Below are positions 1-64,000 of a stretch of DNA of 64,000 nt, piece after piece. The notes under the pieces were generated by a model that saw only the letters and a list, made by a program, of their open reading frames with translations, had not been told where the DNA came from and did not search any database. The translations under genes were made by a program, and so were the position numbers. Where the stretch lies: positions 124,001 to 188,000 of the forward strand of contig NZ_NFJZ01000006.1 of assembly GCF_002160135.1 (NCBI RefSeq), given 5' to 3'. This DNA comes from Lachnoclostridium sp. An196. Its GTDB lineage: Bacteria > Bacillota > Clostridia > Lachnospirales > Lachnospiraceae. Positions within the stretch are counted from its first letter, which is position 1. Every line of letters starts with the position of its first letter.

Positions 1-796
1 GATAAAGGTGTTCCAGATGACGCGCAAATTCCTCTGCTTTCATGCTGTAAACCGCTTCGCCCTTCTCCGTGATCACAGGCATCCCCGCGTTGGGTTTTGC
101 CATGACAGGAATCGATACAGTCTCATGAAGTCCGGCAATCACTGCCCCCAGCTGGTCCGGCCCTACGGAACAGTTGACTCCCACTGCATCTGCCCCCATG
201 GCTTCCATAGCCGCCGCCGCTTCATAGACGCTGCCGCCCAGATACAGGCTGCCGTCCCCCTCGCAGGTGAAAGACACTAAAAGCGGCAGATCGCAGATTT
301 CCCTGGCCGCGTCGCAGATTACCACGGCCTCGTCTGCCGAAATCAGAGTCTCCGCCACCAGCAGATCCGCTCCTGCTCCGGAAAGAGCCTGTATCTGTTC
401 CCGGTAGACGTCCAGCAAAGTATCGTAATTCATCGTACCGTAAGGCTCCATGGCCTGGCCGGTGGTCGACAGGTCCCCCGCCACCAGCACGCGGTCTCCC
501 ACATTCTGTCTGGTCCGCTCTACCAGCACACGATTCCATTCTTCCGTGCGGTCCTGAAGCTGCAGGTTGCCCAATGAGATACGGTTTGCGCCGAATGTAG
601 GCGCATATATAATGTCAGATCCGGCATCCGCGTACGCCTTCTGCATAGCGGCCACCGCTTCCGGATGTTCATATGCCCACTGCTCCGTACATACGCCTGC
701 CGCAGGCATTCCTTTTGTCTTCAAATAAGAGCCGGTCGCCCCGTCCAGAAGCAACGGTCTTCGTTCTGTCATTTTATGAAATCTTTCTTTTGTCAT
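1..796 (-). CDS. Homocysteine S-methyltransferase family protein (3' end outside window)
   Basis: About 265 residues are visible and the gene continues past the window start. The N-terminus (PLLLDGATGSYLKTKGMP) and blocks such as PTFGANRISL and VAGDLSTTGQ are those of the homocysteine-binding TIM barrel shared by MetH, BhmT and MmuM, which transfers a methyl group to homocysteine to make methionine. The first zinc-ligand cysteine (GVNCSVGP) is present; the later Cys pair lies outside. I chose the ATG at 796 because AAAGGGG sits about 7 bases upstream; an in-frame ATG at 772 is weaker. Whether this is a stand-alone enzyme or the first module of a cobalamin-dependent MetH cannot be told from what is visible. 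Confidence 0.88.
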   Translation of the reverse strand, partial: MTKERFHKMTERRPLLLDGATGSYLKTKGMPAAGVCTEQWAYEHPEAVAAMQKAYADAGSDIIYAPTFGANRISLGNLQLQDRTEEWNRVLVERTRQNVGDRVLVAGDLSTTGQAMEPYGTMNYDTLLDVYREQIQALSGAGADLLVAETLISADEAVVICDAAREICDLPLLVSFTCEGDGSLYLGGSVYEAAAAMEAMGADAVGVNCSVGPDQLGAVIAGLHETVSIPVMAKPNAGMPVITEKGEAVYSMKAEEFARHLEHLY

Positions 797-849
797 CCGC
801 TATCCCCTTTCCTGTTCGATTTCCGGCTCTGCCTTGGGCCAGGTGCCGT

Positions 850-1830
850 CTACATCAGTTTTCTGCCGCAGTTGGGACAGAATTTCATTCCTTCCGTCTT
901 CGTCCCGCAGTCCGGGCAGAACTTGCATCCTCCCTCGGGGACAGCCCCCTGTGACGGGGCAGCTTGCTGCTGCGCCGTATTCTGTCCGTACATCCGGCCC
1001 ATCTGAGAAGCCATCTGCTGCCCCATGGCCATTCCCATGGCCATTCCCGCCATATCCGACGCAGTGCCTCCTCCGCCCCCTTTGGACATGGCGTCCATCA
1101 TCGCCATCTGCTGATAACGGCCCATGTCTCCAACCATACTCTGAGAAGCTGCTTTCGTCGCCATTTTCTGGATCTCTTCCGGGTAACTGAAGCTGGAGAT
1201 ATTGAAAGCCGTGATGCCGATGCCGATCTTCATCATCTCCATATCCATATCCTCCTGTATGCCTTTCGCGATGTCAAAGGAATTGGCCTGCAGGTTGAAC
1301 ATATCCCTGCCTTCTTTTGATATCCATTTCATCAGGAGCTGATCCAGCATAGCCACAACTCGCTCCTTCACATCGTCAATCGTGAACTGCTGCTTTACTC
1401 CCGCGATCTTTTCAATCAGCACGGCATGGTCGGACACCTTGCAGCAGAACGTGCCGAAAGCACGGATCGGCATGCCGCCCGGAAGTCCCGGCGCAGGCAT
1501 ATTGACAGGATTTTTCGTACCCCATTTGACTGTCACTTCTTTCGTATTGATGAACAGCACTTCTGCCCTGATTCCGCTGTTAAAGCCAAACCGGAATCCT
1601 TTCAGCGTAGAGAGAAACGGCACAATTTCAGACTCGATGTCAAAACTCCCTTCGTCAGTAAATATTCCTTCTACTTTTCCATTGTAGAGAAAGATCGCGT
1701 CCTGGCCCGGCCGGATAATCAGGCGGCTGCCTTTCTTAATCTCTCGATTGCTCCATTTCCAGAAAAGGACGTCATCCCTGTATTCTTCCCATTCTACCAC
1801 ATTGGCAAACTGATTTCCAAATAAAGCCAT
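850..1830 (-). CDS. SPFH-domain protein with C-terminal zinc ribbon (YdjI-like)
   Basis: 326 residues. Residues about 20-230 look like an SPFH/virion-core-like domain (GSFDIESEIVPFLSTLKGF, then VKERVVAMLDQLLMKW). They are followed by a Met/Gly/Gln-rich low-complexity stretch (about 240-300) and a C-terminal zinc ribbon with two CxxC pairs (FCPDCG and FCPNCG). This is the architecture of Bacillus subtilis YdjI, which works with PspA in membrane-stress protection. It is the last gene of a pspA-ydjG-ydjI-type operon, 6 bases after the preceding stop. It has no signal peptide, so it is probably a cytoplasmic or peripheral membrane scaffold. Family assignment is firm; the role is inferred from gene order. 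Confidence 0.85.
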   Translation of the reverse strand: MALFGNQFANVVEWEEYRDDVLFWKWSNREIKKGSRLIIRPGQDAIFLYNGKVEGIFTDEGSFDIESEIVPFLSTLKGFRFGFNSGIRAEVLFINTKEVTVKWGTKNPVNMPAPGLPGGMPIRAFGTFCCKVSDHAVLIEKIAGVKQQFTIDDVKERVVAMLDQLLMKWISKEGRDMFNLQANSFDIAKGIQEDMDMEMMKIGIGITAFNISSFSYPEEIQKMATKAASQSMVGDMGRYQQMAMMDAMSKGGGGGTASDMAGMAMGMAMGQQMASQMGRMYGQNTAQQQAAPSQGAVPEGGCKFCPDCGTKTEGMKFCPNCGRKLM

Positions 1831-1836
1831 ATTCTG

Positions 1837-2964
1837 TCACCCCTCTTTGATCTGTTCGTATTCTGCCTCTGCATATATCGGCGTCTCATACCCGTACCTG
1901 TCCCCTCTCCGGTCGGAGGTAAGGAAGAAAAACGCGCCGATCAGCACTGCCGCAGCAAAAACAAGCAATGCGATCTTTGCCGGACTCTTTGGATATTCTC
2001 CCTGAATCCTTCCTGTTTCCCCGTTAATCAGCACCGTATACTGCCGCTTTTTATAATGATAAGACGTAGCATACACCGGAAGAAGCACGTGTTTGTAAGT
2101 TTCGCTCCGATAGGATGCGTTCAGTCTCACGTTCCTCACATGATCGTATCTGCGGAGCACATCCTGCTCCGCCAGCGCATACAGTTCCCTCTCCATCTGT
2201 GTTCGTGCCGTACGGTGGGCGTCCTCCAGATCTACAGTATAGACTTCGGAACTGTAGCCGGACAGGTAATCCGGAGAATAGGGAGGGATTTCCTTGGTAT
2301 GAAACGGTTCAATCTCCCTGATCAGACGGTCATCCAGACGATCAGAAGCGTGCACCTGAACATCGTCAAAAAACCGGCCGACTCTTCCTCTGGTAGACTG
2401 CCAGCGGATCTCCATCAGCGTTTCTTCTACTCCTTTGGCATTCCGGACTCTTATGGGATGATTCTTCCCTCCTTCCGCCGCATAATCGGCCGTTGCATCC
2501 GCGTCAAAGGTCCAGTACGGAATATAGATCCCCTGCAGCTTATCTTTCTGGTACAGATGCTTTAATTCTCCCGGCGCCAGCCAACGGCCTTTCATCCATC
2601 TCCGAAAGATCTCTCCCACCCGGTTTTTGTCAATCTTGAACGGGAGCACACCATCCGGCACAATGTTTGAAAGTTGTTTTTCCGCCAGCACAAATGCTGT
2701 CCCGCAGTAAGGGCACTCCTTTGCCGTACTGGTAGCCTCCACTTCCACCGTAGCCCCGCAGGACGGGCACTGCATGGTTGTGGACTGTTTTTCCTCTGCG
2801 CGGATCTCTCTCTTCGCGTAACCGGTCAGACGGTGTTCCTCTACTTTCTGTCCATCAGTCCGAATCTCCCTGATGGTACCGCAATGCGGGCATTTAAGCG
2901 CCTGACTCGCCACATCAAACTCCATGACCCCGCCGCAGTTTTCACAATAATATATTTCACTCAC
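1837..2964 (-). CDS. Zinc-ribbon membrane protein of PspA operon (YdjG-like)
   Basis: 375 residues. Two TFIIB-like zinc ribbons open the protein (YYCENCGG..LKCPHCG near 5-30 and MQCPSCG..KECPYCG near 63-90). A long soluble region with a YIPYWTFDADA motif follows, and a single membrane helix lies close to the C-terminus (IALLVFAAAVLIGAFFFLTS, about 330-350). This matches YdjG of the B. subtilis ydjFGHI operon, where it helps recruit the PspA homologue to the membrane. It sits between the pspA-like gene (120 bases upstream) and the SPFH gene (6 bases downstream). A gene for the TPM-domain partner YdjH is not present here. Confidence 0.83.
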   Translation of the reverse strand: MSEIYYCENCGGVMEFDVASQALKCPHCGTIREIRTDGQKVEEHRLTGYAKREIRAEEKQSTTMQCPSCGATVEVEATSTAKECPYCGTAFVLAEKQLSNIVPDGVLPFKIDKNRVGEIFRRWMKGRWLAPGELKHLYQKDKLQGIYIPYWTFDADATADYAAEGGKNHPIRVRNAKGVEETLMEIRWQSTRGRVGRFFDDVQVHASDRLDDRLIREIEPFHTKEIPPYSPDYLSGYSSEVYTVDLEDAHRTARTQMERELYALAEQDVLRRYDHVRNVRLNASYRSETYKHVLLPVYATSYHYKKRQYTVLINGETGRIQGEYPKSPAKIALLVFAAAVLIGAFFFLTSDRRGDRYGYETPIYAEAEYEQIKEG

Positions 2965-3083
2965 TGAAACTGACTCCTCTTTCGTTATTATTCAAGGTCA
3001 TTCTTGAAACAAGAAAAGCTGGTACAAAACTGTCAAACCCGGCGGGTTCTTCCATTTTGCGCCAGCTTTTGATCTGCTGTTTC

Positions 3084-3770
3084 CTATTTGCCCAATTTTG
3101 CCTTGAGAGCAGCCAGTTCATCATCCACTGCAGGGCTGGAAGACGGATCGTCATATTTTGCAGCGAGATCGTCGATATCGTCCGATGCAGAGGACGCATT
3201 CAGTTCCGCCATGGCATTGGCTTCATCCAGCATACGGTTTGCTTTCTCTTCCATACGGTCGAAAGCTGACAGATTGCCTGCGGCCCCCTCCACGGAAGAA
3301 CCGATCTTATTCAGTCGTTCCTGAGTCTTCGCTACCGCCATTTTTGCCTTGATAGAATCTCTTCTGGCATTCAGCTCACCGATATCTTTGATCAGTTTGT
3401 CATGCATCTCTTTCATCTTCACCGCGTTCTGATGCGCCTGATCGTATGCCTGCTGAAGTCCTGCCTGCTTTCCCGCGAGCAGCTGTTTCTTCTCCAGAAA
3501 CTGGCGGGCGTCCCCGTCATTTCCTGCCACCACCGCTTTTTCCGCATAGCGCTGCATTTTATCAATATCAGCCGCACACTCGTCCAGCTGTCTCTTGCAG
3601 CGGCTCTCTTCAGCCATCACAGACGCAGTCTCCGCCTTAACCTTCCCCAGATCGCTTTCCAGGTTGCGAAGGTACTGGTCAATCATCTTTTCCGGGTCTT
3701 CCGCCTTATCCAGAAGCGCATTGATGTTTGCCGACATGATATCCCCAAACCGTTTGATAATTCCTGCCAC
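3084..3770 (-). CDS. PspA/IM30 family envelope-stress protein
   Basis: 228 residues. The N-terminus (MAGIIKRFGDIMSANINALLDKAEDPEKM) is diagnostic of PspA/Vipp1, and the body is a near-continuous coiled coil (about 25-185) with a short acidic tail. These proteins polymerise on the inner face of the cell membrane and stabilise it under stress. The start is GTG, placed by AGGAGG 7 bases upstream. It is the first gene of the operon with the zinc-ribbon and SPFH genes, behind a sigma-A-like promoter at 3812-3840. Confidence 0.92.
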   Translation of the reverse strand: MAGIIKRFGDIMSANINALLDKAEDPEKMIDQYLRNLESDLGKVKAETASVMAEESRCKRQLDECAADIDKMQRYAEKAVVAGNDGDARQFLEKKQLLAGKQAGLQQAYDQAHQNAVKMKEMHDKLIKDIGELNARRDSIKAKMAVAKTQERLNKIGSSVEGAAGNLSAFDRMEEKANRMLDEANAMAELNASSASDDIDDLAAKYDDPSSSPAVDDELAALKAKLGK

Positions 3771-3811
3771 TATGTGCCCTCCTTTTCTGCCGACCGGCTC
3801 ATTTGCTACTC

Positions 3812-3840
3812 ATTATAATACATTCCTCATCTTATGTCAC
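3812..3840 (-). promoter_or_regulatory. Promoter of pspA-like operon
   Basis: Reading the minus strand, GTGACA (3840-3835), a 17-base spacer and a perfect TATAAT (3817-3812) lie about 40 bases upstream of the GTG start. Box match and spacing are good; activity is inferred. Confidence 0.6.
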
Positions 3841-3850
3841 GAAAAATCCG

Positions 3851-4864
3851 TTACGCTTCCCAGGGAAGTTCCGGATGCTCGATCTTCTTGTCGCGCAGCA
3901 TCAGATCCGTCATAGCTTCCTTCGCACTCTTGCCTTCAAACAGCACCTGATTGACTTCCTCCACGATCGGCATGTCAATGTGATATTTCTCCGCAAGAAT
4001 CTTTGCCGCTTTCGCGGAATAGACTCCTTCCACCACCATTTTTACCTCATCCATGGCTTCCTGCATCGTTTTTCCCTGTCCGATCAGATATCCTGCCTTC
4101 CGGTTCCGGCTATGGCAGGAAGCGCAGGTCACAATCAGGTCTCCGATCCCGGTCAGGCCGTTAAATGTCTCAATATGACCGCCCATTGCCACGCCCAGAC
4201 GGCTCATCTCCGCAATGCCCCTGGTGATCAGCGCCGCCTTGGTATTATCTCCGCAGCCCAGGCCGTCCGCGATGCCTGCGGCCAGCGCGATGACATTCTT
4301 CAGTGCTCCACCCAATTCCATGCCCATCATATCCGGACTGGTATAGACGCGGAACACCTTGTTCATAAATACATTCTGGATGTACTCCGCAGTCTTTCTG
4401 GTCTTTGCACCGGCAACCACAGTTGTGGGAATTCCTCTTCCGACTTCCTCCGCATGGCTTGGACCGCAGAGCACGGCCACATCTGCCTGCGGGATCTCTT
4501 CCTTGATCACGTCCGCCAGCACTTTTAATGTGCTTTCCTCAATTCCCTTCGCCACGCTGACAATGATCTGCCCTTCACTCACATAGGGTGCCATTGTCCG
4601 GGAAGTGCTTCTGGTGTACGGAGACGGCACCGCGAGAACCAGTATATCCTTTCCTTTCACCGCGCACTCCATATCTGTCGTAAAAATGATGTCATCCGGA
4701 AGCTTTACTCCCGGAAGCTTCGTCAAATGTTCATGATTTTCCTGGAGCATACGGATCTCATCCTCCACAATCGACCACATAACCACATCATGTCCGTTAA
4801 CGGCAAGCAGCCTTGCCAGGGCCGTTCCCCAGCTTCCCGCTCCAATAATACTGATCTTTGCCAT
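3851..4864 (-). CDS. gpsA: NAD(P)-dependent glycerol-3-phosphate dehydrogenase
   Basis: 337 residues, the usual family length. It reduces dihydroxyacetone phosphate to sn-glycerol-3-phosphate, the precursor of phospholipids. The Rossmann motif GAGSWGTAL is at residues 7-15, followed by VLAVPSPYTRS, CGPSHAEEV, ELGGALKNVIALAAG (catalytic Lys) and the substrate loop NTKAALITRGIAEM. GGAGAAGG precedes the ATG. The next gene, 24 bases downstream, is plsY, which consumes its product, so the two form a phospholipid-entry pair. Confidence 0.97.
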   Translation of the reverse strand: MAKISIIGAGSWGTALARLLAVNGHDVVMWSIVEDEIRMLQENHEHLTKLPGVKLPDDIIFTTDMECAVKGKDILVLAVPSPYTRSTSRTMAPYVSEGQIIVSVAKGIEESTLKVLADVIKEEIPQADVAVLCGPSHAEEVGRGIPTTVVAGAKTRKTAEYIQNVFMNKVFRVYTSPDMMGMELGGALKNVIALAAGIADGLGCGDNTKAALITRGIAEMSRLGVAMGGHIETFNGLTGIGDLIVTCASCHSRNRKAGYLIGQGKTMQEAMDEVKMVVEGVYSAKAAKILAEKYHIDMPIVEEVNQVLFEGKSAKEAMTDLMLRDKKIEHPELPWEA

Positions 4865-4888
4865 AGTTACCTTCTCCTTTTATTTATT

Positions 4889-5524
4889 TTATTTCCTCTG
4901 GAAAACTTTGCTTTCCGTCCCATTCAGCAGACGGCTGATATTCGCCCGGTGGCGGTAGATCGCCATGGCAGCCAGTAAAGCCGCCACTACATAAAATTCG
5001 ATCAGATGCCCCTGGTTCATACCATAATAGCCGTTTTGTCCCAGCACGATCAGACACACTACCAGTTCAATAACCACCAGGATCGATCCAAGGGAAACAT
5101 ATCTGCTAACAGCTACCGTCACCAGAAACGTCAACGCTTCCAACACGATCACGATCGGCCCCAGTGTAGCGATCAGTCCCGCTGTGCATGCAATCCCTTT
5201 TCCGCCTTTGAAGCCAAGCTGTACCGGAAAATTATGCCCCAGAATCGCGCCAGCTGCGGCATAGATACCCAGAAGCGGAAGCATGTCCGTGTGAGTCGCC
5301 CCAAACAAAACTCTGACAACTACCACAGCCAGCACCGTCTTCGCCACATCTCCCAGAAACACAATCAGCCCTGCCTTTTTCCCCAGAACCCGCAGCGCAT
5401 TGGTAGTTCCCGCGTTGCCGCTCCCATATTCACGGATATCGATCCCGTTTATTCGTCCATAAATATATGCGGTCTGGAAAATCCCGAACAGATATCCGAT
5501 CGCCAGACAAGCCAAGCGTACCAT
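4889..5524 (-). CDS. plsY: Glycerol-3-phosphate acyltransferase PlsY
   Basis: 211 residues with about five membrane helices. It transfers an acyl group from acyl-phosphate to glycerol-3-phosphate to make lysophosphatidic acid at the membrane. Family motifs are in place: SGNAGTTNALRVLGKKAG (about 36-53), the glycine-rich GHNFPVQLGFKGGKGIACTAG segment (about 96-116) and a third loop near 150. It lies 1 base after the der stop and upstream of gpsA, so der-plsY-gpsA is probably one transcript. Confidence 0.96.
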   Translation of the reverse strand: MVRLACLAIGYLFGIFQTAYIYGRINGIDIREYGSGNAGTTNALRVLGKKAGLIVFLGDVAKTVLAVVVVRVLFGATHTDMLPLLGIYAAAGAILGHNFPVQLGFKGGKGIACTAGLIATLGPIVIVLEALTFLVTVAVSRYVSLGSILVVIELVVCLIVLGQNGYYGMNQGHLIEFYVVAALLAAMAIYRHRANISRLLNGTESKVFQRK

Positions 5525-5525
5525 G

Positions 5526-6851
5526 TTATTCTTTTTCCTTTCTTTCCCGTATGATGAATTTTAAGGATGTGCCCTTAAAGCCGAATGCTTCCCTGATCTT
5601 GTTTTCCAGATATCTGGTATAGGAAAAGTGCATCAGCTCTTTGTCATTGACGAACACCACAAACGTAGGCGGCTTCACGGACACCTGGGTGACATAGTAG
5701 ATTTTAAGCCTGCGTCCCCGGTCTGAAGGCGGCTGCTGCATGGCGACTGCTTCCGTGATAATCTCATTGAGCACGCCGGTCTGGATCCTCATGGCGCGGT
5801 TCTCAATGATCACATCAATCAGTTCAAACAACTTTGCCAGGCGCTGTCCTGTCACCGCAGAGATAAACAGAAGCTCTGCATAGGGCATAAAAGACAGAGT
5901 CTCACGGACTTTCCGGGAAAACTCATAGATCGTTTTGTCTGTCTTCTCGATGGCGTCCCATTTATTGACCGCCACGATGATACCCTTGCCCCTTTCATGG
6001 GCGATACCCGCGATCTTCGCGTCCTGTTCGGTCACTCCTTCCGACGCGTCGATCACCACTACCACCACGTCCGCGCGTTCCACTGCGGTCACAGTACGGA
6101 TAATGCTGTAACGTTCCAGCTCCTCTTTGATCTTATTCTTCCTGCGAAGTCCCGCCGTGTCAATGAACACATATTCTTTGCCCCCATGGGAGATCTCCGT
6201 GTCAATGGCATCCCTGGTGGTTCCCGCGATATCGGACACGATCACCCGGTTCTCGCCCACCAGACGGTTAATGATGGAAGATTTTCCCACGTTGGGCTTG
6301 CCCACGATGGCCACTCTGGGACGTTCGTCTTCCTCGTCCTCTCCGGAATCTTCGGGGAAATGTTTCACCACCTCGTCCAGCATATCGCCGATCCCCAAGC
6401 GTGAAGCCGCGGATACCGGCACCGGATCGCCAATCCCCAGATTGTAAAATTCGTAGACATCCGCCATATATTTCTGGAAACTGTCCACTTTGTTGACTAC
6501 CAGCACCACCGGCTTGCGGGAACGGCGAAGCATATCCGCCACTTTGGAATCCGCGTCCTGCAGCCCCTGGCGCACATCTACCAGAAAAATGATCACATCT
6601 GCCGTATCGATGGCGATCTGCGCCTGCTCCCTCATCTGGGAGAGGATGATATCGCTGCTGTCCGGTTCGATTCCTCCGGTATCGATCATGGTAAAATTAT
6701 GGTTCAGCCATGAGACGTCCGCATAGATCCTGTCCCTGGTCACGCCGGGCGTGTCTTTGACAATGGAAATATTCTCCCCCGCCAGCGCGTTGAACAGCGT
6801 GGATTTTCCCACGTTCGGACGGCCCACAATGGCAACAATTGGTCTGCTCAT
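5526..6851 (-). CDS. der: Ribosome-assembly GTPase Der (EngA)
   Basis: 441 residues. Two tandem GTPase domains are visible: G1 GRPNVGKST (about 8-16) with DTPG and NKVD, then G1 GKPNVGKSS (about 183-191) with DTAG and NKWD. A C-terminal KH-like domain ([21 protein letters not shown]) follows. Der acts in 50S subunit maturation. The adjacent upstream DUF512 gene is its usual neighbour in Clostridia. Confidence 0.97.
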
Positions 6852-6871
6852 ATACTACCTCTTTCTGTCTG

Positions 6872-8173
6872 TTACTCTATAATACTGCTAATCAGGTCAT
6901 TTCCGCCTGATTTTACTATGGATACTTTGATTTGTAAAGTTTTTTCCAGTTCTTCCACGGTCACGTCGTCAAGGAAAACAGGCTCTCCGCTTTTTAACAT
7001 GTGTTCTGTTATCAGGAGCCGGCTGCCCAGATCTCTTCCCTGCAGCTGTCCGATCAGATCTTTCCCGGTCAGAAGCCCCGCTACAGTGATTCTTTCTCCA
7101 AAGAAGCGGTTCTCGACAGCCGCCACCTGAACGTTCACTTGCGGGAATTTCTCCCGGATCTTTTTCATGTGTTCTTCCAGGATCGGAGCCGCCAGTTTTC
7201 CTGTTGCAATGGTCACATGACGCTCTCTGTCGTCCCCCGCAATATGTGAAAGAGTTTCGCGAATTTCTTCATCCAGCAGACGCACCATACCCACGCCGTT
7301 TTCCAGCTGCAGATAACCGTCATAAGTCTCTTCTGCCGGCATCGGTCTTTCTGCAAGAAGGTACCACTCGTCTCCCCCATGGATAAAGTGAGTTCCAAAT
7401 TCCCTGAAAAATTTTTCCTGCCACCGTTGGATACAGTCCAGTACTCTGCGGGCATCTTCCCGTTCAAACGGTTCCAGCGGATATAATCCTTCCCTGTATC
7501 TGGTGAGTCCTACCGGCACCACGGACACGCTCTGAAGTTCCGGCATGTATCCGGACAGATCCCGGATCGACCGCTCCAGCTCCTCCCCGTCGTTGACGCC
7601 CCTACAGAGTACGATCTGCCCGTTCATCTCGATTCCGGCTTCTTTCAGCCTGCGTACCTTGCCGAACACTTCGCCCGCAAAGCGATTGTGGAGCATCCGG
7701 CACCGCAGCTCCGGATTCGTAGTATGGAAAGAAATATTGATAGGGGACAACTTATATCTGATAATCCGGTCAATGTCATGATCGCTCATATTGGTCAGCG
7801 TCAGATAATTTCCTTGAAGAAAAGACAGCCGTGAATCGTCGTCTTTAAAATAGAGTGTCTCCCGCATCCCCTTTGGCAGCTGGTCAATGAAACAGAAAAT
7901 ACACTTGTTTCTGCAGGAACGGTATTCATCCATCAATCCATTCTCAAATTCAATCCCCAGATCGTCCTCGTATTCTTTCTCGATCTCCAGTTCCCATTCT
8001 TCTCCGTCCGGTTTGCGGATCAGCACCAGCAGCTGTTCTTCATTGATCAGATAACGGTAATCAAATACGTCTTCCGGCATCTGCCCGTTTACAGAGACCA
8101 AAACGTCTCCGGCCTCAATCTCCATTTCCTCTGCAATGCTCCCGGGCACTACAGACACAATTCTCTGCTCCAT
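6872..8173 (-). CDS. DUF512 / PDZ and radical-SAM-like protein
   Basis: 433 residues. The N-terminus is PDZ-like (SIAEEMEIEAGDVLVSVNGQ, about 12-31). A cysteine motif CRNKCIFC (CX3CX2C, about 87-94) of radical-SAM type comes next, followed by DQLPKGMRETLYFKDDD and the DUF512 C-terminus with ITEHMLKSGEPVFLDDVT. The substrate is not known. Pairing with der is conserved in Clostridia, so a part in ribosome or RNA maturation is a reasonable but unproven guess. It is transcribed from its own promoter (8206-8234), divergent from prs. Confidence 0.85.
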   Translation of the reverse strand: MEQRIVSVVPGSIAEEMEIEAGDVLVSVNGQMPEDVFDYRYLINEEQLLVLIRKPDGEEWELEIEKEYEDDLGIEFENGLMDEYRSCRNKCIFCFIDQLPKGMRETLYFKDDDSRLSFLQGNYLTLTNMSDHDIDRIIRYKLSPINISFHTTNPELRCRMLHNRFAGEVFGKVRRLKEAGIEMNGQIVLCRGVNDGEELERSIRDLSGYMPELQSVSVVPVGLTRYREGLYPLEPFEREDARRVLDCIQRWQEKFFREFGTHFIHGGDEWYLLAERPMPAEETYDGYLQLENGVGMVRLLDEEIRETLSHIAGDDRERHVTIATGKLAAPILEEHMKKIREKFPQVNVQVAAVENRFFGERITVAGLLTGKDLIGQLQGRDLGSRLLITEHMLKSGEPVFLDDVTVEELEKTLQIKVSIVKSGGNDLISSIIE

Positions 8174-8205
8174 TCTCTTCTCCCTTTTACCTTTGTTCTG
8201 TACTT

Positions 8206-8234
8206 ACTATACTAAATTTATGCTGAAAATGCAA
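8206..8234 (-). promoter_or_regulatory. Promoter of DUF512-der-plsY-gpsA transcript
   Basis: The minus strand carries TTGCAT (8234-8229), 17 bases, then TATAGT (8211-8206), about 33 bases upstream of the ATG. It is back-to-back with the prs promoter, the two -35 boxes being only about 15 bases apart, so the two transcription units may compete for polymerase. Confidence 0.6.
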
Positions 8235-8249
8235 TCTTCCGTATATGGG

Positions 8250-8278
8250 TTGACTGCCTTTCCCTTCTGATGTTATAA
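8250..8278 (+). promoter_or_regulatory. Promoter of prs-family gene
   Basis: TTGACT (8250-8255), 17 bases, TTATAA (8273-8278); the ATG is 36 bases downstream behind ACAGGAGGATT. Confidence 0.6.
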
Positions 8279-8313
8279 ATATAATATACGTTCACCAATG
8301 ACAGGAGGATTAT

Positions 8314-9507
8314 ATGTCCAATCAGTTTTCTTATGAAAATATTCTGCCCATCGCGCCGCTGAAAGTGGCTGCTCTGGAAGGGTGCCGCGATCTGGCTGAA
8401 AACGTAGACCGGTTTCTGGTAGAATTTCGCGAAAAATCCAATCCGGATTTTCCGGACACCCCTACCTTCCAGGGATACCACGAAGACTCTTATCTCGTTC
8501 GCAGTGCCTGCCCCCGTTTCGGCACAGGGGAAGCCAAAGGTATTCTGTACGATTCCGTACGCGGCGTCGATCTGTTTATTATGGCAGATATCACCAATTA
8601 CAGCCTGACTTACACCGTCTGCGGCCATGAGAACCACATGTCCCCGGACGATCATTATCAGGATCTGAAAAGGGTCATTTCCGCTACTAATGGAAAAGCT
8701 CGCAGAATCAATGTAATCATGCCTTTCCTGTATGAAAGCCGCCAGCACAAAAGAAGCCAGCGGGAATCTCTGGACTGCGCATTCGCGCTTCAGGAACTGG
8801 TAGATATGGGAGTTTCCAATATCATCACCTTCGATGCCCATGATCCCCGGGTCTGCAACGCCATTCCGCTTTATGGATTTGACAGTTTCAATCCTCCGTA
8901 TCAGTTCATCCGCGGGCTGATCCGCGCGGTGCCAGATCTGAAAATCGACAAGGACCACCTGATGGTTATAAGTCCCGACGAAGGCGCCATGGGACGGGCC
9001 GTCTATTTCGCAGGTGTGCTGGGTGTGGAGATGGGTATGTTCTACAAACGGAGAGATTACTCCAGAGTTGTAAACGGCAAGAATCCCATCGTCGCCCACG
9101 AATTTCTGGGAGACGATCTGCACGGTAAGGACGCCATCATTATAGACGACATGATCTCTTCCGGAGAGAGCATGCTTGATGTTGCCCGTCAAATCAAAAA
9201 CCGCGGTGCGAAACGTGTATTTGTCTGCACCACTTTCGGTCTCTTTACCGATGGTCTGGAAAAATTCGACGATTATTATAAGAAGGGATATATTGACCGT
9301 GTGGTAACGACAAATCTGACCTACCGTCCGCCCGAACTGCTTTCCCGTCCATATTATGTGGAAGCCAATATGACCAAATTCCTGGCCGCTATCATAGACT
9401 GTATCAACCACGACACTTCCACAGAACATGTAAACGATCCTACCGAACGGATTCATGCTCTTCTGGAAAAAAGAGAAACAGCCATCCGGCTGCAGAATAT
9501 TGACTAG
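8314..9507 (+). CDS. prs: Ribose-phosphate pyrophosphokinase (long form)
   Basis: 397 residues, about 80 more than classical Prs. The family makes PRPP from ribose-5-phosphate and ATP. Recognisable blocks are PFLYESRQHKRSQRES (ATP/Mg region), ITFDAHDPRV, and the PRPP-binding loop IIIDDMISSGESMLD (about 270-284). The N-terminus (PLKVAALEGCRDLAENVDRF) and C-terminus carry extra sequence compared with the classical enzyme. ACAGGAGG sets the start. It is monocistronic, with a promoter at 8250 and a strong hairpin terminator after the stop. Activity as PRPP synthetase is likely; a paralogue with a specialised role is possible. Confidence 0.9.
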   Translation: MSNQFSYENILPIAPLKVAALEGCRDLAENVDRFLVEFREKSNPDFPDTPTFQGYHEDSYLVRSACPRFGTGEAKGILYDSVRGVDLFIMADITNYSLTYTVCGHENHMSPDDHYQDLKRVISATNGKARRINVIMPFLYESRQHKRSQRESLDCAFALQELVDMGVSNIITFDAHDPRVCNAIPLYGFDSFNPPYQFIRGLIRAVPDLKIDKDHLMVISPDEGAMGRAVYFAGVLGVEMGMFYKRRDYSRVVNGKNPIVAHEFLGDDLHGKDAIIIDDMISSGESMLDVARQIKNRGAKRVFVCTTFGLFTDGLEKFDDYYKKGYIDRVVTTNLTYRPPELLSRPYYVEANMTKFLAAIIDCINHDTSTEHVNDPTERIHALLEKRETAIRLQNID

Positions 9508-9512
9508 ATCGC

Positions 9513-9564
9513 AGAACAGGAAAAACCGCCTCTGCCGGACTGCAGAAGCGGTTTTTCCTGTTCT
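9513..9564. terminator. Bidirectional terminator between prs and rubrerythrin
   Basis: Nearly perfect 23-base arms (AGAACAGGAAAAACCGC... / ...GCGGTTTTTCCTGTTCT) around a 6-base loop. The arms carry A- and T-runs, so the hairpin can end both the plus-strand prs transcript and the converging rubrerythrin operon. Confidence 0.85.
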
Positions 9565-9582
9565 TGCCTGTTTTTCGATATA

Positions 9583-10641
9583 TCAGTAGTTCTCGCAGTG
9601 AATCTCAAAATAACTCTGCGGATGAGCGCAGGTAGGGCAGATCTCCGGCGCGGACGTGCCTACTACGATATGTCCGCAGTTGCGGCATTCCCATACTTTG
9701 ACTTCGCTCTTGGCAAATACTTCTGCCATCTCCACATTGTGAAGCAGAGCACGGTAACGCTCTTCATGATGCTTCTCAATCGCCGCTACCAGGCGGAACT
9801 TCGCTGCCAACTCCGGGAAACCTTCTTCTTCAGCGGTCTTTGCAAAACCGTCGTACATGTCGGTCCATTCATAGTTCTCTCCCTCGGCTGCATGAAGCAG
9901 GTTCTCTGCGGTATCGCCGATGCCGTTCATCTCCTTGAACCACATTTTTGCATGCTCTTTCTCATTGTCAGCAGTTTTCAGGAACAGAGCCGCGATCTGC
10001 TCATATCCTTCTTTCTTTGCCACAGACGCGAAATAGGTATATTTGTTGCGCGCCTGAGACTCTCCCGCGAAAGCTGCCTCCAGGTTCTTTTCTGTCTGGG
10101 TTCCTGCATATTTACTCATAATTTTTTCCTCTCTTTCTTTTTGTTTTTCATTGCATGGTATCATTCTCAACAATTTCTTTGCCGCATCTGCCGGAAAATC
10201 CTCAGAAGGAGGATTCGCCGCCAGTTTTTCCAAAAATTCGTGCGTATTCGCACTCTGGGGCAGCATATAGCCGGATTCACGCAGCAAATCCTCGTTTACC
10301 AGCCGCACGGATTTGGCCACCGCAGTCATCAGACGGTACATTCCGTCTTTTTCTGTCTTTTCCGCCAGCTGCCGGGCAATCTTTTCCTGTTTCGCCTTAT
10401 TTTTTGCCAGCGCGCCAGAAACCTCCAGCACCATACCGTCTTTTCTCTGCTGAGGCGGATACTCCACGGGAACCATAGATATGGCCGCGCTGGGACAGGC
10501 ATCGGCACACGTGCCGCATCCGATACATTTGTTCACATCGATCACGCTGTCCTCGGTATCCGTCGCGCCCACCGGACAAACATAGAGACAGAGACAGTCT
10601 TTCGTACACAAACGAAGATTTCTCACCGCAATCTTTTTCAT
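9583..10641 (-). CDS. Ferredoxin-rubrerythrin: in-frame fusion with an internal rubrerythrin start
   Basis: 352 residues if read from 10641. Residues 1-60 are a two-cluster ferredoxin; the second motif is canonical ([12 protein letters not shown]), but the first is [12 protein letters not shown], spaced CX3CXCX3CP rather than CX2CX2CX3CP. Residues 175-352 are a complete rubrerythrin: diiron motifs ENEKEHAKM-like and EKHHEERY, and a C-terminal rubredoxin knot (CRNCGH..CPTCAHP). Rubrerythrin reduces hydrogen peroxide in anaerobes. AGAGAGG lies 8 bases before the internal ATG at 10119, so a free 178-residue rubrerythrin is probably also made. The start overlaps the upstream rubredoxin gene by 4 bases. 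Third gene of the perR operon. Confidence 0.88.
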
Positions 10642-11291
10642 GCAGAATCCCTCCCTTCGATCTTTTCAAACTTCCAGTCAGGGACTTTGCAGACAGGACA
10701 GATTTCCGGCGGTTCGTCACCTGTGTAGACAAATCCGCACACTGAACAAACCCATACCTGTGTGCCCGCAAGAAACGCTTCCCCTTCCTGCCGGTATTGA
10801 GCGATCAGGGAATCAAGCATGTTCGTCACTTTTTCACCCCAGACGCAGATCCTGCCGGTACCGCGGTCTCCCGCGGCATCCGCCGCTGTTCTCACAGACG
10901 GATATCCGTTCCGCAGATCATCCCGGAACAACGCGGCAAGTTGTTCTACGTCCGCATCTGGTACTGCCGGATTGACCGAAGTAAAATAATCCGCGATCTG
11001 ACGAAACAGCTCCGCTTCTTCCGCTCTGTACTGCTTCTCGCATCCTCTCGCCAGATTGGAGCACAGGGCGGCAAGTTCCCCCGCAGACATTTTCATAAAG
11101 TCCTCTTCCAAAGCCGACGGCGCCGCCGGGGCACGGGAAAGCTTCGCTTCTTCTTTCGGTTTCCGAGGTTCAAAAGCGGACTTCGCTGCTTTGCATATGG
11201 GACATTTCCATGATTCCGGCAAGTCGGCAAAAAACGTTTTTTCCCGTTCCTCATCATAAATATATCCGCATACCGAACAGATATACTTCAT
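10638..11291 (-). CDS. Two-headed rubredoxin-like electron carrier
   Basis: 217 residues. A rubredoxin domain sits at each end: [11 protein letters not shown]...[13 protein letters not shown] (about 5-42) and a short rubrerythrin-type knot [25 protein letters not shown] (about 180-210). Each has two CxxC iron ligand pairs. The middle (about 60-175) is helical and resembles no family I can name, though its alternating helices could be ferritin-like. It lies between perR and the ferredoxin-rubrerythrin gene, so it probably passes electrons to rubrerythrin for peroxide reduction. Confidence 0.8.
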
Positions 11292-11317
11292 TATATGTTT
11301 CTCCTTTCTTCTGTATT

Positions 11318-11728
11318 TTATCTATCCTGTCGCCGTGCTGCTGTTGACGGCATATAGATCCTATGTTTTTCTTTTTCTCTGCACTCCGGACATATGTAAT
11401 ACACTTTCAAATCATAAAAGAGAAAGTTCCCGCCCATCTGGCTTTCCAACATGTCCGTCAGATCGCGGAACTGCACATCCAGCAGTTTCCCACACCTTCT
11501 GCATACGATATGGTCATGTTTCACCGCACGGTCATACCGGTCCGGACTTCCTTCCACCGTAATCTTACGGATCATCCCTGCCTCGTTCAGCTTGTTCAGA
11601 TTATTATATATAGTTGCAAGAGATACGGACGGATATATCTTTTTCACTTCGCTGAATACTTGTTCTGCTGTCATGTGTTCCGCGGACTCTGTAATCAGCC
11701 GGTATATTTCTTTTTCATATTTCGTCAT
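11318..11728 (-). CDS. perR: PerR, peroxide-sensing Fur-family repressor
   Basis: 136 residues from the ATG at 11728, which has GAGAG 6 bases upstream; the ATG at 11734 in the same frame has none. A winged helix (MTAEQVFSEVKKIYPSVSLATIYNNLNKL) is followed by the metal-binding half with DRAVKHDHIVCRRCGK and YYICPECREKE (structural zinc Cys4). Small Fur proteins encoded beside rubrerythrin are typically PerR, using Fe-catalysed histidine oxidation to sense peroxide. A perfect PerR box overlaps its own promoter, implying autorepression of the whole operon. Confidence 0.9.
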   Translation of the reverse strand: MTKYEKEIYRLITESAEHMTAEQVFSEVKKIYPSVSLATIYNNLNKLNEAGMIRKITVEGSPDRYDRAVKHDHIVCRRCGKLLDVQFRDLTDMLESQMGGNFLFYDLKVYYICPECREKEKHRIYMPSTAARRQDR

Positions 11729-11743
11729 AAACATCTCTCATTT

Positions 11744-11758
11744 TTAGAATTATTCTAA
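11744..11758. promoter_or_regulatory. PerR box (perfect 7-1-7 palindrome)
   Basis: TTAGAATTATTCTAA is a perfect 15-base palindrome around one central base and matches the PerR/Fur 7-1-7 consensus (TTATAATNATTATAA) except at two symmetrical positions. It lies just downstream of the -10 box, over the expected transcription start. A second, wider inverted repeat (TAAGAAT-N9-ATTCTTA) straddles the -10. Confidence 0.82.
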
Positions 11759-11762
11759 GAAT

Positions 11763-11791
11763 ATTATAATAATTCTTACTGATTTTGTCAA
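11763..11791 (-). promoter_or_regulatory. Consensus promoter of perR-rubrerythrin operon
   Basis: TTGACA (11791-11786), 17 bases, TATAAT (11768-11763): both boxes are perfect. A promoter this strong would need tight repression, consistent with the overlapping PerR box. The -35 overlaps the stop codon of the short gene upstream. Confidence 0.85.
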
Positions 11792-11970
11792 TAGAAAAAG
11801 AGCCGAAAAGCAAAACTTTTCAAGCGCGCTTCTGATTTTTTCACGGCATCCGTCACAGGATATACCTGATAGCAGGGACATGCCCCCGAGTCCGGATCCA
11901 TACAGTACTTTTTCTGCAGTTCCGGATACAGTTTTTTGTCAATTACGGTTACTTTTACTTTGTGCTGCAT
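11788..11970 (-). pseudogene. Truncated TIGR04076-like small protein
   Basis: 60 residues behind a good GGAGGAA site. The first 37 residues (HKVKVTVIDKKLYPELQKKY, then DPDSGACPCYQV) resemble the N-terminus of TIGR04076 proteins, which are usually about 85-110 residues long with further conserved Trp/Cys blocks. Those blocks are missing; a basic, unrelated tail follows and the stop falls inside the perR -35 box. I read it as a gene that lost its 3' half when the perR promoter region was joined. A genuinely short protein is possible. Confidence 0.45.
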
Positions 11971-12164
11971 ATTCGCGTTCCTCCGTTCCTGTCTTGAAAA
12001 TTATTAAATATGGCGGTACAATTTCATTACCATATATCTGCCCGTGAGGTGATACCATGTTGACGCCGCGCTACTTTTTCGCTGACGATTTCAGACAGTT
12101 CCACGATTATTTTTTATCCATGCCTCATATAGAACGGTCTTTTCACAAAGGAGATTCAAATCTT

Positions 12165-12620
12165 ATGAAAATTCAAACCGCAGAGCATACCGGAGGGACG
12201 ATACGTCCTGCTCAAAAAGAAGATCTTTCCGTCATTGCCCGGATCTGGCTGGAAGCCAACATCCAGGCTCATTCTTTCATTCCCTCCTCTTATTGGCAGG
12301 ATCATCTCCCCATGGTCGAGGAACTGCTCCCTCAGGCAGAGGTCTTTGTCTATGAAACCCTGGAGGGAATACAGGGATTTCTGGGAATGAACGGAGATTA
12401 TATTGAAGGGATTTTCATCCGGCAGGAAGCCCGGTCCCGGGGAATAGGAAAAACTCTGATCAACTGCGCGAAAAGCCAGAAGCATAAACTCAGATTATCC
12501 GTATACTGCAACAACACAGGAGCTGTAAAATTTTATCAACGGGAAGGATTTCAGATTGAAAAGGAAGGCATCGACCCGGATACGGGCCAGGCAGAATATT
12601 CTATGATCTGGAAATTCTAA
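12165..12620 (+). CDS. GNAT-family N-acetyltransferase
   Basis: 151 residues. The acetyl-CoA fold is clear: TIRPAQKEDLSVIARIW (beta1-alpha1), IEGIFIRQEARSRGIGKTLI (motif A, the RGIGK pyrophosphate loop) and LRLSVYCNNTGAVKFYQREGF (motif B, NxxAxxFY). I chose 12165 because AAAGGAGA lies 9 bases upstream. An in-frame ATG at 12057, with its own GAGGTGA site, would add 36 residues that are not part of the fold. The substrate is unknown. Confidence 0.8.
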   Translation: MKIQTAEHTGGTIRPAQKEDLSVIARIWLEANIQAHSFIPSSYWQDHLPMVEELLPQAEVFVYETLEGIQGFLGMNGDYIEGIFIRQEARSRGIGKTLINCAKSQKHKLRLSVYCNNTGAVKFYQREGFQIEKEGIDPDTGQAEYSMIWKF

Positions 12621-12636
12621 AAACCAGGCAAAATAC

Positions 12637-12661
12637 ACAGGGCGGAAAACTTCCGCCCTGT
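12637..12661. terminator. Hairpin between converging GNAT and nagB genes
   Basis: ACAGGGCGGAA-aac-TTCCGCCCTGT, an 11-base perfect stem. T-runs on both sides are short, so termination is likely but not of the strongest type. Position fits shared use by both genes. Confidence 0.6.
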
Positions 12662-12695
12662 CTTCACGACTCTCTGTCAAAAATTCTCTGCCAAA

Positions 12696-13427
12696 TCAGA
12701 TATCACACTTTGAAAGCGCAGCCTCATCAGCCACCAGCGTCACATCCGGATGCATCTGAAGAATCGATGCCGGAACCTGCGGTGTTACAGGACCGAAAAA
12801 CGCTGCCTTTACAATCTCCGCTTTATCCTCTCCGCTGACTACAATCAGGATTTTCTTCGCCATCATAATAGTCTTGATCCCCATGGTATATGCCTGTTTC
12901 GGCACGTCATCAATGGAATCAAAGAAACGTTTGTTGGCTTCGATCGTGCGCTGCTGCAGATCCACACAGTGCGTTACCGTCTCGAATGCCTCCTCCGGCT
13001 CATTAAATCCGATATGGCCATTATGGCCCAGTCCGAGAAGCTGCAGGTCCACGCCGCCCAGAGACTGGATCAACGCCTCATATCTGGAACATTCTTTCTC
13101 CGAATCCGGCTCCATACCATTGGGCAGATGTGTCCGTTCCGGATTAATATTAACGTAATCAAACAGATTATTGTGCATAAAATAATAGTAGCTTTGATCG
13201 TTTTCTCTGGGAAGCCCCTTGTACTCATCCAGATTCACGGTAGTTACGTCGCCGAAGTCCAGATCCCCTTTATCATACCATTCGATCAGCTGTTTGTAAG
13301 TACCGATGGGCGTAGAACCTGTCGCCAGTCCCAATACACAATCTGGCTTCATAATAATCTGCGCCGAGATGATGTTGGCCGCTTTGCGGCTCATGTCCTG
13401 ATAGTCTTTCGCTTTGATAATCTTCAT
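12696..13427 (-). CDS. nagB: Glucosamine-6-phosphate deaminase
   Basis: 243 residues. It converts glucosamine-6-phosphate to fructose-6-phosphate and ammonia, the last step of amino-sugar use. Motifs: LGLATGSTPIGTY (about 34-46), NLDEYKGL (catalytic Asp, about 65-72), LGLGHNGHIGFNEP (about 131-144) and a C-terminal ...KAAFFGPVTPQVPASILQ block. Its promoter (13467-13495) lies partly within the end of the upstream gene. No nagA neighbour is in this window. Confidence 0.96.
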   Translation of the reverse strand: MKIIKAKDYQDMSRKAANIISAQIIMKPDCVLGLATGSTPIGTYKQLIEWYDKGDLDFGDVTTVNLDEYKGLPRENDQSYYYFMHNNLFDYVNINPERTHLPNGMEPDSEKECSRYEALIQSLGGVDLQLLGLGHNGHIGFNEPEEAFETVTHCVDLQQRTIEANKRFFDSIDDVPKQAYTMGIKTIMMAKKILIVVSGEDKAEIVKAAFFGPVTPQVPASILQMHPDVTLVADEAALSKCDI

Positions 13428-13466
13428 TTCCCTATCCTCTTGGTTTCTAAAAATTTTTCTGTCTAT

Positions 13467-13495
13467 ATTATAAATTGTACAATGACTTTTGTCCA
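13467..13495 (-). promoter_or_regulatory. Promoter of nagB
   Basis: TGGACA (13495-13490), 17 bases, TATAAT (13472-13467), about 40 bases upstream of the nagB ATG and overlapping the 3' end of the PgeF-GNAT gene. Confidence 0.6.
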
Positions 13496-14865
13496 GTCAT
13501 TTCCAAAACACAGTCCATCTCATGCCATTCCACTCCTCCCCAGGAAGAAGCGGACACTCCCAAGTCGCGAAATCCCATTTTTTCATACATTTTCACCTTT
13601 GATTCCAGACAGGTAAGCAGCAGTCTTTCTCTGCCCTTTTCCCGCTCCCTGGCAACATAACGGCGCACCAGTTCTCCCGCCAGTCCCTGTCCCCGGTATT
13701 CCGGAAGCACATCCAGCCCCAGAAGCATAACCCTCTTTCCTTCCGGATCGTACAGATCTGCATCTGTAAAAAACTCGTCCCTGAAAACAGCCTCATCCGT
13801 AGAAAGACCATTCAGGAATCCTGCCAGTTTTCCGGTTCTGCGGTCCACTGCCACCAAGAATAATTCCGGAGCTTTCGCCGCGCGCTGCATCATCATTTTC
13901 TCCGAACACGCCTCATTTGGCGGAAAACAGATTCTTTCGATCTCTGCTGCCTGCTTTGCTTCCCCCGGTAAAATCTCCCGGAATTCGAACTGACGGCAAA
14001 GCTCTTCCCGCGAAGCCGGCCCCTTTCCGGTAAGCATCAAGAAAGCAGCCAGATTTCCCCTTTTCCCATGGGTGGCACGATGGGAAAACAAAAGATCCGG
14101 ATTGCAGCAGGTACACACATTCGTCACTTCCAGATGTTCCGGAAGAATACCGGCTTCCAGCAGCACCTGTTCATTGGCTCTCCATAAATCCAGCTGGTAT
14201 TTTCCGTTTTCTTTCCGGTAGAGCATCCTTTCATCCGCCGCACCGCCAAATTCCTCCATGAACGCCTGCGCCACATCTTCACTGACCTCATAACAGTCCT
14301 GGCAGATAGAAGGTCCGATGGCCGCTCGCACATCCTCAGGCCTGGTTCCGAAGGCAGCGCTCATCTTTTCCAGAGTAACCGCCCCAATCCGCTTTACCGT
14401 TCCTTTCCATCCCGAATGAGACAAGCCGATGGCGCGATGCACCGGATCCACAAAATAGAGCGGTACGCAATCCGCGTAAAAGGTAGTCAACACCAGTCCC
14501 GGCACATCTGTGACCATGCCGTCCACATCCTGATAGTCCAGCGGTTTCGTATACCCTTTCCCCCTGTCTGCCTCTGTCATCAGACGCACATGATCTGTAT
14601 GCGTCTGATCAGAAAGCACCAGATTTTCCGGAATAAAGCCGATCGCGCGTCCCATCCTGCGAAAATTTTCACGTACATTCTCTTCTCGGTCCCCTCTGGT
14701 AAAACTCAGGTTCATAGACGCCAGATATCCTTCGCTGACTCCTCCCAGACGAGTAGAAAAGCCATGGCGTACCAGACCGGTTTCCTCCAGATTTTTAAAT
14801 ATAAAATACGGGACGCCGCCGTCCTCTCTCAGTTCCATGCGGCTGTCCCTTTCCTTTTTCTTCAT
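13468..14865 (-). CDS. pgeF: PgeF (laccase-domain) fused to a GNAT acetyltransferase
   Basis: 465 residues. Residues about 10-280 are the PgeF/YfiH domain: VRHGFSTRLGGVS, SDQTHTDHV, and the metal-binding cluster ADCVPLYF...GLSHSGWKGTVKR...TCCNPDLLFSHRATHGKRG. PgeF corrects mis-incorporated serine in peptidoglycan precursors. Residues about 300-455 are a GNAT domain (LLGLDVLPEYRGQGLAGELVRRY; KMYEKMGFRDLG). The ATG overlaps the yraN stop (ATGA); a second ATG at 14838 has a better site. The fused GNAT has an unknown substrate; it might act on a cell-wall amino compound, which is only a guess. Confidence 0.88.
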   Translation of the reverse strand: MKKKERDSRMELREDGGVPYFIFKNLEETGLVRHGFSTRLGGVSEGYLASMNLSFTRGDREENVRENFRRMGRAIGFIPENLVLSDQTHTDHVRLMTEADRGKGYTKPLDYQDVDGMVTDVPGLVLTTFYADCVPLYFVDPVHRAIGLSHSGWKGTVKRIGAVTLEKMSAAFGTRPEDVRAAIGPSICQDCYEVSEDVAQAFMEEFGGAADERMLYRKENGKYQLDLWRANEQVLLEAGILPEHLEVTNVCTCCNPDLLFSHRATHGKRGNLAAFLMLTGKGPASREELCRQFEFREILPGEAKQAAEIERICFPPNEACSEKMMMQRAAKAPELFLVAVDRRTGKLAGFLNGLSTDEAVFRDEFFTDADLYDPEGKRVMLLGLDVLPEYRGQGLAGELVRRYVAREREKGRERLLLTCLESKVKMYEKMGFRDLGVSASSWGGVEWHEMDCVLEMTGQKSLYNL

Positions 14866-15212
14866 ATTCCAAACGCGTCCTTTATATGTTCTGTGCTATT
14901 TCCCAACACACTGACCACATCGAAGCGGCACGGCTGATCCTGGGAAATCTTTCGTTCCATACAATAGTACATCGCCGTCCGGACAATCTTCCTCTGTTTT
15001 CTCGCATCCACGGCTTCCGCCGGATGCCCTGCATGCTGGTCTCTCCGGTACTTAACTTCCACAAAGACCAGATAACTGCCGTCCATAGCGACCAGGTCGA
15101 TCTCTCCCTCTCTGCACCGGTAATTTTTCTCAAGGATCCGCATTCCCTGCTTTTCCAGCCAGGAGGCTGCTTTCTCCTCATATTCCGCTCCGGTCTTCCG
15201 CTTATTCTGCAT
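14862..15212 (-). CDS. yraN: YraN/UPF0102 endonuclease-like protein
   Basis: 116 residues, typical length. The family hallmark is at the N-terminus: GAEYEEKAASWLEKQGMRIL followed by REGEIDLVAMDG and VFVEVKYRRD, the D..EVK core of a PD-(D/E)XK-type fold. Function in vivo is not established. It overlaps rnhB upstream by 11 bases and the PgeF gene downstream by 4, in the standard Firmicute order rnhB-yraN. Confidence 0.93.
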   Translation of the reverse strand: MQNKRKTGAEYEEKAASWLEKQGMRILEKNYRCREGEIDLVAMDGSYLVFVEVKYRRDQHAGHPAEAVDARKQRKIVRTAMYYCMERKISQDQPCRFDVVSVLGNSTEHIKDAFGI

Positions 15213-15885
15213 CCTCCGGAGCCTCCTTCACAAAATTGCGGATGAAGGTCCTGCGGTGAATCTCGCAGGGCCCCAGTTTTTTTATGGCGGCAATATGCGC
15301 TGCCGAACCATAGCCTTTGTTGGAAGCAAATCCATAACCCGGATACTTTGCGTCCATCGCTTCCATCATCCGGTCCCTGGTCACCTTCGCGATCACGCTT
15401 GCTGCCGCTATGGACAGGCTTTTGGCGTCTCCCTTGATAATCGGTACCTGTCTCTGGGAAAGCCCCGGGATCGTGACTGCGTCATTCAGGAGCACGTCTG
15501 GTTTCACAGTCAGCTGTCCCACTGCCTGTCGCATGGCCTCATAGGTGGCCTGCAGAATATTGATCTCGTCAATCCGCTCATGACTTGCCACCCCGACACC
15601 TACCGACACTGCTTTTTCCATGATCTCATCATAGAGCAGTTCTCTGCGCCTGGCTGTCAGCTTCTTGGAATCGTTCAGATACAGGATCTTGCAATCTGAA
15701 GGCAGGATCACCGCGCCTGCCACTACCGGACCTGCCAGCGGGCCTCTGCCAGCCTCATCGATCCCACAGATAACGCCGCAGTTTCCATATTCTCGTTCAT
15801 ATTCCAGCATTCCCTCCAGACGCAGAAACTCCAGACGCAGCTTCTCCTGTCTTTTCAGGGCTTGTTCTTCTTTCTTTGTCATCAC
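15202..15885 (-). CDS. rnhB: Ribonuclease HII
   Basis: 227 residues. It removes ribonucleotides misincorporated in DNA and the RNA strand of hybrids. The active-site motif CGIDEAGRGPLAGPVVAGAV gives the D-E pair (about 42-43); LLNDAVTIPG (Asp), KGDAKSLSIAAASVIAKVTRD and the later Asp block complete the site. An N-terminal helical extension (about 1-35) is common in clostridial RNase HII. It overlaps lepB by 4 bases. Confidence 0.96.
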   Translation of the reverse strand: MMTKKEEQALKRQEKLRLEFLRLEGMLEYEREYGNCGVICGIDEAGRGPLAGPVVAGAVILPSDCKILYLNDSKKLTARRRELLYDEIMEKAVSVGVGVASHERIDEINILQATYEAMRQAVGQLTVKPDVLLNDAVTIPGLSQRQVPIIKGDAKSLSIAAASVIAKVTRDRMMEAMDAKYPGYGFASNKGYGSAAHIAAIKKLGPCEIHRRTFIRNFVKEAPEDAE

Positions 15886-16460
15886 TGATGTTTCAACACT
15901 CCAAATTTATCCAGCGGCCAGATCCGAAGCCATGCGCGTCCGATGATCTCATCCCGGTGGATAACGCCCACACTGGGATCCCGGCTGTCTGTACTGTCAT
16001 TCCGATTATCGCCCAGGACAAAATATTCGTCTTCCCCCAATACGATCGGCTCCGCCGCCAGCCCGGAATCCTTGATCACTTCTCTTCCATACGACTCCTG
16101 AAGTATTTCTCCGTCTATATAAATATCTCCGTCTGTAATCTGCACTGTCTCGCCGGGGAGCCCGATAATCCTTTTTATATAGTAAACATGATCCTCATAC
16201 CGGAAAGGGAAGACAATGATGTCAAAGCGCTGCGGATCCGAGAAACGATAGGTGATTTTATCCACGATCAGATTATCCCCGTCGCTCAGCGTATTTTCCA
16301 TAGAACTGCCGCTCACGTAGGTTCTCTGCCCTACAAAATGGATAATCAGGAAGGTGGCGCCGACCACCACCGCCACATAGATCAGGAAACTGAGTATTTC
16401 ATGAAGTACTCCCCTCTCCTTTTCTTCAAAATCCTCCACGTAGCTTTTTCTTTTGCTCAT
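15882..16460 (-). CDS. lepB: Signal peptidase I (active form)
   Basis: 192 residues from the ATG at 16460 (GGAGAG 8 bases upstream); longer frames lie inside rbgA and are rejected. One membrane helix (about 22-42) is followed by the catalytic serine motif SGSSMENTL, the lysine motif YYIKRIIGLPGE and the EYFVLGDNRNDSTDSR box. It cleaves signal peptides on the outer membrane face. Compare the paralogue at 17353, which has lost both catalytic residues. Confidence 0.95.
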   Translation of the reverse strand: MSKRKSYVEDFEEKERGVLHEILSFLIYVAVVVGATFLIIHFVGQRTYVSGSSMENTLSDGDNLIVDKITYRFSDPQRFDIIVFPFRYEDHVYYIKRIIGLPGETVQITDGDIYIDGEILQESYGREVIKDSGLAAEPIVLGEDEYFVLGDNRNDSTDSRDPSVGVIHRDEIIGRAWLRIWPLDKFGVLKHQ

Positions 16461-16464
16461 GTCA

Positions 16465-17337
16465 TCATCTCTCCTCTGTTCCTTTTCCGTCAGGCGGGAA
16501 TTCCAGCGTAATGCGGCCAAGACGTCCGGCCCGGAAATCGTCCAACAGGAAAGAAGCTGCTTTATTAAGATCCGGTTCTCCGCCCTTTGACAGACAACCT
16601 CTGGCCTCCGCAATCTTTCCCAGAATCATCCAGGAAGGTACGTCGGCCGGAAAATCTGATTTATAACGCTCTTTTAACGCACCCGGGAAATGCTGCTGCA
16701 CAAAAACAGCCAGCTCCGACGCCAGTTCTTCCAGATTCAGGATCTCGTCGTTGACAGATCCAAGCATGGCAAGGCGTACTCCCACCTGAGGGTCGTCAAA
16801 TTTGGGCCAGAGGATACCCGGTGTATCCAGAAGCTCTACCTGCTTATTCAAACGAATCCACTGAGCGCCTTTCGTCACTCCCGGTTTGTTTCCCGTTTTG
16901 GCGCAGGCTCTTCCTGCGAAACTATTGATGAATGTGGATTTCCCCACATTTGGAATCCCTACCACCATGGCCCGGACCGGCCGGTTCAGGATGCCTCTCT
17001 TCCGGTCTCTCTCTATCTTCTCCCGGCAGGCTTCCTGAACAGCTGCCTGTACGCTTTTCATCCCGGATTTACTCCTGGAATCCAGTTTCACCACGAAATA
17101 TCCCTGTTCACGAAACCATCCCATCCATGCCTCATTGCTTTTTTCGTCCGCCAGATCCGACTTGTTCAACAGAATCAGGCGTGACTTTCCCTTGCCAAGC
17201 TCGTCGATGTCGGGATTCCGGCTGGACAGAGGCGCACGTGCATCCACCAGTTCGATGATCAGATCAATCAGCTTGATATTCTCCTGCATCATCCTTCTGG
17301 CTTTTGTCATATGCCCCGGATACCACTGTATCTCCAT
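16465..17337 (-). CDS. rbgA: Ribosome-biogenesis GTPase RbgA (YlqF)
   Basis: 290 residues. Circularly permuted GTPase: G4 LLNKSDLAD (about 55-63) comes before G1 GIPNVGKSTFIN (about 127-138) and G3 DTPG (about 172-175). The N-terminal WYPGHMTKA signature is also present. It acts in late 50S assembly. It lies between the two signal-peptidase genes, as in many Firmicutes. Confidence 0.96.
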   Translation of the reverse strand: MEIQWYPGHMTKARRMMQENIKLIDLIIELVDARAPLSSRNPDIDELGKGKSRLILLNKSDLADEKSNEAWMGWFREQGYFVVKLDSRSKSGMKSVQAAVQEACREKIERDRKRGILNRPVRAMVVGIPNVGKSTFINSFAGRACAKTGNKPGVTKGAQWIRLNKQVELLDTPGILWPKFDDPQVGVRLAMLGSVNDEILNLEELASELAVFVQQHFPGALKERYKSDFPADVPSWMILGKIAEARGCLSKGGEPDLNKAASFLLDDFRAGRLGRITLEFPPDGKGTEER

Positions 17338-17352
17338 ATTACTCTCCTTATC

Positions 17353-17934
17353 TCAGGGAATCAACCCGAACCTTTCCCACGGGGACCAGATAAACCATGC
17401 CTTTCCGTAGATATCCTGTCTTTTTACATTGCCGATATCCGCATTCCGGCTGTCTTCGCTGGCATTCCGGTTGTCTCCCAGCACAAAATATTCATCCGAT
17501 CCCAATGTAATCTCTTCCTCAGCCAGGCCGGCATAATCCATCTGCTCGCTTCCGATGCCGGTTTCATACAGTTCTCCGTTTACATATACAAATCCTTCGA
17601 TGATCTGAACCGTATCTCCGGGAACCGCGACCACCCTTCGCATATAATAATGAGAATTCACATTGCCATTGGGACGGAAAACCACCACGTCCCCCTGTCT
17701 GGGACCGGTAAGGATATAACTGAAACGATTGACAAACACCTGATCGCCGCTGCCGATGGTAGGCTCCATGGCCTGTCCTACACAACTTAACGTAGTCATA
17801 AAGTAGAACACCAGTACACAACCGATCACAAACGCCAGAATGCACTCTCCCACCCAGAAAAGGACACTCCGTATGGTAGAGGTCTGAATGACTCGTCTCT
17901 TTCTGTGAAAATTTAAACCTTTTCTCCTAGACAT
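17353..17934 (-). CDS. Signal peptidase I paralogue lacking catalytic Ser and Lys
   Basis: 193 residues with the complete LepB layout: a membrane helix (about 25-48), the box normally G-x-S-M-x-P-T, the PGD box and a C-terminal EYFVLGDNRNASEDSR. But the serine is alanine (VGQAMEPTI) and the general-base lysine is arginine (YYMRRVVAVPGD). The codons read unambiguously as GCC and CGA/AGG-type, and the rest is well conserved, so this is not a decaying gene. It should be unable to cleave; a binding, chaperone or regulatory role beside the active LepB is inferred. Confidence 0.87.
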   Translation of the reverse strand: MSRRKGLNFHRKRRVIQTSTIRSVLFWVGECILAFVIGCVLVFYFMTTLSCVGQAMEPTIGSGDQVFVNRFSYILTGPRQGDVVVFRPNGNVNSHYYMRRVVAVPGDTVQIIEGFVYVNGELYETGIGSEQMDYAGLAEEEITLGSDEYFVLGDNRNASEDSRNADIGNVKRQDIYGKAWFIWSPWERFGLIP

Positions 17935-17960
17935 GCAAAATCCGCCCTAAATCAAAACAA

Positions 17961-17987
17961 GGGACATGATACTTTCGTATATGTCCC
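17961..17987 (-). terminator. Terminator after rplS
   Basis: GGGACAT-ATAC...GTAT-CATGTCCC stem followed on the minus strand by TTGTTTTGATTT. It separates the ribosomal transcript from the lepB paralogue. Confidence 0.7.
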
Positions 17988-17996
17988 TCTCAGTAA

Positions 17997-18344
17997 CTAT
18001 TTTACCAGCTCTTTTACCTTTGCTGCTTTACCTACGCGGTCTCTTAAGTAGTTCAGTTTCGCGCGTCTTACTTTACCGCGGCGAACCACTTCTACTTTCT
18101 CCACATTCGGAGAATGCAGCGGCCAGGTCTTCTCCACACCGATTCCGTTGGAATTCTTTCTTACCGTGAAGGTCTCTCTGCTGCTTCCGCCCTGTTTCTT
18201 CAGAACAGTTCCTTCAAATACCTGGATTCTCTCACGGTTTCCCTCTTTGATCTTTGCGTAGACTTTAACCGTATCTCCTACGTTAAAGCTCGGCACTTCC
18301 GCTTTCAGCTGAGCTGCCTCAATATTCTTGATAATATCGTTCAT
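17997..18344 (-). CDS. rplS: 50S ribosomal protein L19
   Basis: 115 residues, normal length. [33 protein letters not shown] and the C-terminal [25 protein letters not shown] are typical of L19, which sits at the 30S-50S interface. AGGAGGAGCAC precedes the ATG. Last gene of the ylxM-to-rplS operon. Confidence 0.98.
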
Positions 18345-18350
18345 TGTGCT

Positions 18351-18404
18351 CCTCCTTCAATATTGGATGTTCTTAATACGGCCAGCGTAACAGAGGACCA
18401 TCTC
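18351..18404 (-). ncRNA. Candidate L19 leader RNA
   Basis: The stretch between trmD and rplS reads, on the minus strand, GGTCCTCTGTTACGCTGGCC, then GTATTAAGAACATCCAATAT, then GAAGGAGGAG. From memory this resembles the L19 leader element found ahead of rplS in Firmicutes, which lets L19 control its own synthesis. The assignment rests on recall of the motif, not on a covariance search. Confidence 0.5.
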
Positions 18405-18430
18405 TTTTTCTCACAACGCGTTATATTTTA

Positions 18431-19168
18431 TCATACCTCTTCCAGCTTTGCAAGGAATTTTTTATCTTCCTTTGTCAGACTGGCATGTTCCAGAAGATCC
18501 GGCCTTCGCTCTTTCGTACGGATCAGGGACTGCTCCCTTCTCCATTTTTCCACGTTCGCATGATGGCCGGACAGCAGGATTGCCGGAACTTTCTTCCCTC
18601 TCCATTCCTCAGGACGGCTGTACTGGGGATACTCCAGCAGATTGTCATGAAAAGAGTCAAACTCCGCCGACTCCCCATTATGCAGCACTCCGTCCAGAAG
18701 ACGGGATATGGCGTCCATAATCACCAGTGCGGGAAGTTCGCCGCCGGTCAGCACATAGTCTCCGATGGAAACTTCATCCGTCACGATCTCTTCCAGCACC
18801 CGCTCATCGATGCCCTCATAATGTCCGCAAAGAAAAACCAGCTCTTCTTCTCTGGAAAACTCTTCCGCCATACGCTGATTGAAGACCTTTCCCTGGGGCG
18901 TCATATAGAGCACCCTCGGTTTTTTCTCTGAAGAGAGACCGGATACTACAGACTCGTATGCACGGCAGACCGGTTCCGCCTGCATAACCATGCCGGCTCC
19001 TCCCCCATAGGGATAGTCGTCCACCCGGTTATGCTTATTCACAGAAAAATCCCGGATATTTACCGCATTTACGGACAGGAGTCCTTTCTCTACAGCTCTG
19101 CCGGTGATGCTTGTCTGAAATCCGTCCCGGATCATATCCGGAAACAGCGTCAACACATGAAACCTCAT
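18431..19168 (-). CDS. trmD: tRNA (guanine37-N1)-methyltransferase
   Basis: 245 residues. SPOUT-class methyltransferase that makes m1G37, preventing frameshifting. Hallmarks: [11 protein letters not shown], the [13 protein letters not shown] loop, [12 protein letters not shown] and [20 protein letters not shown] (the SAM-binding knot). It overlaps rimM by 4 bases. Confidence 0.98.
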
Positions 19169-19677
19169 AGATCCAGCAGTCCCTCCAGCACGTGCACGCG
19201 CATACGCTTTTCTTCCACATCCACCTCCAGGATGCAGTCCCGGATCGCAGGAAGCAGTATTTCCTTCTCCTGAGAAGTTTTCACCACATAGACGTCATTG
19301 GCGCCGGTCTGAATCACGTCGGTCAGAATTCCCAGCCTTTCTCCGGCATCCGTCACTACCTCCATATCGATCAGATCAGCGATGAAATTTTCATTTTCTT
19401 CCAGCGGAACGGCGTCTTCCCTGGGAATCAGAAGATCCGTACCTTTATATTTCTCTACATCGTTGATATTATCCAGGCCTCTGAATTTCAGGATTACCTG
19501 GTTCTTGAAAAACTTGACCCCCTGGATTTCAAGCGTCCGCTGTCCGCCTTTCGCATCCAGAATCACCTTTTTCAATTCCCTGAAACGCTCCGGATCATCC
19601 GTTGTGGGATACACCTTTACCTCCCCGCGGATTCCATGGGTCGAAGAGATTACGCCTACTCTCAAATACTGTTCCAT
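19165..19677 (-). CDS. rimM: 16S rRNA processing protein RimM
   Basis: 170 residues. N-terminal RimM barrel ([20 protein letters not shown]) and a C-terminal PRC barrel ([22 protein letters not shown]) followed by [19 protein letters not shown]. Needed for 30S head maturation with S19. Overlaps trmD, its usual partner. Confidence 0.97.
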
Positions 19678-19702
19678 GTGTATTCTCCCAGTCTGCCGTA
19701 TC

Positions 19703-19933
19703 TTACTGCAGAATCTCTACTACTACTTTTTTCTCGTCTCCGGACGCTGCCGCTTTCACCAGAGAACGGATGGCCTTTGCGATCCGCCCCTGTTTGCCGA
19801 TCACTTTGCCCATATCGCTGGAAGCCACTCTGAGTTCGATCACAGTGGCTTTCTCTGTCTCTTTTTCGGTTACGACGACTTCCTCCGGATGATCTACCAG
19901 CGCTTTCGCAAGCACTTCTACCAGTTCTCTCAT
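19703..19933 (-). CDS. khpA: KH-domain RNA-binding protein KhpA (YlqC)
   Basis: 76 residues. A single KH domain with the [18 protein letters not shown] core (GxxG loop at about 45-48). KhpA with KhpB binds many transcripts and influences cell division and elongation in Firmicutes. Its place between rpsP and rimM is the standard one. Confidence 0.95.
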
Positions 19934-19966
19934 CCTTTCACCTCCAAAGGCTTTTCCGGAAGCTGC

Positions 19967-20212
19967 TTATTTGGTGATACCTGCAAGTTTGAACAGTTTT
20001 CCTACAGTCTCCGTCGGCTGCGCTCCGTTTGCAAGCCATTTCTTTGCTGCCTCTTCATCGATATTAAATACGCTCGGATCCTGATTCGGATCGTAGGTTC
20101 CGATCTCCTCGATAAATCTTCCGTCACGCGGAGATCTGGAATCTGCCACGATTACTCTGTAAAAAGGAGCCTTCTTCTGACCCATTCTTCTCAATCTGAT
20201 TTTTACTGCCAT
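19967..20212 (-). CDS. rpsP: 30S ribosomal protein S16
   Basis: 81 residues. [20 protein letters not shown] and [21 protein letters not shown] are diagnostic. The C-terminus ends after the [19 protein letters not shown] block, as usual. Between ffh and khpA. Confidence 0.98.
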
Positions 20213-20273
20213 TGTTCTTTACCTCCGTAAATGAAATAATAATTTGATTTTATTTATATTGTAAAAGAAACGC

Positions 20274-21623
20274 TTAAAACGGCAATTTGCCGAACATTCC
20301 TCTTTTACCTCTTCTTCCGCCCATCATGCCGGGCAGCTGCTTCATCATCTTGCGGCTCTGTTCGAACTGCTTCACCAGACGGTTGACCTCGCTGATATCT
20401 ACGCCCGCGCCTTTTGCGATCCGTCGTTTTCTGGACGGATTCAAAATGTCAGGATTCTGACGTTCCTTTTTCGTCATAGAAAGGATGATCGCCTCGATCC
20501 GCGCCATCTTCTTCTCATCCATGGCGTCTTCAATCTGTTTCATCTGGGCTCCGCCCATACCCGGCATCATGGAAAGCAGGCTGCTGATACCGCCCATCTT
20601 CTTCATCTGGTTCATGCTTTCCAGATAATCTTCAAAATCAAACTGGTTCTTTTTCAGCTTCTGAACCATCTGTTTGGATTTTTCTTCGTCGATATTTTCC
20701 TGTGCTTTCTCGATCATAGTGAGAATATCGCCCATGCCCAGGATACGGGACGCCATACGATCCGGATGAAACTGCTCCAGATCCGACAGCTTCTCGCCCA
20801 TACCCACGTACAGGATCGGCTTGCCCGTCACCGCACGGATGGAAAGCGCCGCGCCGCCTCTGGTATCGCCGTCCAGCTTGGTCAGGATCACTCCGTCTAT
20901 ACCGACTTTTTCAGAGAAGGCAGAAGCCACATTGACCGCATCCTGACCGGTCATGGAATCTACTACCAGGACCGTCTCCGTCACGTCTACGTTTTCCTTG
21001 ATTTCGATCAGCTCGTTCATCATATCTTCATCGATATGAAGCCGTCCTGCTGTATCCAGAATCACCACGCTCATGCCGTTGGACTTCGCATGTTCCACGG
21101 CTGCTTTCGCGATATTGACCGGCTTGTGCTGATCTCCCATGGAAAAGACTTCCACGCCCTGCTTCTCGCCGTTGACCTGAAGCTGCTTGATCGCTGCCGG
21201 ACGATACACATCGCAGGCTGCCAGCAGGACCTTGCGTCCTTTGATCTTAAACTTCCCGGCCAGCTTCGCCGCAGTCGTCGTCTTACCTGCGCCCTGAAGA
21301 CCGGTCATCATGATAACGGTAATCTCATTGGAGGGTTTCAGGCGGATCTCCTCCGCAGTCCCCATCAGCCGGATCATCTCTTCATGAACGATCTTGATCA
21401 CCGTCTGTCCCGGAGTCAGGCTTTCCAGCACATCCGTGCCCACCGCGCGCTCCTCCACGGCCTTGATGAACTGTTTCACCACCTTGAAGCTGACGTCAGC
21501 CTCAAGAAGAGCCAGCTTGACCTCTTTCAGGGCGGCTTTCACATCCGCCTCCGTCAACCTGCCTTTGCCCCTCAGGTTCTTAAATACGTTCTGTAATTTT
21601 TCCGATAAACTGTCAAATGCCAT
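20274..21623 (-). CDS. ffh: Signal recognition particle protein Ffh
   Basis: 449 residues. N domain, then the GTPase G domain with GLQGAGKTTTAAKL (about 107-120), DTAGRLHIDEDM, TKLDGDTRGGAAL, and a C-terminal methionine-rich M domain (MMPGMGGAQMKQIEDAM...GAGVDISEVNRLVKQFEQ) that binds SRP RNA and signal sequences. It starts 1 base after the ylxM stop. No SRP RNA gene was recognised in this window. Confidence 0.98.
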   Translation of the reverse strand: MAFDSLSEKLQNVFKNLRGKGRLTEADVKAALKEVKLALLEADVSFKVVKQFIKAVEERAVGTDVLESLTPGQTVIKIVHEEMIRLMGTAEEIRLKPSNEITVIMMTGLQGAGKTTTAAKLAGKFKIKGRKVLLAACDVYRPAAIKQLQVNGEKQGVEVFSMGDQHKPVNIAKAAVEHAKSNGMSVVILDTAGRLHIDEDMMNELIEIKENVDVTETVLVVDSMTGQDAVNVASAFSEKVGIDGVILTKLDGDTRGGAALSIRAVTGKPILYVGMGEKLSDLEQFHPDRMASRILGMGDILTMIEKAQENIDEEKSKQMVQKLKKNQFDFEDYLESMNQMKKMGGISSLLSMMPGMGGAQMKQIEDAMDEKKMARIEAIILSMTKKERQNPDILNPSRKRRIAKGAGVDISEVNRLVKQFEQSRKMMKQLPGMMGGRRGKRGMFGKLPF

Positions 21624-21959
21624 CTAAAGCTCCTCCAGTATTCTGGCAGATATCTTCTCGATCTCCTCCATATCAGGATCTGATTCCCGCGTCTTCGCGA
21701 TCTTCCTGATCTCTCCGACTTTTTCTTTGAGACTCACGAATTTCTCCACCAGATGCAGCTTTTCTTCGTATCCGTTCAGCAGCCGGCTGCACCGTTTGAC
21801 CATGTCGTGCACGCCCTGACGGCTGATACCCAGTTCGTCCGCGATCTCGCTCAGCGAATAGTCGTTCAGCACCACATCTTCATAGACTCTCTTCTGATGC
21901 TCGGTCAGCAGTTCGCCATAGAAATCATACAAAAGCGTCTGCTCCAGTATCTTCTCCAT
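21624..21959 (-). CDS. ylxM: YlxM-family putative SRP-associated DNA-binding protein
   Basis: 111 residues from the ATG at 21959 (AGGGTGAT upstream); the longer frame lies over the promoter and is rejected. A sigma-70 region-4-like helix-turn-helix is seen ([24 protein letters not shown]). YlxM co-occurs with ffh and stimulates SRP in streptococci. First gene of the ffh-rpsP-rplS operon. Confidence 0.93.
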
Positions 21960-21975
21960 CGCTATCACCCTGGTT

Positions 21976-22004
21976 ATATTACACGAAAGGGAGAACGGTG
22001 TCAA
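21976..22004 (-). promoter_or_regulatory. Strong promoter of ylxM-ffh-rpsP-rplS operon
   Basis: TTGACA (22004-21999), 17 bases, TAATAT (21981-21976). The transcription start should be about 8-10 bases upstream of the ylxM ATG, leaving a very short leader. Confidence 0.75.
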
Positions 22005-22076
22005 GTATTTTTTCTTTACAAACATGTGTTCGTTCTATAAATTGTTCCGTCGACGCCTAAAAATCAAGGATTCCGC

Positions 22077-22105
22077 TTGCGCCCCGCCGCCAGATGTGCT
22101 ATATT
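22077..22105 (+). promoter_or_regulatory. Promoter of candidate antitoxin RNA
   Basis: TTGCGC (22077-22082), 17 bases, TATATT (22100-22105) preceded by TGC (extended -10). It points at a roughly 100-base non-coding stretch that ends in a hairpin and T-run. Confidence 0.5.
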
Positions 22106-22111
22106 GATAAT

Positions 22112-22210
22112 AGAAAAGGGGAAAACAACCGCCCACAAGGGGTTGACCTTTTACAAAATGGTTATAGAATTACCACCCTGCTACTGGTCAAAGTTTTGGG
22201 GTGGTTTTCT
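22112..22210 (+). ncRNA. Candidate RatA-like antisense antitoxin RNA
   Basis: About 100 bases between a plausible promoter (-10 at 22100) and a plus-strand terminator: ACCACCC (22172-22178) pairs with GGGTGGT (22199-22205), followed by TTTTCT. No convincing protein frame lies within. It converges on the holin-like toxin gene at 22223-22312, whose mRNA should run through this region to a hairpin at 22126-22145. That 3'-to-3' overlap is the arrangement of txpA/ratA type I toxin-antitoxin pairs. Both ends are inferred. Confidence 0.5.
22126..22145 (-). terminator. Candidate terminator of toxin mRNA
   Basis: On the minus strand CAACC...GGTTG closes a small hairpin followed by TTTTCCCC. It lies about 80 bases beyond the toxin stop, inside the region transcribed on the opposite strand. 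Confidence 0.4.
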
Positions 22211-22222
22211 ATGCTTAAAACA

Positions 22223-22312
22223 CTACTTGATAAACGTAAATACGAATGTCAGCAATGCCAGGATGAACATTCCAAAAGCCATAAGGTCTTTAAAATCATA
22301 TTCTGTTTTCAC
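22223..22312 (-). CDS. Holin-like type I toxin peptide (Hol_Tox-like)
   Basis: 29 residues: VKTEYDFKDLMAFGMF then ILALLTFVFTFIK. A short polar head precedes one hydrophobic membrane helix with the AFGMF..LALLTF pattern of the putative holin-like toxin family (TxpA/BsrG relatives), which depolarise the membrane. The start is GTG; an in-frame stop lies two codons upstream, so no longer form exists. No strong ribosome site is visible, and a small hairpin (CGAG-TTTTG-CTCG) just upstream may hide the start, as is common in type I toxins. A TATAAT lies at 22362-22357. Confidence 0.72.
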   Translation of the reverse strand: MKTEYDFKDLMAFGMFILALLTFVFTFIK

Positions 22313-22356
22313 GGTTCATAACGAGCAAAACTCGCGTTTGTTTTCTCTACCCTATA

Positions 22357-22362
22357 ATTATA
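22357..22362 (-). promoter_or_regulatory. -10 box of holin-like toxin gene
   Basis: A perfect TATAAT on the minus strand, about 45 bases before the GTG. No good -35 lies at 17 bases; TTGTCA is 21 bases away. Moderate support only. Confidence 0.45.
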
Positions 22363-22448
22363 CCCTTGAGACAGCATTGAATTTGACAACAAGAGAAAAG
22401 CCGCTGACGGCCTGATTATTTCAATCAGCACAACCAACGACCACGTTC

Positions 22449-22494
22449 AAGTAGAGCGGGAAATCTGAACACTCTTGATTTCGCCACTCTACTT
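22449..22494. repeat. Long imperfect inverted repeat
   Basis: AAGTAGAG-cGG-GAAATC (22449-22465) pairs with GATTTC-gCCa-CTCTACTT (22477-22494) around an 11-base loop. There is no T-run on either side, so it is not a standard terminator. It lies just downstream of the broken regulator gene and may be an end or relic of a small mobile element. Nothing else is recognisable between the toxin promoter and 22511. Confidence 0.5.
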
Positions 22495-22511
22495 ACTTTC
22501 AAAGATCAGTA

Positions 22512-22703
22512 TTATTCCTCCGCAGCTTTCGATTCTTCCGGACTGAAACGGATAAATTTCCTATGATCCGGGAGAAACTCATTGCTCTCCCCTGTATAAA
22601 TCTTCGGTCTGCACAGCCGAAGCGCCTCCGTCCCTTTTCCAAAACTCCGGATCAACATGTGCTCACTCAGAAAGTCGTTTATGATCTCACTATTCAGTTT
22701 CAT
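22512..22703 (-). pseudogene. Remnant of a PucR-type transcriptional regulator
   Basis: 63 residues. The first 47 (MKLNSEIINDFLSEHMLIRS, FGKGTEALRLCRPKIYTGES, NEFLPDH) look like the extreme N-terminus of PucR-family regulators, which are normally 400-550 residues; the expected HxYIA continuation is replaced by RKFIRFSPEESKAAEE and a stop. An internal deletion is the simplest reading. The gene keeps a good ribosome site (GGGAGGGAGAGG) and promoter (22756-22784), so a short peptide may still be made. A real small protein cannot be excluded. Confidence 0.45.
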
Positions 22704-22755
22704 GGGCCCCTCTCCCTCCCTGCAAACTAAACGGTTTTTTCATATTCTCAATAAT

Positions 22756-22784
22756 ACTTTACGACGGAAGTTGTTCTCTGTCAA
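22756..22784 (-). promoter_or_regulatory. Promoter upstream of PucR remnant
   Basis: TTGACA (22784-22779), 17 bases, TAAAGT (22761-22756), about 50 bases upstream of the ATG. Confidence 0.5.
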
Positions 22785-22930
22785 TTCGTATATTTTATAT
22801 GGTTTTTCCCATGGTTTTTTGTACAAAAATGTCAATATACCCACTGACAGCTGATGAAATATATAAATAGGGCTAGCTGCAGCGCCGGCATTTTGATACA
22901 ATTAAAAAAAGAGTTTTGAAAGGGTGTAAA

Positions 22931-23593
22931 ATGGAAAATCAGGTGATTTATGAAAATGAAAGCGGTATTTTTACATGCGACGAAGAGGGGCTGCTTTTAA
23001 GATACGAGTGCAGTCCGGAAAACCGGTTGGAGCTGAGCGACTGCACTGAAAAATTCAGTATTTTCGGACAGGATTGGCAGCATGAGAACAGAAAAGACAA
23101 ATCGATCCGGAAGCTGGTGATACCATCCGGCGTAAAGCAGATCGGCAGCTGTTCTTCCGCTTATCACGAAGAGGGAGATGTGTCGTTCAAGGATTATGTG
23201 GTGCGGGATGAAATCATATTCCCGGATAGCCTGAAAATAATCGGTGTGTCTGTATTCTGGAGCGCCATGCTGCCGGAAGTAAAGTTTTCATCAGCACTGA
23301 GCGTTGTAGGCGCAACTTCTTTTTTCCATGCCAGAATCTGTAAACTGATCCTTTCTTCCGATATAAAACCGATATACGGGTATTATTACAGCGACCAGGC
23401 GCATCCGTATTTTAAAGATATCCCGGGACAGGGGGCTGTCGAGATAACAGAAAACGAGCTGCTGGAGCAGTATCTTTGCTTTGGAGGCCGACAATTTAAA
23501 TACGCCCATATTGATACGCTGATGGTTCCTGATGGATACGAATATATGTCCTTATTGTCCGAGTCAGATATCGGAAAACTGATTAAATATTAA
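22931..23593 (+). CDS. Small leucine-rich-repeat (LRR_5/BspA-like) protein
   Basis: 220 residues from the ATG at 22931, set by AAAGGGTG; the TTG at 22916 is part of that site. Degenerate LRR_5 units are visible (SIRKLVIPSGVKQIGS; EIIFPDSLKIIGVSVFWSA; EVKFSSALSVVGATSFFHA; KLILSSDIKPIYG). There is no signal peptide or anchor, so it is cytoplasmic. It is the only plus-strand gene near the minus-strand island, whose LRR proteins it resembles; it may be a divergent paralogue or effector. No function can be assigned. Confidence 0.72.
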   Translation: MENQVIYENESGIFTCDEEGLLLRYECSPENRLELSDCTEKFSIFGQDWQHENRKDKSIRKLVIPSGVKQIGSCSSAYHEEGDVSFKDYVVRDEIIFPDSLKIIGVSVFWSAMLPEVKFSSALSVVGATSFFHARICKLILSSDIKPIYGYYYSDQAHPYFKDIPGQGAVEITENELLEQYLCFGGRQFKYAHIDTLMVPDGYEYMSLLSESDIGKLIKY

Positions 23594-23595
23594 GA

Positions 23596-23629
23596 ACATA
23601 AATAAAAACATAAATAAACATAAATAAAA
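23596..23629. repeat. Three short tandem repeats, ACATAAATAA(AA)
   Basis: Three consecutive copies of ACATAAATAA(AA) separate the small LRR gene from the end of the EcsC gene. AT-rich and without coding potential; they mark one edge of the island. Confidence 0.6.
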
Positions 23630-23666
23630 TATTTTTCCTTGCACCCAGCCCGTAAATGAACAAGTT

Positions 23667-24497
23667 TTATTTTTCTATGCGATTTGTATTCTGCTTTGCG
23701 ATCATACCCAGCAGATACCTTTTATGATATCTGATCTGTACATACTTCATGATTCTTCGATAATATACCGGATTTCCCGCGCCGCCCAGGAGTCCTACTA
23801 CCGGCAGTCCCTGAATAAATTTAAGCAGAAGCATATCTGCTGCAAAAGCCTTCGCAGTCCGGTCTGTCTGCTCTTGCAGCAAGTTTTTTGCCTCTTCTGC
23901 CGAAGGGAGTGCGGCACACATGGCATCCACCTCCCTGTCGGCACGAATCCTCTCTTCTCCCCGGCTAAGAGACGCTTCCATCATCTTCAGGATAAAAAGA
24001 CGCTCCTGCGGACTGTCATAATCAAATCCATAGTGCAGCGCCGCTTCATAGGCTCCTTTCATCAGCATCCCGATAAAAATCACGATATCAGGAAGCCCGA
24101 TCCCCAGAAGTCCCAGACCGGCTCCTTCCACCGTAGTAAGCGCCATATTGCGCAGATCCGCCGCTCCTGCGGCTTTCCTCATTCTTCTCAGTTCCCTGCG
24201 GTTTCCTTTCAACTCTACCGCATATGCCTGTATCTCATGGTCTTTCTGAAGTTCTTCTTTATCATAGGTCTTTTCGATCAGCGTATTCCCATGCTGAAAT
24301 ACCACAGAAAAAGCTTTGCAGAACGCCTTTTCCAGACTTACGCGCACTTTTTCAGGCACTTTGGTCTCCAGTGCCTTTTTCCACTCCGGCGGTTCCTGTT
24401 TCTCTGCGGATCTTTCCAGACGCCTTTCCCGCTTCTCCAGTTGTTCCAGTTCTTTCTGCAAAGCGGCCAGAAGCCGCCGGTCAGGATGTGCTCCCAT
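23667..24497 (-). CDS. EcsC-family protein
   Basis: 276 residues. A charged, coiled-coil N-terminus (about 10-50) is followed by the EcsC region: ALTTVEGAGLGLLGIGLPDIVIFIGMLMKGAYEAALHYGFDYDSPQE (read in parts, about 120-167) and a second Gly-rich hydrophobic hairpin (LLKFIQGLPVVGLLGGAGN, about 227-245). EcsC proteins occur with ABC exporters, but none is here. It is the last gene of the island transcript, 30 bases after the DUF1810 gene; the hydrophobic hairpins suggest membrane association. Confidence 0.78.
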   Translation of the reverse strand: MGAHPDRRLLAALQKELEQLEKRERRLERSAEKQEPPEWKKALETKVPEKVRVSLEKAFCKAFSVVFQHGNTLIEKTYDKEELQKDHEIQAYAVELKGNRRELRRMRKAAGAADLRNMALTTVEGAGLGLLGIGLPDIVIFIGMLMKGAYEAALHYGFDYDSPQERLFILKMMEASLSRGEERIRADREVDAMCAALPSAEEAKNLLQEQTDRTAKAFAADMLLLKFIQGLPVVGLLGGAGNPVYYRRIMKYVQIRYHKRYLLGMIAKQNTNRIEK

Positions 24498-24527
24498 CTT
24501 TGACTGTTCCTTTCTTTCCGGAAATCT

Positions 24528-24944
24528 TTATATTTTTCTCAGCAGCTGCAAGGTCCGTTCGTCCCGCTTCCCGCCAAAATATTTGTCAAGCACCTTCCGG
24601 AACACCTCCTGCTCCGGCGCGGCGGCTTCAAACAGCGTCATGGAAGACCGCAGCTTCATGTCATCCGGATATCCGAACACTTCGTGGGCGTCGTCCGTCT
24701 CCAGATCCAGTAGCGCTCCGGATATTTCCAGCAGACGGCCGCCCAGCACCTGGTCCGTCATATAGTCCTTCGCCTCCTGCAAATCGGCGATGGCGTAATA
24801 CTGCGCCGTACTGCTCATTCCCAGTCCCGCGATCTGCGGAAATATATACCACATCCAATGGCTGCGTTTCCGGCCGGTTTTTATCTCCTTCAAAGCCTGC
24901 CCGTAAGAATCTTCCTGCGCCGCGTAAAATCGTTCCAGGCTCAT
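24528..24944 (-). CDS. DUF1810-family protein
   Basis: 138 residues from the ATG at 24944 (AAGGAT site; the start lies 4 bases after the preceding stop). The family signature is clear: LERFYAAQEDSYGQALKEIK, RKSHWMWYIFPQ-type motif (RSHWMWYIFPQIAGLGMS) and VLGGRLLEISGALL. No biochemical role is established for DUF1810. Here it follows an LRR gene and lies in a set rich in ADP-ribose enzymes, which suggests, but does not show, a nucleotide-related role. Confidence 0.85.
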   Translation of the reverse strand: MSLERFYAAQEDSYGQALKEIKTGRKRSHWMWYIFPQIAGLGMSSTAQYYAIADLQEAKDYMTDQVLGGRLLEISGALLDLETDDAHEVFGYPDDMKLRSSMTLFEAAAPEQEVFRKVLDKYFGGKRDERTLQLLRKI

Positions 24945-24948
24945 GCGA

Positions 24949-27006
24949 TCATCCTTCCTTTCCCTTTCCTTCCAGGAACTCCACTCCCCATCCGCCGCTC
25001 TGGCAGAAAGCATCGTCGTGGAGATCCACTTTTTCTATCCAATCATCCTGGTTTCCCCGGTATACCATGCACGGTATGGAACATCCTCTAAATGCCAGTT
25101 CCTCAATATAGCGGATGCTCTTCGGCAATACTATTGATGTCAGGCTGCAGCCGGAAAACGCGCTGCTGTAGATACACGCCAGTCCTTCCGGCAGATCGAT
25201 CCCGGTCAGGCTTTTACAGTCTGCGAAACCATATTTGCTGATCCTCTTCAGACTCTTAGGAAGCACTACTTTTTTCAGGCTCTCACAGCCCAGAAAAGCC
25301 GCTTTCCCAAACTCCCTGATTCCTTCCGGCAGCTGCAGTTCCCGCAGCGAACTGCAGCCCTGAAACGCTTCTTCTTCGATATCCTTCACGCTTTCCGGAA
25401 AATGAATTTCCTGCAGGGATCTGCACTCTTTAAAAGCTCTCTTTCCGATCTCTTCCAGCTGCTCAGGCAGAATAATCTCCCGCAGATCTTCGCATCCGGC
25501 AAACGCATAATCCCCGATACGCTTCACGCCTGCCGGCACCCTGTAGGACGCCCTTCCCTTTCTTGGAAAGAATACCAGTTCCGCTCCTTCTTTGTCAAAC
25601 AGAACGCCATCCTGTTCCGTATAATATCTGTTTTTTATATTTTGCAGCCCGCATCCTGTAAACGCCTCCAGACATAAATTTTCCATGTTAACAGGGAAAG
25701 TGACAGATTTCAGGGACACACAGCCTTCGAAAGACCGCTCGCCCAATCTTGTCAGGCTGTCCGGAAAACGGACCTCTTCCAGGCTGCTGCATTTCCAAAA
25801 GGCGAATTTGCAGATTCCGGTAACTCCTTCCGGGATTATCACCCGTTTCAGAAAGGCATTGCCGCAGAATGCATCTTCATCGATCCATACCGTCCCTCCG
25901 GGAACCGTGTACTCTTCGTCCTTTTTCCCTGCGGGATACTGCTGCAGTTCTTTGCCGTCCGGCGAGAACTGCACTCCGTTTACGATACGGCATACGCTGC
26001 AGCCCGGCGCGGCTTCGACCGCTTCAAGAGAAGTACATCCCGTAAAAACTCCATTCCCATATTCTTTCAAATTCCCGGGCAGCCGGAGCTTCTTCAGATT
26101 CCGGCACTCGTTGAATGCACGTGAGCCGATCTTCCGGACGCTTTCGGGAACAGTCACTTTTTCCAGTATATAACATTCTGTAAAAGCACTTGAACCGATG
26201 GACTGCAGGCCGTTTTCCAGCACTGCTTCTCTCAGTCCGCTGCATCCACAGAATGCGCTGTCTCCGATGGACCGGACCGATTTTGGTATGACTGCCCGTC
26301 TAAGCCCCTTACAGCCAAGAAAGGCCCTTTCACCAATACCGGTTACCGGAAGTCCGTCCACTGTCTCCGGGACAACCAGGTCTCCTGCGAATTCCCGGGA
26401 ATCCACCAGCACCACGCCTCTTCTGGAAGCATCTGTCTCAAACCAGAGCTTCTGTCCGTTCCCGGGCAGAATAACGCAGAATCTTTCTCCGGGCTTATGC
26501 CTCTTTTTCTTATTCTCTCTTCCCGGAATTACCCCGTGCTCTTTCAGAAGATCCGTAAGCCCCGCCGGCGCGGCCTGAAGATTCCGGCACCAGACCGCGT
26601 ACGCCAGGGCGTACCCTCCTGTACAGTATGCTCCGTCCACGCTTCCGGGAACATCTCCCTGAGTCAGATAGAGCGCGTGCCAGCTGTCATACTGCCTGTC
26701 CCCGCTGTCGAAAGTGGGAATATCCAGGAAAAGCCCTACGGCCTTTTTCCCGTTTCTCATCTGATACAGGACGGCATCCGCATTTCCGAAGGCTTTGGGG
26801 AATTCCGCTATCCGTTCTCCAAAGGAAAGGCGGGGGTCCGTCCCTTCTTCCGCGCGTGTGTATCCCGCGAAACAGATTCTCGCGCCAAAATCATTTTTCA
26901 GGCGCAGCTCCACATCCTTCGCTTCCGCAGTCTTCACGTTTCCGGCCGGAGACGGAGACTCCTCTCCAAATAATATTTTTCTCAGCCATTTATCCAAATA
27001 TCCCAT
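24949..27006 (-). CDS. Large leucine-rich-repeat (LRR_5) protein
   Basis: 685 residues from the ATG at 27006, which has GAGGAGG 6 bases upstream; 27009 is also possible. Residues 1-200 are a non-repeat domain (DAVLYQMRNGKKAVGLFLDI, TFDSGDRQYDSWHALYLTQG). Residues about 205-680 hold roughly 17-19 LRR_5 units of the pattern LREVILPxSVxxIGxxAFxxCxSLxx. BspA-like repeats usually occur on surface proteins, yet there is no signal peptide or sorting signal, so this is a cytoplasmic repeat protein, perhaps a sensor or scaffold. It overlaps the ADP-ribosylglycohydrolase gene. Confidence 0.85.
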   Translation of the reverse strand: MGYLDKWLRKILFGEESPSPAGNVKTAEAKDVELRLKNDFGARICFAGYTRAEEGTDPRLSFGERIAEFPKAFGNADAVLYQMRNGKKAVGLFLDIPTFDSGDRQYDSWHALYLTQGDVPGSVDGAYCTGGYALAYAVWCRNLQAAPAGLTDLLKEHGVIPGRENKKKRHKPGERFCVILPGNGQKLWFETDASRRGVVLVDSREFAGDLVVPETVDGLPVTGIGERAFLGCKGLRRAVIPKSVRSIGDSAFCGCSGLREAVLENGLQSIGSSAFTECYILEKVTVPESVRKIGSRAFNECRNLKKLRLPGNLKEYGNGVFTGCTSLEAVEAAPGCSVCRIVNGVQFSPDGKELQQYPAGKKDEEYTVPGGTVWIDEDAFCGNAFLKRVIIPEGVTGICKFAFWKCSSLEEVRFPDSLTRLGERSFEGCVSLKSVTFPVNMENLCLEAFTGCGLQNIKNRYYTEQDGVLFDKEGAELVFFPRKGRASYRVPAGVKRIGDYAFAGCEDLREIILPEQLEEIGKRAFKECRSLQEIHFPESVKDIEEEAFQGCSSLRELQLPEGIREFGKAAFLGCESLKKVVLPKSLKRISKYGFADCKSLTGIDLPEGLACIYSSAFSGCSLTSIVLPKSIRYIEELAFRGCSIPCMVYRGNQDDWIEKVDLHDDAFCQSGGWGVEFLEGKGKEG

Positions 27007-27988
27007 CATTCTCCTCCTCGTCCTCTCCGCGTTCCATCGCTTTGCATGCCTTTTCGATCACCGGCTTCCCCTTCAACGCATCCAGCCAGTCCCGGGGGAT
27101 CCCGCCGTACCCATAAACCAGCCCTGCCAGTCCTCCGGCTACAGCGCCCGTGGTATCCGTATCTTCCCCCAGATTCACCGCTTTCAAGAGGCACTCACGA
27201 TAACTGTCCGTAGTCAGGAGACACCAGAGCGACGCGATCAGCGTATCTACTACATACCCGCTGCTCCCGATCTCTCTCTCCGGCTTCTCTGCCAGGGAAA
27301 CGGTATCCAGGAGCGGCTCCCAGACCGGCAACGCTTCCTCAAATTTTTCGTGGCGTCTGTACCAGCCGACCGATGCCGAGACGCCCTCCTGAACGGCTGC
27401 TGTCTTGTCCGTTCCTGCCAGCAGTCTCGCCGCAATATTTACATAGATCCCGCAGGCGGACTGAGCGATGGGATGGCGGTGCGTCAGGCCGGATACCTTA
27501 TGGGTCATGTCCATCGCCTTTGCAGATCCTGTCAGATCCGTACCGTATCTGGCAGAAAGATAATACGCCATGGGAAGTATTCTCATAAGAGAGCCATTGC
27601 CGTTGGAGGTTCTCTGATTGCCTCCGCACAAAACGGGAACCGCTCCTTCCTTATAGCGGAACAGCGCCTGCGCCACTGTATGCCCGCAGTCGAACCGCTC
27701 TCCCCATGGGGAATATTTTCCATCTTCAAACCATTCCAGAAACCGATCCATAATATCGTGCGTATGGATGCCTCCGGTTTCCCCTATGCTCTGTGCCAGA
27801 CACAGAGTCATGCTGCCGTCGTCCGACCAGGTCCCTTCCGGCTGTCTATGTGTTCCCCAACCCGTCATCCCGGTCACCGGACATTCCCTCAGCTCTTTTC
27901 GGCTTCGGAATTCTGCCGGCACGCCCAGTGCGTCTCCCACGCATACTCCATAGATCCCGCTGCGGAGCTGATACCCTCTGTCCGTCAT
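26990..27988 (-). CDS. ADP-ribosylglycohydrolase (DraG/ARH-like)
   Basis: 332 residues. The metal-binding motifs of the family are intact: GVCVGDALGVPAEF (about 14-27), TWSDDGSMTLCLAQSI (about 53-68, the DD pair) and NLGEDTDTTGAVAGGLAGLVYG (about 271-292, the D-x-D). Such enzymes remove ADP-ribose from proteins, nucleic acids or small molecules. It lies 6 bases after a gene encoding NADAR and NadD-like domains, so the two probably act on related ADP-ribose substrates. Its 3' end overlaps the LRR gene by about 17 bases. Confidence 0.93.
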   Translation of the reverse strand: MTDRGYQLRSGIYGVCVGDALGVPAEFRSRKELRECPVTGMTGWGTHRQPEGTWSDDGSMTLCLAQSIGETGGIHTHDIMDRFLEWFEDGKYSPWGERFDCGHTVAQALFRYKEGAVPVLCGGNQRTSNGNGSLMRILPMAYYLSARYGTDLTGSAKAMDMTHKVSGLTHRHPIAQSACGIYVNIAARLLAGTDKTAAVQEGVSASVGWYRRHEKFEEALPVWEPLLDTVSLAEKPEREIGSSGYVVDTLIASLWCLLTTDSYRECLLKAVNLGEDTDTTGAVAGGLAGLVYGYGGIPRDWLDALKGKPVIEKACKAMERGEDEEENDGIFG

Positions 27989-27994
27989 AGCCTA

Positions 27995-30250
27995 TCACCC
28001 CTCATCTTTTCTGTCAGTCTGTTCCCTAAGTTCTCTGCGTACCTGCATCAGAATCCTTCCCAGATGATTGTCACCCTTGCCCGTCCTTAAATCGACGCCC
28101 CAGTAAGTATCGCCCCAGGTATTGCCCTCAATAAGGGGGATCTCTCCGGTGGCGAGAAGCTTTTCTTTCAGCTCCGGGTTCTGGGAGAATTTTGCGCGGA
28201 CGATTTCTTCCATCAGCGCTGTCTTCACTTCCTCCCAGTCCGGCCTCAGCTGTACCTGACGACCCAGGCGCTTGGCCTTGTTGGACGGAAGACAGGTAAA
28301 CTGCTGCTTTTCTTCCTCTGTCAGGCATTTCTGCGCCTGAAACGCAGCCTCGGAATTCAGATAACGAAGTCCTCCATACTCGATTTCCGCCGGATAGAAA
28401 TTACTCAGAAAATCATACTCTTCCCGGAAACGGTCAATGACCTCCGGGATTTTTCCGTTCTTTTTCAACAGCTCCCATACCTCCTTTGTGACCATCTCTC
28501 TTGCCGACGTATCATGACGGCGAACCTTCTCGCGGAATCCCGAGGAGCTGACGGTATCCAGCCAGTCCGGGACCTTAAATACCGCGAAAGACTCCCTATA
28601 CTCCGCCAGGAACGGATGATTCATGATCACCGTTTCCGGCGACTCCCCTCTGCGCTTTGCCACCAGGATACCAAACTTCTCTACAAATTCTCTGATCCGG
28701 TGCCAGCGCGGAATAATATGCAGTTTATCGCTGCCCGCCACAAAGAGTATCCGGCTCTCCGGATAGTGTTCCTGGATCTTTTCCAGCGTTTCAAAAGTAA
28801 AGCTTTTCTCTCCTTTGGGACGGCGCAGCTCAGACTCATCCACTGCCAAACGCCTGTCGCCGGCACACATGCTTTGCAGCATCTTAAGACGCAGTTCATC
28901 CGGCAGAGCCTCCTCCTGATGTCCGGTCTTTTTCAGCTTTCTCTCCACATACCAAAACGGGGTCGGCACAAACAGTCCCAACTGTGCATCCGCCGCGTCC
29001 ACGGCAGCTTTCAAAAGCGCCAGATGCGCTGCCGTGGGCGGATTGAACGAGCCTCCCAGTACCACGATGCGCGGGCGGTCCTCCTCTGTTTTAACTCTGG
29101 TAAAATCCCGGGACAGCGCCATTTCTGAATCCGGCCCACCGTTTTCTCCGAATTCTTCTGTCTGTCTGCTCTTCCTTCCCGCTTCCGCCATTCTTTCCGC
29201 ATCTTCCCGGCTCATTTCCGGATTTGCGAACCGCAGAAGCTCCCAGAACAGTTCTGCACGGGTCTGCACATGATTCGCCCTGCAGCTGCTTCCTTTCTTC
29301 AGATACAGCTTTGCTCCTTTCAGCAGATTCACATCCAGACGGAACTGCGGATCCTGATCGTACACTGCCTGATACAGGCGGTCCATCAGACAGTCGTACT
29401 CCGCGCTTTCCCTCGCATACGCCTCTCCCCGCCAGTACAGTGTCTGTGTCTCTTTCCATCCTGGATCCATTCCCGCCTCATAAGCCTCCCGGCCGCTAAG
29501 ACCGCAGATTTCTTCCTGCACGGCCGAATCAGGAAATTTCAGGCTTTGAAGCACTCCCTCCAGTGATCCGCACACTACATCGTCGAATACAAAGTGTCTT
29601 TCCTGCCGGTTGTGCAGCCGCAGGGCAAATCCGCTGCCGCTGCTGTTGATCCAAAGTTCCAGCGGTCTGCGGAAATGTTCCGGAATCCGTCGCATGCTCT
29701 CTTCTTCCAGGCCCGTGCATTCCTCAAAAGAATTGTCCCAGACTGCCGTGTCCGCGCTCTCAAAGATAACCGAACGCAGCGCCGTACAGCCGGAAAATAC
29801 TTCCTTTTCCACCGTCCGCACACCTGCAGGAATTACAGCCTCTTTCAGACGGCAGCAGCCGGCGAACACCCGGTTGCTGAGGGACATAAGCTGCCCTGGC
29901 AGCCTGACCCGTGACAGCCCCGAACAATCCTGGAACGCAGCATCCTGCACAGACCTAACGCTGTCCGGGAGAATCATTTCTTTCAGATTACTGCACTTTT
30001 CAAACGCATGCTCACCAATACGTTTTATATTTTCTCCCATTTCAACCGACTCAAGCGCTTCGCACTCTGCAAATGCAAAACTGCTGATCTTCATCACAGT
30101 GTCCGGAATCCGGACGCTTCGCAGCCGTTTGTTGCCAAAAAACGCCCGGTTTGCAATCTGAACGGTCCCTTCCGGAATCACCAGATCTGTCTCATCCCCC
30201 GAATAGCTTATCAAATTGCCGTCTTCTATCTGCCACATTTCTGTTTCCAC
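27995..30250 (-). CDS. Four-part fusion: LRR_5, unknown domain, NadD-like nucleotidyltransferase, NADAR
   Basis: 751 residues. About 20-185: LRR_5 repeats (LVIPEGTVQIANRAFFGNKR etc.). About 215-345: a domain with GSLEGVLQSLKF...QEEICGLSG...LYWRGEAYARESAEY, recalled as a widespread uncharacterised stand-alone family. About 393-595: NadD-like adenylyltransferase (VVLGGSFNPPTAAHL; AGSDKLHIIPRW; SSSGFREKVRR). About 604-745: NADAR (EEYDFLSNFYPAEIEYGG; SEAAFQAQK; AKFSQNPELKEKLLATGE; NTWGDTYWGVD). NADAR domains hydrolyse ADP-ribosyl N-glycosidic bonds. The combination suggests making and unmaking an ADP-ribose-type compound, read by the LRR part; this is inference. Confidence 0.85.
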   Translation of the reverse strand: METEMWQIEDGNLISYSGDETDLVIPEGTVQIANRAFFGNKRLRSVRIPDTVMKISSFAFAECEALESVEMGENIKRIGEHAFEKCSNLKEMILPDSVRSVQDAAFQDCSGLSRVRLPGQLMSLSNRVFAGCCRLKEAVIPAGVRTVEKEVFSGCTALRSVIFESADTAVWDNSFEECTGLEEESMRRIPEHFRRPLELWINSSGSGFALRLHNRQERHFVFDDVVCGSLEGVLQSLKFPDSAVQEEICGLSGREAYEAGMDPGWKETQTLYWRGEAYARESAEYDCLMDRLYQAVYDQDPQFRLDVNLLKGAKLYLKKGSSCRANHVQTRAELFWELLRFANPEMSREDAERMAEAGRKSRQTEEFGENGGPDSEMALSRDFTRVKTEEDRPRIVVLGGSFNPPTAAHLALLKAAVDAADAQLGLFVPTPFWYVERKLKKTGHQEEALPDELRLKMLQSMCAGDRRLAVDESELRRPKGEKSFTFETLEKIQEHYPESRILFVAGSDKLHIIPRWHRIREFVEKFGILVAKRRGESPETVIMNHPFLAEYRESFAVFKVPDWLDTVSSSGFREKVRRHDTSAREMVTKEVWELLKKNGKIPEVIDRFREEYDFLSNFYPAEIEYGGLRYLNSEAAFQAQKCLTEEEKQQFTCLPSNKAKRLGRQVQLRPDWEEVKTALMEEIVRAKFSQNPELKEKLLATGEIPLIEGNTWGDTYWGVDLRTGKGDNHLGRILMQVRRELREQTDRKDEG

Positions 30251-30253
30251 CTT

Positions 30254-31099
30254 TCACATGATGATCCACTCTACTCTCTGCGCCGAAGCACGCTCGGGCG
30301 GCGTCAGCCGCTCCAGCATACGGGCTATTTCCTGCTCCGGTATCTTCTTATCCGGATATATCTCTCCCCGTTCCCGGTTGCGCCGAAGTTCTTCCTCCCA
30401 GCCTGTTTCCAGATATACGATCCGCACCGCCGCCCCGTATTCTTCAAACAGCCGCACATTTTTCTCCCTCAGATCCGGGGTGAGATTCACCGCGTTCCAC
30501 ACAAAGGGCCGGCGTGCGCGCAGATATTTTCTGGCCTGCTCCCGGGCGGCAGCGGCTACGGGACCCTGGGCCTTTGTCGGCGGGATCTTCATTTCCCGGC
30601 GTATCTCATCCAGCGATACCACCGGCAGATCCGGACAATACTCCCGGATCCAGGTATCCTTTCCCGTCCCGGGCAGGCCGCACATGAGGATCACCTCGCC
30701 CCAGGTGTCGTCATAGAGTTCCCCGTCCGGCCAGTCCAGTCTCCCGTTCAGATAGGCTCTCTGCGTATACGCGGAGGGAAAACATTTCGGGCTTTCCAGA
30801 CATCCCAGTTCCTCTGCCAGAAGCTCTGTGAGGACGACGCGCCCGGCCAGATCCTCTGTGTCATCCGCCAGGCGGCCCAGCGCGTCTGCCCTGGAAAGCA
30901 GACAGAGCAGAGACATCCGAAAATCCCCGGCCAGCTCTCCGTTCGCCGCGATCCGGATCAGTTTTCTCTTGTCCTCGTTCTCTCCCAGATGTACCGGATC
31001 CATGTGATGCCTGATCAGGGCGCAGACCGTTTCACGGAAATTCTGAAGGCCGGAATCGCCGGGCCATCCGCACAGCCGCGAATACTGCTTTTTCCACAT
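30254..31099 (-). pseudogene. HD/polynucleotide-kinase-like protein missing its N-terminus
   Basis: 281 codons. The C-terminal two thirds form an intact P-loop kinase: VILMCGLPGTGKDTWIRE (Walker A), PVVSLDEIRREMKI, KYLRARRPFVWNAVN and a RNRERG lid with PERASAQRVEWIIM. Relatives carry an N-terminal HD phosphohydrolase; here only its last part remains (ETVCALIRHHMDPVHLG) and the catalytic HD is gone. The apparent start codon has no ribosome site and lies inside the methyltransferase gene in another frame. A deletion joined two genes near 31041-31060. Such kinases are linked to nucleic-acid end repair. Residual expression is uncertain. Confidence 0.7.
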
Positions 31100-31523
31100 C
31101 GGGAATGTGTTCCAGTACCTCCAGGACCGTTACTACGTCAAAGGATTTCTCCGGGAACGGCTGAAGGCAGATGTCTCCCTGCTCCGCCCGGAGATTTGTG
31201 ATTCCTCCCCGGCTCAGATCCTGCAGAAACTCCACCCGGTGCGCCAGCAGGTCAACCGATGTGACCTCCACCCATGGAAACGCTTCCAGAAAAGGAAAAA
31301 GAAATACTCCTCTGCCGCTCCCCACATCCAGAAGGTTCTCCGGCTGAACCGAACGCAGAAAGCCAAGCGTCTTCCTCACACGGGGCAATTCCTCATGGCC
31401 GCGTTTAAAATAATAAAGCTTCGGATCCTGCACTCCGGCATCCGCCTGTCCGGTCCGGACCGCGCGGCCCCTGAAATAGGCCTGGGCCAGACGCTCATAG
31501 TAATCTTTGTTCATATCTTTCAT
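31032..31523 (-). pseudogene. SAM-dependent methyltransferase truncated at its C-terminus
   Basis: 163 codons. A class I methyltransferase N-terminus is well preserved: ENLLDVGSGRGVFLFPFLEAF (motif I), VTSVDLLAHRVEFL (motif II), DVVTVLEVLEHIPDVEKAV (motif IV/post-I). The fold then stops at ARRF followed by RPSEFP and a stop, before the last strands. This is the same point where the downstream kinase begins mid-domain. Start is coupled to the metallophosphoesterase by an ATGA overlap. Probably inactive; originally a methyltransferase beside an end-repair kinase. Confidence 0.65.
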
Positions 31524-32716
31524 CCTGTTTCATCGCCTTTAAACCAATAATATCCTCGGGGAAATTTAAGTTCGCTGTGTACCGAACGGGCGCACAGTTC
31601 CGCGGATCCTTCTCTCAGTGCCAGCTCCCAGTAAATTCCGCTCGCCCACTCCGGCGGACTCATGGATGTCTCCGCATGCAGCGCGGTCGGGCAGACACTC
31701 CCCGCGCTCAGGTAAATTCTCTTTCCATCCTGCTGGTATTCGGCGCATCCCTGTGCCGAATTGGGAGAAAGATGCGTATGCCCGCTCAGATAGATCGTAT
31801 GTTTCCGGCCATCCAGAATCTTCTGAAGCTGATGGTCCACATTCAGATACGGTACCTCCTGCCTTCCTCCCTGCGGGTTATGAGCCAGGAGCGGCGCATG
31901 ACAGAGCACAATCCTCCACTTTGCGTCCGACACCCTCAGCCTGTGATCCAGGAAGCGAAGCTGCCCCTCTCCTTTCATTCTGAGCCTCCGGCCATGGGTC
32001 GCTCCGTTCAGTCCGATAATCTCAGCATCGCCGATCCGGACCGCATATGCCCCGCTCTCGTCCTGATCCCATATTCCTTCTGCTGCCGGGCGGTTCCGGA
32101 GATACTCCTGGAATCCCGGGTAATCTTCCGGCCCGTCTGCCACCCGCGGCAGCGGATTCTGCGGGTAGTCGTGGTTGCCCGCAGCCGCAAGAACCGGCAA
32201 TCTCTCCGGCAGCCCGTCGATACAGCATTTCAGCCGCCGGAACTGTTCCGGCGTACCGTCATTCACCAGATCGCCGGTCAGAAACAGCGCGTCGAAATCA
32301 TCCGCCCTTCGGAGAACTTTGTCCAGCATCCTTGCCTTCGCTTCACCGGTCAGATGCAGGTCGCTCATGACGCAGAACCGGCGCCTTTTTTCGGGCCCGG
32401 CGGCGGATAAAATCCCGTTTTTTTCTTCTCTCATGGCCGCCGGAAGCGGAAAAAGCTGTTCCTGCACTTTCCCGAAATCCGCCGTCACCGCCCGTGCCAG
32501 AATATGGCTGGCGCCGGGCGGGATGCTTCTCCCACCTTTATAATGGAAGCTCCCGTTTCCATAAGCGTCCACCGGCAGACAGGCAAACGAGCTCCATCCC
32601 TCCAGCGCTCCGTCATCATCCGCCCAGTACAGAACGGCGGCTATGCAGTCCTTCACTTTCAGGCGGTAAATCCCGTCCGCTTTTCCCGGACATCTATATG
32701 AAACTGTAAGTTTCAC
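31520..32716 (-). CDS. Calcineurin-like metallophosphoesterase with N-terminal beta domain
   Basis: 398 residues. An N-terminal beta-rich domain (1-110, with YRCPGKADGIYRLKVKD) precedes a full metallophosphoesterase: VMSDLHLTG (D-x-H), LTGDLVNDG (GD), AAGNHDYPQ (GNHD), LCHAPLL and LSGHTHLSPN (GHxH). The two-metal site is complete. There is no signal peptide, so it is cytoplasmic. The natural substrate could be a nucleotide, a cyclic or ADP-ribose phosphodiester or a protein; context slightly favours nucleotides. It lies 6 bases after the small gene upstream. Confidence 0.87.
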   Translation of the reverse strand: MKLTVSYRCPGKADGIYRLKVKDCIAAVLYWADDDGALEGWSSFACLPVDAYGNGSFHYKGGRSIPPGASHILARAVTADFGKVQEQLFPLPAAMREEKNGILSAAGPEKRRRFCVMSDLHLTGEAKARMLDKVLRRADDFDALFLTGDLVNDGTPEQFRRLKCCIDGLPERLPVLAAAGNHDYPQNPLPRVADGPEDYPGFQEYLRNRPAAEGIWDQDESGAYAVRIGDAEIIGLNGATHGRRLRMKGEGQLRFLDHRLRVSDAKWRIVLCHAPLLAHNPQGGRQEVPYLNVDHQLQKILDGRKHTIYLSGHTHLSPNSAQGCAEYQQDGKRIYLSAGSVCPTALHAETSMSPPEWASGIYWELALREGSAELCARSVHSELKFPRGYYWFKGDETG

Positions 32717-32722
32717 AGCAGA

Positions 32723-33043
32723 TCACTCCTCCACACAGACCGCTTCCATATCCTGAATGTTCAGGGGAATTCCATGCCTCTCCAATGTATCCGTAAGCAT
32801 ACGGACAATATTCTCTTTATAATAATTCAGGCACAGTACCACCAGCTCGTCTTTCGTCTTTTGAGGCAATGTTTTCAGCATCGCCTTTATTGTCACCATT
32901 GGAAGCCCCTTCATCTTAGACAGGAGACCTGCAAGCAGCGGGTTTTCAATCTTATTGTACAGCCGTTCCTCCAGCAGAGGATATAAGGTCTCCAGTATTT
33001 CTTCGTAATCCACATCATCAACCGTCATTTTAATTTCGATCAT
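32723..33043 (-). CDS. Conserved-looking small helical protein, unknown
   Basis: 106 residues from the ATG at 33043 (AGGAAG 6 bases upstream). Acidic and mostly helical: MTVDDVDYEEILETLYPLLEE, then KMKGLPMVTIKAMLKTLPQK. I do not recognise a family. Tight spacing (6 bases to the phosphoesterase, 32 from the C39-like gene) makes it part of the same transcript. Confidence 0.7.
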   Translation of the reverse strand: MIEIKMTVDDVDYEEILETLYPLLEERLYNKIENPLLAGLLSKMKGLPMVTIKAMLKTLPQKTKDELVVLCLNYYKENIVRMLTDTLERHGIPLNIQDMEAVCVEE

Positions 33044-33075
33044 CTTGTCTTCCTGCTTTCTGATATAAAATAACT

Positions 33076-33861
33076 TTATCCTCTGATCGGGTCGTCTGTA
33101 ATAATCGCGAAAGACTCTTTTACATTCGTATAACATTCATCCAGCTGATCCAGTGTAATAAAAATCTTTCCTCCGTCCGGTCTCTGGGAAGAGCTGTCAC
33201 AGAGATAAAATCCTGCCAGTTCTCCGGTATCCGGATCCCTCACCGTACCGGTCAGGCAGACCGCGTGGTTGGATACGACTTCTCCTTCCGCATTTTCCAC
33301 CTTCCACTCCCTGTCCTGGAGAATCCCCGAATTTACACCCAGGATCACTCCGTGCCCGCCTTCAATGGCTTCCGCCAGGCGTTCGCCGTCCGCCGTGTCC
33401 GAAAACTCGCAGTGTGCTTCGATTCCATAGTGGGAAAGCACTGCCAGATCGTTGCCGATCGTTGTCCCTCCTCCGTGATATTTAGGATCATCCTTGATGC
33501 ATTGATCGTTTTCCATGGCATACTCCACGACTTCCGGTTCCGTGACATCCATCCCCGCCATCTTACAGATATTGGATACCGAGGTTAGTCCGCATGTCCC
33601 GGTCGCTCCATAGGGATTGTCAAAGCCCTGCTGATAATCCAGGATCTCTCCGAGACGGAACGGATCTCCGCAGACCATCGCCCGGTCCATCCCCGGCACT
33701 TCCGCAGACAGTTCCATCGGAAGAATCGGCTCGATCTCCTCGATCTCGCCAATGCCCCACACATCGGTTTCCCTGAGCCCTTCGGCTTCCATCAAATCAT
33801 CCATTTTCAGCCCTTCCATCAACATCTGTCCCGCCTCCTTTACTTGCTGCAAGTTTACCAT
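33076..33861 (-). CDS. Papain-like cysteine peptidase (C39-type), cytoplasmic
   Basis: 261 residues. An acidic N-terminal region (about 20-65) leads to a papain-like core with GATGTCGLTSVSNI (catalytic Cys90), VVSNHAVCLTG (His199) and FYLCDSSSQ (Asp222), as in bacteriocin-leader C39 peptidases and YvpB-type proteins. There is no signal peptide, ABC transporter or leader peptide gene nearby, so classical bacteriocin processing is unlikely. It may be an effector or a peptidase acting on an island protein. It is preceded by 52 bases without a gene, an operon junction or second promoter region. Confidence 0.75.
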   Translation of the reverse strand: MVNLQQVKEAGQMLMEGLKMDDLMEAEGLRETDVWGIGEIEEIEPILPMELSAEVPGMDRAMVCGDPFRLGEILDYQQGFDNPYGATGTCGLTSVSNICKMAGMDVTEPEVVEYAMENDQCIKDDPKYHGGGTTIGNDLAVLSHYGIEAHCEFSDTADGERLAEAIEGGHGVILGVNSGILQDREWKVENAEGEVVSNHAVCLTGTVRDPDTGELAGFYLCDSSSQRPDGGKIFITLDQLDECYTNVKESFAIITDDPIRG

Positions 33862-33913
33862 AATATATAATTTTTACGTCATTTCTGCATTTTTCCCAAT
33901 CAGAACAGCAGAA

Positions 33914-35785
33914 TTAACCCGGGATTTCATTCCGTTTTTGAGACATAAGCAGGGAATTCAATCTGTCAAGCTCCCTGATCAGCCTTTTATTGTTTTCTAT
34001 CTGCCGGTCCGCCTGGATCCTGTATGCTTCCAGATCCTTCTTCTTTTCCTCGAAAAAGGTTTTATATTCTTCCTGATATTCTTTCAGCAGCGTTTCCCCT
34101 GCCTGTCTGTAGCCGCGCCAGACCTGATTCAGATTCTGACGGCATTGTTTTATGATGGGATCGGCGCAGTCTGCCACTCTCTTTTCCACTTCCACCGCAG
34201 TTTCTTCTCTCTTTTTCCAGAACCAGATCCTTCCTGCCGCCCCGATCAAAAGTCCGACCACATTAAAAGAAGCTACAAGAAACGCCCACATAGCATAACT
34301 GTCCGATCCGGTTATAACATCGTTATAAATACCCGTCGAACTGACAGCCGGAACCTCTTTTTTCTTTGCCAGAAAAACACTTTTGCTGGTATCTATCACT
34401 TTTCCCGTAAGAGAATGGAAGTCTCCCGTATTATACCGGTAACGGTCCAGCATCTCGCCGGTTTCTGTTACAAGTTTTGTATATTCTTTCTCATAAAGCT
34501 GATCCAGGCTGTTTCCGGCCTGCTGGCACAGCTTTTCAATCTCGCGGGTCATTTCTTGCATCCGGCTGTTGAATCTGTCCTTCAGATAGGAATTGATTCC
34601 ATCCGAATTCCCCATGCTTCGAATACTCTGTCCCGCTTCTGATCTGGCCGCGTTCACCTTATCCCTTATGATTTTCTCCAGACTGTCTTTCGATCTTCTT
34701 ACGGGACCTGCCAGGGTATCATGATATTTTTTCATGATCTTTTCATATTCCGCCGTCAGATTGTCGTAAGAATATGTCTCCACGGCTTTTTTCGCCCGCA
34801 GTATGTTTTCCTGCTCGGAGGAGATCCCGGCTTTCAGTTCCGACAACAGATTTTCCATCATCTCCGCGGTCTTGGCCGCCACCAGCTGCTCCCTCCTTCC
34901 GCTCAGAGAGGCGAATATCTCCAGAAGCATCTGCTCAAATTCTGCGGTCCACCGGCTCTCTGCGGCAGAATTTTCAAAATAATCCCTCAGGGCTTCGGCA
35001 GCCGCGCAGCCGTATACCTTCGGGTGTTCCAGGCCGAAATCGTTCTCCAGACGGCCTTCTACGAAACGGATCAGCTTTTCCCTCTCTTTTTCCGGGGCAA
35101 GGTCCATTTTCGTAACCACAAATATAGAATCCGCCAGCAGATGCTTCGCATTTTGTTCCAGAAAAACAGTAAAATCATGCGTGTAGACGCAGTAGCACGG
35201 AAACAGGATAATCGCGGCGTCCGCCTCTTCCCGAAGGACATTCTGAGTCTGCAGGATATGTCCTTTCGCCGACTCCTCGCCGGGATTCACGCCGGGCGTA
35301 TCCACGATGCAGAATCCGGGATATCCGCCCTGGCCGGGAAACGATATCCGCACCTTCTGAATCACAGCTTCCAGTTCGCTGGTAGTCGTCAGGTAATCGA
35401 TCAGCTCCCCTTCTTTCTCCGGAAGTTCTCTTTTTGCAATATTCCGAAACCATTCTCTGCCTTCCCGGTTCAGCGCATGCGCCTTCCCGTCCGTTCCGGT
35501 CAGGGTAATCTGCGCCCCCGCGCCGCTGCCGTTCCAGTCAATGAAAGTAGGGACCGCGGTCGTGGGCAATACATCCATCGTCAGAAGCGGGCGTTTCAGC
35601 ACCGCATTCAGAAATGTGCTCTTTCCGCAGCTGAAATCTCCGATGATTGCCAGTTTCATATCCGGATACCGGATTCTCTGCCTGACGGACGCAATGCGCT
35701 CCAGATACTGATTTCTTTTTTCCTCATCCAGCTCTAAGATCAGTTGTTCCAGATCCCGTAAGATTTCTTCGATGATTTCATTCAC
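33914..35785 (-). CDS. Dynamin-like membrane GTPase (third of three)
   Basis: 623 residues. G1 GDFSCGKSTFLNAVL (about 49-63), G2 LPTTAVPT, G3 DTPGVNPGEE (about 164-173), G4 VVTKMDLAPE. Long helical stalk segments flank a single membrane segment (MWAFLVASFNVVGLLIGAAGRIW, about 500-522). This is the bacterial dynamin-like pattern: GTP-driven membrane binding and remodelling. It overlaps the upstream HerA-like gene by 4 bases, so the two are translationally coupled. Confidence 0.85.
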   Translation of the reverse strand: MNEIIEEILRDLEQLILELDEEKRNQYLERIASVRQRIRYPDMKLAIIGDFSCGKSTFLNAVLKRPLLTMDVLPTTAVPTFIDWNGSGAGAQITLTGTDGKAHALNREGREWFRNIAKRELPEKEGELIDYLTTTSELEAVIQKVRISFPGQGGYPGFCIVDTPGVNPGEESAKGHILQTQNVLREEADAAIILFPCYCVYTHDFTVFLEQNAKHLLADSIFVVTKMDLAPEKEREKLIRFVEGRLENDFGLEHPKVYGCAAAEALRDYFENSAAESRWTAEFEQMLLEIFASLSGRREQLVAAKTAEMMENLLSELKAGISSEQENILRAKKAVETYSYDNLTAEYEKIMKKYHDTLAGPVRRSKDSLEKIIRDKVNAARSEAGQSIRSMGNSDGINSYLKDRFNSRMQEMTREIEKLCQQAGNSLDQLYEKEYTKLVTETGEMLDRYRYNTGDFHSLTGKVIDTSKSVFLAKKKEVPAVSSTGIYNDVITGSDSYAMWAFLVASFNVVGLLIGAAGRIWFWKKREETAVEVEKRVADCADPIIKQCRQNLNQVWRGYRQAGETLLKEYQEEYKTFFEEKKKDLEAYRIQADRQIENNKRLIRELDRLNSLLMSQKRNEIPG

Positions 35786-38700
35786 GGTCGATTCCTCCCC
35801 TCCAGACAGTATGCCAGATACCTCACATACAGCTTCCGGTATTCCCGGTTTTTATGGATTCTTGACTGGATCCCGATCAGGACCAGTGTCTGCGCCTCCG
35901 GTTCCGACACCTCTGCCTGATTCTGTATTTCTTTTTCCATTTTTCCGGCCCATTCGCCGATCGCCGCGCTGCCGCTGCACCGTTCAAAAATTCCGCCAAA
36001 TCCCAGCAGTATCTCTATATCTCCCGCTATCTTCTTCACTTCCACCGGAACCGGCGTCCCTTTCAGATACTCAGAGCAGACTTTTCTGGCCGTTCTGGCT
36101 CTTTTTTCATCCAGCAGAGGCATCTTCCCGTCCAGGCTGCGGATCAGCTCCTCGTCCAGCGTACTTGCCGACTGGTCCACCAGACGGTTCTTCAGAAGGA
36201 CCGCCAGGCACTGTCCTATGTACTTTCGGTTGTCACCGCGAAGATCTGTCCTCTGATATATAAACGGACAGGCTTTTTCTTTTCCATAATAATCCACCCT
36301 GCAAAGAACCGGTTCCGTCCACTGGCTCTGATAAACCACTGCCGTCCCGGCCGGGAGCTTCGCCAGTTCCTGCTGCTGCCATTCTGTCAGCGCGACGGAA
36401 TCTCCGGCAATCCGCCGGTCATCCCGGTCCGGAAGCATGAAGAACACCTTTGTCCGTGTATTGCGGATCGCGGACTGATCCATCACAGACGGCGACTGGT
36501 CCGCGATCACGAAACCTTCCCCGTAAGTACGCATCTCCGCGATCGCGTTCGTGATCATTTCCGCCGACGCGGCTTTCATATTGCCCGTATCGGCCGATAC
36601 CGGCCCTGTCTGTCTGCGAAGCAGATGATGAGCCTCCTCCAGCAGCGTAAGATGTCTCAAGGGGCTGTTCATCTCTCCGGAACACATGCGGTGTTCGGTC
36701 AGGCGCATGACAAGCACGCCCATGATCAGAGCTCTCGTTTCCTCTGAACCTACCCGGCTGATATCCACGATGACATTTTCATCAAACAGGCCTCTGTCTC
36801 CGATCTCTTCCCGTCCGAACACCGTGCCGTAGATGCCGTTTGTCAGCGACTTCACACGCGTTACCAGGGCTCCGGTATAGTTTCCCTTCACCTCGCCGGA
36901 ATAGGCGGAGCGGCCGATCACCTCCGGAAGCTTTTCCAGCAGGTCCGCAAAGCCGGGAAACTCTCCTCCTTCCGGGCAGTCGCCCACCATCATGTCAAAT
37001 CCTTTGTCTCTGTAGATTTCCTCCACCGCGTCTTTCAGTATGGCGGGCATGGCAGAATACAGCGGCCATGCCGCCTGGAAGATCGCCATGAGGCGGTCGA
37101 TATGCTCCAGCACATGGATACCGTCCGGATAGGCGAACGGATTGACGCGCAGCGGCGGCGCATAGCGGACGTTGGTCCCGTATACGCGGAATCCGTCCCG
37201 GCCTCCGAACACCCTGGCATATTCGCCTTTCGCAGGTTCAATGACCAGCGCTTTCACTCCCTGGCCCACCGCCTGATCCAGAAGCTGGTAGCAGAAATTA
37301 GATTTTCCCACGCCGGTGGCTCCGGATACGAAAAGATGGCTGGTCAGGCCGTTCAGGCCGAATGACACCTCCGTATACGGATCTTCTTTCCCCATATGGG
37401 TGACACAGCCGATCCTGGCGCGTCTGTCTTCTGTATCTTCCGCTCCCGGGCCGCCGCACAGGATATCTCTGGCAAAGGCCGCGTGAGAAGACACATGAAA
37501 GCCGGGAAGCGATTTTTCCGGCAGACAGAAATAAGCAGGCATATCGGACAGGCCCACCGGCTGTCCCGCCTGTATCCTGGGAAATCCGGACTCTTCTCCA
37601 AACGAAAAGACCGGGTGCGCGCCTCTGAGCAGATAACGGCGGATCTGTTCCACCTGTTCTCTCTCCGACCACTGGTAGATCCCCGAGGATTCCTTCATCC
37701 CGCCGGAAGAAGATACAATGGACCGGTACAGATTTGCCGCGGACACGGCAGTCTCCGTATCTCCCGCGATAAAATATCCCGCCACCCGGAAAGCCCCTTC
37801 GTGCTCCAGCCTGTCCAGACGGCGGATTTCACGTTCGATCTGATCCAGAAGCCCGGAGACGGACCGGTTGACACAGCTTCTCTGTGTGCTGCGGCTTAAG
37901 GTCGTGCCTCTTCCCAGATTATACCCCTCTGCCTTTGCCTTGCTGTCCGCCGCGGATTCTGTCCGTGTCTCGGTCTTGCTGTCTGCCGTGGATTCCTGTT
38001 CTGTCTCCGTGACAGACTTCGGACGCCGGGCAGCGTCTGCTCCCATCCATGCGTCTGCTTTTTTCAGCGCGTTGGTAACAGCGGGCGCGTAAAAAAGGCC
38101 TCCCATCCCGGCCTGCATCCAGCCCCCCATCCCGGCCGCGATCAATGTGCCCGCAGTCTGCAGTGCCGCTTCATGTTTTTCCGCCTGTTCATCTTCTTCA
38201 ACAGCCTGCTCGCTTCTGCTCGTACCCAGAGTCTTTGTCTGGCCCGTGCTTATCCCGGTACTCAGGGTGATGGACCTGGAAATCGTTTCCGATACGCTTA
38301 CCCCGTAACTCTCTGTCTCTCCTTCCGACATGGACACTTCCTGTTTTTGGAACGGAGATATCTGGGTGTACAGAGACTCCAGGCTTTTCCGTGCCCGGAC
38401 TATCTCACCGGCGTCCATGCAGTCTGCCAGCAGGATCATGGAAAACGGCCTGCCCCGCATACCGTCGATCAATACATCCAGCCGCTCTCCCGGCACGTTT
38501 CTCTGATCCGTTTTTTCTTCCGGGAATCCGGATATGGCGGCTACGGTGATTTTTTCATCCTCCGGAAGTATTCTCTTAAGCATCCCTCTGGATTCTTCAA
38601 ACTTCATATTCTCATACCGGCAGCCCGGAAAGATCCCCTGAAATGAATTCAGAAATGTACGGTATCCGGAGGATAACCTGTCGTACCGGTCCGCGCTGAC

Positions 38701-39024
38701 CCCCAGATACAGATTGACCCGGTCGGTCTTCCCCTCCAGAAAGAGGACGGCGCTGATCCCCCGGCCCCGCAGCGCGCCGTAGACGGTCTTCAGTTTCTCC
38801 GCCACTGACTGTTCTTTTTCATAGACAAAACTGTCCAGACGGATCAGGCGCAGATTATTTCCCGGAACGATTCCGGCAAGTTCCTTCTCCATCGGCAGGA
38901 TCCCGGCATCGTCCAGCCCGGACAGATAACCCTTCCTTACATAAATCTCCGCTTTCGCCACTGCCTCATTGATAACTGCGGATACTTCGTTTTTTTCCTG
39001 ATATGTTGCTAATTCCGCTTTCAT
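35782..39024 (-). CDS. HerA/DUF87-like ATPase with long N-terminal region
   Basis: 1,080 residues from the ATG at 39024 (AGGGGG 5 bases upstream). The C-terminal part is a HerA/FtsK-type motor: Walker A SGATGVGKSNFCYQLL (about 567-582), ALVIEPAKGEYARVFGG, Walker B LTLLEEAHHLLRRQ, and EMRTYGEGFVIADQSPS with an arginine-finger segment. The N-terminal 550 residues are unusual: a Ser/Thr-rich stretch (SVSETISRSITLSTG; STADSKTETRTESAADS) around a Gly/Ala hydrophobic segment (about 288-318) that may touch the membrane. Such motors move DNA or extract proteins. Its partners here are dynamin-like GTPases, an uncommon pairing. Confidence 0.85.
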   Translation of the reverse strand: MKAELATYQEKNEVSAVINEAVAKAEIYVRKGYLSGLDDAGILPMEKELAGIVPGNNLRLIRLDSFVYEKEQSVAEKLKTVYGALRGRGISAVLFLEGKTDRVNLYLGVSADRYDRLSSGYRTFLNSFQGIFPGCRYENMKFEESRGMLKRILPEDEKITVAAISGFPEEKTDQRNVPGERLDVLIDGMRGRPFSMILLADCMDAGEIVRARKSLESLYTQISPFQKQEVSMSEGETESYGVSVSETISRSITLSTGISTGQTKTLGTSRSEQAVEEDEQAEKHEAALQTAGTLIAAGMGGWMQAGMGGLFYAPAVTNALKKADAWMGADAARRPKSVTETEQESTADSKTETRTESAADSKAKAEGYNLGRGTTLSRSTQRSCVNRSVSGLLDQIEREIRRLDRLEHEGAFRVAGYFIAGDTETAVSAANLYRSIVSSSGGMKESSGIYQWSEREQVEQIRRYLLRGAHPVFSFGEESGFPRIQAGQPVGLSDMPAYFCLPEKSLPGFHVSSHAAFARDILCGGPGAEDTEDRRARIGCVTHMGKEDPYTEVSFGLNGLTSHLFVSGATGVGKSNFCYQLLDQAVGQGVKALVIEPAKGEYARVFGGRDGFRVYGTNVRYAPPLRVNPFAYPDGIHVLEHIDRLMAIFQAAWPLYSAMPAILKDAVEEIYRDKGFDMMVGDCPEGGEFPGFADLLEKLPEVIGRSAYSGEVKGNYTGALVTRVKSLTNGIYGTVFGREEIGDRGLFDENVIVDISRVGSEETRALIMGVLVMRLTEHRMCSGEMNSPLRHLTLLEEAHHLLRRQTGPVSADTGNMKAASAEMITNAIAEMRTYGEGFVIADQSPSVMDQSAIRNTRTKVFFMLPDRDDRRIAGDSVALTEWQQQELAKLPAGTAVVYQSQWTEPVLCRVDYYGKEKACPFIYQRTDLRGDNRKYIGQCLAVLLKNRLVDQSASTLDEELIRSLDGKMPLLDEKRARTARKVCSEYLKGTPVPVEVKKIAGDIEILLGFGGIFERCSGSAAIGEWAGKMEKEIQNQAEVSEPEAQTLVLIGIQSRIHKNREYRKLYVRYLAYCLEGRNRP

Positions 39025-39038
39025 TGCCGCCCCCTGTT

Positions 39039-39653
39039 TCATGAAAATATCTGTTCCGCTTCCCTGCGGGCATTCTCCCATGTCTGTCTGTAATGACTGT
39101 ATTCCTTCTTTTCACATGCAAGGACTATTTCTTCCGTAATATCCAGAAGCTGTTTTCTGACCCCTCGCAGCCGCTCCGCCGTCATGCCGTCTTTCCCGGC
39201 GTCTTTCAGCTGATTGCTCAGATACTGCAGTTCCATCATCTCTTTCTGCACCGGGACAAACGGTATCCGGTTGTCGATAAACTGCAGGACGAGCCGGGAG
39301 ATCTTTTCCGGCTGCCACTGTTCGCGGAAAGACAGCCGGTACAGTCCGGCGTCAAACCCGTTTTCCTTTACCGTACGTTCCTGTTTCTTCAGTTCTTTTT
39401 CCACGCGCCGGTAATCCGGCTCTGTTCCGCAGAAACGGATCAGCAGTTCGTCGTCGTTCAGATACTCCATCAGTTCCGGCAGGATCCCGTCCCACCGCTG
39501 ATAGGACACGGTCCTGCGGGGCAGCCATTTCTCTATGGATTTCCCCACAAAAAAATCTTTCAGCCTTCCGTCCCCGCCGTAGTGCCAGCTGCCGTCTATG
39601 GTCAGACCGGCCTTTTCTGTATAAGGATTATAGATCATGTCTATTTTTTTCAT
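39039..39653 (-). CDS. Unknown protein between GTPase and HerA-like genes
   Basis: 204 residues from the ATG at 39653 (GGAG 9 bases upstream). The start YNPYTEKAGLTIDGSWHYGG and a middle block QRWDGILPELMEYLNDDELL are distinctive, followed by a helical, charged C-terminal half. No family recognised. It may bind the HerA-like ATPase encoded 14 bases downstream. Confidence 0.72.
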   Translation of the reverse strand: MKKIDMIYNPYTEKAGLTIDGSWHYGGDGRLKDFFVGKSIEKWLPRRTVSYQRWDGILPELMEYLNDDELLIRFCGTEPDYRRVEKELKKQERTVKENGFDAGLYRLSFREQWQPEKISRLVLQFIDNRIPFVPVQKEMMELQYLSNQLKDAGKDGMTAERLRGVRKQLLDITEEIVLACEKKEYSHYRQTWENARREAEQIFS

Positions 39654-39717
39654 GTCGTCACGCTCCGTTTTTAAGGCCGCTGCGCTCCACACGGCGCAGC
39701 GGCCTTTTCCAGACAGA

Positions 39718-41745
39718 TTATATTGCTACATCATATTTCCGGCTGATCTGTTCCGCTTCGGCCGCGATCTTCTGCAGTTCTTCCGCCGCCTCGTTCCGCC
39801 TCCGGATTTCCAGATCCTTTTCGTCCTTTTCCTTGGATATCCCTCCGATCGTCGCGTTGATCAGCGCTTCTTTCTGCTCGACGTCCGCTTTCAGCGCCGC
39901 GGACATATCGCTGCAGACCTTGCCCAGATGCGCGTTTACATTTTTCATGATGCTGTCCACATTTTTCCGCTGGTCTTCTGTGGCCTTGGCAAATTCTTTC
40001 CGGCTGTTTTCCGTCACGGATTTCATAATCTTTGCTTTCTGTTTTTCCGTATTGGAGCTGAGTATGCTGATCAGATCTCCCAGAATGATCGCCCCTATGA
40101 AAGCAGGGAGGCTGACGGCCACGCCCATGGCAAGCAATGTTCCCGTAACTACTCCGATCCCTGCCTGAATCGCGACGCTCTTCGCGAGAACGCCCTTTCC
40201 ATAGGCAACGCTCATGGCCCCTGTGTACCAGTCTCCCGTGAGCACTCCGAAACATACGCCCAGAGCCGCGCTGGACACCGCCCCTGAGTTTCCTCCCTTC
40301 ACAGTTCCGTCCGTCAGTATCACATCCACATCGTTCAGCTGTTCCGCGACCGTTACCAGGTCTTTCTGAATCCCCTCCATACACTGCTGTTCCAGTCTGA
40401 TCAGATAAGGAGACAGCTCGCGGCTGAGCCAGCGGTTCATCTCTTTTCTCATCCTTCTGGAATATTCTTCCATACATTCCTGCTGGAGCGCTTTGGCCTT
40501 CTTTCTGGCTCCCACCGGGTTCAGTTTTCCAAAGCTTTTTGCCAGCTCCCCATCCGGTTCGTAGTCTTCCAGATCTACCTGGTCAGCCAGTCCGGAGATG
40601 TATTCTTCTACTTTTGACTTCACCTGCGGGTAACACCCGTTCATGGCAAGACGGAACGATTTTTCCGTGGATTCGGCGTTCATCTTCGCGATCTCCAGCT
40701 GCTTTCTGGCGTTCGCGATGCGTCTTTCCAGTTCTCCGGAATCCACTTCAGCGGCTTTATTGCGCGTCCCGGCCTCTTTCTGCATTACGGCGGCATAGCC
40801 GGCGATGGCGCCTGACATCACGCGGATCTGGTCACGGCCTTTATTTTCCACAAGGTATTTGGTCAGGAATTTTTCCAGCCCGTCGTAGCCGGACTGTACC
40901 AGCAGCTTCTGGTCATGCTGCATCTTCGCCCTCAGGCCGTCCAGAGACGACAGGAAATGTACGGATTCCTCTCCCAGATCGCCGTGCTTCAAAGCATGCC
41001 CGATCAGCACCTTCCTGATCTGTTCCACCTTTGCCGGAGGCTGGCTGCTGATGATATCATAGAAGGAATACCCGAAAATAATATTCCTGAGCCCCAGTCC
41101 GTTGATCTCGTTCAGCTGTTTCATATCCTCTTTCTGGTATGCCTGCTGGGAATTCATCAGATAAATGATCGCGTCCGCCGTCGGCAGATACCCTCTGGTG
41201 ATGTAATCGTTGCTGTACGGGTCATTGATACCGGGAGAATCCACCAGTACGACGCCGTCCTTCAGGATCTCCAGCGGCCAGTGGATCACCATCTTTTCAA
41301 ATTTGGAGCGGATCTTGTCGGAATCATCCGCTTTGCAGTTCATGCCCGCTTCGTTGTCGATGGAGGCGTACTTCGCGATCTCCTCGCTGGACGGATTGAC
41401 AAGGGTGAAGGGAGTATCCCCTCCTTCCCACTCTCCTTTTTTCGGATACAGCGTCACCTTTTTTTCCGTGCTGTAGTGCATCTCCCCCAGCACTGCCGTT
41501 TCCGGCAGGAAACCGGTGGGCAGCAGTTCCTCTCCGATCAACGCGTTGATCATACTGCTTTTGCCGGAAGAAAAGATCCCCATGACCAGCACCACGAACT
41601 TCTCTCCGGTCTTTTCCTTCGTCTTGGCCAGATCCTCTTTCCAGACTGTATTTTCCGGCGCGATAACCGCCGCGCACTGCTCCTCCCTCGAGATCAGCGC
41701 CGCCAGTTCTTCCAGGACTTTTTTGTGTTCTTCCATTCTTGCCAT
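39718..41745 (-). CDS. Dynamin-like membrane GTPase (second of three)
   Basis: 675 residues from the ATG at 41745 (AGAGG 8 bases upstream). G1 GIFSSGKSSMINALIG (about 56-71), G3 VDSPGINDPYS, and a helical middle region. Two membrane hairpins follow (SSAALGVCFGVLTGDW..., about 500-525, and IQAGIGVVTGTLLAMGVAVSL..IGAIILGDLISIL, about 535-580), then a long C-terminal coiled coil. This is the layout of bacterial dynamin-like proteins with a paddle that enters the membrane. It starts 19 bases after the stop of the neighbouring GTPase. Confidence 0.85.
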   Translation of the reverse strand: MARMEEHKKVLEELAALISREEQCAAVIAPENTVWKEDLAKTKEKTGEKFVVLVMGIFSSGKSSMINALIGEELLPTGFLPETAVLGEMHYSTEKKVTLYPKKGEWEGGDTPFTLVNPSSEEIAKYASIDNEAGMNCKADDSDKIRSKFEKMVIHWPLEILKDGVVLVDSPGINDPYSNDYITRGYLPTADAIIYLMNSQQAYQKEDMKQLNEINGLGLRNIIFGYSFYDIISSQPPAKVEQIRKVLIGHALKHGDLGEESVHFLSSLDGLRAKMQHDQKLLVQSGYDGLEKFLTKYLVENKGRDQIRVMSGAIAGYAAVMQKEAGTRNKAAEVDSGELERRIANARKQLEIAKMNAESTEKSFRLAMNGCYPQVKSKVEEYISGLADQVDLEDYEPDGELAKSFGKLNPVGARKKAKALQQECMEEYSRRMRKEMNRWLSRELSPYLIRLEQQCMEGIQKDLVTVAEQLNDVDVILTDGTVKGGNSGAVSSAALGVCFGVLTGDWYTGAMSVAYGKGVLAKSVAIQAGIGVVTGTLLAMGVAVSLPAFIGAIILGDLISILSSNTEKQKAKIMKSVTENSRKEFAKATEDQRKNVDSIMKNVNAHLGKVCSDMSAALKADVEQKEALINATIGGISKEKDEKDLEIRRRNEAAEELQKIAAEAEQISRKYDVAI

Positions 41746-41764
41746 AACAGGTTCCTCTCTTCTT

Positions 41765-43321
41765 TCATTCATATTTTGTATCGTCCAGCAGCTCCCGGCA
41801 CCGGGCAAGCAGCGAATTCAGTTCCTCTGTCCTGCGCTGCGCCGCGCTTTCGTCCGCCTGAGGCGGCTGCAGCGCTTCTGCCCTTTTCCGGATCGTGTCT
41901 GCCAGTTTTCCATAGTAATCTCTCACGGAAGCGGACAGGGCGTCTCCCAGATTTCTCAGATTCATCCGGCTGTATTCCCGGATCTGCTGTTCCCAGAGTT
42001 TTTCCGACTTTTCTTTTTTGTCTTTCAGATACGCCGAGCCTCCGATCCCCGCCGCCGCTACGGTCCCGGCCACTCCCAGCGTCGTGGGGATCGGCAGCAG
42101 CAGGAACAGTCCCGCCGCGATCCCTGTTCCAAGCAGGATCCGGGAATCCCCGGAGTACTTCGCTTTTTCGATCTGGAGTCTGTACCCCGGTTTTGTCACA
42201 CTGGTCATCAGCACAAAATCCGCGTCCGTCAGGTCGAATCCGGTGGTCAGGCCCAGATTGACCGCGCGTTTCATCATATCTCTGCAGTCCTCCCGCATCC
42301 TGGTTTCGATCTGCTCTTTCTGGCTCTCCGCCAGAGACTGTATCTTTTCCTCCATCAGCCTCGGAATCTGCTTTCTGATCCAGTCCTCGTCAAACTGCGC
42401 TTCTCTCGCTGATGCATACAGTTCTTCGCTGACAGCGGCCTGCGCCCTTTCCGTATTTTCTCTCACCTTTGTCAGGAGTTCGTCGCACCGTTCCAGCATC
42501 TGCGCCCGCAGCCTTCTCCATAAAGCCTGCTGTTCCTGTGTTTCCAGAGTCTTTCGGGCATGTTCTTCCATGTCCTGTCTGCTTTTCACGGCCGCGCCGC
42601 GGATCTGTTCCCGGATGGCCGCTTCCAGTTCCCCGGCCGCCTCTCTCCGGACGGCCTCCATATGTTCCCTGCGCAGCAGCTCCCGCTCCTTCCAGGACGG
42701 AAGGGCGCGGCGGAAAGTTTTTGCCGCCTGATCCCATCGGACGTCTTTCAGCACCAGCGGGGCAGGCACGCCCAGCCCGGCACATATTTTCTCCGCGTAG
42801 TCCTCTACCTGGTCCGACGAATCCTCGTCCAGCAGATCCATCTTGTTCAAAACCACCTGTACCTTCAAAAAAGACAGGGCGCGCACCGCTTCCATATCTG
42901 CCGCTGTAAAAGGAGCCACAGCGGAAATCACATAAAACACCACGTCCGCCAGGTCCAGTATGCGCTTCGGCTTTCCGTCTTCTTCCAGAATGTCGTCCAG
43001 CTTCATCTCATACAGCACCGCGTCTTCATTGTTCCACTCCCGGTTCGCGACTGTCCGGTTCTCAAAACCGTTTTCCTCCTCTGCTTTTTCAAAGACGACT
43101 CTCAGCGGCTTTTCCTTTTCGCTGAGAAGCCCCGGCTCCCGAAGCACCGTTCCCGTGATGCCGTTCAGGACCGTCGTTTTCCCGCAGTTCATGCCTCCGG
43201 TCACAAACACTCCCGTCTTTGTCCGCTCATTAATCTGCCGTATCCTTTCCGAAGCAGTCCCGGTCAGGTCTTTCCGGCCCGCCTTGTCGGCAATCGCCTG
43301 CAGTTCTTCAAAATTGACCAT
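41765..43321 (-). CDS. Dynamin-like membrane GTPase (first of three, divergent)
   Basis: 518 residues. G1 is GGMNCGKTTVLNGI (about 42-55) and G4 is VVLNKMDLLDE. The switch II DTPG is not recognisable; the equivalent region reads LDLADVVFYV, so hydrolysis may be impaired. Long coiled coils follow, then a membrane pair (GIAAGLFLLLPIPTTLGVAGTVAAAGIGGSAYL in parts, about 395-430) and a further coil. Bacterial dynamins often work as unequal pairs, so this one may be the partner of the 675-residue GTPase. Confidence 0.78.
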   Translation of the reverse strand: MVNFEELQAIADKAGRKDLTGTASERIRQINERTKTGVFVTGGMNCGKTTVLNGITGTVLREPGLLSEKEKPLRVVFEKAEEENGFENRTVANREWNNEDAVLYEMKLDDILEEDGKPKRILDLADVVFYVISAVAPFTAADMEAVRALSFLKVQVVLNKMDLLDEDSSDQVEDYAEKICAGLGVPAPLVLKDVRWDQAAKTFRRALPSWKERELLRREHMEAVRREAAGELEAAIREQIRGAAVKSRQDMEEHARKTLETQEQQALWRRLRAQMLERCDELLTKVRENTERAQAAVSEELYASAREAQFDEDWIRKQIPRLMEEKIQSLAESQKEQIETRMREDCRDMMKRAVNLGLTTGFDLTDADFVLMTSVTKPGYRLQIEKAKYSGDSRILLGTGIAAGLFLLLPIPTTLGVAGTVAAAGIGGSAYLKDKKEKSEKLWEQQIREYSRMNLRNLGDALSASVRDYYGKLADTIRKRAEALQPPQADESAAQRRTEELNSLLARCRELLDDTKYE

Positions 43322-43342
43322 TTTATTACCTCCCTGAATTAT

Positions 43343-44062
43343 TTATTGGAGTCCGGACAGTCTTTTTGCCACATGTGCGTACCAGGCGTCAGAGACAGGA
43401 AGCTGCTCTCCACCGGAAAGTTTTACCATGCGGCCCGCCTTGTCCAGCGCTTCAATATATATGATATTTACGATATAGCTTTTATGGATGCGGAGAAAAC
43501 ATTCCTCAAGCCCGCTGTCTTTAAGTCTTCTTTCTATCTCGGAAAGCTTCGCGAAAACACTGCATTCTTCCCGGCTCCTGGTGTGGATCTCCACGTATTT
43601 CAGACTGCTCTGAAAATACAGAATATCCCGCACGCCGAACACATAGCTGGTCTTCCTGGTCTCATAGAAGAATACTTTTCCGGATCCCGTAATCTCTCTC
43701 AGCAGTCCTTCCAGTTTCCGCCCGAAGACGTCCGGTTCCTGTTCCCACAGATAAAAAGAGATAGGCCTGGACGGAAGCAAAGGCTCCAGATCGCATTTTT
43801 TTGACTTATAGTAGCAGATCCTGCAGTCCGGATTAAAAGAATAGATCTGTTCGCCCATATGCCGGCTTTCCGGACTGTCCAGAGATATCAGCGCCAGCTG
43901 CATCTTCAGGGCATAAGTCTCCATCTTTTCCGCTGCCGACGCGTCTGTCATCCAGAGGATCTCGAAGTCACGGTCCGTCCGCACGGAACAGCTCACCAGC
44001 CTTTCCCTCATCTCCCTGATTATCTCTTTTCTGGTGTCATACACGCCTATGCAAAACAACAT
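43343..44062 (-). CDS. LytTR-type DNA-binding regulator with degenerate receiver
   Basis: 239 residues. The C-terminal LytTR domain is clear: TRKTSYVFGVRDILYFQSSLKYVEIHT...RIHKSYIVNIIYIEALDK (about 130-225). The N-terminal 110 residues fold like a receiver (FCIGVYDTRKEI; LALISLDSPESRHMGEQIYS) but the acidic pair is reduced to one Asp and the usual MP after the phospho-Asp is missing. There is no kinase gene beside it. It lies inside the island, between unknown genes and the GTPases, so it is the best candidate for island-specific control. Confidence 0.82.
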   Translation of the reverse strand: MLFCIGVYDTRKEIIREMRERLVSCSVRTDRDFEILWMTDASAAEKMETYALKMQLALISLDSPESRHMGEQIYSFNPDCRICYYKSKKCDLEPLLPSRPISFYLWEQEPDVFGRKLEGLLREITGSGKVFFYETRKTSYVFGVRDILYFQSSLKYVEIHTRSREECSVFAKLSEIERRLKDSGLEECFLRIHKSYIVNIIYIEALDKAGRMVKLSGGEQLPVSDAWYAHVAKRLSGLQ

Positions 44063-44521
44063 TTAACCTCCATACAGAATATCCGGTCTCAGTATCTTTT
44101 CTGTCTCTCTGCATTGATCCTGGTATTGACCCACCAGTATTTCCAGTTCTTTTTCCGGTCCTGTAAATCCCAGTATCCGGTCCGCGCGGGCATACAGGTT
44201 TACAAGAGCCGTCTTCCCCGCTTCCAGCACATAATCCGGATCCATGACGCACACAGGCCGGTCCGGCTCCTCTGCCGGCCCTTTACGCAGATCACGGAAA
44301 CAGACAATCTTCCTGTCCGGAAGCAGCAGTTCCAGTTCATACCGGTCCGGGAATATCAGGACCCGGCCCGGGCGGAAAATCCGGCGGTGCAGCAGATACC
44401 TCAGATACAGCGCGCCGTTTTCCAAATAAAGATAAGGTATCCCCGTCTGCATCTGTATGGGGATTTCTCTCTCCCAGAGAGGATGCCTGCGCAGTTCTTT
44501 TTCAATCATTTCCAGAGTCAT
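44063..44521 (-). CDS. Unknown island protein (152 residues)
   Basis: 152 residues, no recognised family. Start LEMIEKELRRHPLWEREIPI and a beta-rich middle (QTGIPYLYLENGALYLRYLL; PDRYELELLLPDRKIVCFRD). No membrane segment. It abuts the LytTR gene without a gap and overlaps the upstream gene by 4 bases, so it is co-translated with both. Confidence 0.68.
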   Translation of the reverse strand: MTLEMIEKELRRHPLWEREIPIQMQTGIPYLYLENGALYLRYLLHRRIFRPGRVLIFPDRYELELLLPDRKIVCFRDLRKGPAEEPDRPVCVMDPDYVLEAGKTALVNLYARADRILGFTGPEKELEILVGQYQDQCRETEKILRPDILYGG

Positions 44522-45105
44522 GGATCATCTCCCTTTTGAAGAATCAGTACGCGTCTTTCGCCCGAGTCCCACGCTCGCAGGAAACGTGTCAGAGGATATG
44601 TCTCAAGATCCGTGCCCTCCCGGCTCTCCCGCATCCGGGCGACCGTCACTGTTTCTCTGCCCGGCTCGGACAGATCTATCTTTTCCACGCTGGCTATCAT
44701 ATTTGCCGATATCCCGGGCAGCCGGTCCGCGTCCGGACGCTGCAGCACACAGTCGCTCAGCGTACACAGGACCTTCTCATCCGCGTCCAAAGCCTCTGTC
44801 AGATCCTCCAGAGACGCCTCTGTCCCCTCTTCCATAACGAGCTCCCTGTCACGAAAAAACATTCTCAGTCTGTGCCAGGAAATATTTCCTTCCGGATCCA
44901 TGGCTCCGCTTTCCCGGATTTCCCGCATGCTCCCGGCCAGCCACGCTCCGTCCGAATCCTCGTCTCCGCAGATCATCCGGTCTTCCTCGCCGTATTCTTC
45001 CGAAGTCTCCGCCGCTCCGACGCGTTCCAGATAGATCCCTTCTTCCAGACGCTCTACACCTTCCAGGCCATCGAACAGGTCCTGTATGTCAAACCTCTCT
45101 ATCAT
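44518..45105 (-). CDS. Unknown acidic island protein (195 residues)
   Basis: 195 residues, strongly acidic (RLEEGIYLERVGAAETSEEY, then GEEDRMICGDEDSDG). No family recognised, no signal peptide or membrane helix. Coupled to the next gene by an ATGA-type overlap. Confidence 0.66.
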   Translation of the reverse strand: MIERFDIQDLFDGLEGVERLEEGIYLERVGAAETSEEYGEEDRMICGDEDSDGAWLAGSMREIRESGAMDPEGNISWHRLRMFFRDRELVMEEGTEASLEDLTEALDADEKVLCTLSDCVLQRPDADRLPGISANMIASVEKIDLSEPGRETVTVARMRESREGTDLETYPLTRFLRAWDSGERRVLILQKGDDP

Positions 45106-45123
45106 CCCGACTGTCCTTTTCCG

Positions 45124-45408
45124 TCACCGGATGCCTTCCTTCAGCGCCTTTTTCGCAGCTTCCGGTTCACGGATCAGCCAGTCCAGGGTTAAGACCGCGC
45201 CGGTGAACATCATGTCATAGTCTCTCATAAGACTGTTCAGCGAATAACCGCTGTATTCCGTATCGTCTGATTCTTTCCCCGTATCCAGCCATTCCTGAAG
45301 CAGCGGCTTTAATTCCTCGCTGATCCCCTGCAGCTGTTTTTCTATCACCTCCGCCCGCTTTTCCGGGCTTCCCTGGCGTTCCATGACAATATCTTTGATT
45401 CTTCCCAT
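45124..45408 (-). CDS. Small helical island protein (94 residues)
   Basis: 94 residues: RIKDIVMERQGSPEKRAEVI then EKQLQGISEELKPLLQEWLD and a C-terminal helix pair. No family recognised. It lies 11 bases after the putative metallopeptidase gene and could be its partner or immunity-like protein, which is speculation. Confidence 0.65.
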   Translation of the reverse strand: MGRIKDIVMERQGSPEKRAEVIEKQLQGISEELKPLLQEWLDTGKESDDTEYSGYSLNSLMRDYDMMFTGAVLTLDWLIREPEAAKKALKEGIR

Positions 45409-45419
45409 CGTTTTACCTC

Positions 45420-46049
45420 CTACAGGCCAAGTTCATTGATCACAGTCTCAGCAAATACCCTTGCGTCCACTTCCACCGGCTGCGTATAATATTCCAGATA
45501 CCCTCTGTCCTTAAATATCAGACGGTCCCCGTTGTCATAGCCGAGATCTACATTATTTACTTTCCAGGAATCTACCAGTTCCTGGCTCTGCTCTACCCTC
45601 TCCACATACAGATTATAGTCCTGATATGCATGTCTGCCTTCATGAAGCAACGTATTCAGAGTCTCTGTATATCCGTCATAAGAATTATCCATCAATGAAT
45701 GGTCCGCAATGCGCAGTGTTGTTCCGTCAAAGGTTCCCATCAGAGTATCTTTCTCAAATGCAGCCATCTGCACATCCATAGGATCCCTCATGGCGATCTC
45801 GGCCACCTGCTGTTCCAGTTCATTCAGCGCCGCCACACGCTGTTCCCCGTTCAGTTCTACCCAATTTTCATACCGCAGTTCCGGAATGTCCAGAAACGCT
45901 TCCCGTATCTCCGCCGCCTGTACTTCAGAAGATGGGGCGAATTCCTGCGTCTCATCCGTCCGCATAAACATGGGCCATTCTGCATCATTGACCTCGGCAG
46001 CCGCTTCGTCAATCTCCATACCCTCCAGATTGTTTAAAATTTCCTGCAT
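45420..46049 (-). CDS. HExxH zinc-peptidase-like protein
   Basis: 209 residues. TLLHEGRHAYQDY (about 133-145) has the HExxH zinc motif (H136, E137, H140); YTQPVEVDARVFAETVINEL near the C-terminus offers an acidic third ligand, as in toxin-like peptidase domains. The N-terminal half is acidic and lacks a signal peptide. It is the first gene of the island transcript, behind GGAGAGGAG. A cytoplasmic protease or toxin-related domain is inferred; the substrate is unknown. Confidence 0.72.
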   Translation of the reverse strand: MQEILNNLEGMEIDEAAAEVNDAEWPMFMRTDETQEFAPSSEVQAAEIREAFLDIPELRYENWVELNGEQRVAALNELEQQVAEIAMRDPMDVQMAAFEKDTLMGTFDGTTLRIADHSLMDNSYDGYTETLNTLLHEGRHAYQDYNLYVERVEQSQELVDSWKVNNVDLGYDNGDRLIFKDRGYLEYYTQPVEVDARVFAETVINELGL

Positions 46050-46147
46050 AGCCGTGCTCCTCTCCCGTTTATTTGCCTTTATCTTATCTATTTCTCTTCG
46101 TATTTTATCAATTGTTCTTTTTCAGCCATCAAAACTGCATAATTATT

Positions 46148-46175
46148 TTATTACAGCATAGATTAATTATATCAA
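46148..46175 (-). promoter_or_regulatory. Candidate promoter of the island transcript
   Basis: TTGATA (46175-46170), 16 bases, TAATAA (46153-46148), about 100 bases upstream of the first island gene in an AT-rich stretch. Imperfect boxes; offered as the best candidate in 46050-46200. Confidence 0.35.
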
Positions 46176-46201
46176 TTTCCACAAAACCCTCCCACTAAAA
46201 A

Positions 46202-46240
46202 ACTCCCATAAATTATGGGAATTCCATAACTTATGGGAGT
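46202..46240 (-). terminator. Terminator after response regulator gene
   Basis: ACTCCCATAA and TTATGGGAGT close a long hairpin with a nested palindrome, followed on the minus strand by TTTTTT. It separates the two-component genes from the island. Confidence 0.75.
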
Positions 46241-46247
46241 TTATTTC

Positions 46248-46844
46248 TCACTTATTTTCCTTCAGCGCGCGAAACACATGCTGCAGCTCTTTTTTGTTGT
46301 CCAGCTTCAGCTTTTTCAGCACCTGGGTTTTTTGATTGGCAATCGTCTTGGAGGAGGAATGGGAGCGGTCTTCTTCTCCCATCAGGATGTCAAACACGGC
46401 GCGTTCCGCCGGCGTCAGGCAGGACAGCGCCGACTGCAGCAGGATCCTTTCCTGCCCTGTCGTCCCTTCTGCCAGCGCGTAGATATTCTCCACCAGCAGG
46501 GAGATCTGTTCTTTCATGATGTATCCGGAAGCGAACGACTGCGCCACCACATTTTCGATAATCTCCTGGGAATACAGCGCCGTAAGGATCAGTACTTTCG
46601 CGTCCGTCTTAATCCGGATCTGCTTGGATGCCTGGATGCCTTCTTCATAGGTATTCCCCAGATGAAGGTCCATCAGCACAATGTCCGGCTGCAGACGGCA
46701 CGCCGTTTTCACCGCTTCTTCCCTGCCGCCGCAGACGCCGACGACCTTCAGCCGTTCATGCAGTTCCAGCTCATTTTGAAGCAGCCAGGCAAAATCTTTA
46801 TCGTTTTCCACAATCAGTATTTTAATGATCTGTTCCATTTTCAT
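46248..46844 (-). CDS. NarL/FixJ-type response regulator
   Basis: 198 residues. Receiver: ILIVENDKDFAWLL, phospho-Asp in DIVLMDLHLGN (about 55-65), ILTALYS and IMKE lysine. The C-terminus is a LuxR-like helix-turn-helix with LTPAERAVFDILMG and KTIANQKTQVLKKL, somewhat divergent. It overlaps the 3' end of the kinase gene, so the two form one two-component system. The regulon is unknown. Confidence 0.88.
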   Translation of the reverse strand: MKMEQIIKILIVENDKDFAWLLQNELELHERLKVVGVCGGREEAVKTACRLQPDIVLMDLHLGNTYEEGIQASKQIRIKTDAKVLILTALYSQEIIENVVAQSFASGYIMKEQISLLVENIYALAEGTTGQERILLQSALSCLTPAERAVFDILMGEEDRSHSSSKTIANQKTQVLKKLKLDNKKELQHVFRALKENK

Positions 46845-48279
46845 CTGTCTCCGTCTCTGCGGAAATATTTCTCCCCACAGGGATGCACAAGATAAAAGCC
46901 GTCCCGTGGTTCTCCGGGGACATACTGCTCTTTACCTGAATATAACCCCCGTGGGCACGCACTACATTCTGGCAGTAATACAACCCCATGCCCATATGTC
47001 TGCCGTCGGAATAACCGCTGTGATACAGCTCGAAGATATGGTTTATCTGGCTCTCCGGGATCCCCCGCCCGGTATCCCGCACGCTGATCAGCGCTATGTT
47101 TTTCCGCGGTTTCCGGTATCCCAGCTCAAGGGTCCCATCCTCTCCCATAGCATCCAGCGCGTTTCCGACCAGATTGTTCAGCACCTCTTTCATGTGGGAA
47201 TAGTCGCATCTTAAGACTGCCCCCGGGGGATCCACGCAGATTTCCACATTCCCTTTCCAGCCATGGGCCGTCTCTTCCGCTGCCGCCTGAAGCAGTTCTT
47301 CCGCTTTTACATCCGTCAGGGACAGCATAATCTTCTGTGTATAAGAATTACTCCTTCTGACAAATTCCTGAATATGTCCGACGCTGTGCTCCATGATCTC
47401 CAGTTCTCTGTCCGCCCCGGGGATCTTCATCCTCCGCAGGGAATTGGTGCACATCTCCAGTTTTATCAATTCATTCTTCAGCATATGGATCACGTAACGG
47501 ATATTTTCCGGCACCTGTTCAGTCTCGCCGGTCCAGTCAAAGTGGACCCGGTTCAGCCGCATTCCCCAGATCCCGTCGCGGAAAAGATGCCTTACATAGT
47601 ACAGGAAGAGACCCAGAATAATCAGCGCGTTGCCCTGCCACAGCTTGTAAAGGCTCTCCAGCTCCAGAAGATGTACCAGGAAAAGCGTAAGCAGCCAATA
47701 CCATAACGGCAGAAGCGCGATCAGCGACACAAGTCTCCGCTGGCGGAAACGAATATCCTTACGTTCCTTTATCAAAGTAAACAGAATCGGAACCGTCGCC
47801 AGAATTCCGTATAACAGGTTATAAACCGCCACTACCGTATAGGCCATAGGATCGCTCAAAGGGATTTCCCGCGTCTGGCTCCACGGATAAAGCATGCCGA
47901 AACAGACCACCGGTACGAAAAGCAGTACGCAGAGCATACGGAACAAAGAGGGGTGCCTGCGGTCCATACGGCAGAAATACAGACTGAAAACCACCACGCA
48001 GGGCATAGCCAGATAATACAGCACCGCCGTCAGGATCGAGTTGAGCAGTTCGTCCAGCGCATAATCCACCTGAAAAAAAGTGACCTGAATCCCCTCAAAG
48101 ATTCCTCTGTAATATATATACTCTTTGAAAACTCCTATACTCAGCAAAAATCCGCAGATACACGCCCACTGATTCACTTTGTTCTCCGGGCTGGAAAGAT
48201 AGATCAGAAAATATAGCGCCCAGATCAGGACCGTGAAAAGGAGCAGGATTTCTGCCGGCAATCCTGAAAAATTATGCAT
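46822..48279 (-). CDS. Multi-pass sensor histidine kinase
   Basis: 485 residues. Seven or eight membrane helices (about 10-245) are followed by a dimerisation region with the likely phospho-His in VIHMLKNELIKLEM (about 268-281) and a GHKL ATPase: NLVGNALDAMGE (N box), DTGRGIPE (G1), GMGLYYCQNVV (G2). The stimulus is unknown; the membrane array suggests a lipid, cell-wall or small hydrophobic signal. The ATG sits only a few bases after the expected transcription start. Confidence 0.9.
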   Translation of the reverse strand: MHNFSGLPAEILLLFTVLIWALYFLIYLSSPENKVNQWACICGFLLSIGVFKEYIYYRGIFEGIQVTFFQVDYALDELLNSILTAVLYYLAMPCVVVFSLYFCRMDRRHPSLFRMLCVLLFVPVVCFGMLYPWSQTREIPLSDPMAYTVVAVYNLLYGILATVPILFTLIKERKDIRFRQRRLVSLIALLPLWYWLLTLFLVHLLELESLYKLWQGNALIILGLFLYYVRHLFRDGIWGMRLNRVHFDWTGETEQVPENIRYVIHMLKNELIKLEMCTNSLRRMKIPGADRELEIMEHSVGHIQEFVRRSNSYTQKIMLSLTDVKAEELLQAAAEETAHGWKGNVEICVDPPGAVLRCDYSHMKEVLNNLVGNALDAMGEDGTLELGYRKPRKNIALISVRDTGRGIPESQINHIFELYHSGYSDGRHMGMGLYYCQNVVRAHGGYIQVKSSMSPENHGTAFILCIPVGRNISAETETDENGTDH

Positions 48280-48288
48280 AACATATTA

Positions 48289-48318
48289 AGTATATCGTGC
48301 TGATTTCCGGCATGTCAA
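48289..48318 (-). promoter_or_regulatory. Promoter of two-component operon
   Basis: TTGACA (48318-48313), 18 bases, TATACT (48294-48289). The predicted start of transcription is about 48282, and the kinase ATG is at 48279. Confidence 0.65.
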
Positions 48319-48364
48319 TTCATTCGCCGAAAACGCCAGCCTTTTCCTATAAAATTTGGGATAT

Positions 48365-48385
48365 TTCGGCAGTCGCCGGAACTGC
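48365..48385 (-). terminator. Possible hairpin after mgtE
   Basis: CGGCAGT-N7-ACTGCCG, a perfect 7-base stem just past the mgtE stop, but the following tract is A-rich before an AAATTTTATA run, so termination may be weak. Confidence 0.4.
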
Positions 48386-48393
48386 CGCCGGGC

Positions 48394-49746
48394 CTACAGG
48401 CCCAGCAGCATGGTTGCGAATTGGAAATAGATAAGAAGGGACAGAGCGTCCACAATCGTCGTGATAAACGGGCTGGCCATCACCGCCGGGTCAAAGCCGA
48501 TCTTCTTTGCCACCATAGGCAGGATGCAACCGGTAATCTTTGCCACAAACACTGTGACCACCAGTGTACAGCAGACAGTCAGCGCCACCATAACCGCCAG
48601 ACGGTCAAAAAGCATCAGCTTCGCAAAGTTCACAACCGCCAGCGTAAATCCGCACAGAACCGCCACCCGTACTTCTTTCCAGATCACTTTGAAGATATCT
48701 TTGAACTCCAGTTCATTCAGAGACAAAGCGCGGATCACCGTTACCGACGCCTGGCTCCCTGAATTGCCGCCCGTATCCATGAGCATGGGGATATAGGCGG
48801 TCAGAACCACATAAGCCGCCAGAGCGTCCTCAAATTTTGTGATGATAAAACCGGTTACCGTAGCAGAAATCATCAGGATCAAAAGCCAGGGAATCCGGTT
48901 TTTGTAAAGCTCCGCAACCGGAGTTTTGATATACGGTTTCTCCGACGGCATCATAGCCGCCATGATCTCCATATCCTCGGTGGTTTCTTTTTTCATGACA
49001 TCCAGAACGTCGTCCACCGTAATAATACCCACCAGATGATTCTCACCGTCCACCACCGGCAGCGCGATCAGATCGTATTTGTCAAATACTCTTGCCACTT
49101 CTTCCTGGTCCTCTTTGGCGGTAACAGAGATCACATTTTCTTCCATGATATTCTGGATCAGAGCGTCTTCCCTGGATATGATCAGGGTTCTGATCGACAC
49201 GGTTCCGATCAGGCGGCTTTCCTGGTCTGTCACATAACAGTCGTTGATCGTCTCTTTCTCCAGTCCTGTCCTGCGGATGCTCTTGATCGCCTGATCCGCC
49301 GTCATGGTGGGACGCAGCTTCACGAACTCCGGAGTCATGATGCTTCCGGCCGTATCCTCCGGATATTTTAAAAGCTCATTGATCATCCGGCGCATATCCG
49401 GATCTGCCTGTCTGAGGATCCTTTTCACCACATTGGCAGGCATGTCATCCACCAGGTCCGCCGCGTCGTCGGCGCACAGTTCGTTCACCACTTCTTTTAA
49501 TTCCCGGTCGGAAAATGCTTCGATCAGCATCTGCTGCAGCTCCGGCTCCATCTCCGCGAACGTATCCGCCGCCTGATCCTGGGGGAGAAGACGAAACAGG
49601 ATCGGCAGCGTCTGTTCAGGGACAGAACCAAATAATTCTGCGATGTCAACCGGGTTCATGGTCAGCAGAATGTCTTTGATGGAACTGTATTTTCTGTTTT
49701 CTACCAGCGTGGTCAGCGCGCTGTTCATAACTGACTTGTCTTGCAT
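48394..49746 (-). CDS. mgtE: Magnesium transporter MgtE
   Basis: 450 residues from the ATG at 49746 (GGAGGAAGG upstream), the typical length. N-terminal MgtE_N superhelix (LFGSVPEQTLPILFRLLPQD), two CBS domains (about 135-250, GTVSIRTLIISREDALIQNI; ALPVVDGENHLVGIITVDDV) and five membrane helices with MDTGGNSGSQASVTVIRAL and PMVAKKIGFDPAVMASPFITT. It brings Mg2+ into the cell. Expression is controlled by an M-box riboswitch in the leader. Confidence 0.96.
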   Translation of the reverse strand: MQDKSVMNSALTTLVENRKYSSIKDILLTMNPVDIAELFGSVPEQTLPILFRLLPQDQAADTFAEMEPELQQMLIEAFSDRELKEVVNELCADDAADLVDDMPANVVKRILRQADPDMRRMINELLKYPEDTAGSIMTPEFVKLRPTMTADQAIKSIRRTGLEKETINDCYVTDQESRLIGTVSIRTLIISREDALIQNIMEENVISVTAKEDQEEVARVFDKYDLIALPVVDGENHLVGIITVDDVLDVMKKETTEDMEIMAAMMPSEKPYIKTPVAELYKNRIPWLLILMISATVTGFIITKFEDALAAYVVLTAYIPMLMDTGGNSGSQASVTVIRALSLNELEFKDIFKVIWKEVRVAVLCGFTLAVVNFAKLMLFDRLAVMVALTVCCTLVVTVFVAKITGCILPMVAKKIGFDPAVMASPFITTIVDALSLLIYFQFATMLLGL

Positions 49747-49795
49747 TCGTCCTTCCTCCATTTCTTTCGCTATTTCCGGCAAAGTCGCTGCGGTA

Positions 49796-50001
49796 CGATC
49801 CTCGCGGAGCGTTTTTGTGCAAAACGATTGCTCCGTGCTGACGCACTCCCGCAATCGCCATGCGACATTCGCAATCCGGGCTCCCGCCGCTGGACGGATT
49901 TTTAAAATAGAATCCTGCTTTGCAGGATTCTCCGCCTGCGGCGGGCCGCCCCAGCGGCATTTTTCATATCCGCCGCAGCGCGATCCTCGCGGAGCGTTTT
50001 T
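49796..50001. repeat. Intergenic repeat with internal hairpin in the mgtE leader
   Basis: The 21-base unit CGATCCTCGCGGAGCGTTTTT occurs at 49796-49816 and again at 49981-50001 in the same orientation. Between them lie a perfect hairpin GAATCCTGC-ttt-GCAGGATTC and GC-rich palindromic stretches (GCCTGCGGCGGGC). No coding potential. The structure resembles small interspersed elements of Lachnospiraceae, inserted between the riboswitch terminator and the mgtE start. Confidence 0.6.
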
Positions 50002-50033
50002 ATTTACTGGGCGCTTATAGTGCCCAGTAAATA
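50001..50033. repeat. Perfect inverted repeat in the mgtE leader
   Basis: TATTTACTGGGC (50001-50012) and GCCCAGTAAATA (50022-50033) are exact 12-base arms, with runs of T or A outside on both sides. It can act as a second terminator downstream of the riboswitch hairpin. Confidence 0.6.
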
Positions 50034-50039
50034 AAAAAT

Positions 50040-50068
50040 CCCGTGCGAAGCTTGAACTTCACACGGGG
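50040..50068 (-). terminator. Riboswitch expression-platform terminator
   Basis: On the minus strand CCCGTGTGAAG-ttcaag-CTTCGCACGGG followed by ATTTTTTATTT: a strong stem and T-run directly after the M-box aptamer. Mg2+ binding should favour this hairpin and stop mgtE transcription. Confidence 0.8.
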
Positions 50069-50086
50069 GAAATCTCTCTGGTGCAA

Positions 50087-50232
50087 CCGTCCAAGCTTTA
50101 GCATCGCAGGGCGGTGAAATTGCATTAGATGATACCTTCGTTTCGATATCGCCTGTTCAAACCAACGCATGATGTCTCCATCATTTTGCGGCAGCAACCC
50201 ATATCCCTGCGGTAGCCTTACCTACCGGATCT
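50087..50232 (-). ncRNA. M-box (ykoK) magnesium riboswitch
   Basis: The minus strand shows conserved M-box landmarks in order: GGTAGGTAAGGCTACC, GGGTTGCTGCCGCAAAATG, GGAGACATCATGCGTTGG, AACGAAGGTATCATCTAATG and the closing ATGCTAAAGCTTGG. It precedes a terminator hairpin and the Mg2+ transporter gene mgtE, its usual target. The assignment is by motif recall; a covariance search would fix the exact ends. Confidence 0.88.
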
Positions 50233-50252
50233 ATCAACTTGTCACTACGTCC

Positions 50253-50281
50253 AGTGTACTTCTATTGCACAGACTTGTCAA
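50253..50281 (-). promoter_or_regulatory. Promoter of M-box-mgtE transcript
   Basis: TTGACA (50281-50276), 17 bases, TACACT (50258-50253). The -35 lies inside the last codons of the upstream gene. RNA would start near 50246, about 14 bases before the aptamer. Confidence 0.65.
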
Positions 50282-50753
50282 CCCTGAAATCAGGGCTTTC
50301 CAGTATATTTTCCAGCCTCTGCAATGCGGGAAATACCTCCGCCCAGAAGCCGACAGTACGCAGTCCCTGGCGCAGCACCAGCAGCAAAGCCGCAAACGCC
50401 GCCAGCTTCCATAGGATGGGAAGTCCCGCGGCGATCCCCGCCGCGGCCAGGATCACACACATCACCGCAGCCGGGCCATACAGGATCCATTCCACAGCAT
50501 GGGACATCTTGGACACATGAAACTCTATCTGCACGGTTCCGTCCTTCCAGATCCCCTGCCCCTCCGGTACAGCGATCAGAAAAGAGAAGGGAAACTTACG
50601 TTTCAGAAAAATCCGGAACGTATCTCCGTTCTCATAATAGTTCTCAAAATATCCCTCTTCTCCTGTGTCTTCCCCGATCGCTTTGCGGGCCGTCTCCCTG
50701 CTTCCTGTATAGGACAGCTCCGCCGCATATCTGGCCCTTAAAAAATGTATCAT
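50262..50753 (-). CDS. Unknown membrane protein following the FliB-like gene
   Basis: 163 residues. A soluble N-terminus (about 1-85, FLRARYAAELSYTGSRETAR) is followed by two membrane helices (EWILYGPAAVMCVILAAAGIAA and WKLAAFAALLLVLRQGLRTV in parts, about 88-128). No family recognised. Its ATG overlaps the stop of the FliB-like gene (ATGA), so the two are translated together. Confidence 0.7.
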   Translation of the reverse strand: MIHFLRARYAAELSYTGSRETARKAIGEDTGEEGYFENYYENGDTFRIFLKRKFPFSFLIAVPEGQGIWKDGTVQIEFHVSKMSHAVEWILYGPAAVMCVILAAAGIAAGLPILWKLAAFAALLLVLRQGLRTVGFWAEVFPALQRLENILESPDFRVDKSVQ

Positions 50754-51904
50754 CTTCCCAACAACCCTTTCAGGACACGGTCCAGCCGGAACAGCTCCTC
50801 ATCTGTCACCATTGCTTCCAATGCCTCGATATTCGGATCGGAATGTTCGATCTCTCTGGCATAACGGTAAGCGATCCTCACCTGATCGTCCAGTGTAAAG
50901 GTCTTCCCGTTCTCCAGCCAGACGGCCATACCCATCTCCCGGATCAGCATGGTGCTGACCACCGCCAGCTTGATCTTGCCGTACGCGTTTTCATCATAGA
51001 CCGCGCCGCAGAAATACACAAAAATAAAATACATCAGAAGCTGTTCATACTCTGTCTCCCGGTCTTTCATATACCCGGCAAATTCCCGGCATGCTTTCCG
51101 GTAATCTTCAAGCCCCATATCATGATACAGCCGAAGCTCCTGATATTTTAAGAAGGTTATCCATTCCGGCTTTAACACTTCCAGCCGGTACAGTCTCCTC
51201 CACATCCGGCGCATCTGAATACGCGCTTCCAGCGGATGATTCTGATAAGCGGAAAACTTTTTATCCGCCTGACGCTGAAATGCTTTCGTGCGGCACCACT
51301 TCAGGAAATCATCTACCTCGTAGAGCTGCTTCCGGCCGATCCTGGACTGCAGGTCATGGCCCGCGGCAAGGATCCCGGCCATACGAAGCTCAATTCCCTG
51401 ATCCCTGTCCTGGATCCTTTCATAGAGAAAATCCCGGATTTCCTGGAGTTTTGTAAACAGGAAGAAATCAAACCTTTCATATTCTTCCTCCGGAGTTTTT
51501 CTGAAGGAAGTCTCAAATGTGAGCTTTTCTTTGTCGCCCAGTATCATCCTGGCCGCCGCCGGACAGGACAATGACAGAGAAATCTCTCTCAGGTTCTCAA
51601 ATTCCTCATAATGCCTGGGATAACGGGTACAGGTTTTGCAGAGCATACCGGGGCCTGCCTCAATATAAATATCGCACAGGTTCTCATCATTCAGGAGCGC
51701 GCAGCGCCGGTGGTACTGATCAAACGACTTTGTCTCCCAATCCACAGAATTGCGCAGGCGGTTGCCGAAAAATCCCGGATACTTCCGGTATTTTTTCAAA
51801 GACACCGGGTCGATCGCAATCTTCCAGCCCGCGCAGCAGGTATCTTCGCACTCTCCCGCTTTACATTGAAAATCATAAAAATATTTTGGATACAAATATT
51901 CCAT
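50750..51904 (-). CDS. FliB-like flagellin lysine-N-methylase family protein
   Basis: 384 residues from the ATG at 51904 (AAAGGAGTG 6 bases upstream); the GTG at 51913 is part of that site. The Cys-rich N-terminus YFYDFQCKAGECEDTCCAGW and later CALLNDENLCDIY...LCKTCTRYPRHYEEF match FliB, whose cysteines bind iron-sulfur or metal. Many non-motile Lachnospiraceae carry this family, so flagellin may not be the substrate. No flagellar gene is in this window. Confidence 0.85.
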   Translation of the reverse strand: MEYLYPKYFYDFQCKAGECEDTCCAGWKIAIDPVSLKKYRKYPGFFGNRLRNSVDWETKSFDQYHRRCALLNDENLCDIYIEAGPGMLCKTCTRYPRHYEEFENLREISLSLSCPAAARMILGDKEKLTFETSFRKTPEEEYERFDFFLFTKLQEIRDFLYERIQDRDQGIELRMAGILAAGHDLQSRIGRKQLYEVDDFLKWCRTKAFQRQADKKFSAYQNHPLEARIQMRRMWRRLYRLEVLKPEWITFLKYQELRLYHDMGLEDYRKACREFAGYMKDRETEYEQLLMYFIFVYFCGAVYDENAYGKIKLAVVSTMLIREMGMAVWLENGKTFTLDDQVRIAYRYAREIEHSDPNIEALEAMVTDEELFRLDRVLKGLLGR

Positions 51905-51930
51905 CCGGCACACTCCTTTCTGCCTGACCG

Positions 51931-52713
51931 CTATCTGGTCAGGATCTCATAGCCGTCCTGCGTCACCGCCACCGTCACTTCCCACTGGGCAGACGGCATT
52001 CCGTCCTCTGTATAGACTGTCCATCCGTTGCTGTCATCCACATATACCTCCGGGCCTCCCATATTGATCATGGGTTCTATGGTAAACACCAACCCGGGTA
52101 CCATGATCTCTCCAGTACCCTTTGCGGCTACATAACTGACCCATGGTTCTTCATGAAACTGAAGACCCACGCCATGCCCGCCGATTTCTTCCACTACAGA
52201 ATATCCCCTGCTCATGGCATACATGTGTACCGCATGTCCCATATCTCCCAGAGGTTTCCAGGGTTTTACTTCCAGAAGTCCTGCCTGTACCGCTTCTTTT
52301 GCCGCCTGTACCAGACGTTTCTTGTCTTCACTTACATCCCCGATACAGAACATTCTGGAAGCGTCAGAAAAATATCCGTTATAGATTGTGGAAACATCCA
52401 CATTAATAATATCCCCTTCTTTCAGGATCTCTTTCTCATTCGGTATTCCATGGCATACCACCTGGTTCCGGGATGTACACACGCTTTTGGGAAACCCTTC
52501 ATAGTTCAGCGGAGCAGGAACTCCTCCGGCGCGGGTAGTCTGTTCATAAACCCATCGGTCAATCTCTTCCGTAGAGATGCCGGCACATATGTGTTCCTGC
52601 ACATAATCCAGAACTGCCGTGTTGATTCTGCCGCTCTCTCGGATTCCTTCCAGTTGAGCCGTACTTTTTACCAGGACATTTCCCGTTTTCAATATTCTCT
52701 TTCTTCTGGTCAT
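51931..52713 (-). CDS. map: Type I methionine aminopeptidase
   Basis: 260 residues from the ATG at 52713 (AGGTG 6 bases upstream). It removes initiator methionine. Metal ligands are in place: INVDVSTIYNGYFSDASRMF (two Asp), GGHGVGLQFHEEPWV (His), FTIEPMINMGG (Glu) and QWEVTVAVTQDG (Glu). The basic N-terminus MTRRKRILKTG is short, with no zinc-finger extension. It starts 10 bases after the GNAT gene. Confidence 0.96.
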   Translation of the reverse strand: MTRRKRILKTGNVLVKSTAQLEGIRESGRINTAVLDYVQEHICAGISTEEIDRWVYEQTTRAGGVPAPLNYEGFPKSVCTSRNQVVCHGIPNEKEILKEGDIINVDVSTIYNGYFSDASRMFCIGDVSEDKKRLVQAAKEAVQAGLLEVKPWKPLGDMGHAVHMYAMSRGYSVVEEIGGHGVGLQFHEEPWVSYVAAKGTGEIMVPGLVFTIEPMINMGGPEVYVDDSNGWTVYTEDGMPSAQWEVTVAVTQDGYEILTR

Positions 52714-52723
52714 CCGATGCACC

Positions 52724-53266
52724 TCACTTCACATCTTTTCCGATGAGAACGACCTTTCGGGCAAATACCGGATTCACCGCATATTTATAGATGTCATGAT
52801 ATTCCTCAAAACTTACATCTTTTCCGTCAGACATAAGCTCCATGGGTACGCCGCACAGGCTGATCCGAATCCCGGTTTCCTGCATGCCTCCGCGCAGATA
52901 GAAATTCTTCCTGTGGACTCTCTGGATCTGATTGGAAGCTTTTTCATCCGGTGTCTCTATTTCCAGAAGGAAACGTTTGTCTTCATACCGTTTTTTCAGC
53001 ATCTCCAGCGCCCTGGATCCATAATTCTGTCCCCGGAACACTTCTGACACCGCGAAATAATCCAGCAGTACCAGATCTTTATACCTTGCGGTAATGGCAA
53101 GTCCCACCAGATAACCCTGATCTGCGATGACAAGCATCTCCATCATCCCTTTCGCCGCCATCCTACACATGGCGCTGAAGGGTTTACGTTCTGCTTTGGG
53201 AAACGCTCTCAGATACAATTTTTTCATCAATTTTCTCTCTCTTCGATTTGCCTGTCTGATTTCCAT
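52724..53266 (-). CDS. GNAT-family N-acetyltransferase
   Basis: 180 residues. EIRQANRRERKLMKKLYLRA (beta1-alpha1), LDYFAVSEVFRGQNYGSRALEML (motif A, RGQNYGSR loop) and NQIQRVHRKNFYLRGGMQET (motif B). The substrate is unknown. It lies between capA and map, with 2 and 10 base gaps, in one transcript. Confidence 0.85.
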   Translation of the reverse strand: MEIRQANRRERKLMKKLYLRAFPKAERKPFSAMCRMAAKGMMEMLVIADQGYLVGLAITARYKDLVLLDYFAVSEVFRGQNYGSRALEMLKKRYEDKRFLLEIETPDEKASNQIQRVHRKNFYLRGGMQETGIRISLCGVPMELMSDGKDVSFEEYHDIYKYAVNPVFARKVVLIGKDVK

Positions 53267-53268
53267 CT

Positions 53269-54432
53269 CTATTCAACCTCTCTTGCTATTCCATTTTTAT
53301 CAAACCAGATACCGGAAGGCTCCATCTCCTCCATATGTGTCTGCCAGGCGTCCGCTTCCTGCGGATCTGTCAAAAGTCTTGTATAATATCCCTCCTGCCG
53401 GGCAGGTACCGGAGTCACTTCCAGATACTGTTCCTCATCATTTCCATAAAAATGCAGTTCCAGCAGGGTAGTATCCAGTGTTTTTTCATTAAACCAGTAG
53501 TTTCCCAGACTGTAAAACACCGGCGTTCCATTGAAATATTCCGCGCCCTGCAGACAATGCGGGTGAGCACCCAGCACCACGTCCGCGCCGGCTTCCGCCA
53601 GCGCTCTGGCTCCTTCCGTCTGCGCTTCTTCCAGTTTTTCACTGTACTCGGTACCCCAATGGATATAGGCGATGACAAAATCCGCATTCCTGTCCGCTTC
53701 TTCCACCGTACTCAGAAGATTTTCCATCTCATAGCACCGGAACACGCCGGGCGTATTTTCTCCTGCCTCCGGAGTCAGAATATATTTTTCCGCGCATGTG
53801 GCAGATACCACAGCTACAGTTTTACCGTCAAACGTTCCATACCAAGGGGCCTGCGCCTCCTGTGCGTCCGCGCCCGCTCCCACTTTGGGCAGGCCCGCCT
53901 CTTCCAAAACGGAGAGCATATCCAGAAACGCTTCTTCTCCATAGTCAAACACATGGTTGTTGGCCAGATTAACCAGATCCACACCCAGTTCTTTCAGTAT
54001 CCCCACATGATCCGGCGATCCCCGGAACGTATATGCCTTGCCTTCCATGGGTGCCCCCGCATCCGACAGGCAGCATTCCAGATTCAGGCACATCAGGTCT
54101 GCGGTCTGCATCCGTTCAATCAACTGCGGATCGATACATCCGCGGATCCCGTTCTCCTGTTCCCGGTAGTAGTCCATCGTACCCCAGTCATCTCCCAGGT
54201 TGATATCCCCGGCAAAAGCCAGTGTAAAATCATATTCGTGAAGATCCGGTTCTTCCTCCTGCACTGCCAGATCGCCGTTTCCGGCATCCGGATCTTCTGT
54301 ACCGCTTTCCGGGGACAATGCTTCCTCCGGCGCCGTCTCCGCCGGGCTTTCTTCCGGCATGCCGGCCGGCTGTCCGCATCCGCCGGTCAGAAATACGCAG
54401 GCCAGCATGCATGCAAATATCCTTCTTTTCAT
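53269..54432 (-). CDS. CapA-family lipoprotein (poly-gamma-glutamate synthesis type)
   Basis: 387 residues. The N-terminus MKRRIFACMLACVFLTGGCG is a lipoprotein signal with lipobox LTGGC. An acidic linker (about 25-65) follows, then the CapA metallophosphatase-like fold: LAFAGDINLGDDWG, LMCLNLECCLSD, VNLANNHVFDYGEEAFLDM, YIHWGTEYSEK and ADVVLGAHPHCLQGAEYF. The substrate is not known. It overlaps hflX by 4 bases. Confidence 0.92.
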   Translation of the reverse strand: MKRRIFACMLACVFLTGGCGQPAGMPEESPAETAPEEALSPESGTEDPDAGNGDLAVQEEEPDLHEYDFTLAFAGDINLGDDWGTMDYYREQENGIRGCIDPQLIERMQTADLMCLNLECCLSDAGAPMEGKAYTFRGSPDHVGILKELGVDLVNLANNHVFDYGEEAFLDMLSVLEEAGLPKVGAGADAQEAQAPWYGTFDGKTVAVVSATCAEKYILTPEAGENTPGVFRCYEMENLLSTVEEADRNADFVIAYIHWGTEYSEKLEEAQTEGARALAEAGADVVLGAHPHCLQGAEYFNGTPVFYSLGNYWFNEKTLDTTLLELHFYGNDEEQYLEVTPVPARQEGYYTRLLTDPQEADAWQTHMEEMEPSGIWFDKNGIAREVE

Positions 54433-55544
54433 CCGGCGCCTCCTGTCTTCTTCAGCCGGGCAAACATCATGTCTGTCAGTTCTGGGATGCCTGCCCCGCT
54501 CCTGGCTGACATGTAAATCCGGTCGCCCCGGACTCTGGGCAGTTCTTCTTCCCCCAGTCGGAGATCTGCTTTATTATAGACATAAATCACGGGGATGTCG
54601 CCCGCCCCCAACTCTTTCAGCGTCTCCTCCGTCACCTGTTTCTGACGGATATGATCTTCATCGGAATCGTCCAGCACCAGCAGCAGCAGATCTGCTTCTC
54701 TGGCCTCATCCAGCGTAGACCGGAAAGCTTTTACCAGTCCTGCCGGAAGCTGATGAATGAATCCTACCGTATCCGACAGCAGAAATACCCGCTCCGGCCC
54801 CGCCTGGATCCTGCGTACCGTCGTATCCAACGTGGCGAACAACATATCTTTTTCCAGAACTTTTCCGGCGTCATTCCTCATATAAGTCTCCAGCATCCGG
54901 TTCATCAATGTGGATTTCCCCGCGTTGGTATAACCTACCAGCGCAACTCTGGGAATCCCGCTCTGCCCCCGTTTCCGGCGCTGCGTTTCCCTCTCTGTGG
55001 ATATCCTATCCAGCTCCCGGCGCAGTTCCGCCATCCTTTTTTCTATCCGGCGGCGGTCCAGCTCCAGCTTCTTCTCCCCGGCTCCCCGATTGGCAAGTCC
55101 GCTGCCTCCGCCCTGACGGCTGAGTGCCTTGTGCATCCCGGTAAGTCTGGGCAAAATATATTGAAGTTTTGCCGATTCCACCTGCAGACGCGCTTCTCTG
55201 GTCTGTGCCCTCCTGGAAAAAATCTCCAGGATCAGCGTCGTACGGTCCAGAATCGGCAGGTCCAGAATATTCTGCAGATTCCGCAGCTGAGACGGCGTCA
55301 GGGAACGGTCAAAGATCAGAACATCCGCCGGTTCCTGTTCCAGCAGATCCTGCAGTTCACCAATTTTTCCCCTCCCCATATATAAGGCATTGTGCGGTTT
55401 GGCAAGATTCTGAGTCATCTGCCCCATCACTTCCATCTGACACGCCTCGGCCAGACTTTTCAGTTCCTGCATGGAACGTTCAAAATTTTCTCCATCGTTC
55501 AGATTCACCCCGAGCAAAAAAGCACGTTCCTTATTATCTGTCAA
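54429..55544 (-). CDS. hflX: Ribosome-splitting GTPase HflX
   Basis: 371 residues from a TTG at 55544, which overlaps the upstream stop (TTGA) and has AAAGGAG 11 bases away; a GTG at 55580 lacks a site. N-terminal HflX domain (PHNALYMGRGKIGELQDLLE, LIFDRSLTPSQLRNLQ, RLTGMHKALSRQGGG), a helical linker and a GTPase (VALVGYTNAGKSTLMNRM; DTVGFIHQLP; NKADL). HflX splits stalled ribosomes under stress. Confidence 0.95.
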   Translation of the reverse strand: MTDNKERAFLLGVNLNDGENFERSMQELKSLAEACQMEVMGQMTQNLAKPHNALYMGRGKIGELQDLLEQEPADVLIFDRSLTPSQLRNLQNILDLPILDRTTLILEIFSRRAQTREARLQVESAKLQYILPRLTGMHKALSRQGGGSGLANRGAGEKKLELDRRRIEKRMAELRRELDRISTERETQRRKRGQSGIPRVALVGYTNAGKSTLMNRMLETYMRNDAGKVLEKDMLFATLDTTVRRIQAGPERVFLLSDTVGFIHQLPAGLVKAFRSTLDEAREADLLLLVLDDSDEDHIRQKQVTEETLKELGAGDIPVIYVYNKADLRLGEEELPRVRGDRIYMSARSGAGIPELTDMMFARLKKTGGAG

Positions 55545-57745
55545 TCCTGTGGTGACTCCTTTCTCTGTTCTCCCACGCACATCCGGAGCACATCTCCGGT
55601 GATTTTAAATCCCTGGCGGATACTGTCCGATTCTATATATTCTTCCAGGGTATGAAGGCCTGCTCCTGCAACAGTACCTATGCAGACCGCGGGAATCCCC
55701 ATGGAAAGCGGAATGTTCGCATCTGTAGAAGCTGCCTTATCCGGGATTTCTCTTTCCGTATATTTCCTGAGAACCCTGCGGCAGGAATCTGCAAGCTCTT
55801 TCTGCCTCTGTCCGTCCACACCTCTGGCACAAGGTCTGATACCGATACATGTCGCCTCTGCCGACACGTCTCCGTCCTGTGTTTCGTCCAATGCCTTCCG
55901 GAATCTCTGTTCCATCTCGTCCATGCACCCGGAATCTTCCGACCGGTATTCATATGTAAAAACAGCTTCCGAAGCGATGGCGTTGATCACAGTGCCTCCG
56001 CGGATCGTTCCTACATTCCACGTAGCTTTTCCCGATCCCCGTCCCTCATTTTCATATAGTCTGGTTATCAGCCGTGCAGCTTCCGCAATCGCATTCTTAC
56101 GTCCGAAATCCTCATAAGAGTGGCCGCCCGGTGTGCGGACGCGGACCTCATAGCGGGCTGAACCGACGGCCCGGCAATACACCGCTTCCCGGTACAGATC
56201 AAAGCAGACTGCCTGGTCTGCCGCATATCCATAATCCTTAAAGATCTGGCGGCTTCCTTTCAGATTCCCCAACCCTTCTTCTCCTACTGTAGCGGCAAAC
56301 AGAATCCCATGCTCCGGGATCCAGCCTGATCTGGCCGCTTCTGCCGCCGCCATCAGCATACATGCCAGATTGGCGGTGTCATCCCCGATACCGGGACAAT
56401 ACAGACGCCCGTCCTCTTCCCGGATCTGCAGCCGGGTATCTTCCGAAAAGACCGTATCCATGTGCGCCGTAAATACAGTCAGATGTTCCTTTTTCCGGCT
56501 CCAGAGCCAGCAGATGTTTCCGGCCTGGTCTTCATACACATTTTCGGCTCCCTGCCTCTGAAGCCACGCTTTGATGTAATCCGCACGTTTCTGTTCCTGT
56601 CCTGCGGCTGCCGGGATACAGGCAAGATCACAGATTAACCGACGTGTCTCCGTCTCCATAATATAGTCTTTCAAAAACTCATACATCTCCTGTTCCGTAG
56701 GAGGACAGCCGTCCAGATGATGCGTGAACCCTGCCGTACATCTGCCCACTCCGAGTACGCCGTTCTTTCCCCGGAATCCCTGGCCAATGCAGACCTTTTC
56801 TTTAAAATTCTTTAAAAAGCCTTCTTTTTCCAGCATATCCAGCGCCGGGATCAAATATCCGTAACAGGCGCTGCATGATTCCACTTCCTCCGCCATCTCT
56901 GCCAGCTTCAAGACTCTCCCAAGTTCCGGAAGCTCCGCCGCATGCTCCGGCTTATTCAATTCCCGGATCACCGCGCGATCCAGATCACTGCTGCCGGCGC
57001 CCAGCGTCTCCGCCATGCCGATATACGGCACGTCCCTTGTCTGATAATGCAGGAAACGGCAAACATACGCGTCGCAGAGAACCGGATCCGCGGCAGCCAG
57101 AAGTCGGTTCATCTCCGTGGGATTTCCTCCGTCTTCAAAACTCAGATCGCCGCAGATATTGTCCACCAGGATAAAATCCTGCCGGATCCCCAGCGCCAGA
57201 TGGGCGATCGGACGGTGCAGCCCCATGGCATGAAATCTGCGCTTCTCCCCGTTGGGCAGGAGTCCTTTCATATTTTTGAGAGCGCAGGTAATCCGTGTCT
57301 GGCAGTGCCCTTTCAGTACCGGTACATTAATCATAAAATCCACGTGCTCTGCACAGCGGCAGATATGAAGTTCCATGCCTCCGCAGTCTTTCGTCACGCT
57401 TTTTTCTTTCTGCGCGTCGATCAGCTCCACATGAAAACGCTCTGCCAGTTTCCGGTAACCGCAGACCTCAAAAGCTTCCTCTGTCCGTCCGCCCACCCAG
57501 GAGCCTTCCATGATGGCCAGATTGTAAAACCCGTGCCGCTGCAGATACCGGATCAGTCCCTCCACCACTTCCGGATGAGTCGTTCCTCCTTCAGAAGCCG
57601 GTGAAGCAGATACTAGATTGGGCTTGATACCGATTCTTTTCTCTCTGTCCCCGATCATGCCTGCCAGATCCGCCTCCTGCAGCAAGCGTTCTGTCATGTC
57701 TATATATTGTTTTCCATGGATAATATATATTTCATTTCTTTTCAT
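55541..57745 (-). CDS. DUF362 domain fused to an M20-family peptidase
   Basis: 734 residues. Residues about 1-365 are DUF362: IGIKPNLVSASPASEGGTTH, VLKGHCQTRITCALKNMKG, ILVDNICGDLSFEDGG, with a CSACYGYL cysteine pair in place of the usual ferredoxin tail. Residues about 370-725 are an M20 metallopeptidase with the whole di-zinc site: TAHMDTVFSED, GIGDDTANLACML, ATVGEEGLGNLKG, STDANIPLSMGIP and GAGLHTLEEYIE. The fused substrate route is unknown. It is monocistronic with hflX downstream and its own promoter. Confidence 0.88.
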   Translation of the reverse strand: MKRNEIYIIHGKQYIDMTERLLQEADLAGMIGDREKRIGIKPNLVSASPASEGGTTHPEVVEGLIRYLQRHGFYNLAIMEGSWVGGRTEEAFEVCGYRKLAERFHVELIDAQKEKSVTKDCGGMELHICRCAEHVDFMINVPVLKGHCQTRITCALKNMKGLLPNGEKRRFHAMGLHRPIAHLALGIRQDFILVDNICGDLSFEDGGNPTEMNRLLAAADPVLCDAYVCRFLHYQTRDVPYIGMAETLGAGSSDLDRAVIRELNKPEHAAELPELGRVLKLAEMAEEVESCSACYGYLIPALDMLEKEGFLKNFKEKVCIGQGFRGKNGVLGVGRCTAGFTHHLDGCPPTEQEMYEFLKDYIMETETRRLICDLACIPAAAGQEQKRADYIKAWLQRQGAENVYEDQAGNICWLWSRKKEHLTVFTAHMDTVFSEDTRLQIREEDGRLYCPGIGDDTANLACMLMAAAEAARSGWIPEHGILFAATVGEEGLGNLKGSRQIFKDYGYAADQAVCFDLYREAVYCRAVGSARYEVRVRTPGGHSYEDFGRKNAIAEAARLITRLYENEGRGSGKATWNVGTIRGGTVINAIASEAVFTYEYRSEDSGCMDEMEQRFRKALDETQDGDVSAEATCIGIRPCARGVDGQRQKELADSCRRVLRKYTEREIPDKAASTDANIPLSMGIPAVCIGTVAGAGLHTLEEYIESDSIRQGFKITGDVLRMCVGEQRKESPQD

Positions 57746-57754
57746 ACTGCATTC

Positions 57755-57784
57755 ATTGTAGCACAGACGGCCGGGTATTTACAA
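57755..57784 (-). promoter_or_regulatory. Promoter of DUF362-M20 and hflX transcript
   Basis: TTGTAA (57784-57779), 18 bases, TACAAT (57760-57755) preceded by TGC, giving an extended -10. It ends 10 bases before the ATG, so the leader is short. Confidence 0.5.
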
Positions 57785-57837
57785 TGGCTCTTTCTCTTTC
57801 TTAAGAATACAGTTTGCCCGTTCAGGACGGCAAAAAA

Positions 57838-57867
57838 CGGCCCTGTCCCCTGCCGGGATCAGAGCCG
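57838..57867 (-). terminator. Terminator after fprA
   Basis: CGGCTCTG and CAGGGCCG pair (one G-T) around a 14-base loop and are followed by TTTTTT on the minus strand. Confidence 0.78.
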
Positions 57868-57885
57868 CCTTTTTGATTTTCTTCA

Positions 57886-59052
57886 CTATTTCGCCAGCAA
57901 TGCGTCCGCCAGCGCTTTCATCTCTTCCTCGTTCTCTTCCGTCATCGTAGAGCGGATCGTAACCATCGGATCCGCAATCCGGATATTTTTCATACCTTCA
58001 AAATAGGAGCGCATCTGCTTTCCTGCCATAGGCGCCCAGGAACCGTTTTCCACAATGCCCACTTTACGGTTCTGAAAATTCTTGATTTTCAGATGATACA
58101 GAAAATCCTCCATGCACGGGAACAGATTTGCGTCGTATGTACAGCATGCCGTTACCAGCGTATCATAACGGTAAGCGCTTGCCACTGCTTCCGCCATGTC
58201 GTCTCTGGCCAGATCAAAGAAAACTACATTTTTCGCTCCCTTTTCTCTCAGAATCTCCACGAAACGCTGCATGGCCTTCCGGGTATTTCCATGGATGGAC
58301 GCGCACGCCACTACAACTCCTTCTTCTTCCGGCTCGTAAGAAGACCACTTCAGATATTTGTCAATGTAGAATCCAAGATTCTCTTTCAGGACCGGTCCGT
58401 GCAGCGGGCAGATCATGGCGATATCCAGCGTGGCTGCCTTTTTCAGAAGAGCCTGTACCTGTGGCCCGTATTTTCCTACGATATTGATAAAATATCTCCG
58501 GGCTTCATCCGTCCACTCTTCCTCAGCGTCCATGGCTCCGAACTTTCCAAAGCCGTCTGCGGCAAACAGGATCTTCTCAGAAGATTCATATTCCACCATC
58601 ACTTCCGGCCAGTGTACCATAGGAGCCATCACAAAATGCAGGGTATGGCTGCCCAATTCCAGACTGTCTCCTTCGCCCACAGTCACGGTACGGCCGGTCA
58701 GGTCAAAGTTGAAAAACTGCGGCAGCATGGCGAACACTTTCGCATTGCTGACCAGCTTCATAGCGGGATATCTCTCCGCGATCCTCTGTATACTCCCCGC
58801 ATGGTCCGGCTCCAGATGGCTGATCACCAGATAATCCGGTCCCTTCCCATCCAGCACACGTTCCACATTCTGCATCCACTCTTCCATCGCGCGCGGGTCC
58901 ACTGTATCCATGACCGCGATCTTTTCATCCATGATCACATATGAATTGTAAGTCACACCGTTCGGTACGCGGTACTGACTCTCGAACAGGTCGATGTCCC
59001 GGTCATCGCATCCCACATACAAAACAGAATCTGTTACTGTCACTTCTTTCAT
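57886..59052 (-). CDS. fprA: Flavodiiron protein (FprA-type, A-type flavoprotein)
   Basis: 388 residues. The N-terminal metallo-beta-lactamase-like domain carries the diiron ligands (ISHLEPDHAGSIQ; VHWPEVM; ICPLHGPVL), and the C-terminal flavodoxin domain has the FMN loop ASIHGNTRKAMQR and VENGSWAPMAGKQM. It reduces O2 to water (or NO) with electrons from rubredoxin. It overlaps the Crp/Fnr gene by 4 bases, with rubredoxin just upstream: a compact oxygen-reduction unit. Confidence 0.94.
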   Translation of the reverse strand: MKEVTVTDSVLYVGCDDRDIDLFESQYRVPNGVTYNSYVIMDEKIAVMDTVDPRAMEEWMQNVERVLDGKGPDYLVISHLEPDHAGSIQRIAERYPAMKLVSNAKVFAMLPQFFNFDLTGRTVTVGEGDSLELGSHTLHFVMAPMVHWPEVMVEYESSEKILFAADGFGKFGAMDAEEEWTDEARRYFINIVGKYGPQVQALLKKAATLDIAMICPLHGPVLKENLGFYIDKYLKWSSYEPEEEGVVVACASIHGNTRKAMQRFVEILREKGAKNVVFFDLARDDMAEAVASAYRYDTLVTACCTYDANLFPCMEDFLYHLKIKNFQNRKVGIVENGSWAPMAGKQMRSYFEGMKNIRIADPMVTIRSTMTEENEEEMKALADALLAK

Positions 59053-59729
59053 CTTTCATCCTCCATAATCTTTCCAAGCTCTTCCGCGTTCAGGATCCAG
59101 ACCGTTTTCCCTTCGATCCGGATCAGTCCCTGTTTCTGCATCTCCATCATGGTACGGGACAGGGACGGACGGGTCACGCCCAGATAATCTGCCAGTTCCT
59201 CGCGGTTCATGTCCATCACCGCTTTTTTCCCGTCCTCGCTCACCTCCAGAATCCAGAGAGCAATTTTCTGCTTCAGGGTCGTGTTGGTGACGATGTGCAG
59301 TTTTTTTGTCATCTGCAGATTGTTCTTGGCCTGAATATCCAGCAGATTCCGGATAATCATCTTGTGGTGTTCGCAGACATTCGAGCAGAATCCATAGATA
59401 AACTGAAAAGGAAGTATCAATACTCTGGACGGCTTTACCGCCACCGCCTCGTACCAATAGCAGCCGCTGGATTCGGACGGACAGCTGGCCCCGAACACTT
59501 CCAGCTCATTCACCTGAAAAAGCAGATTTCTCTTGCCGGAAGGCAGATTCTTGACCACCTGCACTTTTCCCTCCAGCAGCAGATATAAATTCTTTGGTTT
59601 ATCGTCCTCTCCGAAAATAATGCTTCCCGCGTTATAATCCCGGTACCTTGCCTTTGCGCAGTTCAGCATCCGTTCCGCCTCTTCCCCGGTGATCCGGGCA
59701 AACAGCGGACTTTCCAGATATTTCTCCAT
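59049..59729 (-). CDS. Crp/Fnr-family transcriptional regulator
   Basis: 226 residues. N-terminal cyclic-nucleotide-like beta roll (AGSIIFGEDDKPKNLYLLLE) and a C-terminal HTH (REELADYLGVTRPSLSRTMMEMQKQGLI). There is no N-terminal Cys4 cluster of the Fnr type; other scattered cysteines are present. Neighbours are fprA and rubredoxin, and a GTAACA-AA-TGTTAC palindrome lies upstream, so it likely activates this set in response to O2, NO or redox state. Confidence 0.88.
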   Translation of the reverse strand: MEKYLESPLFARITGEEAERMLNCAKARYRDYNAGSIIFGEDDKPKNLYLLLEGKVQVVKNLPSGKRNLLFQVNELEVFGASCPSESSGCYWYEAVAVKPSRVLILPFQFIYGFCSNVCEHHKMIIRNLLDIQAKNNLQMTKKLHIVTNTTLKQKIALWILEVSEDGKKAVMDMNREELADYLGVTRPSLSRTMMEMQKQGLIRIEGKTVWILNAEELGKIMEDER

Positions 59730-59760
59730 GGTTCATCCTCTAACTTAAATACGGAAAAAT

Positions 59761-59796
59761 GGCTGCCGCATCGTCACTGACCATTCTGCGACAGCC
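59761..59796 (-). terminator. Terminator between rubredoxin and Crp/Fnr genes
   Basis: GGCTGtCGCA and TGCGGCAGCC form a stem with one bulged base, followed by ATTTTT on the minus strand. It could lower expression of the regulator and fprA relative to rubredoxin. Confidence 0.72.
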
Positions 59797-59806
59797 TCCC
59801 GTCTTG

Positions 59807-59968
59807 TTATTCTTCCGGTGCGAACTCCTCTTTGCCTACTCCGCAGACCGGACATACCCAGTCATCCGGAAGATCCTCGAAAGCAGTTCCCGGAGCAATT
59901 CCTCCCTCCGGATCGCCAACTTCCGGATCATATACATAACCGCACGGTTCGCATACATATTTCTTCAT
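59807..59968 (-). CDS. Rubredoxin
   Basis: 53 residues, classic length and spacing: [20 protein letters not shown] then [20 protein letters not shown], with two CxxC pairs holding one Fe. It is too short to have been listed among the longer frames. GGAGG lies 10 bases before the ATG at 59968. It is the likely electron donor to the flavodiiron protein encoded downstream. Confidence 0.97.
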
Positions 59969-60007
59969 TGTCTCATTACCTCCAGTTATTCATTTTATTC
60001 TTGTTAT

Positions 60008-60049
60008 AGCATATCCCTTTTTGGCAGATTATACCGTAACATTTGTTAC
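60008..60049 (-). promoter_or_regulatory. Rubredoxin promoter with Crp/Fnr-type palindrome at about -41.5
   Basis: GTAACA-AA-TGTTAC (60036-60049) is a perfect palindrome. A -10 box TATGCT (60013-60008) lies 29 bases beyond the centre, which puts the site at -41.5, the class II activator position of Crp/Fnr proteins. A second box TATAAT (60033-60028) adjoins the palindrome without a good -35. The palindrome also contains the stop codon of the HAD gene. Confidence 0.65.
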
Positions 60050-60831
60050 ATTTTTAAAAATTCTCTCAAAATCTTTGAAACACTTTCGCAAGTATGGGAT
60101 GCGCACGCCCTGACCTCCGGTTTTGCGGATTCCACCGCATAACTGTTCGACACCAGTTTCAGCATGGATATATCATTCTGGTTGTCTCCAAATACCATAA
60201 CCTCTTCCGGAGAGATTCCCTGTCTCTCCATAACGAACTCTAGCGCTTTTCCCTTTCCGGACCCTTCCATGATCATATCGAGCCATCCGTTGCCTGCCGT
60301 GACAAAATCCGCCTGTGCCCCATATTTTTCCCGCAAAAACGACTGAATAAAAGATACGTTTTTATCAAAATCATGAATATACACAGAGGCCTTGACGATC
60401 TGATCGTCAATCGAAGCCGGATCTTCAAAACGTTCGGTGGCATTTTTCAGCACATTTTCGATCTGATCCGCAAACCAGTCTGTTCTTGGCCGGATATAAC
60501 AGGCTCTCACTCCTGACAGACAGATCTCCGTCTCCGGAAAACGAATCATGTCCTCCGCCACGCTCACCATCAGTTTCCGCGGAAGTTCATCAACAAAAAT
60601 TACCTGCTCCTTTTCGGTGACAATCGCTCCATTTTCACTGATAAATCCCATACGATCCGCATAACCGTCAAAAAGCCTGCGCATATTGGCATACTGCCGT
60701 CCGCTGGCCGCATAAAACAGATATCCCTGCTCCAGGAGTTTCTCCAGTTCGCCCCAGAAATCCGGGTCGATCGTCTGCGTCCCTTCCGGAATCAAAGTCC
60801 CGTCCAGATCACTGGCTATCAATTTTATCAT
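60046..60831 (-). CDS. Cof-type HAD phosphatase
   Basis: 261 residues. Motif I LIASDLDGTLIPEG (about 4-17, catalytic Asp pair), a C2-type cap, and motif IV VMVFGDNQNDISMLKLVSNSYAVESAKPEV (in parts, about 211-240). Such enzymes hydrolyse sugar phosphates or nucleotides; the substrate is unknown. It overlaps the alarmone synthetase gene by 23 bases, so the pair is coupled. Confidence 0.9.
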   Translation of the reverse strand: MIKLIASDLDGTLIPEGTQTIDPDFWGELEKLLEQGYLFYAASGRQYANMRRLFDGYADRMGFISENGAIVTEKEQVIFVDELPRKLMVSVAEDMIRFPETEICLSGVRACYIRPRTDWFADQIENVLKNATERFEDPASIDDQIVKASVYIHDFDKNVSFIQSFLREKYGAQADFVTAGNGWLDMIMEGSGKGKALEFVMERQGISPEEVMVFGDNQNDISMLKLVSNSYAVESAKPEVRACASHTCESVSKILREFLKM

Positions 60832-61498
60832 CTGCTATCTCCTCTGCCTCTATCATATTGCGGATTTCCTGCATCCGCTGGTCTACTCCGCTGATCACGT
60901 CCGCACATTTTCTCAGTTCTTCCGCGATCATCTCCGGATTCGCCACATTTTTCTTATATTTCAGCTTATGGTCCACGCTCGCCCAGAAGTCCATGGCGAT
61001 AGTGCGGAATTGTACTTCCACCCGCATATTTTTTTTCTGATCCGATAAAAAAATCGGGATCTGGATAATCAGATGCAGACTCCGGTATCCGTTGGGTTTG
61101 GGATTTTTAATGTAGTCCTTGACTTCCAGCACCTTCAGGTCATCCTGGGCAGACAACATATCTGCCAGATAATAAATATCTTCTACAAAAGAACAGATCA
61201 CCCGGATCCCAGCCACATCCGATAACTTCTCTTCGATATTTTCCACCGTCAGTTCAAAGCCTTTCCGGCGCATCTTCTCAATGATGCTCAAAGGTTCTTT
61301 TACACGGCTTTCAATAGACTCAAACGGATTTCTCTCATGCCGGAGGGAGAATTCGTCATTCAGCACATTCAGCTTGGTCTCTATCTCCCGGATCGCGCAG
61401 CGGTATTCCATCATCAGATACATAAATGTCTGGAGTTCCCCAAGTATCGTGGCCTGCTGCCTGTCCTCCAAATAGTTCTTCAGGGCTTCTGCATCCAT
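60809..61498 (-). CDS. Small alarmone synthetase (RelA/SpoT domain only)
   Basis: 229 residues from the ATG at 61498, which has AGAGGAAG upstream; the ATG at 61534 has no site. Synthetase motifs: EPLSIIEKMRRKGFELTVEN, VAGIRVICSFVEDIYYLADML, KNPKPNGYRSLHLIIQIPI and VEVQFRTIAMDFWASVDHKLKYK. There is no HD hydrolase or TGS domain, so it makes (p)ppGpp or pGpp but cannot degrade it. C-terminal helices (about 200-229) should drive tetramer formation. Confidence 0.92.
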   Translation of the reverse strand: MDAEALKNYLEDRQQATILGELQTFMYLMMEYRCAIREIETKLNVLNDEFSLRHERNPFESIESRVKEPLSIIEKMRRKGFELTVENIEEKLSDVAGIRVICSFVEDIYYLADMLSAQDDLKVLEVKDYIKNPKPNGYRSLHLIIQIPIFLSDQKKNMRVEVQFRTIAMDFWASVDHKLKYKKNVANPEMIAEELRKCADVISGVDQRMQEIRNMIEAEEIADDKIDSQ

Positions 61499-61546
61499 TC
61501 TGCTTCCTCTGATCCATATATCTTTCTCGTTCATGTCTTTTGTGTT

Positions 61547-62350
61547 TCAATTTCCTCCTGCATAGTATTTCCGGTACAGATTTTCTCTACGGTCTTCCTT
61601 TGTCGGAAAACTGCTCCGATACCGTTCCACATCGCAATCCATTTCATAACATAACAAAACTTCTTCCGGACATCCGTCAGGAATACTGATCTTCTTTCCT
61701 GCCGGCAGAAATGAGCCATCCGGTCTGTAGATTCCGGAATCCCCTGAATAATACTGCTTTTCCATCCGTCCCGCACAGTTAACCCCTGCCACATACACCT
61801 GATTTTCTATCGCCCTGGCACGCAGCAGACAGTCCCAATGCTCCCTCCGGGACGCGGGCCAGTTTGCCGGCACCAGGATCAGATCCGCCTGCCGGGACAG
61901 TATCTGAAACGGTTCCGGAAAACGCAGATCATAACAGATCTGTACTCCGATCCGAAAATCCCCAAACCTGCAGACAGGAATCTCTGTTCCCCCCTGAAAC
62001 ATCTGTGTTTCTCCGCCATACCGAAAAGGATGCAGTTTGGCATAATCCAACAGTGTTCCTTCCTGCGATACAAGAGAATAATGATTTTCGCACCGTTCTC
62101 CGGCGTCTTTTACCCAGCCGATTCCCACTGCCATCCCATATTTATCCGCCAGCTCCCGGGCAAGCCCTATCGTCTCTCCCTGTTCTTTCGTATACTCTGT
62201 ACGCATGGAAAAACCGGTCAGGCTCATCTCCGGAAGCAGAAAAAGATCTGTCCTTTCATTCTGCAAAAGGTTCATACACTGTTCCACTTTCCGGAGGCTT
62301 CCCTCTCTGTCTTCCCAGCATATCTGTATCTGCCCCAGCCCTATCTTCAT
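61547..62350 (-). CDS. Carbon-nitrogen hydrolase (nitrilase superfamily)
   Basis: 267 residues. Catalytic triad visible: Glu in FLLPEMSLTGFS (about 39-50), Lys in DYAKLHPFRYG (about 105-115) and Cys in VQICYDLRFPEPFQ (about 137-150). It resembles YafV/omega-amidase-type enzymes that remove ammonia from deaminated glutamine or asparagine derivatives. The exact amide is not certain. It is followed after 12 bases by the alarmone synthetase frame. Confidence 0.88.
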   Translation of the reverse strand: MKIGLGQIQICWEDREGSLRKVEQCMNLLQNERTDLFLLPEMSLTGFSMRTEYTKEQGETIGLARELADKYGMAVGIGWVKDAGERCENHYSLVSQEGTLLDYAKLHPFRYGGETQMFQGGTEIPVCRFGDFRIGVQICYDLRFPEPFQILSRQADLILVPANWPASRREHWDCLLRARAIENQVYVAGVNCAGRMEKQYYSGDSGIYRPDGSFLPAGKKISIPDGCPEEVLLCYEMDCDVERYRSSFPTKEDRRENLYRKYYAGGN

Positions 62351-62505
62351 CCGCCGATCCCCACCTTATACACAGCTTCTTTCTATTTTACATGATAATG
62401 CACGGTTTGTCGATGAAGATTCTTTCCCTTTTGCAAATTTTATGATATACTTGCAATATTGGCGCAGCAACGCCAGATCAGAATCGTTAAACTGGAGGAA
62501 TATGA

Positions 62506-63516
62506 ATGGAAAATTTATACATACCTGAAAATTACCATTCCGATCTGTCCCTTTATGACACGCAGATCGCGATCAAGACTGTCAAAGATTTCTTTCAGCA
62601 GACGCTGTCGGAACGTCTCTATCTGCTCCGCGTATCCGCTCCCCTTTTCGTGACGCCGGAATCCGGCCTGAACGACAATCTGAACGGAGTGGAGCGTCCG
62701 GTCACTTTCGGAGTAAAAGAGCAGAATGACCGTCCGGTCGAAATCGTGCACTCTCTTGCCAAATGGAAACGCTACGCGCTGAAACAGTACGGGTTCCATA
62801 TCGGCGAGGGACTCTATACAGATATGAACGCGATCCGCAGAGATGAAATCACAGACAATATTCATTCTATATATGTGGATCAGTGGGACTGGGAAAAAAT
62901 CATTCTGAAAAAAGACCGGAATATTACATTTCTGAAAGATACTGTCCGGGAAATCTATAAGGTCCTGAAAAAAACAGAGAAATATATGGCTATCCGGTAC
63001 GATTACATTGAAGAGATCCTTCCTAAAGAGATTTTCTTCATCACAACTCAGGAGCTTCTGGATCTCTATCCTAATCTCTCTCCCAAGGAAAGAGAAGACC
63101 GGATCGCACGGGAAAAAGGCGCCGTCTTCCTGATGGAGATCGGCGACAAGCTCACAAACGGCGAACCCCACGACGGACGCGCTCCGGATTACGACGACTG
63201 GCACCTGAACGGTGACATCATCGTATGGTACCCTGTATTAAACCGTTCCCTGGAGCTGTCTTCTATGGGAATCCGCGTAGATGAAGAAGCTCTGCAGCGC
63301 CAGCTTACCCTGGCAGGCTGTGAAGAACGCTCCGAACTGCCGTTCCAGAAAGCGATCCTGGAAAAACAGCTGCCATATACCATAGGCGGCGGTATCGGGC
63401 AGTCCCGTATCTGCATGTTTTTCCTGCGGAAAGCTCATATCGGAGAAGTACAGTCGTCCATCTGGCCGGATCAGATCCGCGAGACGGCTCTTCAGAATCA
63501 AATCGTACTGCTGTAA
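62506..63516 (+). CDS. asnA: Aspartate-ammonia ligase
   Basis: 336 residues, the full family length. Makes asparagine from aspartate, ammonia and ATP, class II synthetase-like fold. Conserved blocks: [59 protein letters not shown] and [32 protein letters not shown] sets the start. The 155 bases upstream contain TATACT-like promoter elements but no T-box or other leader. Confidence 0.97.
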
Positions 63517-63529
63517 AGAAGGTGTAATC

Positions 63530-64000
63530 ATGAGAGAAAGGCTGACCAAAAAGGACGTAGAAAAGATCCAGCAGGAAATCGACCACCGAAAACTGGTCGT
63601 CCGCCCGGAAGCCATCGAAGCAGTAAAAGAAGCCCGCGCCCAGGGTGACCTGAGCGAAAATTTTGAATACTACGCAGCAAAAAGAGACAAAAACCAGAAC
63701 GAAAGCCGTATCCGTTACCTGGAGCGGATGCTGAAAACCGCAGTGATCGTAGAGGACCACACCGCCTCTGACGAAGTGGGCCTCAATAAGACCGTCACCG
63801 TCTATATTGAAGAAGACGACGAATGCGAAACTTACAAGATTGTTACCAGCATCCGGGGCAACTCCATGAAGAACCTGATCAGCATCGAGTCCCCTCTTGG
63901 GAAAGCCCTGCTGCACCACAGAACAGGCGACCGCGTCACCATACCTGTCAGTGATGATTACAGTTATGATGTGGTGATCCGGGAAATCAAAGACACTGCG
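63530..64000 (+). CDS. greA: Transcription elongation factor GreA (3' end outside window)
   Basis: 157 residues visible; the C-terminus continues past the window. The N-terminal coiled coil has RLTKKDVEKIQQEI and DLSENFEYYAAKRDKNQNES with the acidic tip that enters the polymerase channel; the FKBP-like domain begins near 80. It rescues backtracked RNA polymerase. Start ATG at 63530 behind AAGAAGG. It lies 13 bases after asnA, so the two may be one transcript. Confidence 0.93.
   Translation, partial: MRERLTKKDVEKIQQEIDHRKLVVRPEAIEAVKEARAQGDLSENFEYYAAKRDKNQNESRIRYLERMLKTAVIVEDHTASDEVGLNKTVTVYIEEDDECETYKIVTSIRGNSMKNLISIESPLGKALLHHRTGDRVTIPVSDDYSYDVVIREIKDTA

Follow-up and report, generated by a model that had tools for sequence, protein, structure and literature searches.

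Does the dense run of minus-strand genes at positions 23667–46049 of the window (the whole 64,000-nucleotide stretch of Lachnoclostridium sp. An196 DNA that was analysed) encode one system, and what would that system do? The preliminary description had tentatively taken it for a single 22-kb system, comprising 20 genes and serving defence or envelope stress.

The gene run and the part of it that recurs

The run was confirmed as 20 consecutive open reading frames lying head to tail on the minus strand. Overlaps between neighbours do occur, but the claim of many 4-base overlaps was overstated, as exact ones were found only at g07/g08, g11/g12 and g17/g18. Six further overlaps in g01–g20 are 20–68 bases long, and several of them probably result from mechanical start calls. 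Scans of positions 28600–48400 found 11 promoter-like sites against 11.8 in shuffled sequences, and 24 terminator-like sites against 17.7 (SD 4.5).

Pfam matches supported the HerA-like motor (g12, HerA/DUF87), the LytTR regulator (g16), the metallophosphoesterase (g08), the ADP-ribosylglycohydrolase (g04) and the LRR proteins (g03, BspA-type; g05) named in the preliminary description, and its remark that integrase and phage genes are missing agrees with the scan of the 20 proteins, which gave no match to an integrase or to a phage structural family. The NADAR/NadD fusion is a single protein, g05, with LRR, Phage_30_3, nucleotidyltransferase and NADAR matches. The kinase/methyltransferase scar corresponds to an AAA_33 kinase (g06) and a methyltransferase (g07). 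While g06 has 281 aa, four same-genus relatives have open frames of 391–394 aa and a fifth has 196 aa; in one same-genus relative, the match covered residues 133–387 of 389. The kinase scar is supported by the longer frames of those four relatives. Among the remaining members, g01 matched EcsC and g02 matched DUF1810.

The genes g01–g08 (23667–32716, minus strand) are accessory genes that showed no recurrence with the motor loci. Searches of the neighbourhoods of 70 collected loci, mostly 10–20 kb each and some on short contigs, returned no homologue of g01, g02, g04, g06, g07 or g08 (E 1e-3), and the only direct matches of g03 and g05 were LRR proteins of three loci (L037, L047 and L051). A g05 search of 98 genomes gave matches in six besides its own; the NadD and NADAR part was found only in genome G031, and no HerA-family gene lies in the 20-kb region surrounding that match. 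The separation of g01–g08 from g09–g20 in close relatives was also partly seen, in the g06 relatives within the genus. These results argue against a system that includes the ADP-ribose enzymes, which had in its favour the tight packing on one strand and the possibility that ADP-ribosylglycohydrolase, NADAR and an RNA-end kinase/methyltransferase could repair toxin damage. Because homologues of g01, g02, g04 and g06–g08 are absent from the collected loci, the 22-kb one-system reading was rejected, and we regard it as very improbable. What survives of it is that the HerA-type motor and the dynamin-like GTPases form one system; the ADP-ribose enzymes, kinase, methyltransferase, phosphoesterase, DUF1810 and EcsC proteins fall outside. 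The part that belongs together is about 13 kb, g09–g20 (32723–46049), and g01–g08 do not recur with it.

A HerA-type motor and the genes that accompany it

The core motor is g12 (35782–39081, minus strand), a HerA/VirB4-type ATPase with a Ser/Gly-rich middle. It scored 35.3 bits with DUF87/HerA and 13 bits with FtsK_SpoIIIE, below the cut-off of 24. It represents a distinct full-length ATPase family, whose members were 34–42% identical in a single-sequence search. Of the 392 genomes taken as a sample of the order, 35 contained the family, the window's own included, and it was also present on plasmids of E. coli, Lactococcus, Treponema, Exiguobacterium and Ruminococcus and on virus-like contigs; a g12 search of genome contigs gave one locus, L032. 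From 55 full-length loci, we removed L032, a sister copy of the window locus on a related MAG contig, and L097, a duplicate of L096; L034/L055 and L064/L067 stayed in, although each pair is nearly identical. The resulting 53 non-duplicate loci span Pseudomonadota, Bacilli, Clostridia and Spirochaetes and include named plasmids. Another 16 sister-family or fragmented loci scoring below 850 bits were left out of the counts; in one of these, L082, a WHH cargo follows a broken ATPase. Profile A1 includes g12 and the six-seed adaptor profile includes g13, so their own scores there are no proof.

The usual order in the 53 loci is a WYL regulator, dynamin GTPases with a new adaptor domain, the ATPase, a small toxin and an immunity protein. 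WYL regulators occur in 25 of the 53. None was found near the window's g16 (43343–44062, minus strand); this LytTR regulator (63.8 bits; z 46 with L047_16) stands where other loci have WYL. A widespread LytTR trio was considered as a module and rejected: a search of 135 further genomes from the order returned no g16 match at E 1e-15; the one known g16 relative outside L032 is in G031 (locus L047), a genome that is not necessarily among the 135.

A dynamin GTPase is among the nearest genes in 32 of the 53 loci, and either a dynamin GTPase or a g13-type adaptor domain in 41; the 12 with neither include some short contigs and loci with genes missed by the gene caller (e.g., L052). The preliminary description had counted three GTPases in the window. 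Two of these, g11 (33914–35785) and g14 (39718–41808), both on the minus strand, are dynamin-like, with Dynamin_N scores of 63.5 and 95.2 bits (cut-off 27). The third, g15 (41765–43321, minus strand), is GTPase-like by its Walker A motif GGMNCGKT and its NKMD motif, but it has no Dynamin_N match and no Pfam match above cut-off (best GTP_EFTU, 19.5 bits; cut-off 26.5), and among the collected loci only L032 yielded an orthologue. With g14, matches outside the window were weak throughout the 392 genomes searched (best 128.7 bits), and no g14 relatives were found in the scan of viral contigs. The adaptor domain, which has no Pfam family, stands alone in the window as g13 (39039–39692, minus strand) and elsewhere is mostly the N-terminus of a dynamin-like protein; an iterated search from g13 alone collected 29 other proteins, aligned over the first 120 residues, and the six-seed profile gave 38 matches. 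A tail-anchored partner was seen as a sequence feature in about a third of the loci, by a simple hydropathy scan rather than a topology predictor, and no such gene was found in the window locus.

Polymorphic-toxin families were found at the position directly behind the ATPase (+1). About 32 of the 49 +1 genes scanned matched toxin families of five classes in Pfam (WHH 14, Colicin-DNase 14, Endonuclea_NS_2 9, LHH 6, Gln_amidase 2, Ntox15 1), and 17 of the 49 matched no toxin or immunity family. The window's own gene was left out, as were L035, L051 and L052, which have no called same-strand gene within 150 bases; in L051 and L052, the record annotates an HNH endonuclease behind the ATPase that the gene caller missed. 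Loci L054 (Acinetobacter, 22% identical), L074 and L099–L101 are without a recognised toxin behind the ATPase. Among the 39 +2 genes scanned, SUKH_6 was matched by 11, DUF6985 by five, YezG by two and Tdi1_C by one, giving up to 19 immunity-like genes as families may overlap; DUF6985 would be an immunity family by its gene position. About 20 of the 39 had no toxin or immunity match, and these included four Big_2, one polysaccharide deacetylase and one transglutaminase. In a control with 49 randomly drawn genes from six or more positions away, dynamin and WYL genes excluded, 80 families were matched; the +1 toxin families were absent among the 25 listed, and SUKH_5 appeared once. Variable toxin domains thus occupy one conserved operon position in the family, and an immunity gene lies directly behind the toxin.

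Toxins with unrelated C-termini carry common N-terminal leaders, which track the relatedness of the ATPases. In all seven tested operons with tandem cargos of different type, the first 60 residues of the cargos were common (z 4.1–14.9), the seven having been picked by eye after the sequences were seen. Among 46 first cargos, compared at self-chosen cut-offs, pairs with unrelated C-termini reached a leader score of at least 45 in 54% of 39 pairs at 50–70% ATPase identity and in 2/2 above 70%; this fell to 5.1% of 195 pairs at 40–50%, 3.8% of 584 at 30–40% and 1/6 below 30%. The overall correlation was weak (rho 0.15), and nine of 1000 label permutations reached the observed value. A conserved N-terminal trafficking part joined to varied toxin domains is therefore a property of the family and not of the window's cargos, as no leader common to g10, g18 and g20 was found (g20/g18, p 0.076; g20/g10, p 0.50; g18/g10, p 0.52).

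Candidate cargos in the window

In the window, the gene directly behind the ATPase is the dynamin g11, unlike the toxin position of the family, and the candidate cargos lie at the two ends of the 13-kb segment. The two peptidase-like proteins of the preliminary description, g10 and g20, have no confident Pfam match of their own, in toxin families or otherwise, and no solved-structure match at E up to 1; it is their relatives that point to peptidases.

The candidate toxin g20 (45420–46049, minus strand) is a zincin-like putative metallopeptidase with HEGRH and, later, EVDARVF motifs recognised by eye. Its only Pfam match was DUF3920 (E 0.007, below cut-off), and it is related to zincins behind a nuclease cargo in L038, L059, L071, L072 and L096 (z 7.2–14.5), of which L071_07 matched DUF6782, a putative metallopeptidase family (28.5 bits; cut-off 27). 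Its 94-aa partner g19 (45124–45408, minus strand) is related to proteins of 96–98 aa directly behind those zincins (z 4.6–9.4), suggesting a candidate immunity protein.

At the other end, g10 (33076–33861, minus strand) is a papain/C39-like candidate toxin in which Cys, His and Asp are present by eye. It aligned with L047_14 (z 8.1), which scored 19.6 bits with Peptidase_C39_2 (cut-off 24). In G001, a g10 relative (z 19.1) directly follows a sister HerA gene. In G042, a T7SS-like locus (WXG100 25.2 bits, cut-off 27.3; FtsK_SpoIIIE 100.8 bits) encodes a protein with the g10 domain at its C-terminus. A plasmid search brought in another relative, encoded on a Burkholderia stagnalis replicon that carries no annotation (31.6% over residues 74–260). 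Directly behind g10 lies g09 (32723–33136, minus strand), by position its candidate immunity protein; no g09 homologue was found in 60 other relatives searched, and g09 showed no similarity to the protein behind the G001 relative (z -1.3). Next to g19, g18 (44518–45105, minus strand) also aligned with L047_14 (z 8.1) and appears by eye to be a degenerate C39/papain-like protein that has lost the catalytic Cys and His positions. Its possible partner g17 (44063–44521, minus strand) is weakly similar to L047_15 (z 2.7, p 0.019), which in L047 comes next after the C39-like gene. From these similarities, the window's candidate cargo would be proteolytic, comprising the pairs g10/g09 and g20/g19 plus g18, a dead copy, with g17.

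A run of 1500 bases (32911–34410), comprising g10, part of g09 and the end of g11, is 100% identical to contig L032, to which g11–g22 are 86–95% identical. The contrast counts in favour of the toxin-locus reading given below. The identical run reaches the end of the L032 contig, however, and could be an assembly chimera.

Proposed toxin delivery and competing explanations

The reading we lean towards is that polymorphic-toxin loci centred on a HerA/VirB4-type ATPase make up an as yet undescribed family, that g20–g09 (46049–32723) is one of its divergent members, and that the motor and GTPases would drive toxin export. The observations behind this reading are gene order and its recurrence, toxin and immunity matches, leaders shared in step with the ATPase, and tail anchors as sequence features. 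Cargo toxins would be made in the cytosol and kept harmless by the adjacent immunity protein. The cargo's short N-terminal leader may be recognised by its matching ATPase ring, with or without help from the adaptor domain. The tail-anchored partner, in loci that have one, or else the ring's own hydrophobic stretches would keep the ring at the membrane, and the dynamin-like GTPases would remodel that membrane. Powered by ATP hydrolysis, the cargo would then leave the cell, the likeliest destination being a neighbouring competitor, which the cargo's nuclease or protease domains would kill unless the immunity protein is there. Evidence against this reading includes the lack of any visible channel or envelope-spanning component, and the presence of one compact set of genes in bacteria with one membrane as well as with two (E. 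coli, Treponema), which is difficult for a classical secretion machine. Also against it stand the 12 loci with neither dynamin GTPase nor adaptor, the +1 and +2 genes without toxin or immunity matches, the loci lacking a recognised toxin, the weak leader correlation and, in the window, the missing common leader, the lack of a confident toxin-family match for g10 and g20, and the dynamin directly behind the ATPase.

The loci resemble polymorphic toxin systems in their modular toxins with swappable C-terminal nuclease, amidase or protease domains, their common N-terminal part and their adjacent SUKH, YezG or Tdi1 immunity proteins. The routes given in the available part of Zhang et al. (2012; PMC3482391) are type II, V, VI and VII, PVC, PrsW, MuF and TcdB/TcaC; for none of them is a stand-alone HerA ATPase mentioned there together with dynamins and a WYL regulator, and small cargos also set the present loci apart. 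Type VII secretion (ESX/EssC, WXG/LXG toxins) likewise joins a HerA/FtsK-superfamily ATPase to leader-bearing toxins, and the g10 toxin-like domain is common to the T7SS-locus protein in G042. However, no WXG100, LXG or FtsK_SpoIIIE match above cut-off was found in g01–g20, nor WXG/LXG among the 49 +1 genes in Pfam, so that neither an EssC-type FtsK/SpoIIIE ATPase nor WXG100/LXG cargo is recognisable; the family also occurs in E. coli, with GTPases and an adaptor added. The NCBIfam family ser_rich_anae_1 (NF033849, 'serine-rich protein') shares the order of a Ser-rich part followed by an ATPase domain and is the best NCBIfam match of L050 (91.6 bits), but g12 scored 47.9 and its relatives 69.6–91.6 bits against a cut-off of 650. 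LeoABC shares paired dynamin-like GTPases but is another operon; the window proteins scored 17.7–65.2 bits with PADLOC Leo models, and g11 and g14 scored 19 and 16.5 bits against the NCBIfam LeoA cut-off of 325. Leo dynamins have been linked to vesicle-borne toxin release. Judged by titles and abstract starts among the matches listed, no description of such a system was found in the literature; no paper joined polymorphic toxins, HerA and dynamins, and polymorphic toxins with dynamins gave, by title, Neisseria meningitidis.

A stronger version is tentative and, in our view, somewhat doubtful: an unrecognised, widely transferred secretion machine, a compact counterpart of type VII in one- and two-membrane bacteria, in which a HerA-type hexameric ATPase would pull leader-tagged toxins while dynamins open or bud the membrane, the window version exporting proteases under LytTR control.

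The preliminary emphasis on defence or envelope stress missed the typical polymorphic-toxin and immunity genes behind the motor; defence is nonetheless the main rival, if an unlikely one. In such an abortive infection, the ATPase/GTPase assembly would hold a leader-tagged toxin inactive at the membrane and free it in the same cell upon infection or membrane damage, with the immunity protein as antitoxin. Phage defence, too, typically comes with WYL regulators, HerA ATPases and carriage on plasmids, virus-like contigs and other mobile elements, which tells against toxin delivery, and the matching of leader to ATPase is compatible with sequestration too. PADLOC, which contains defence models only, matched the motor to its mad8 and HerA models and the GTPases to its Leo models. 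Anti-phage HerA systems also encode a HerA-type ATPase with a nuclease, but g12 (45.3 bits) and its relatives (51.3 and 65.2 bits) fall far below the NCBIfam cut-off of 800, and the motor here is longer by an N-terminal and Ser/Gly-rich region (about 500 aa) and is accompanied by an immunity gene. Several partner families (SUKH, YezG, Tdi1) are those of intercellular toxins, the g10 domain also occurs in a T7SS-like locus, and competition is the usual context of operons that line up toxin-immunity pairs of different types. It is improbable that the HerA ATPase moves DNA, as a transfer or plasmid-maintenance module in which the toxin-immunity pair is an addiction or anti-competitor device of mobile elements. 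Among named NCBIfam families the motor does lie near DNA motors (CedD, 66.2 bits for g12 and 80.8 and 88.9 for relatives), its solved-structure relatives are HerA-type, and six of the 43 plasmid records with a match are typed conjugative; yet the window copy is chromosomal and adjoins ffh, the ATPase-matched leader sits on a toxin, and no relaxase or pilus gene was found in the conserved gene set.

If toxin delivery by these loci is true, it would add a further compact toxin route without a contractile needle, type VII apparatus or surface repeats, and it would assign a testable job, toxin release, to bacterial dynamins, proteins of mostly obscure role. It would give meaning to plasmid genes annotated 'ATP-binding protein', 'dynamin family protein' or 'hypothetical protein' from E. 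coli to Lactococcus, and the leaders would be usable in targeting studies.

The island and its motor

Twenty consecutive minus-strand ORFs (g01-g20, numbered by rising coordinate) were present at 23667-46049, and Pfam confirmed most of the names that the preliminary description had given them. Transcription is expected to run from g20 to g01. The genome holding the window comprises 3.25 Mb in 30 contigs. The island is flanked on the left by housekeeping genes, Ffh (20274-21623, by Pfam) and ylxM-, rpsP-, rimM-, trmD- and rplS-like proteins (by eye), and on the right by a two-component pair and MgtE. Among the collected loci containing relatives of the motor, only the window (20274-22025) and L065 (12002-13798) carry a ylxM-ffh pair on the downstream side, which suggests a common chromosomal insertion site for the two.

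The motor, g12, is a 1099-aa protein with an N-terminal part of ~500 residues containing a Ser/Gly-rich middle, followed by a HerA/DUF87 ATPase domain. No NCBIfam model matched g12 at its cut-off; the best scores were for CedD (66.2 bits, cut-off 600), ser_rich_anae_1 (47.9, cut-off 650) and anti-phage HerA (45.3, cut-off 800), and two relatives of g12 scored 80.8-88.9, 69.6-91.6 and 51.3-65.2 bits, respectively. A single-sequence search of 145 relatives with g12 gave a match in 20 genomes, 11 of which, besides the window's own, showed long alignments at 34-42% identity. With a profile of 18 family sequences including g12, the family was detected at 880 bits or more in 35 of the 392 genomes of the order (own included, rows counted by hand; 44 of 392 in a tally at E 1e-100 with sister families) and in 3 of 398 genomes of the phylum sample (own included; 8 with sister families). 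Plasmid-borne relatives occur in E. coli, Lactococcus cremoris, Treponema saccharophilum, Exiguobacterium acetylicum and Ruminococcus albus. Of 43 plasmid records with any match, 7 cover at least 80% of the query. Two phage-collection records and seven IMG/VR contigs also hold relatives. A near-identity DNA search of 5426 E. coli genomes found the E. coli gene once, in the plasmid itself. In the family tree, g12 sits on a long branch.

Operon layout, cargos and immunity genes

We collected 55 loci with a family member scoring at least 850 bits, of which 53 remained after two duplicates were dropped, and called their genes with a simple script. The usual order was a WYL regulator, one or two dynamin-like proteins, a small protein, the ATPase, a small protein and a second small protein, typically of 90-150 aa. 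This order agrees with public annotations: E. coli pTW10590_133 is annotated as dynamin, dynamin, hypothetical, ATP-binding protein, HNH/ENDO VII nuclease and SMI1/KNR4, and the Lactococcus and Treponema loci as WYL, dynamin, dynamin, one or two hypotheticals, ATPase and HNH endonuclease. Close to the motor, a dynamin GTPase was found in 32 of the 53 loci, WYL in 25, a new "adaptor" domain in 37, and dynamin or adaptor in 41. In most cases the adaptor domain is the N-terminal part of the large dynamin-like protein; some loci have it joined to a protein in which no GTPase is obvious. The small protein before the ATPase, present in 25 loci, has a hydrophobic tail, judged from hydropathy only, in 17 (L034, L036, L042, L049-L051, L055-L058, L060, L061, L063, L065, L068, L076 and L088). 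At L082:405-3900, the ATPase gene was called as three pieces, followed by a WHH-nuclease cargo.

The gene directly behind the ATPase (+1) was scanned against Pfam in 49 loci, the window's own being left out; in 19 of these loci it shares 1 or 4 bases with the ATPase gene. Matches were to WHH (14), Colicin-DNase (14), Endonuclea_NS_2 (9), LHH (6), Gln_amidase (2) and Ntox15 (1, in L036). About 32 of the 49 genes carried a known toxin domain, counting WHH and Colicin-DNase as one class, and about 17 did not; 24 of these toxins could also be assigned by motif, none to two classes. The next gene (+2, n = 39) matched the related families SUKH_6 (11), SMI1_KNR4 (10) and SUKH_5 (10), and DUF6985 (5), YezG-like (2) and the Tdi1 immunity family (1), so that at most 19 of the 39 are immunity-like; other matches were Big_2 (4) and unrelated enzymes, one each. 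As a control, we drew 49 random genes of 90-550 aa from the same loci, each six or more positions distant and none encoding a dynamin or WYL protein. They matched 80 families; among the 25 listed, the +1 toxin families were absent and SUKH_5 occurred once, the other 55 being single, weaker matches. The motor family is very probably a toxin-immunity system, and we lean slightly towards export of the toxin by the motor and the GTPases.

A sub-type (L074 and L099-L101, three of the four on virus-like contigs) consists of the ATPase, an acidic 165-191-aa protein and an adaptor-domain protein, with no recognised toxin behind the ATPase; four of the scanned +2 genes match Big_2. A sister HerA family (L083-L086 and L090-L092, about 525-620 bits) has a hydrophobic protein within one or two genes after HerA, and no recognised toxin at that place.

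Leaders of the candidate toxins

Seven operons whose two cargos differ in type were chosen by eye, and in each of them the first 60 residues of the two cargos (leaders) were alike (z 4.1-14.9, p ≤ 0.006). Comparison of 46 first cargos, in 826 pairs with unrelated C-termini, showed leader scores of at least 45 in 54% of the 39 pairs with ATPases 50-70% identical and in both pairs above 70%, against 5.1% of 195 pairs at 40-50%, 3.8% of 584 at 30-40% and one of six below 30%. The rank correlation between leader and ATPase relatedness was small (0.15) and was reached by only 9 of 1000 permutations. This agreement fits what would be expected if leaders were recognised by their cognate motor.

The window as a divergent member

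The window departs from the usual order: GTPases g15 and g14 are followed by a stand-alone adaptor, g13, the motor g12, a further dynamin, g11, and then g10 and g09, and the small gene with a hydrophobic tail is absent. Its three candidate cargos, g20, g18 and g10, are all protease-like. The g20/g19 pair resembles zincin and partner pairs that follow a nuclease cargo in L038, L059, L071, L072 and L096 (z 7.2-14.5 for g20, 4.6-9.4 for g19); the L071 zincin matches DUF6782, and in those operons the nuclease and zincin cargos have leaders in common. g18 aligns with the C39-like L047_14 and has lost the catalytic positions. L047_14 belongs to a sister locus in genome G031 (L047:8116-15525), which holds a distant HerA, a TM protein, an active-looking C39-like protease, a g17-like protein, LytTR and an LRR protein, with no dynamin seen within the fetched stretch. 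g10 is papain/C39-like by eye (GTCG, NHAV and a later Asp). Two of 139 other relatives have a homologue: in G001 it lies directly behind a sister HerA gene, and in G042 it makes up the C-terminal portion of a protein of 318 aa. A Burkholderia stagnalis replicon that carries no annotation holds a third. Besides an FtsK/SpoIIIE ATPase, the G042 locus contains a WXG100-like gene (25.2 bits, against a cut-off of 27.3), and the N-terminus of the 318-aa protein, which has no Pfam match, looks by eye like a WXG-type hairpin. Thus, two systems, one HerA-linked and one T7SS-like, employ one and the same toxin-like domain, each with its own front part. No g09 homologue was found in 60 other relatives, as expected for a fast-changing immunity gene, a candidate role that this absence does not itself prove. 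The leaders of g10, g18 and g20 show no mutual resemblance, which counts against the window as a member.

L032, a related MAG contig from an uncultured Lachnospiraceae, is 86-95% identical in DNA to the window over g11-g22 (93% for g11, its identical end included). At 32911-34410 (1500 bases), the two do not differ at all; the identity breaks off sharply within g11 and, on the other side, reaches the L032 contig end. This pattern fits a recent exchange of the g10/g09 cassette; the stretch could alternatively derive from a chimeric end of the L032 contig.

The preliminary description had suggested that all 22 kb might form one system. Its core was rightly grouped, and g01-g08 fall outside, the system ending near 32.7 kb: g01, g02, g04 and g06-g08 had no homologues in the neighbourhoods of the collected loci, and g03 and g05 matched only LRR proteins there. 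g05 (27995-30250) is a single fusion protein with BspA-type LRR, Phage_30_3, NadD-like nucleotidyltransferase and NADAR parts, and its NadD-NADAR half occurs alone in G031 (L109_10, 64% identical). g06 is a shortened form of a 391-394-aa protein found in four other members of the genus, and g06/g07 (30254-31523) look as if a deletion had joined the remnants of two genes, one for a methyltransferase and one for a longer kinase. That these accessory genes repair toxin damage is speculation.

No title or abstract among the literature matches listed describes the system. The island is real, and its core system fits the reading of a polymorphic-toxin machine better than that of an envelope-stress or NAD system.
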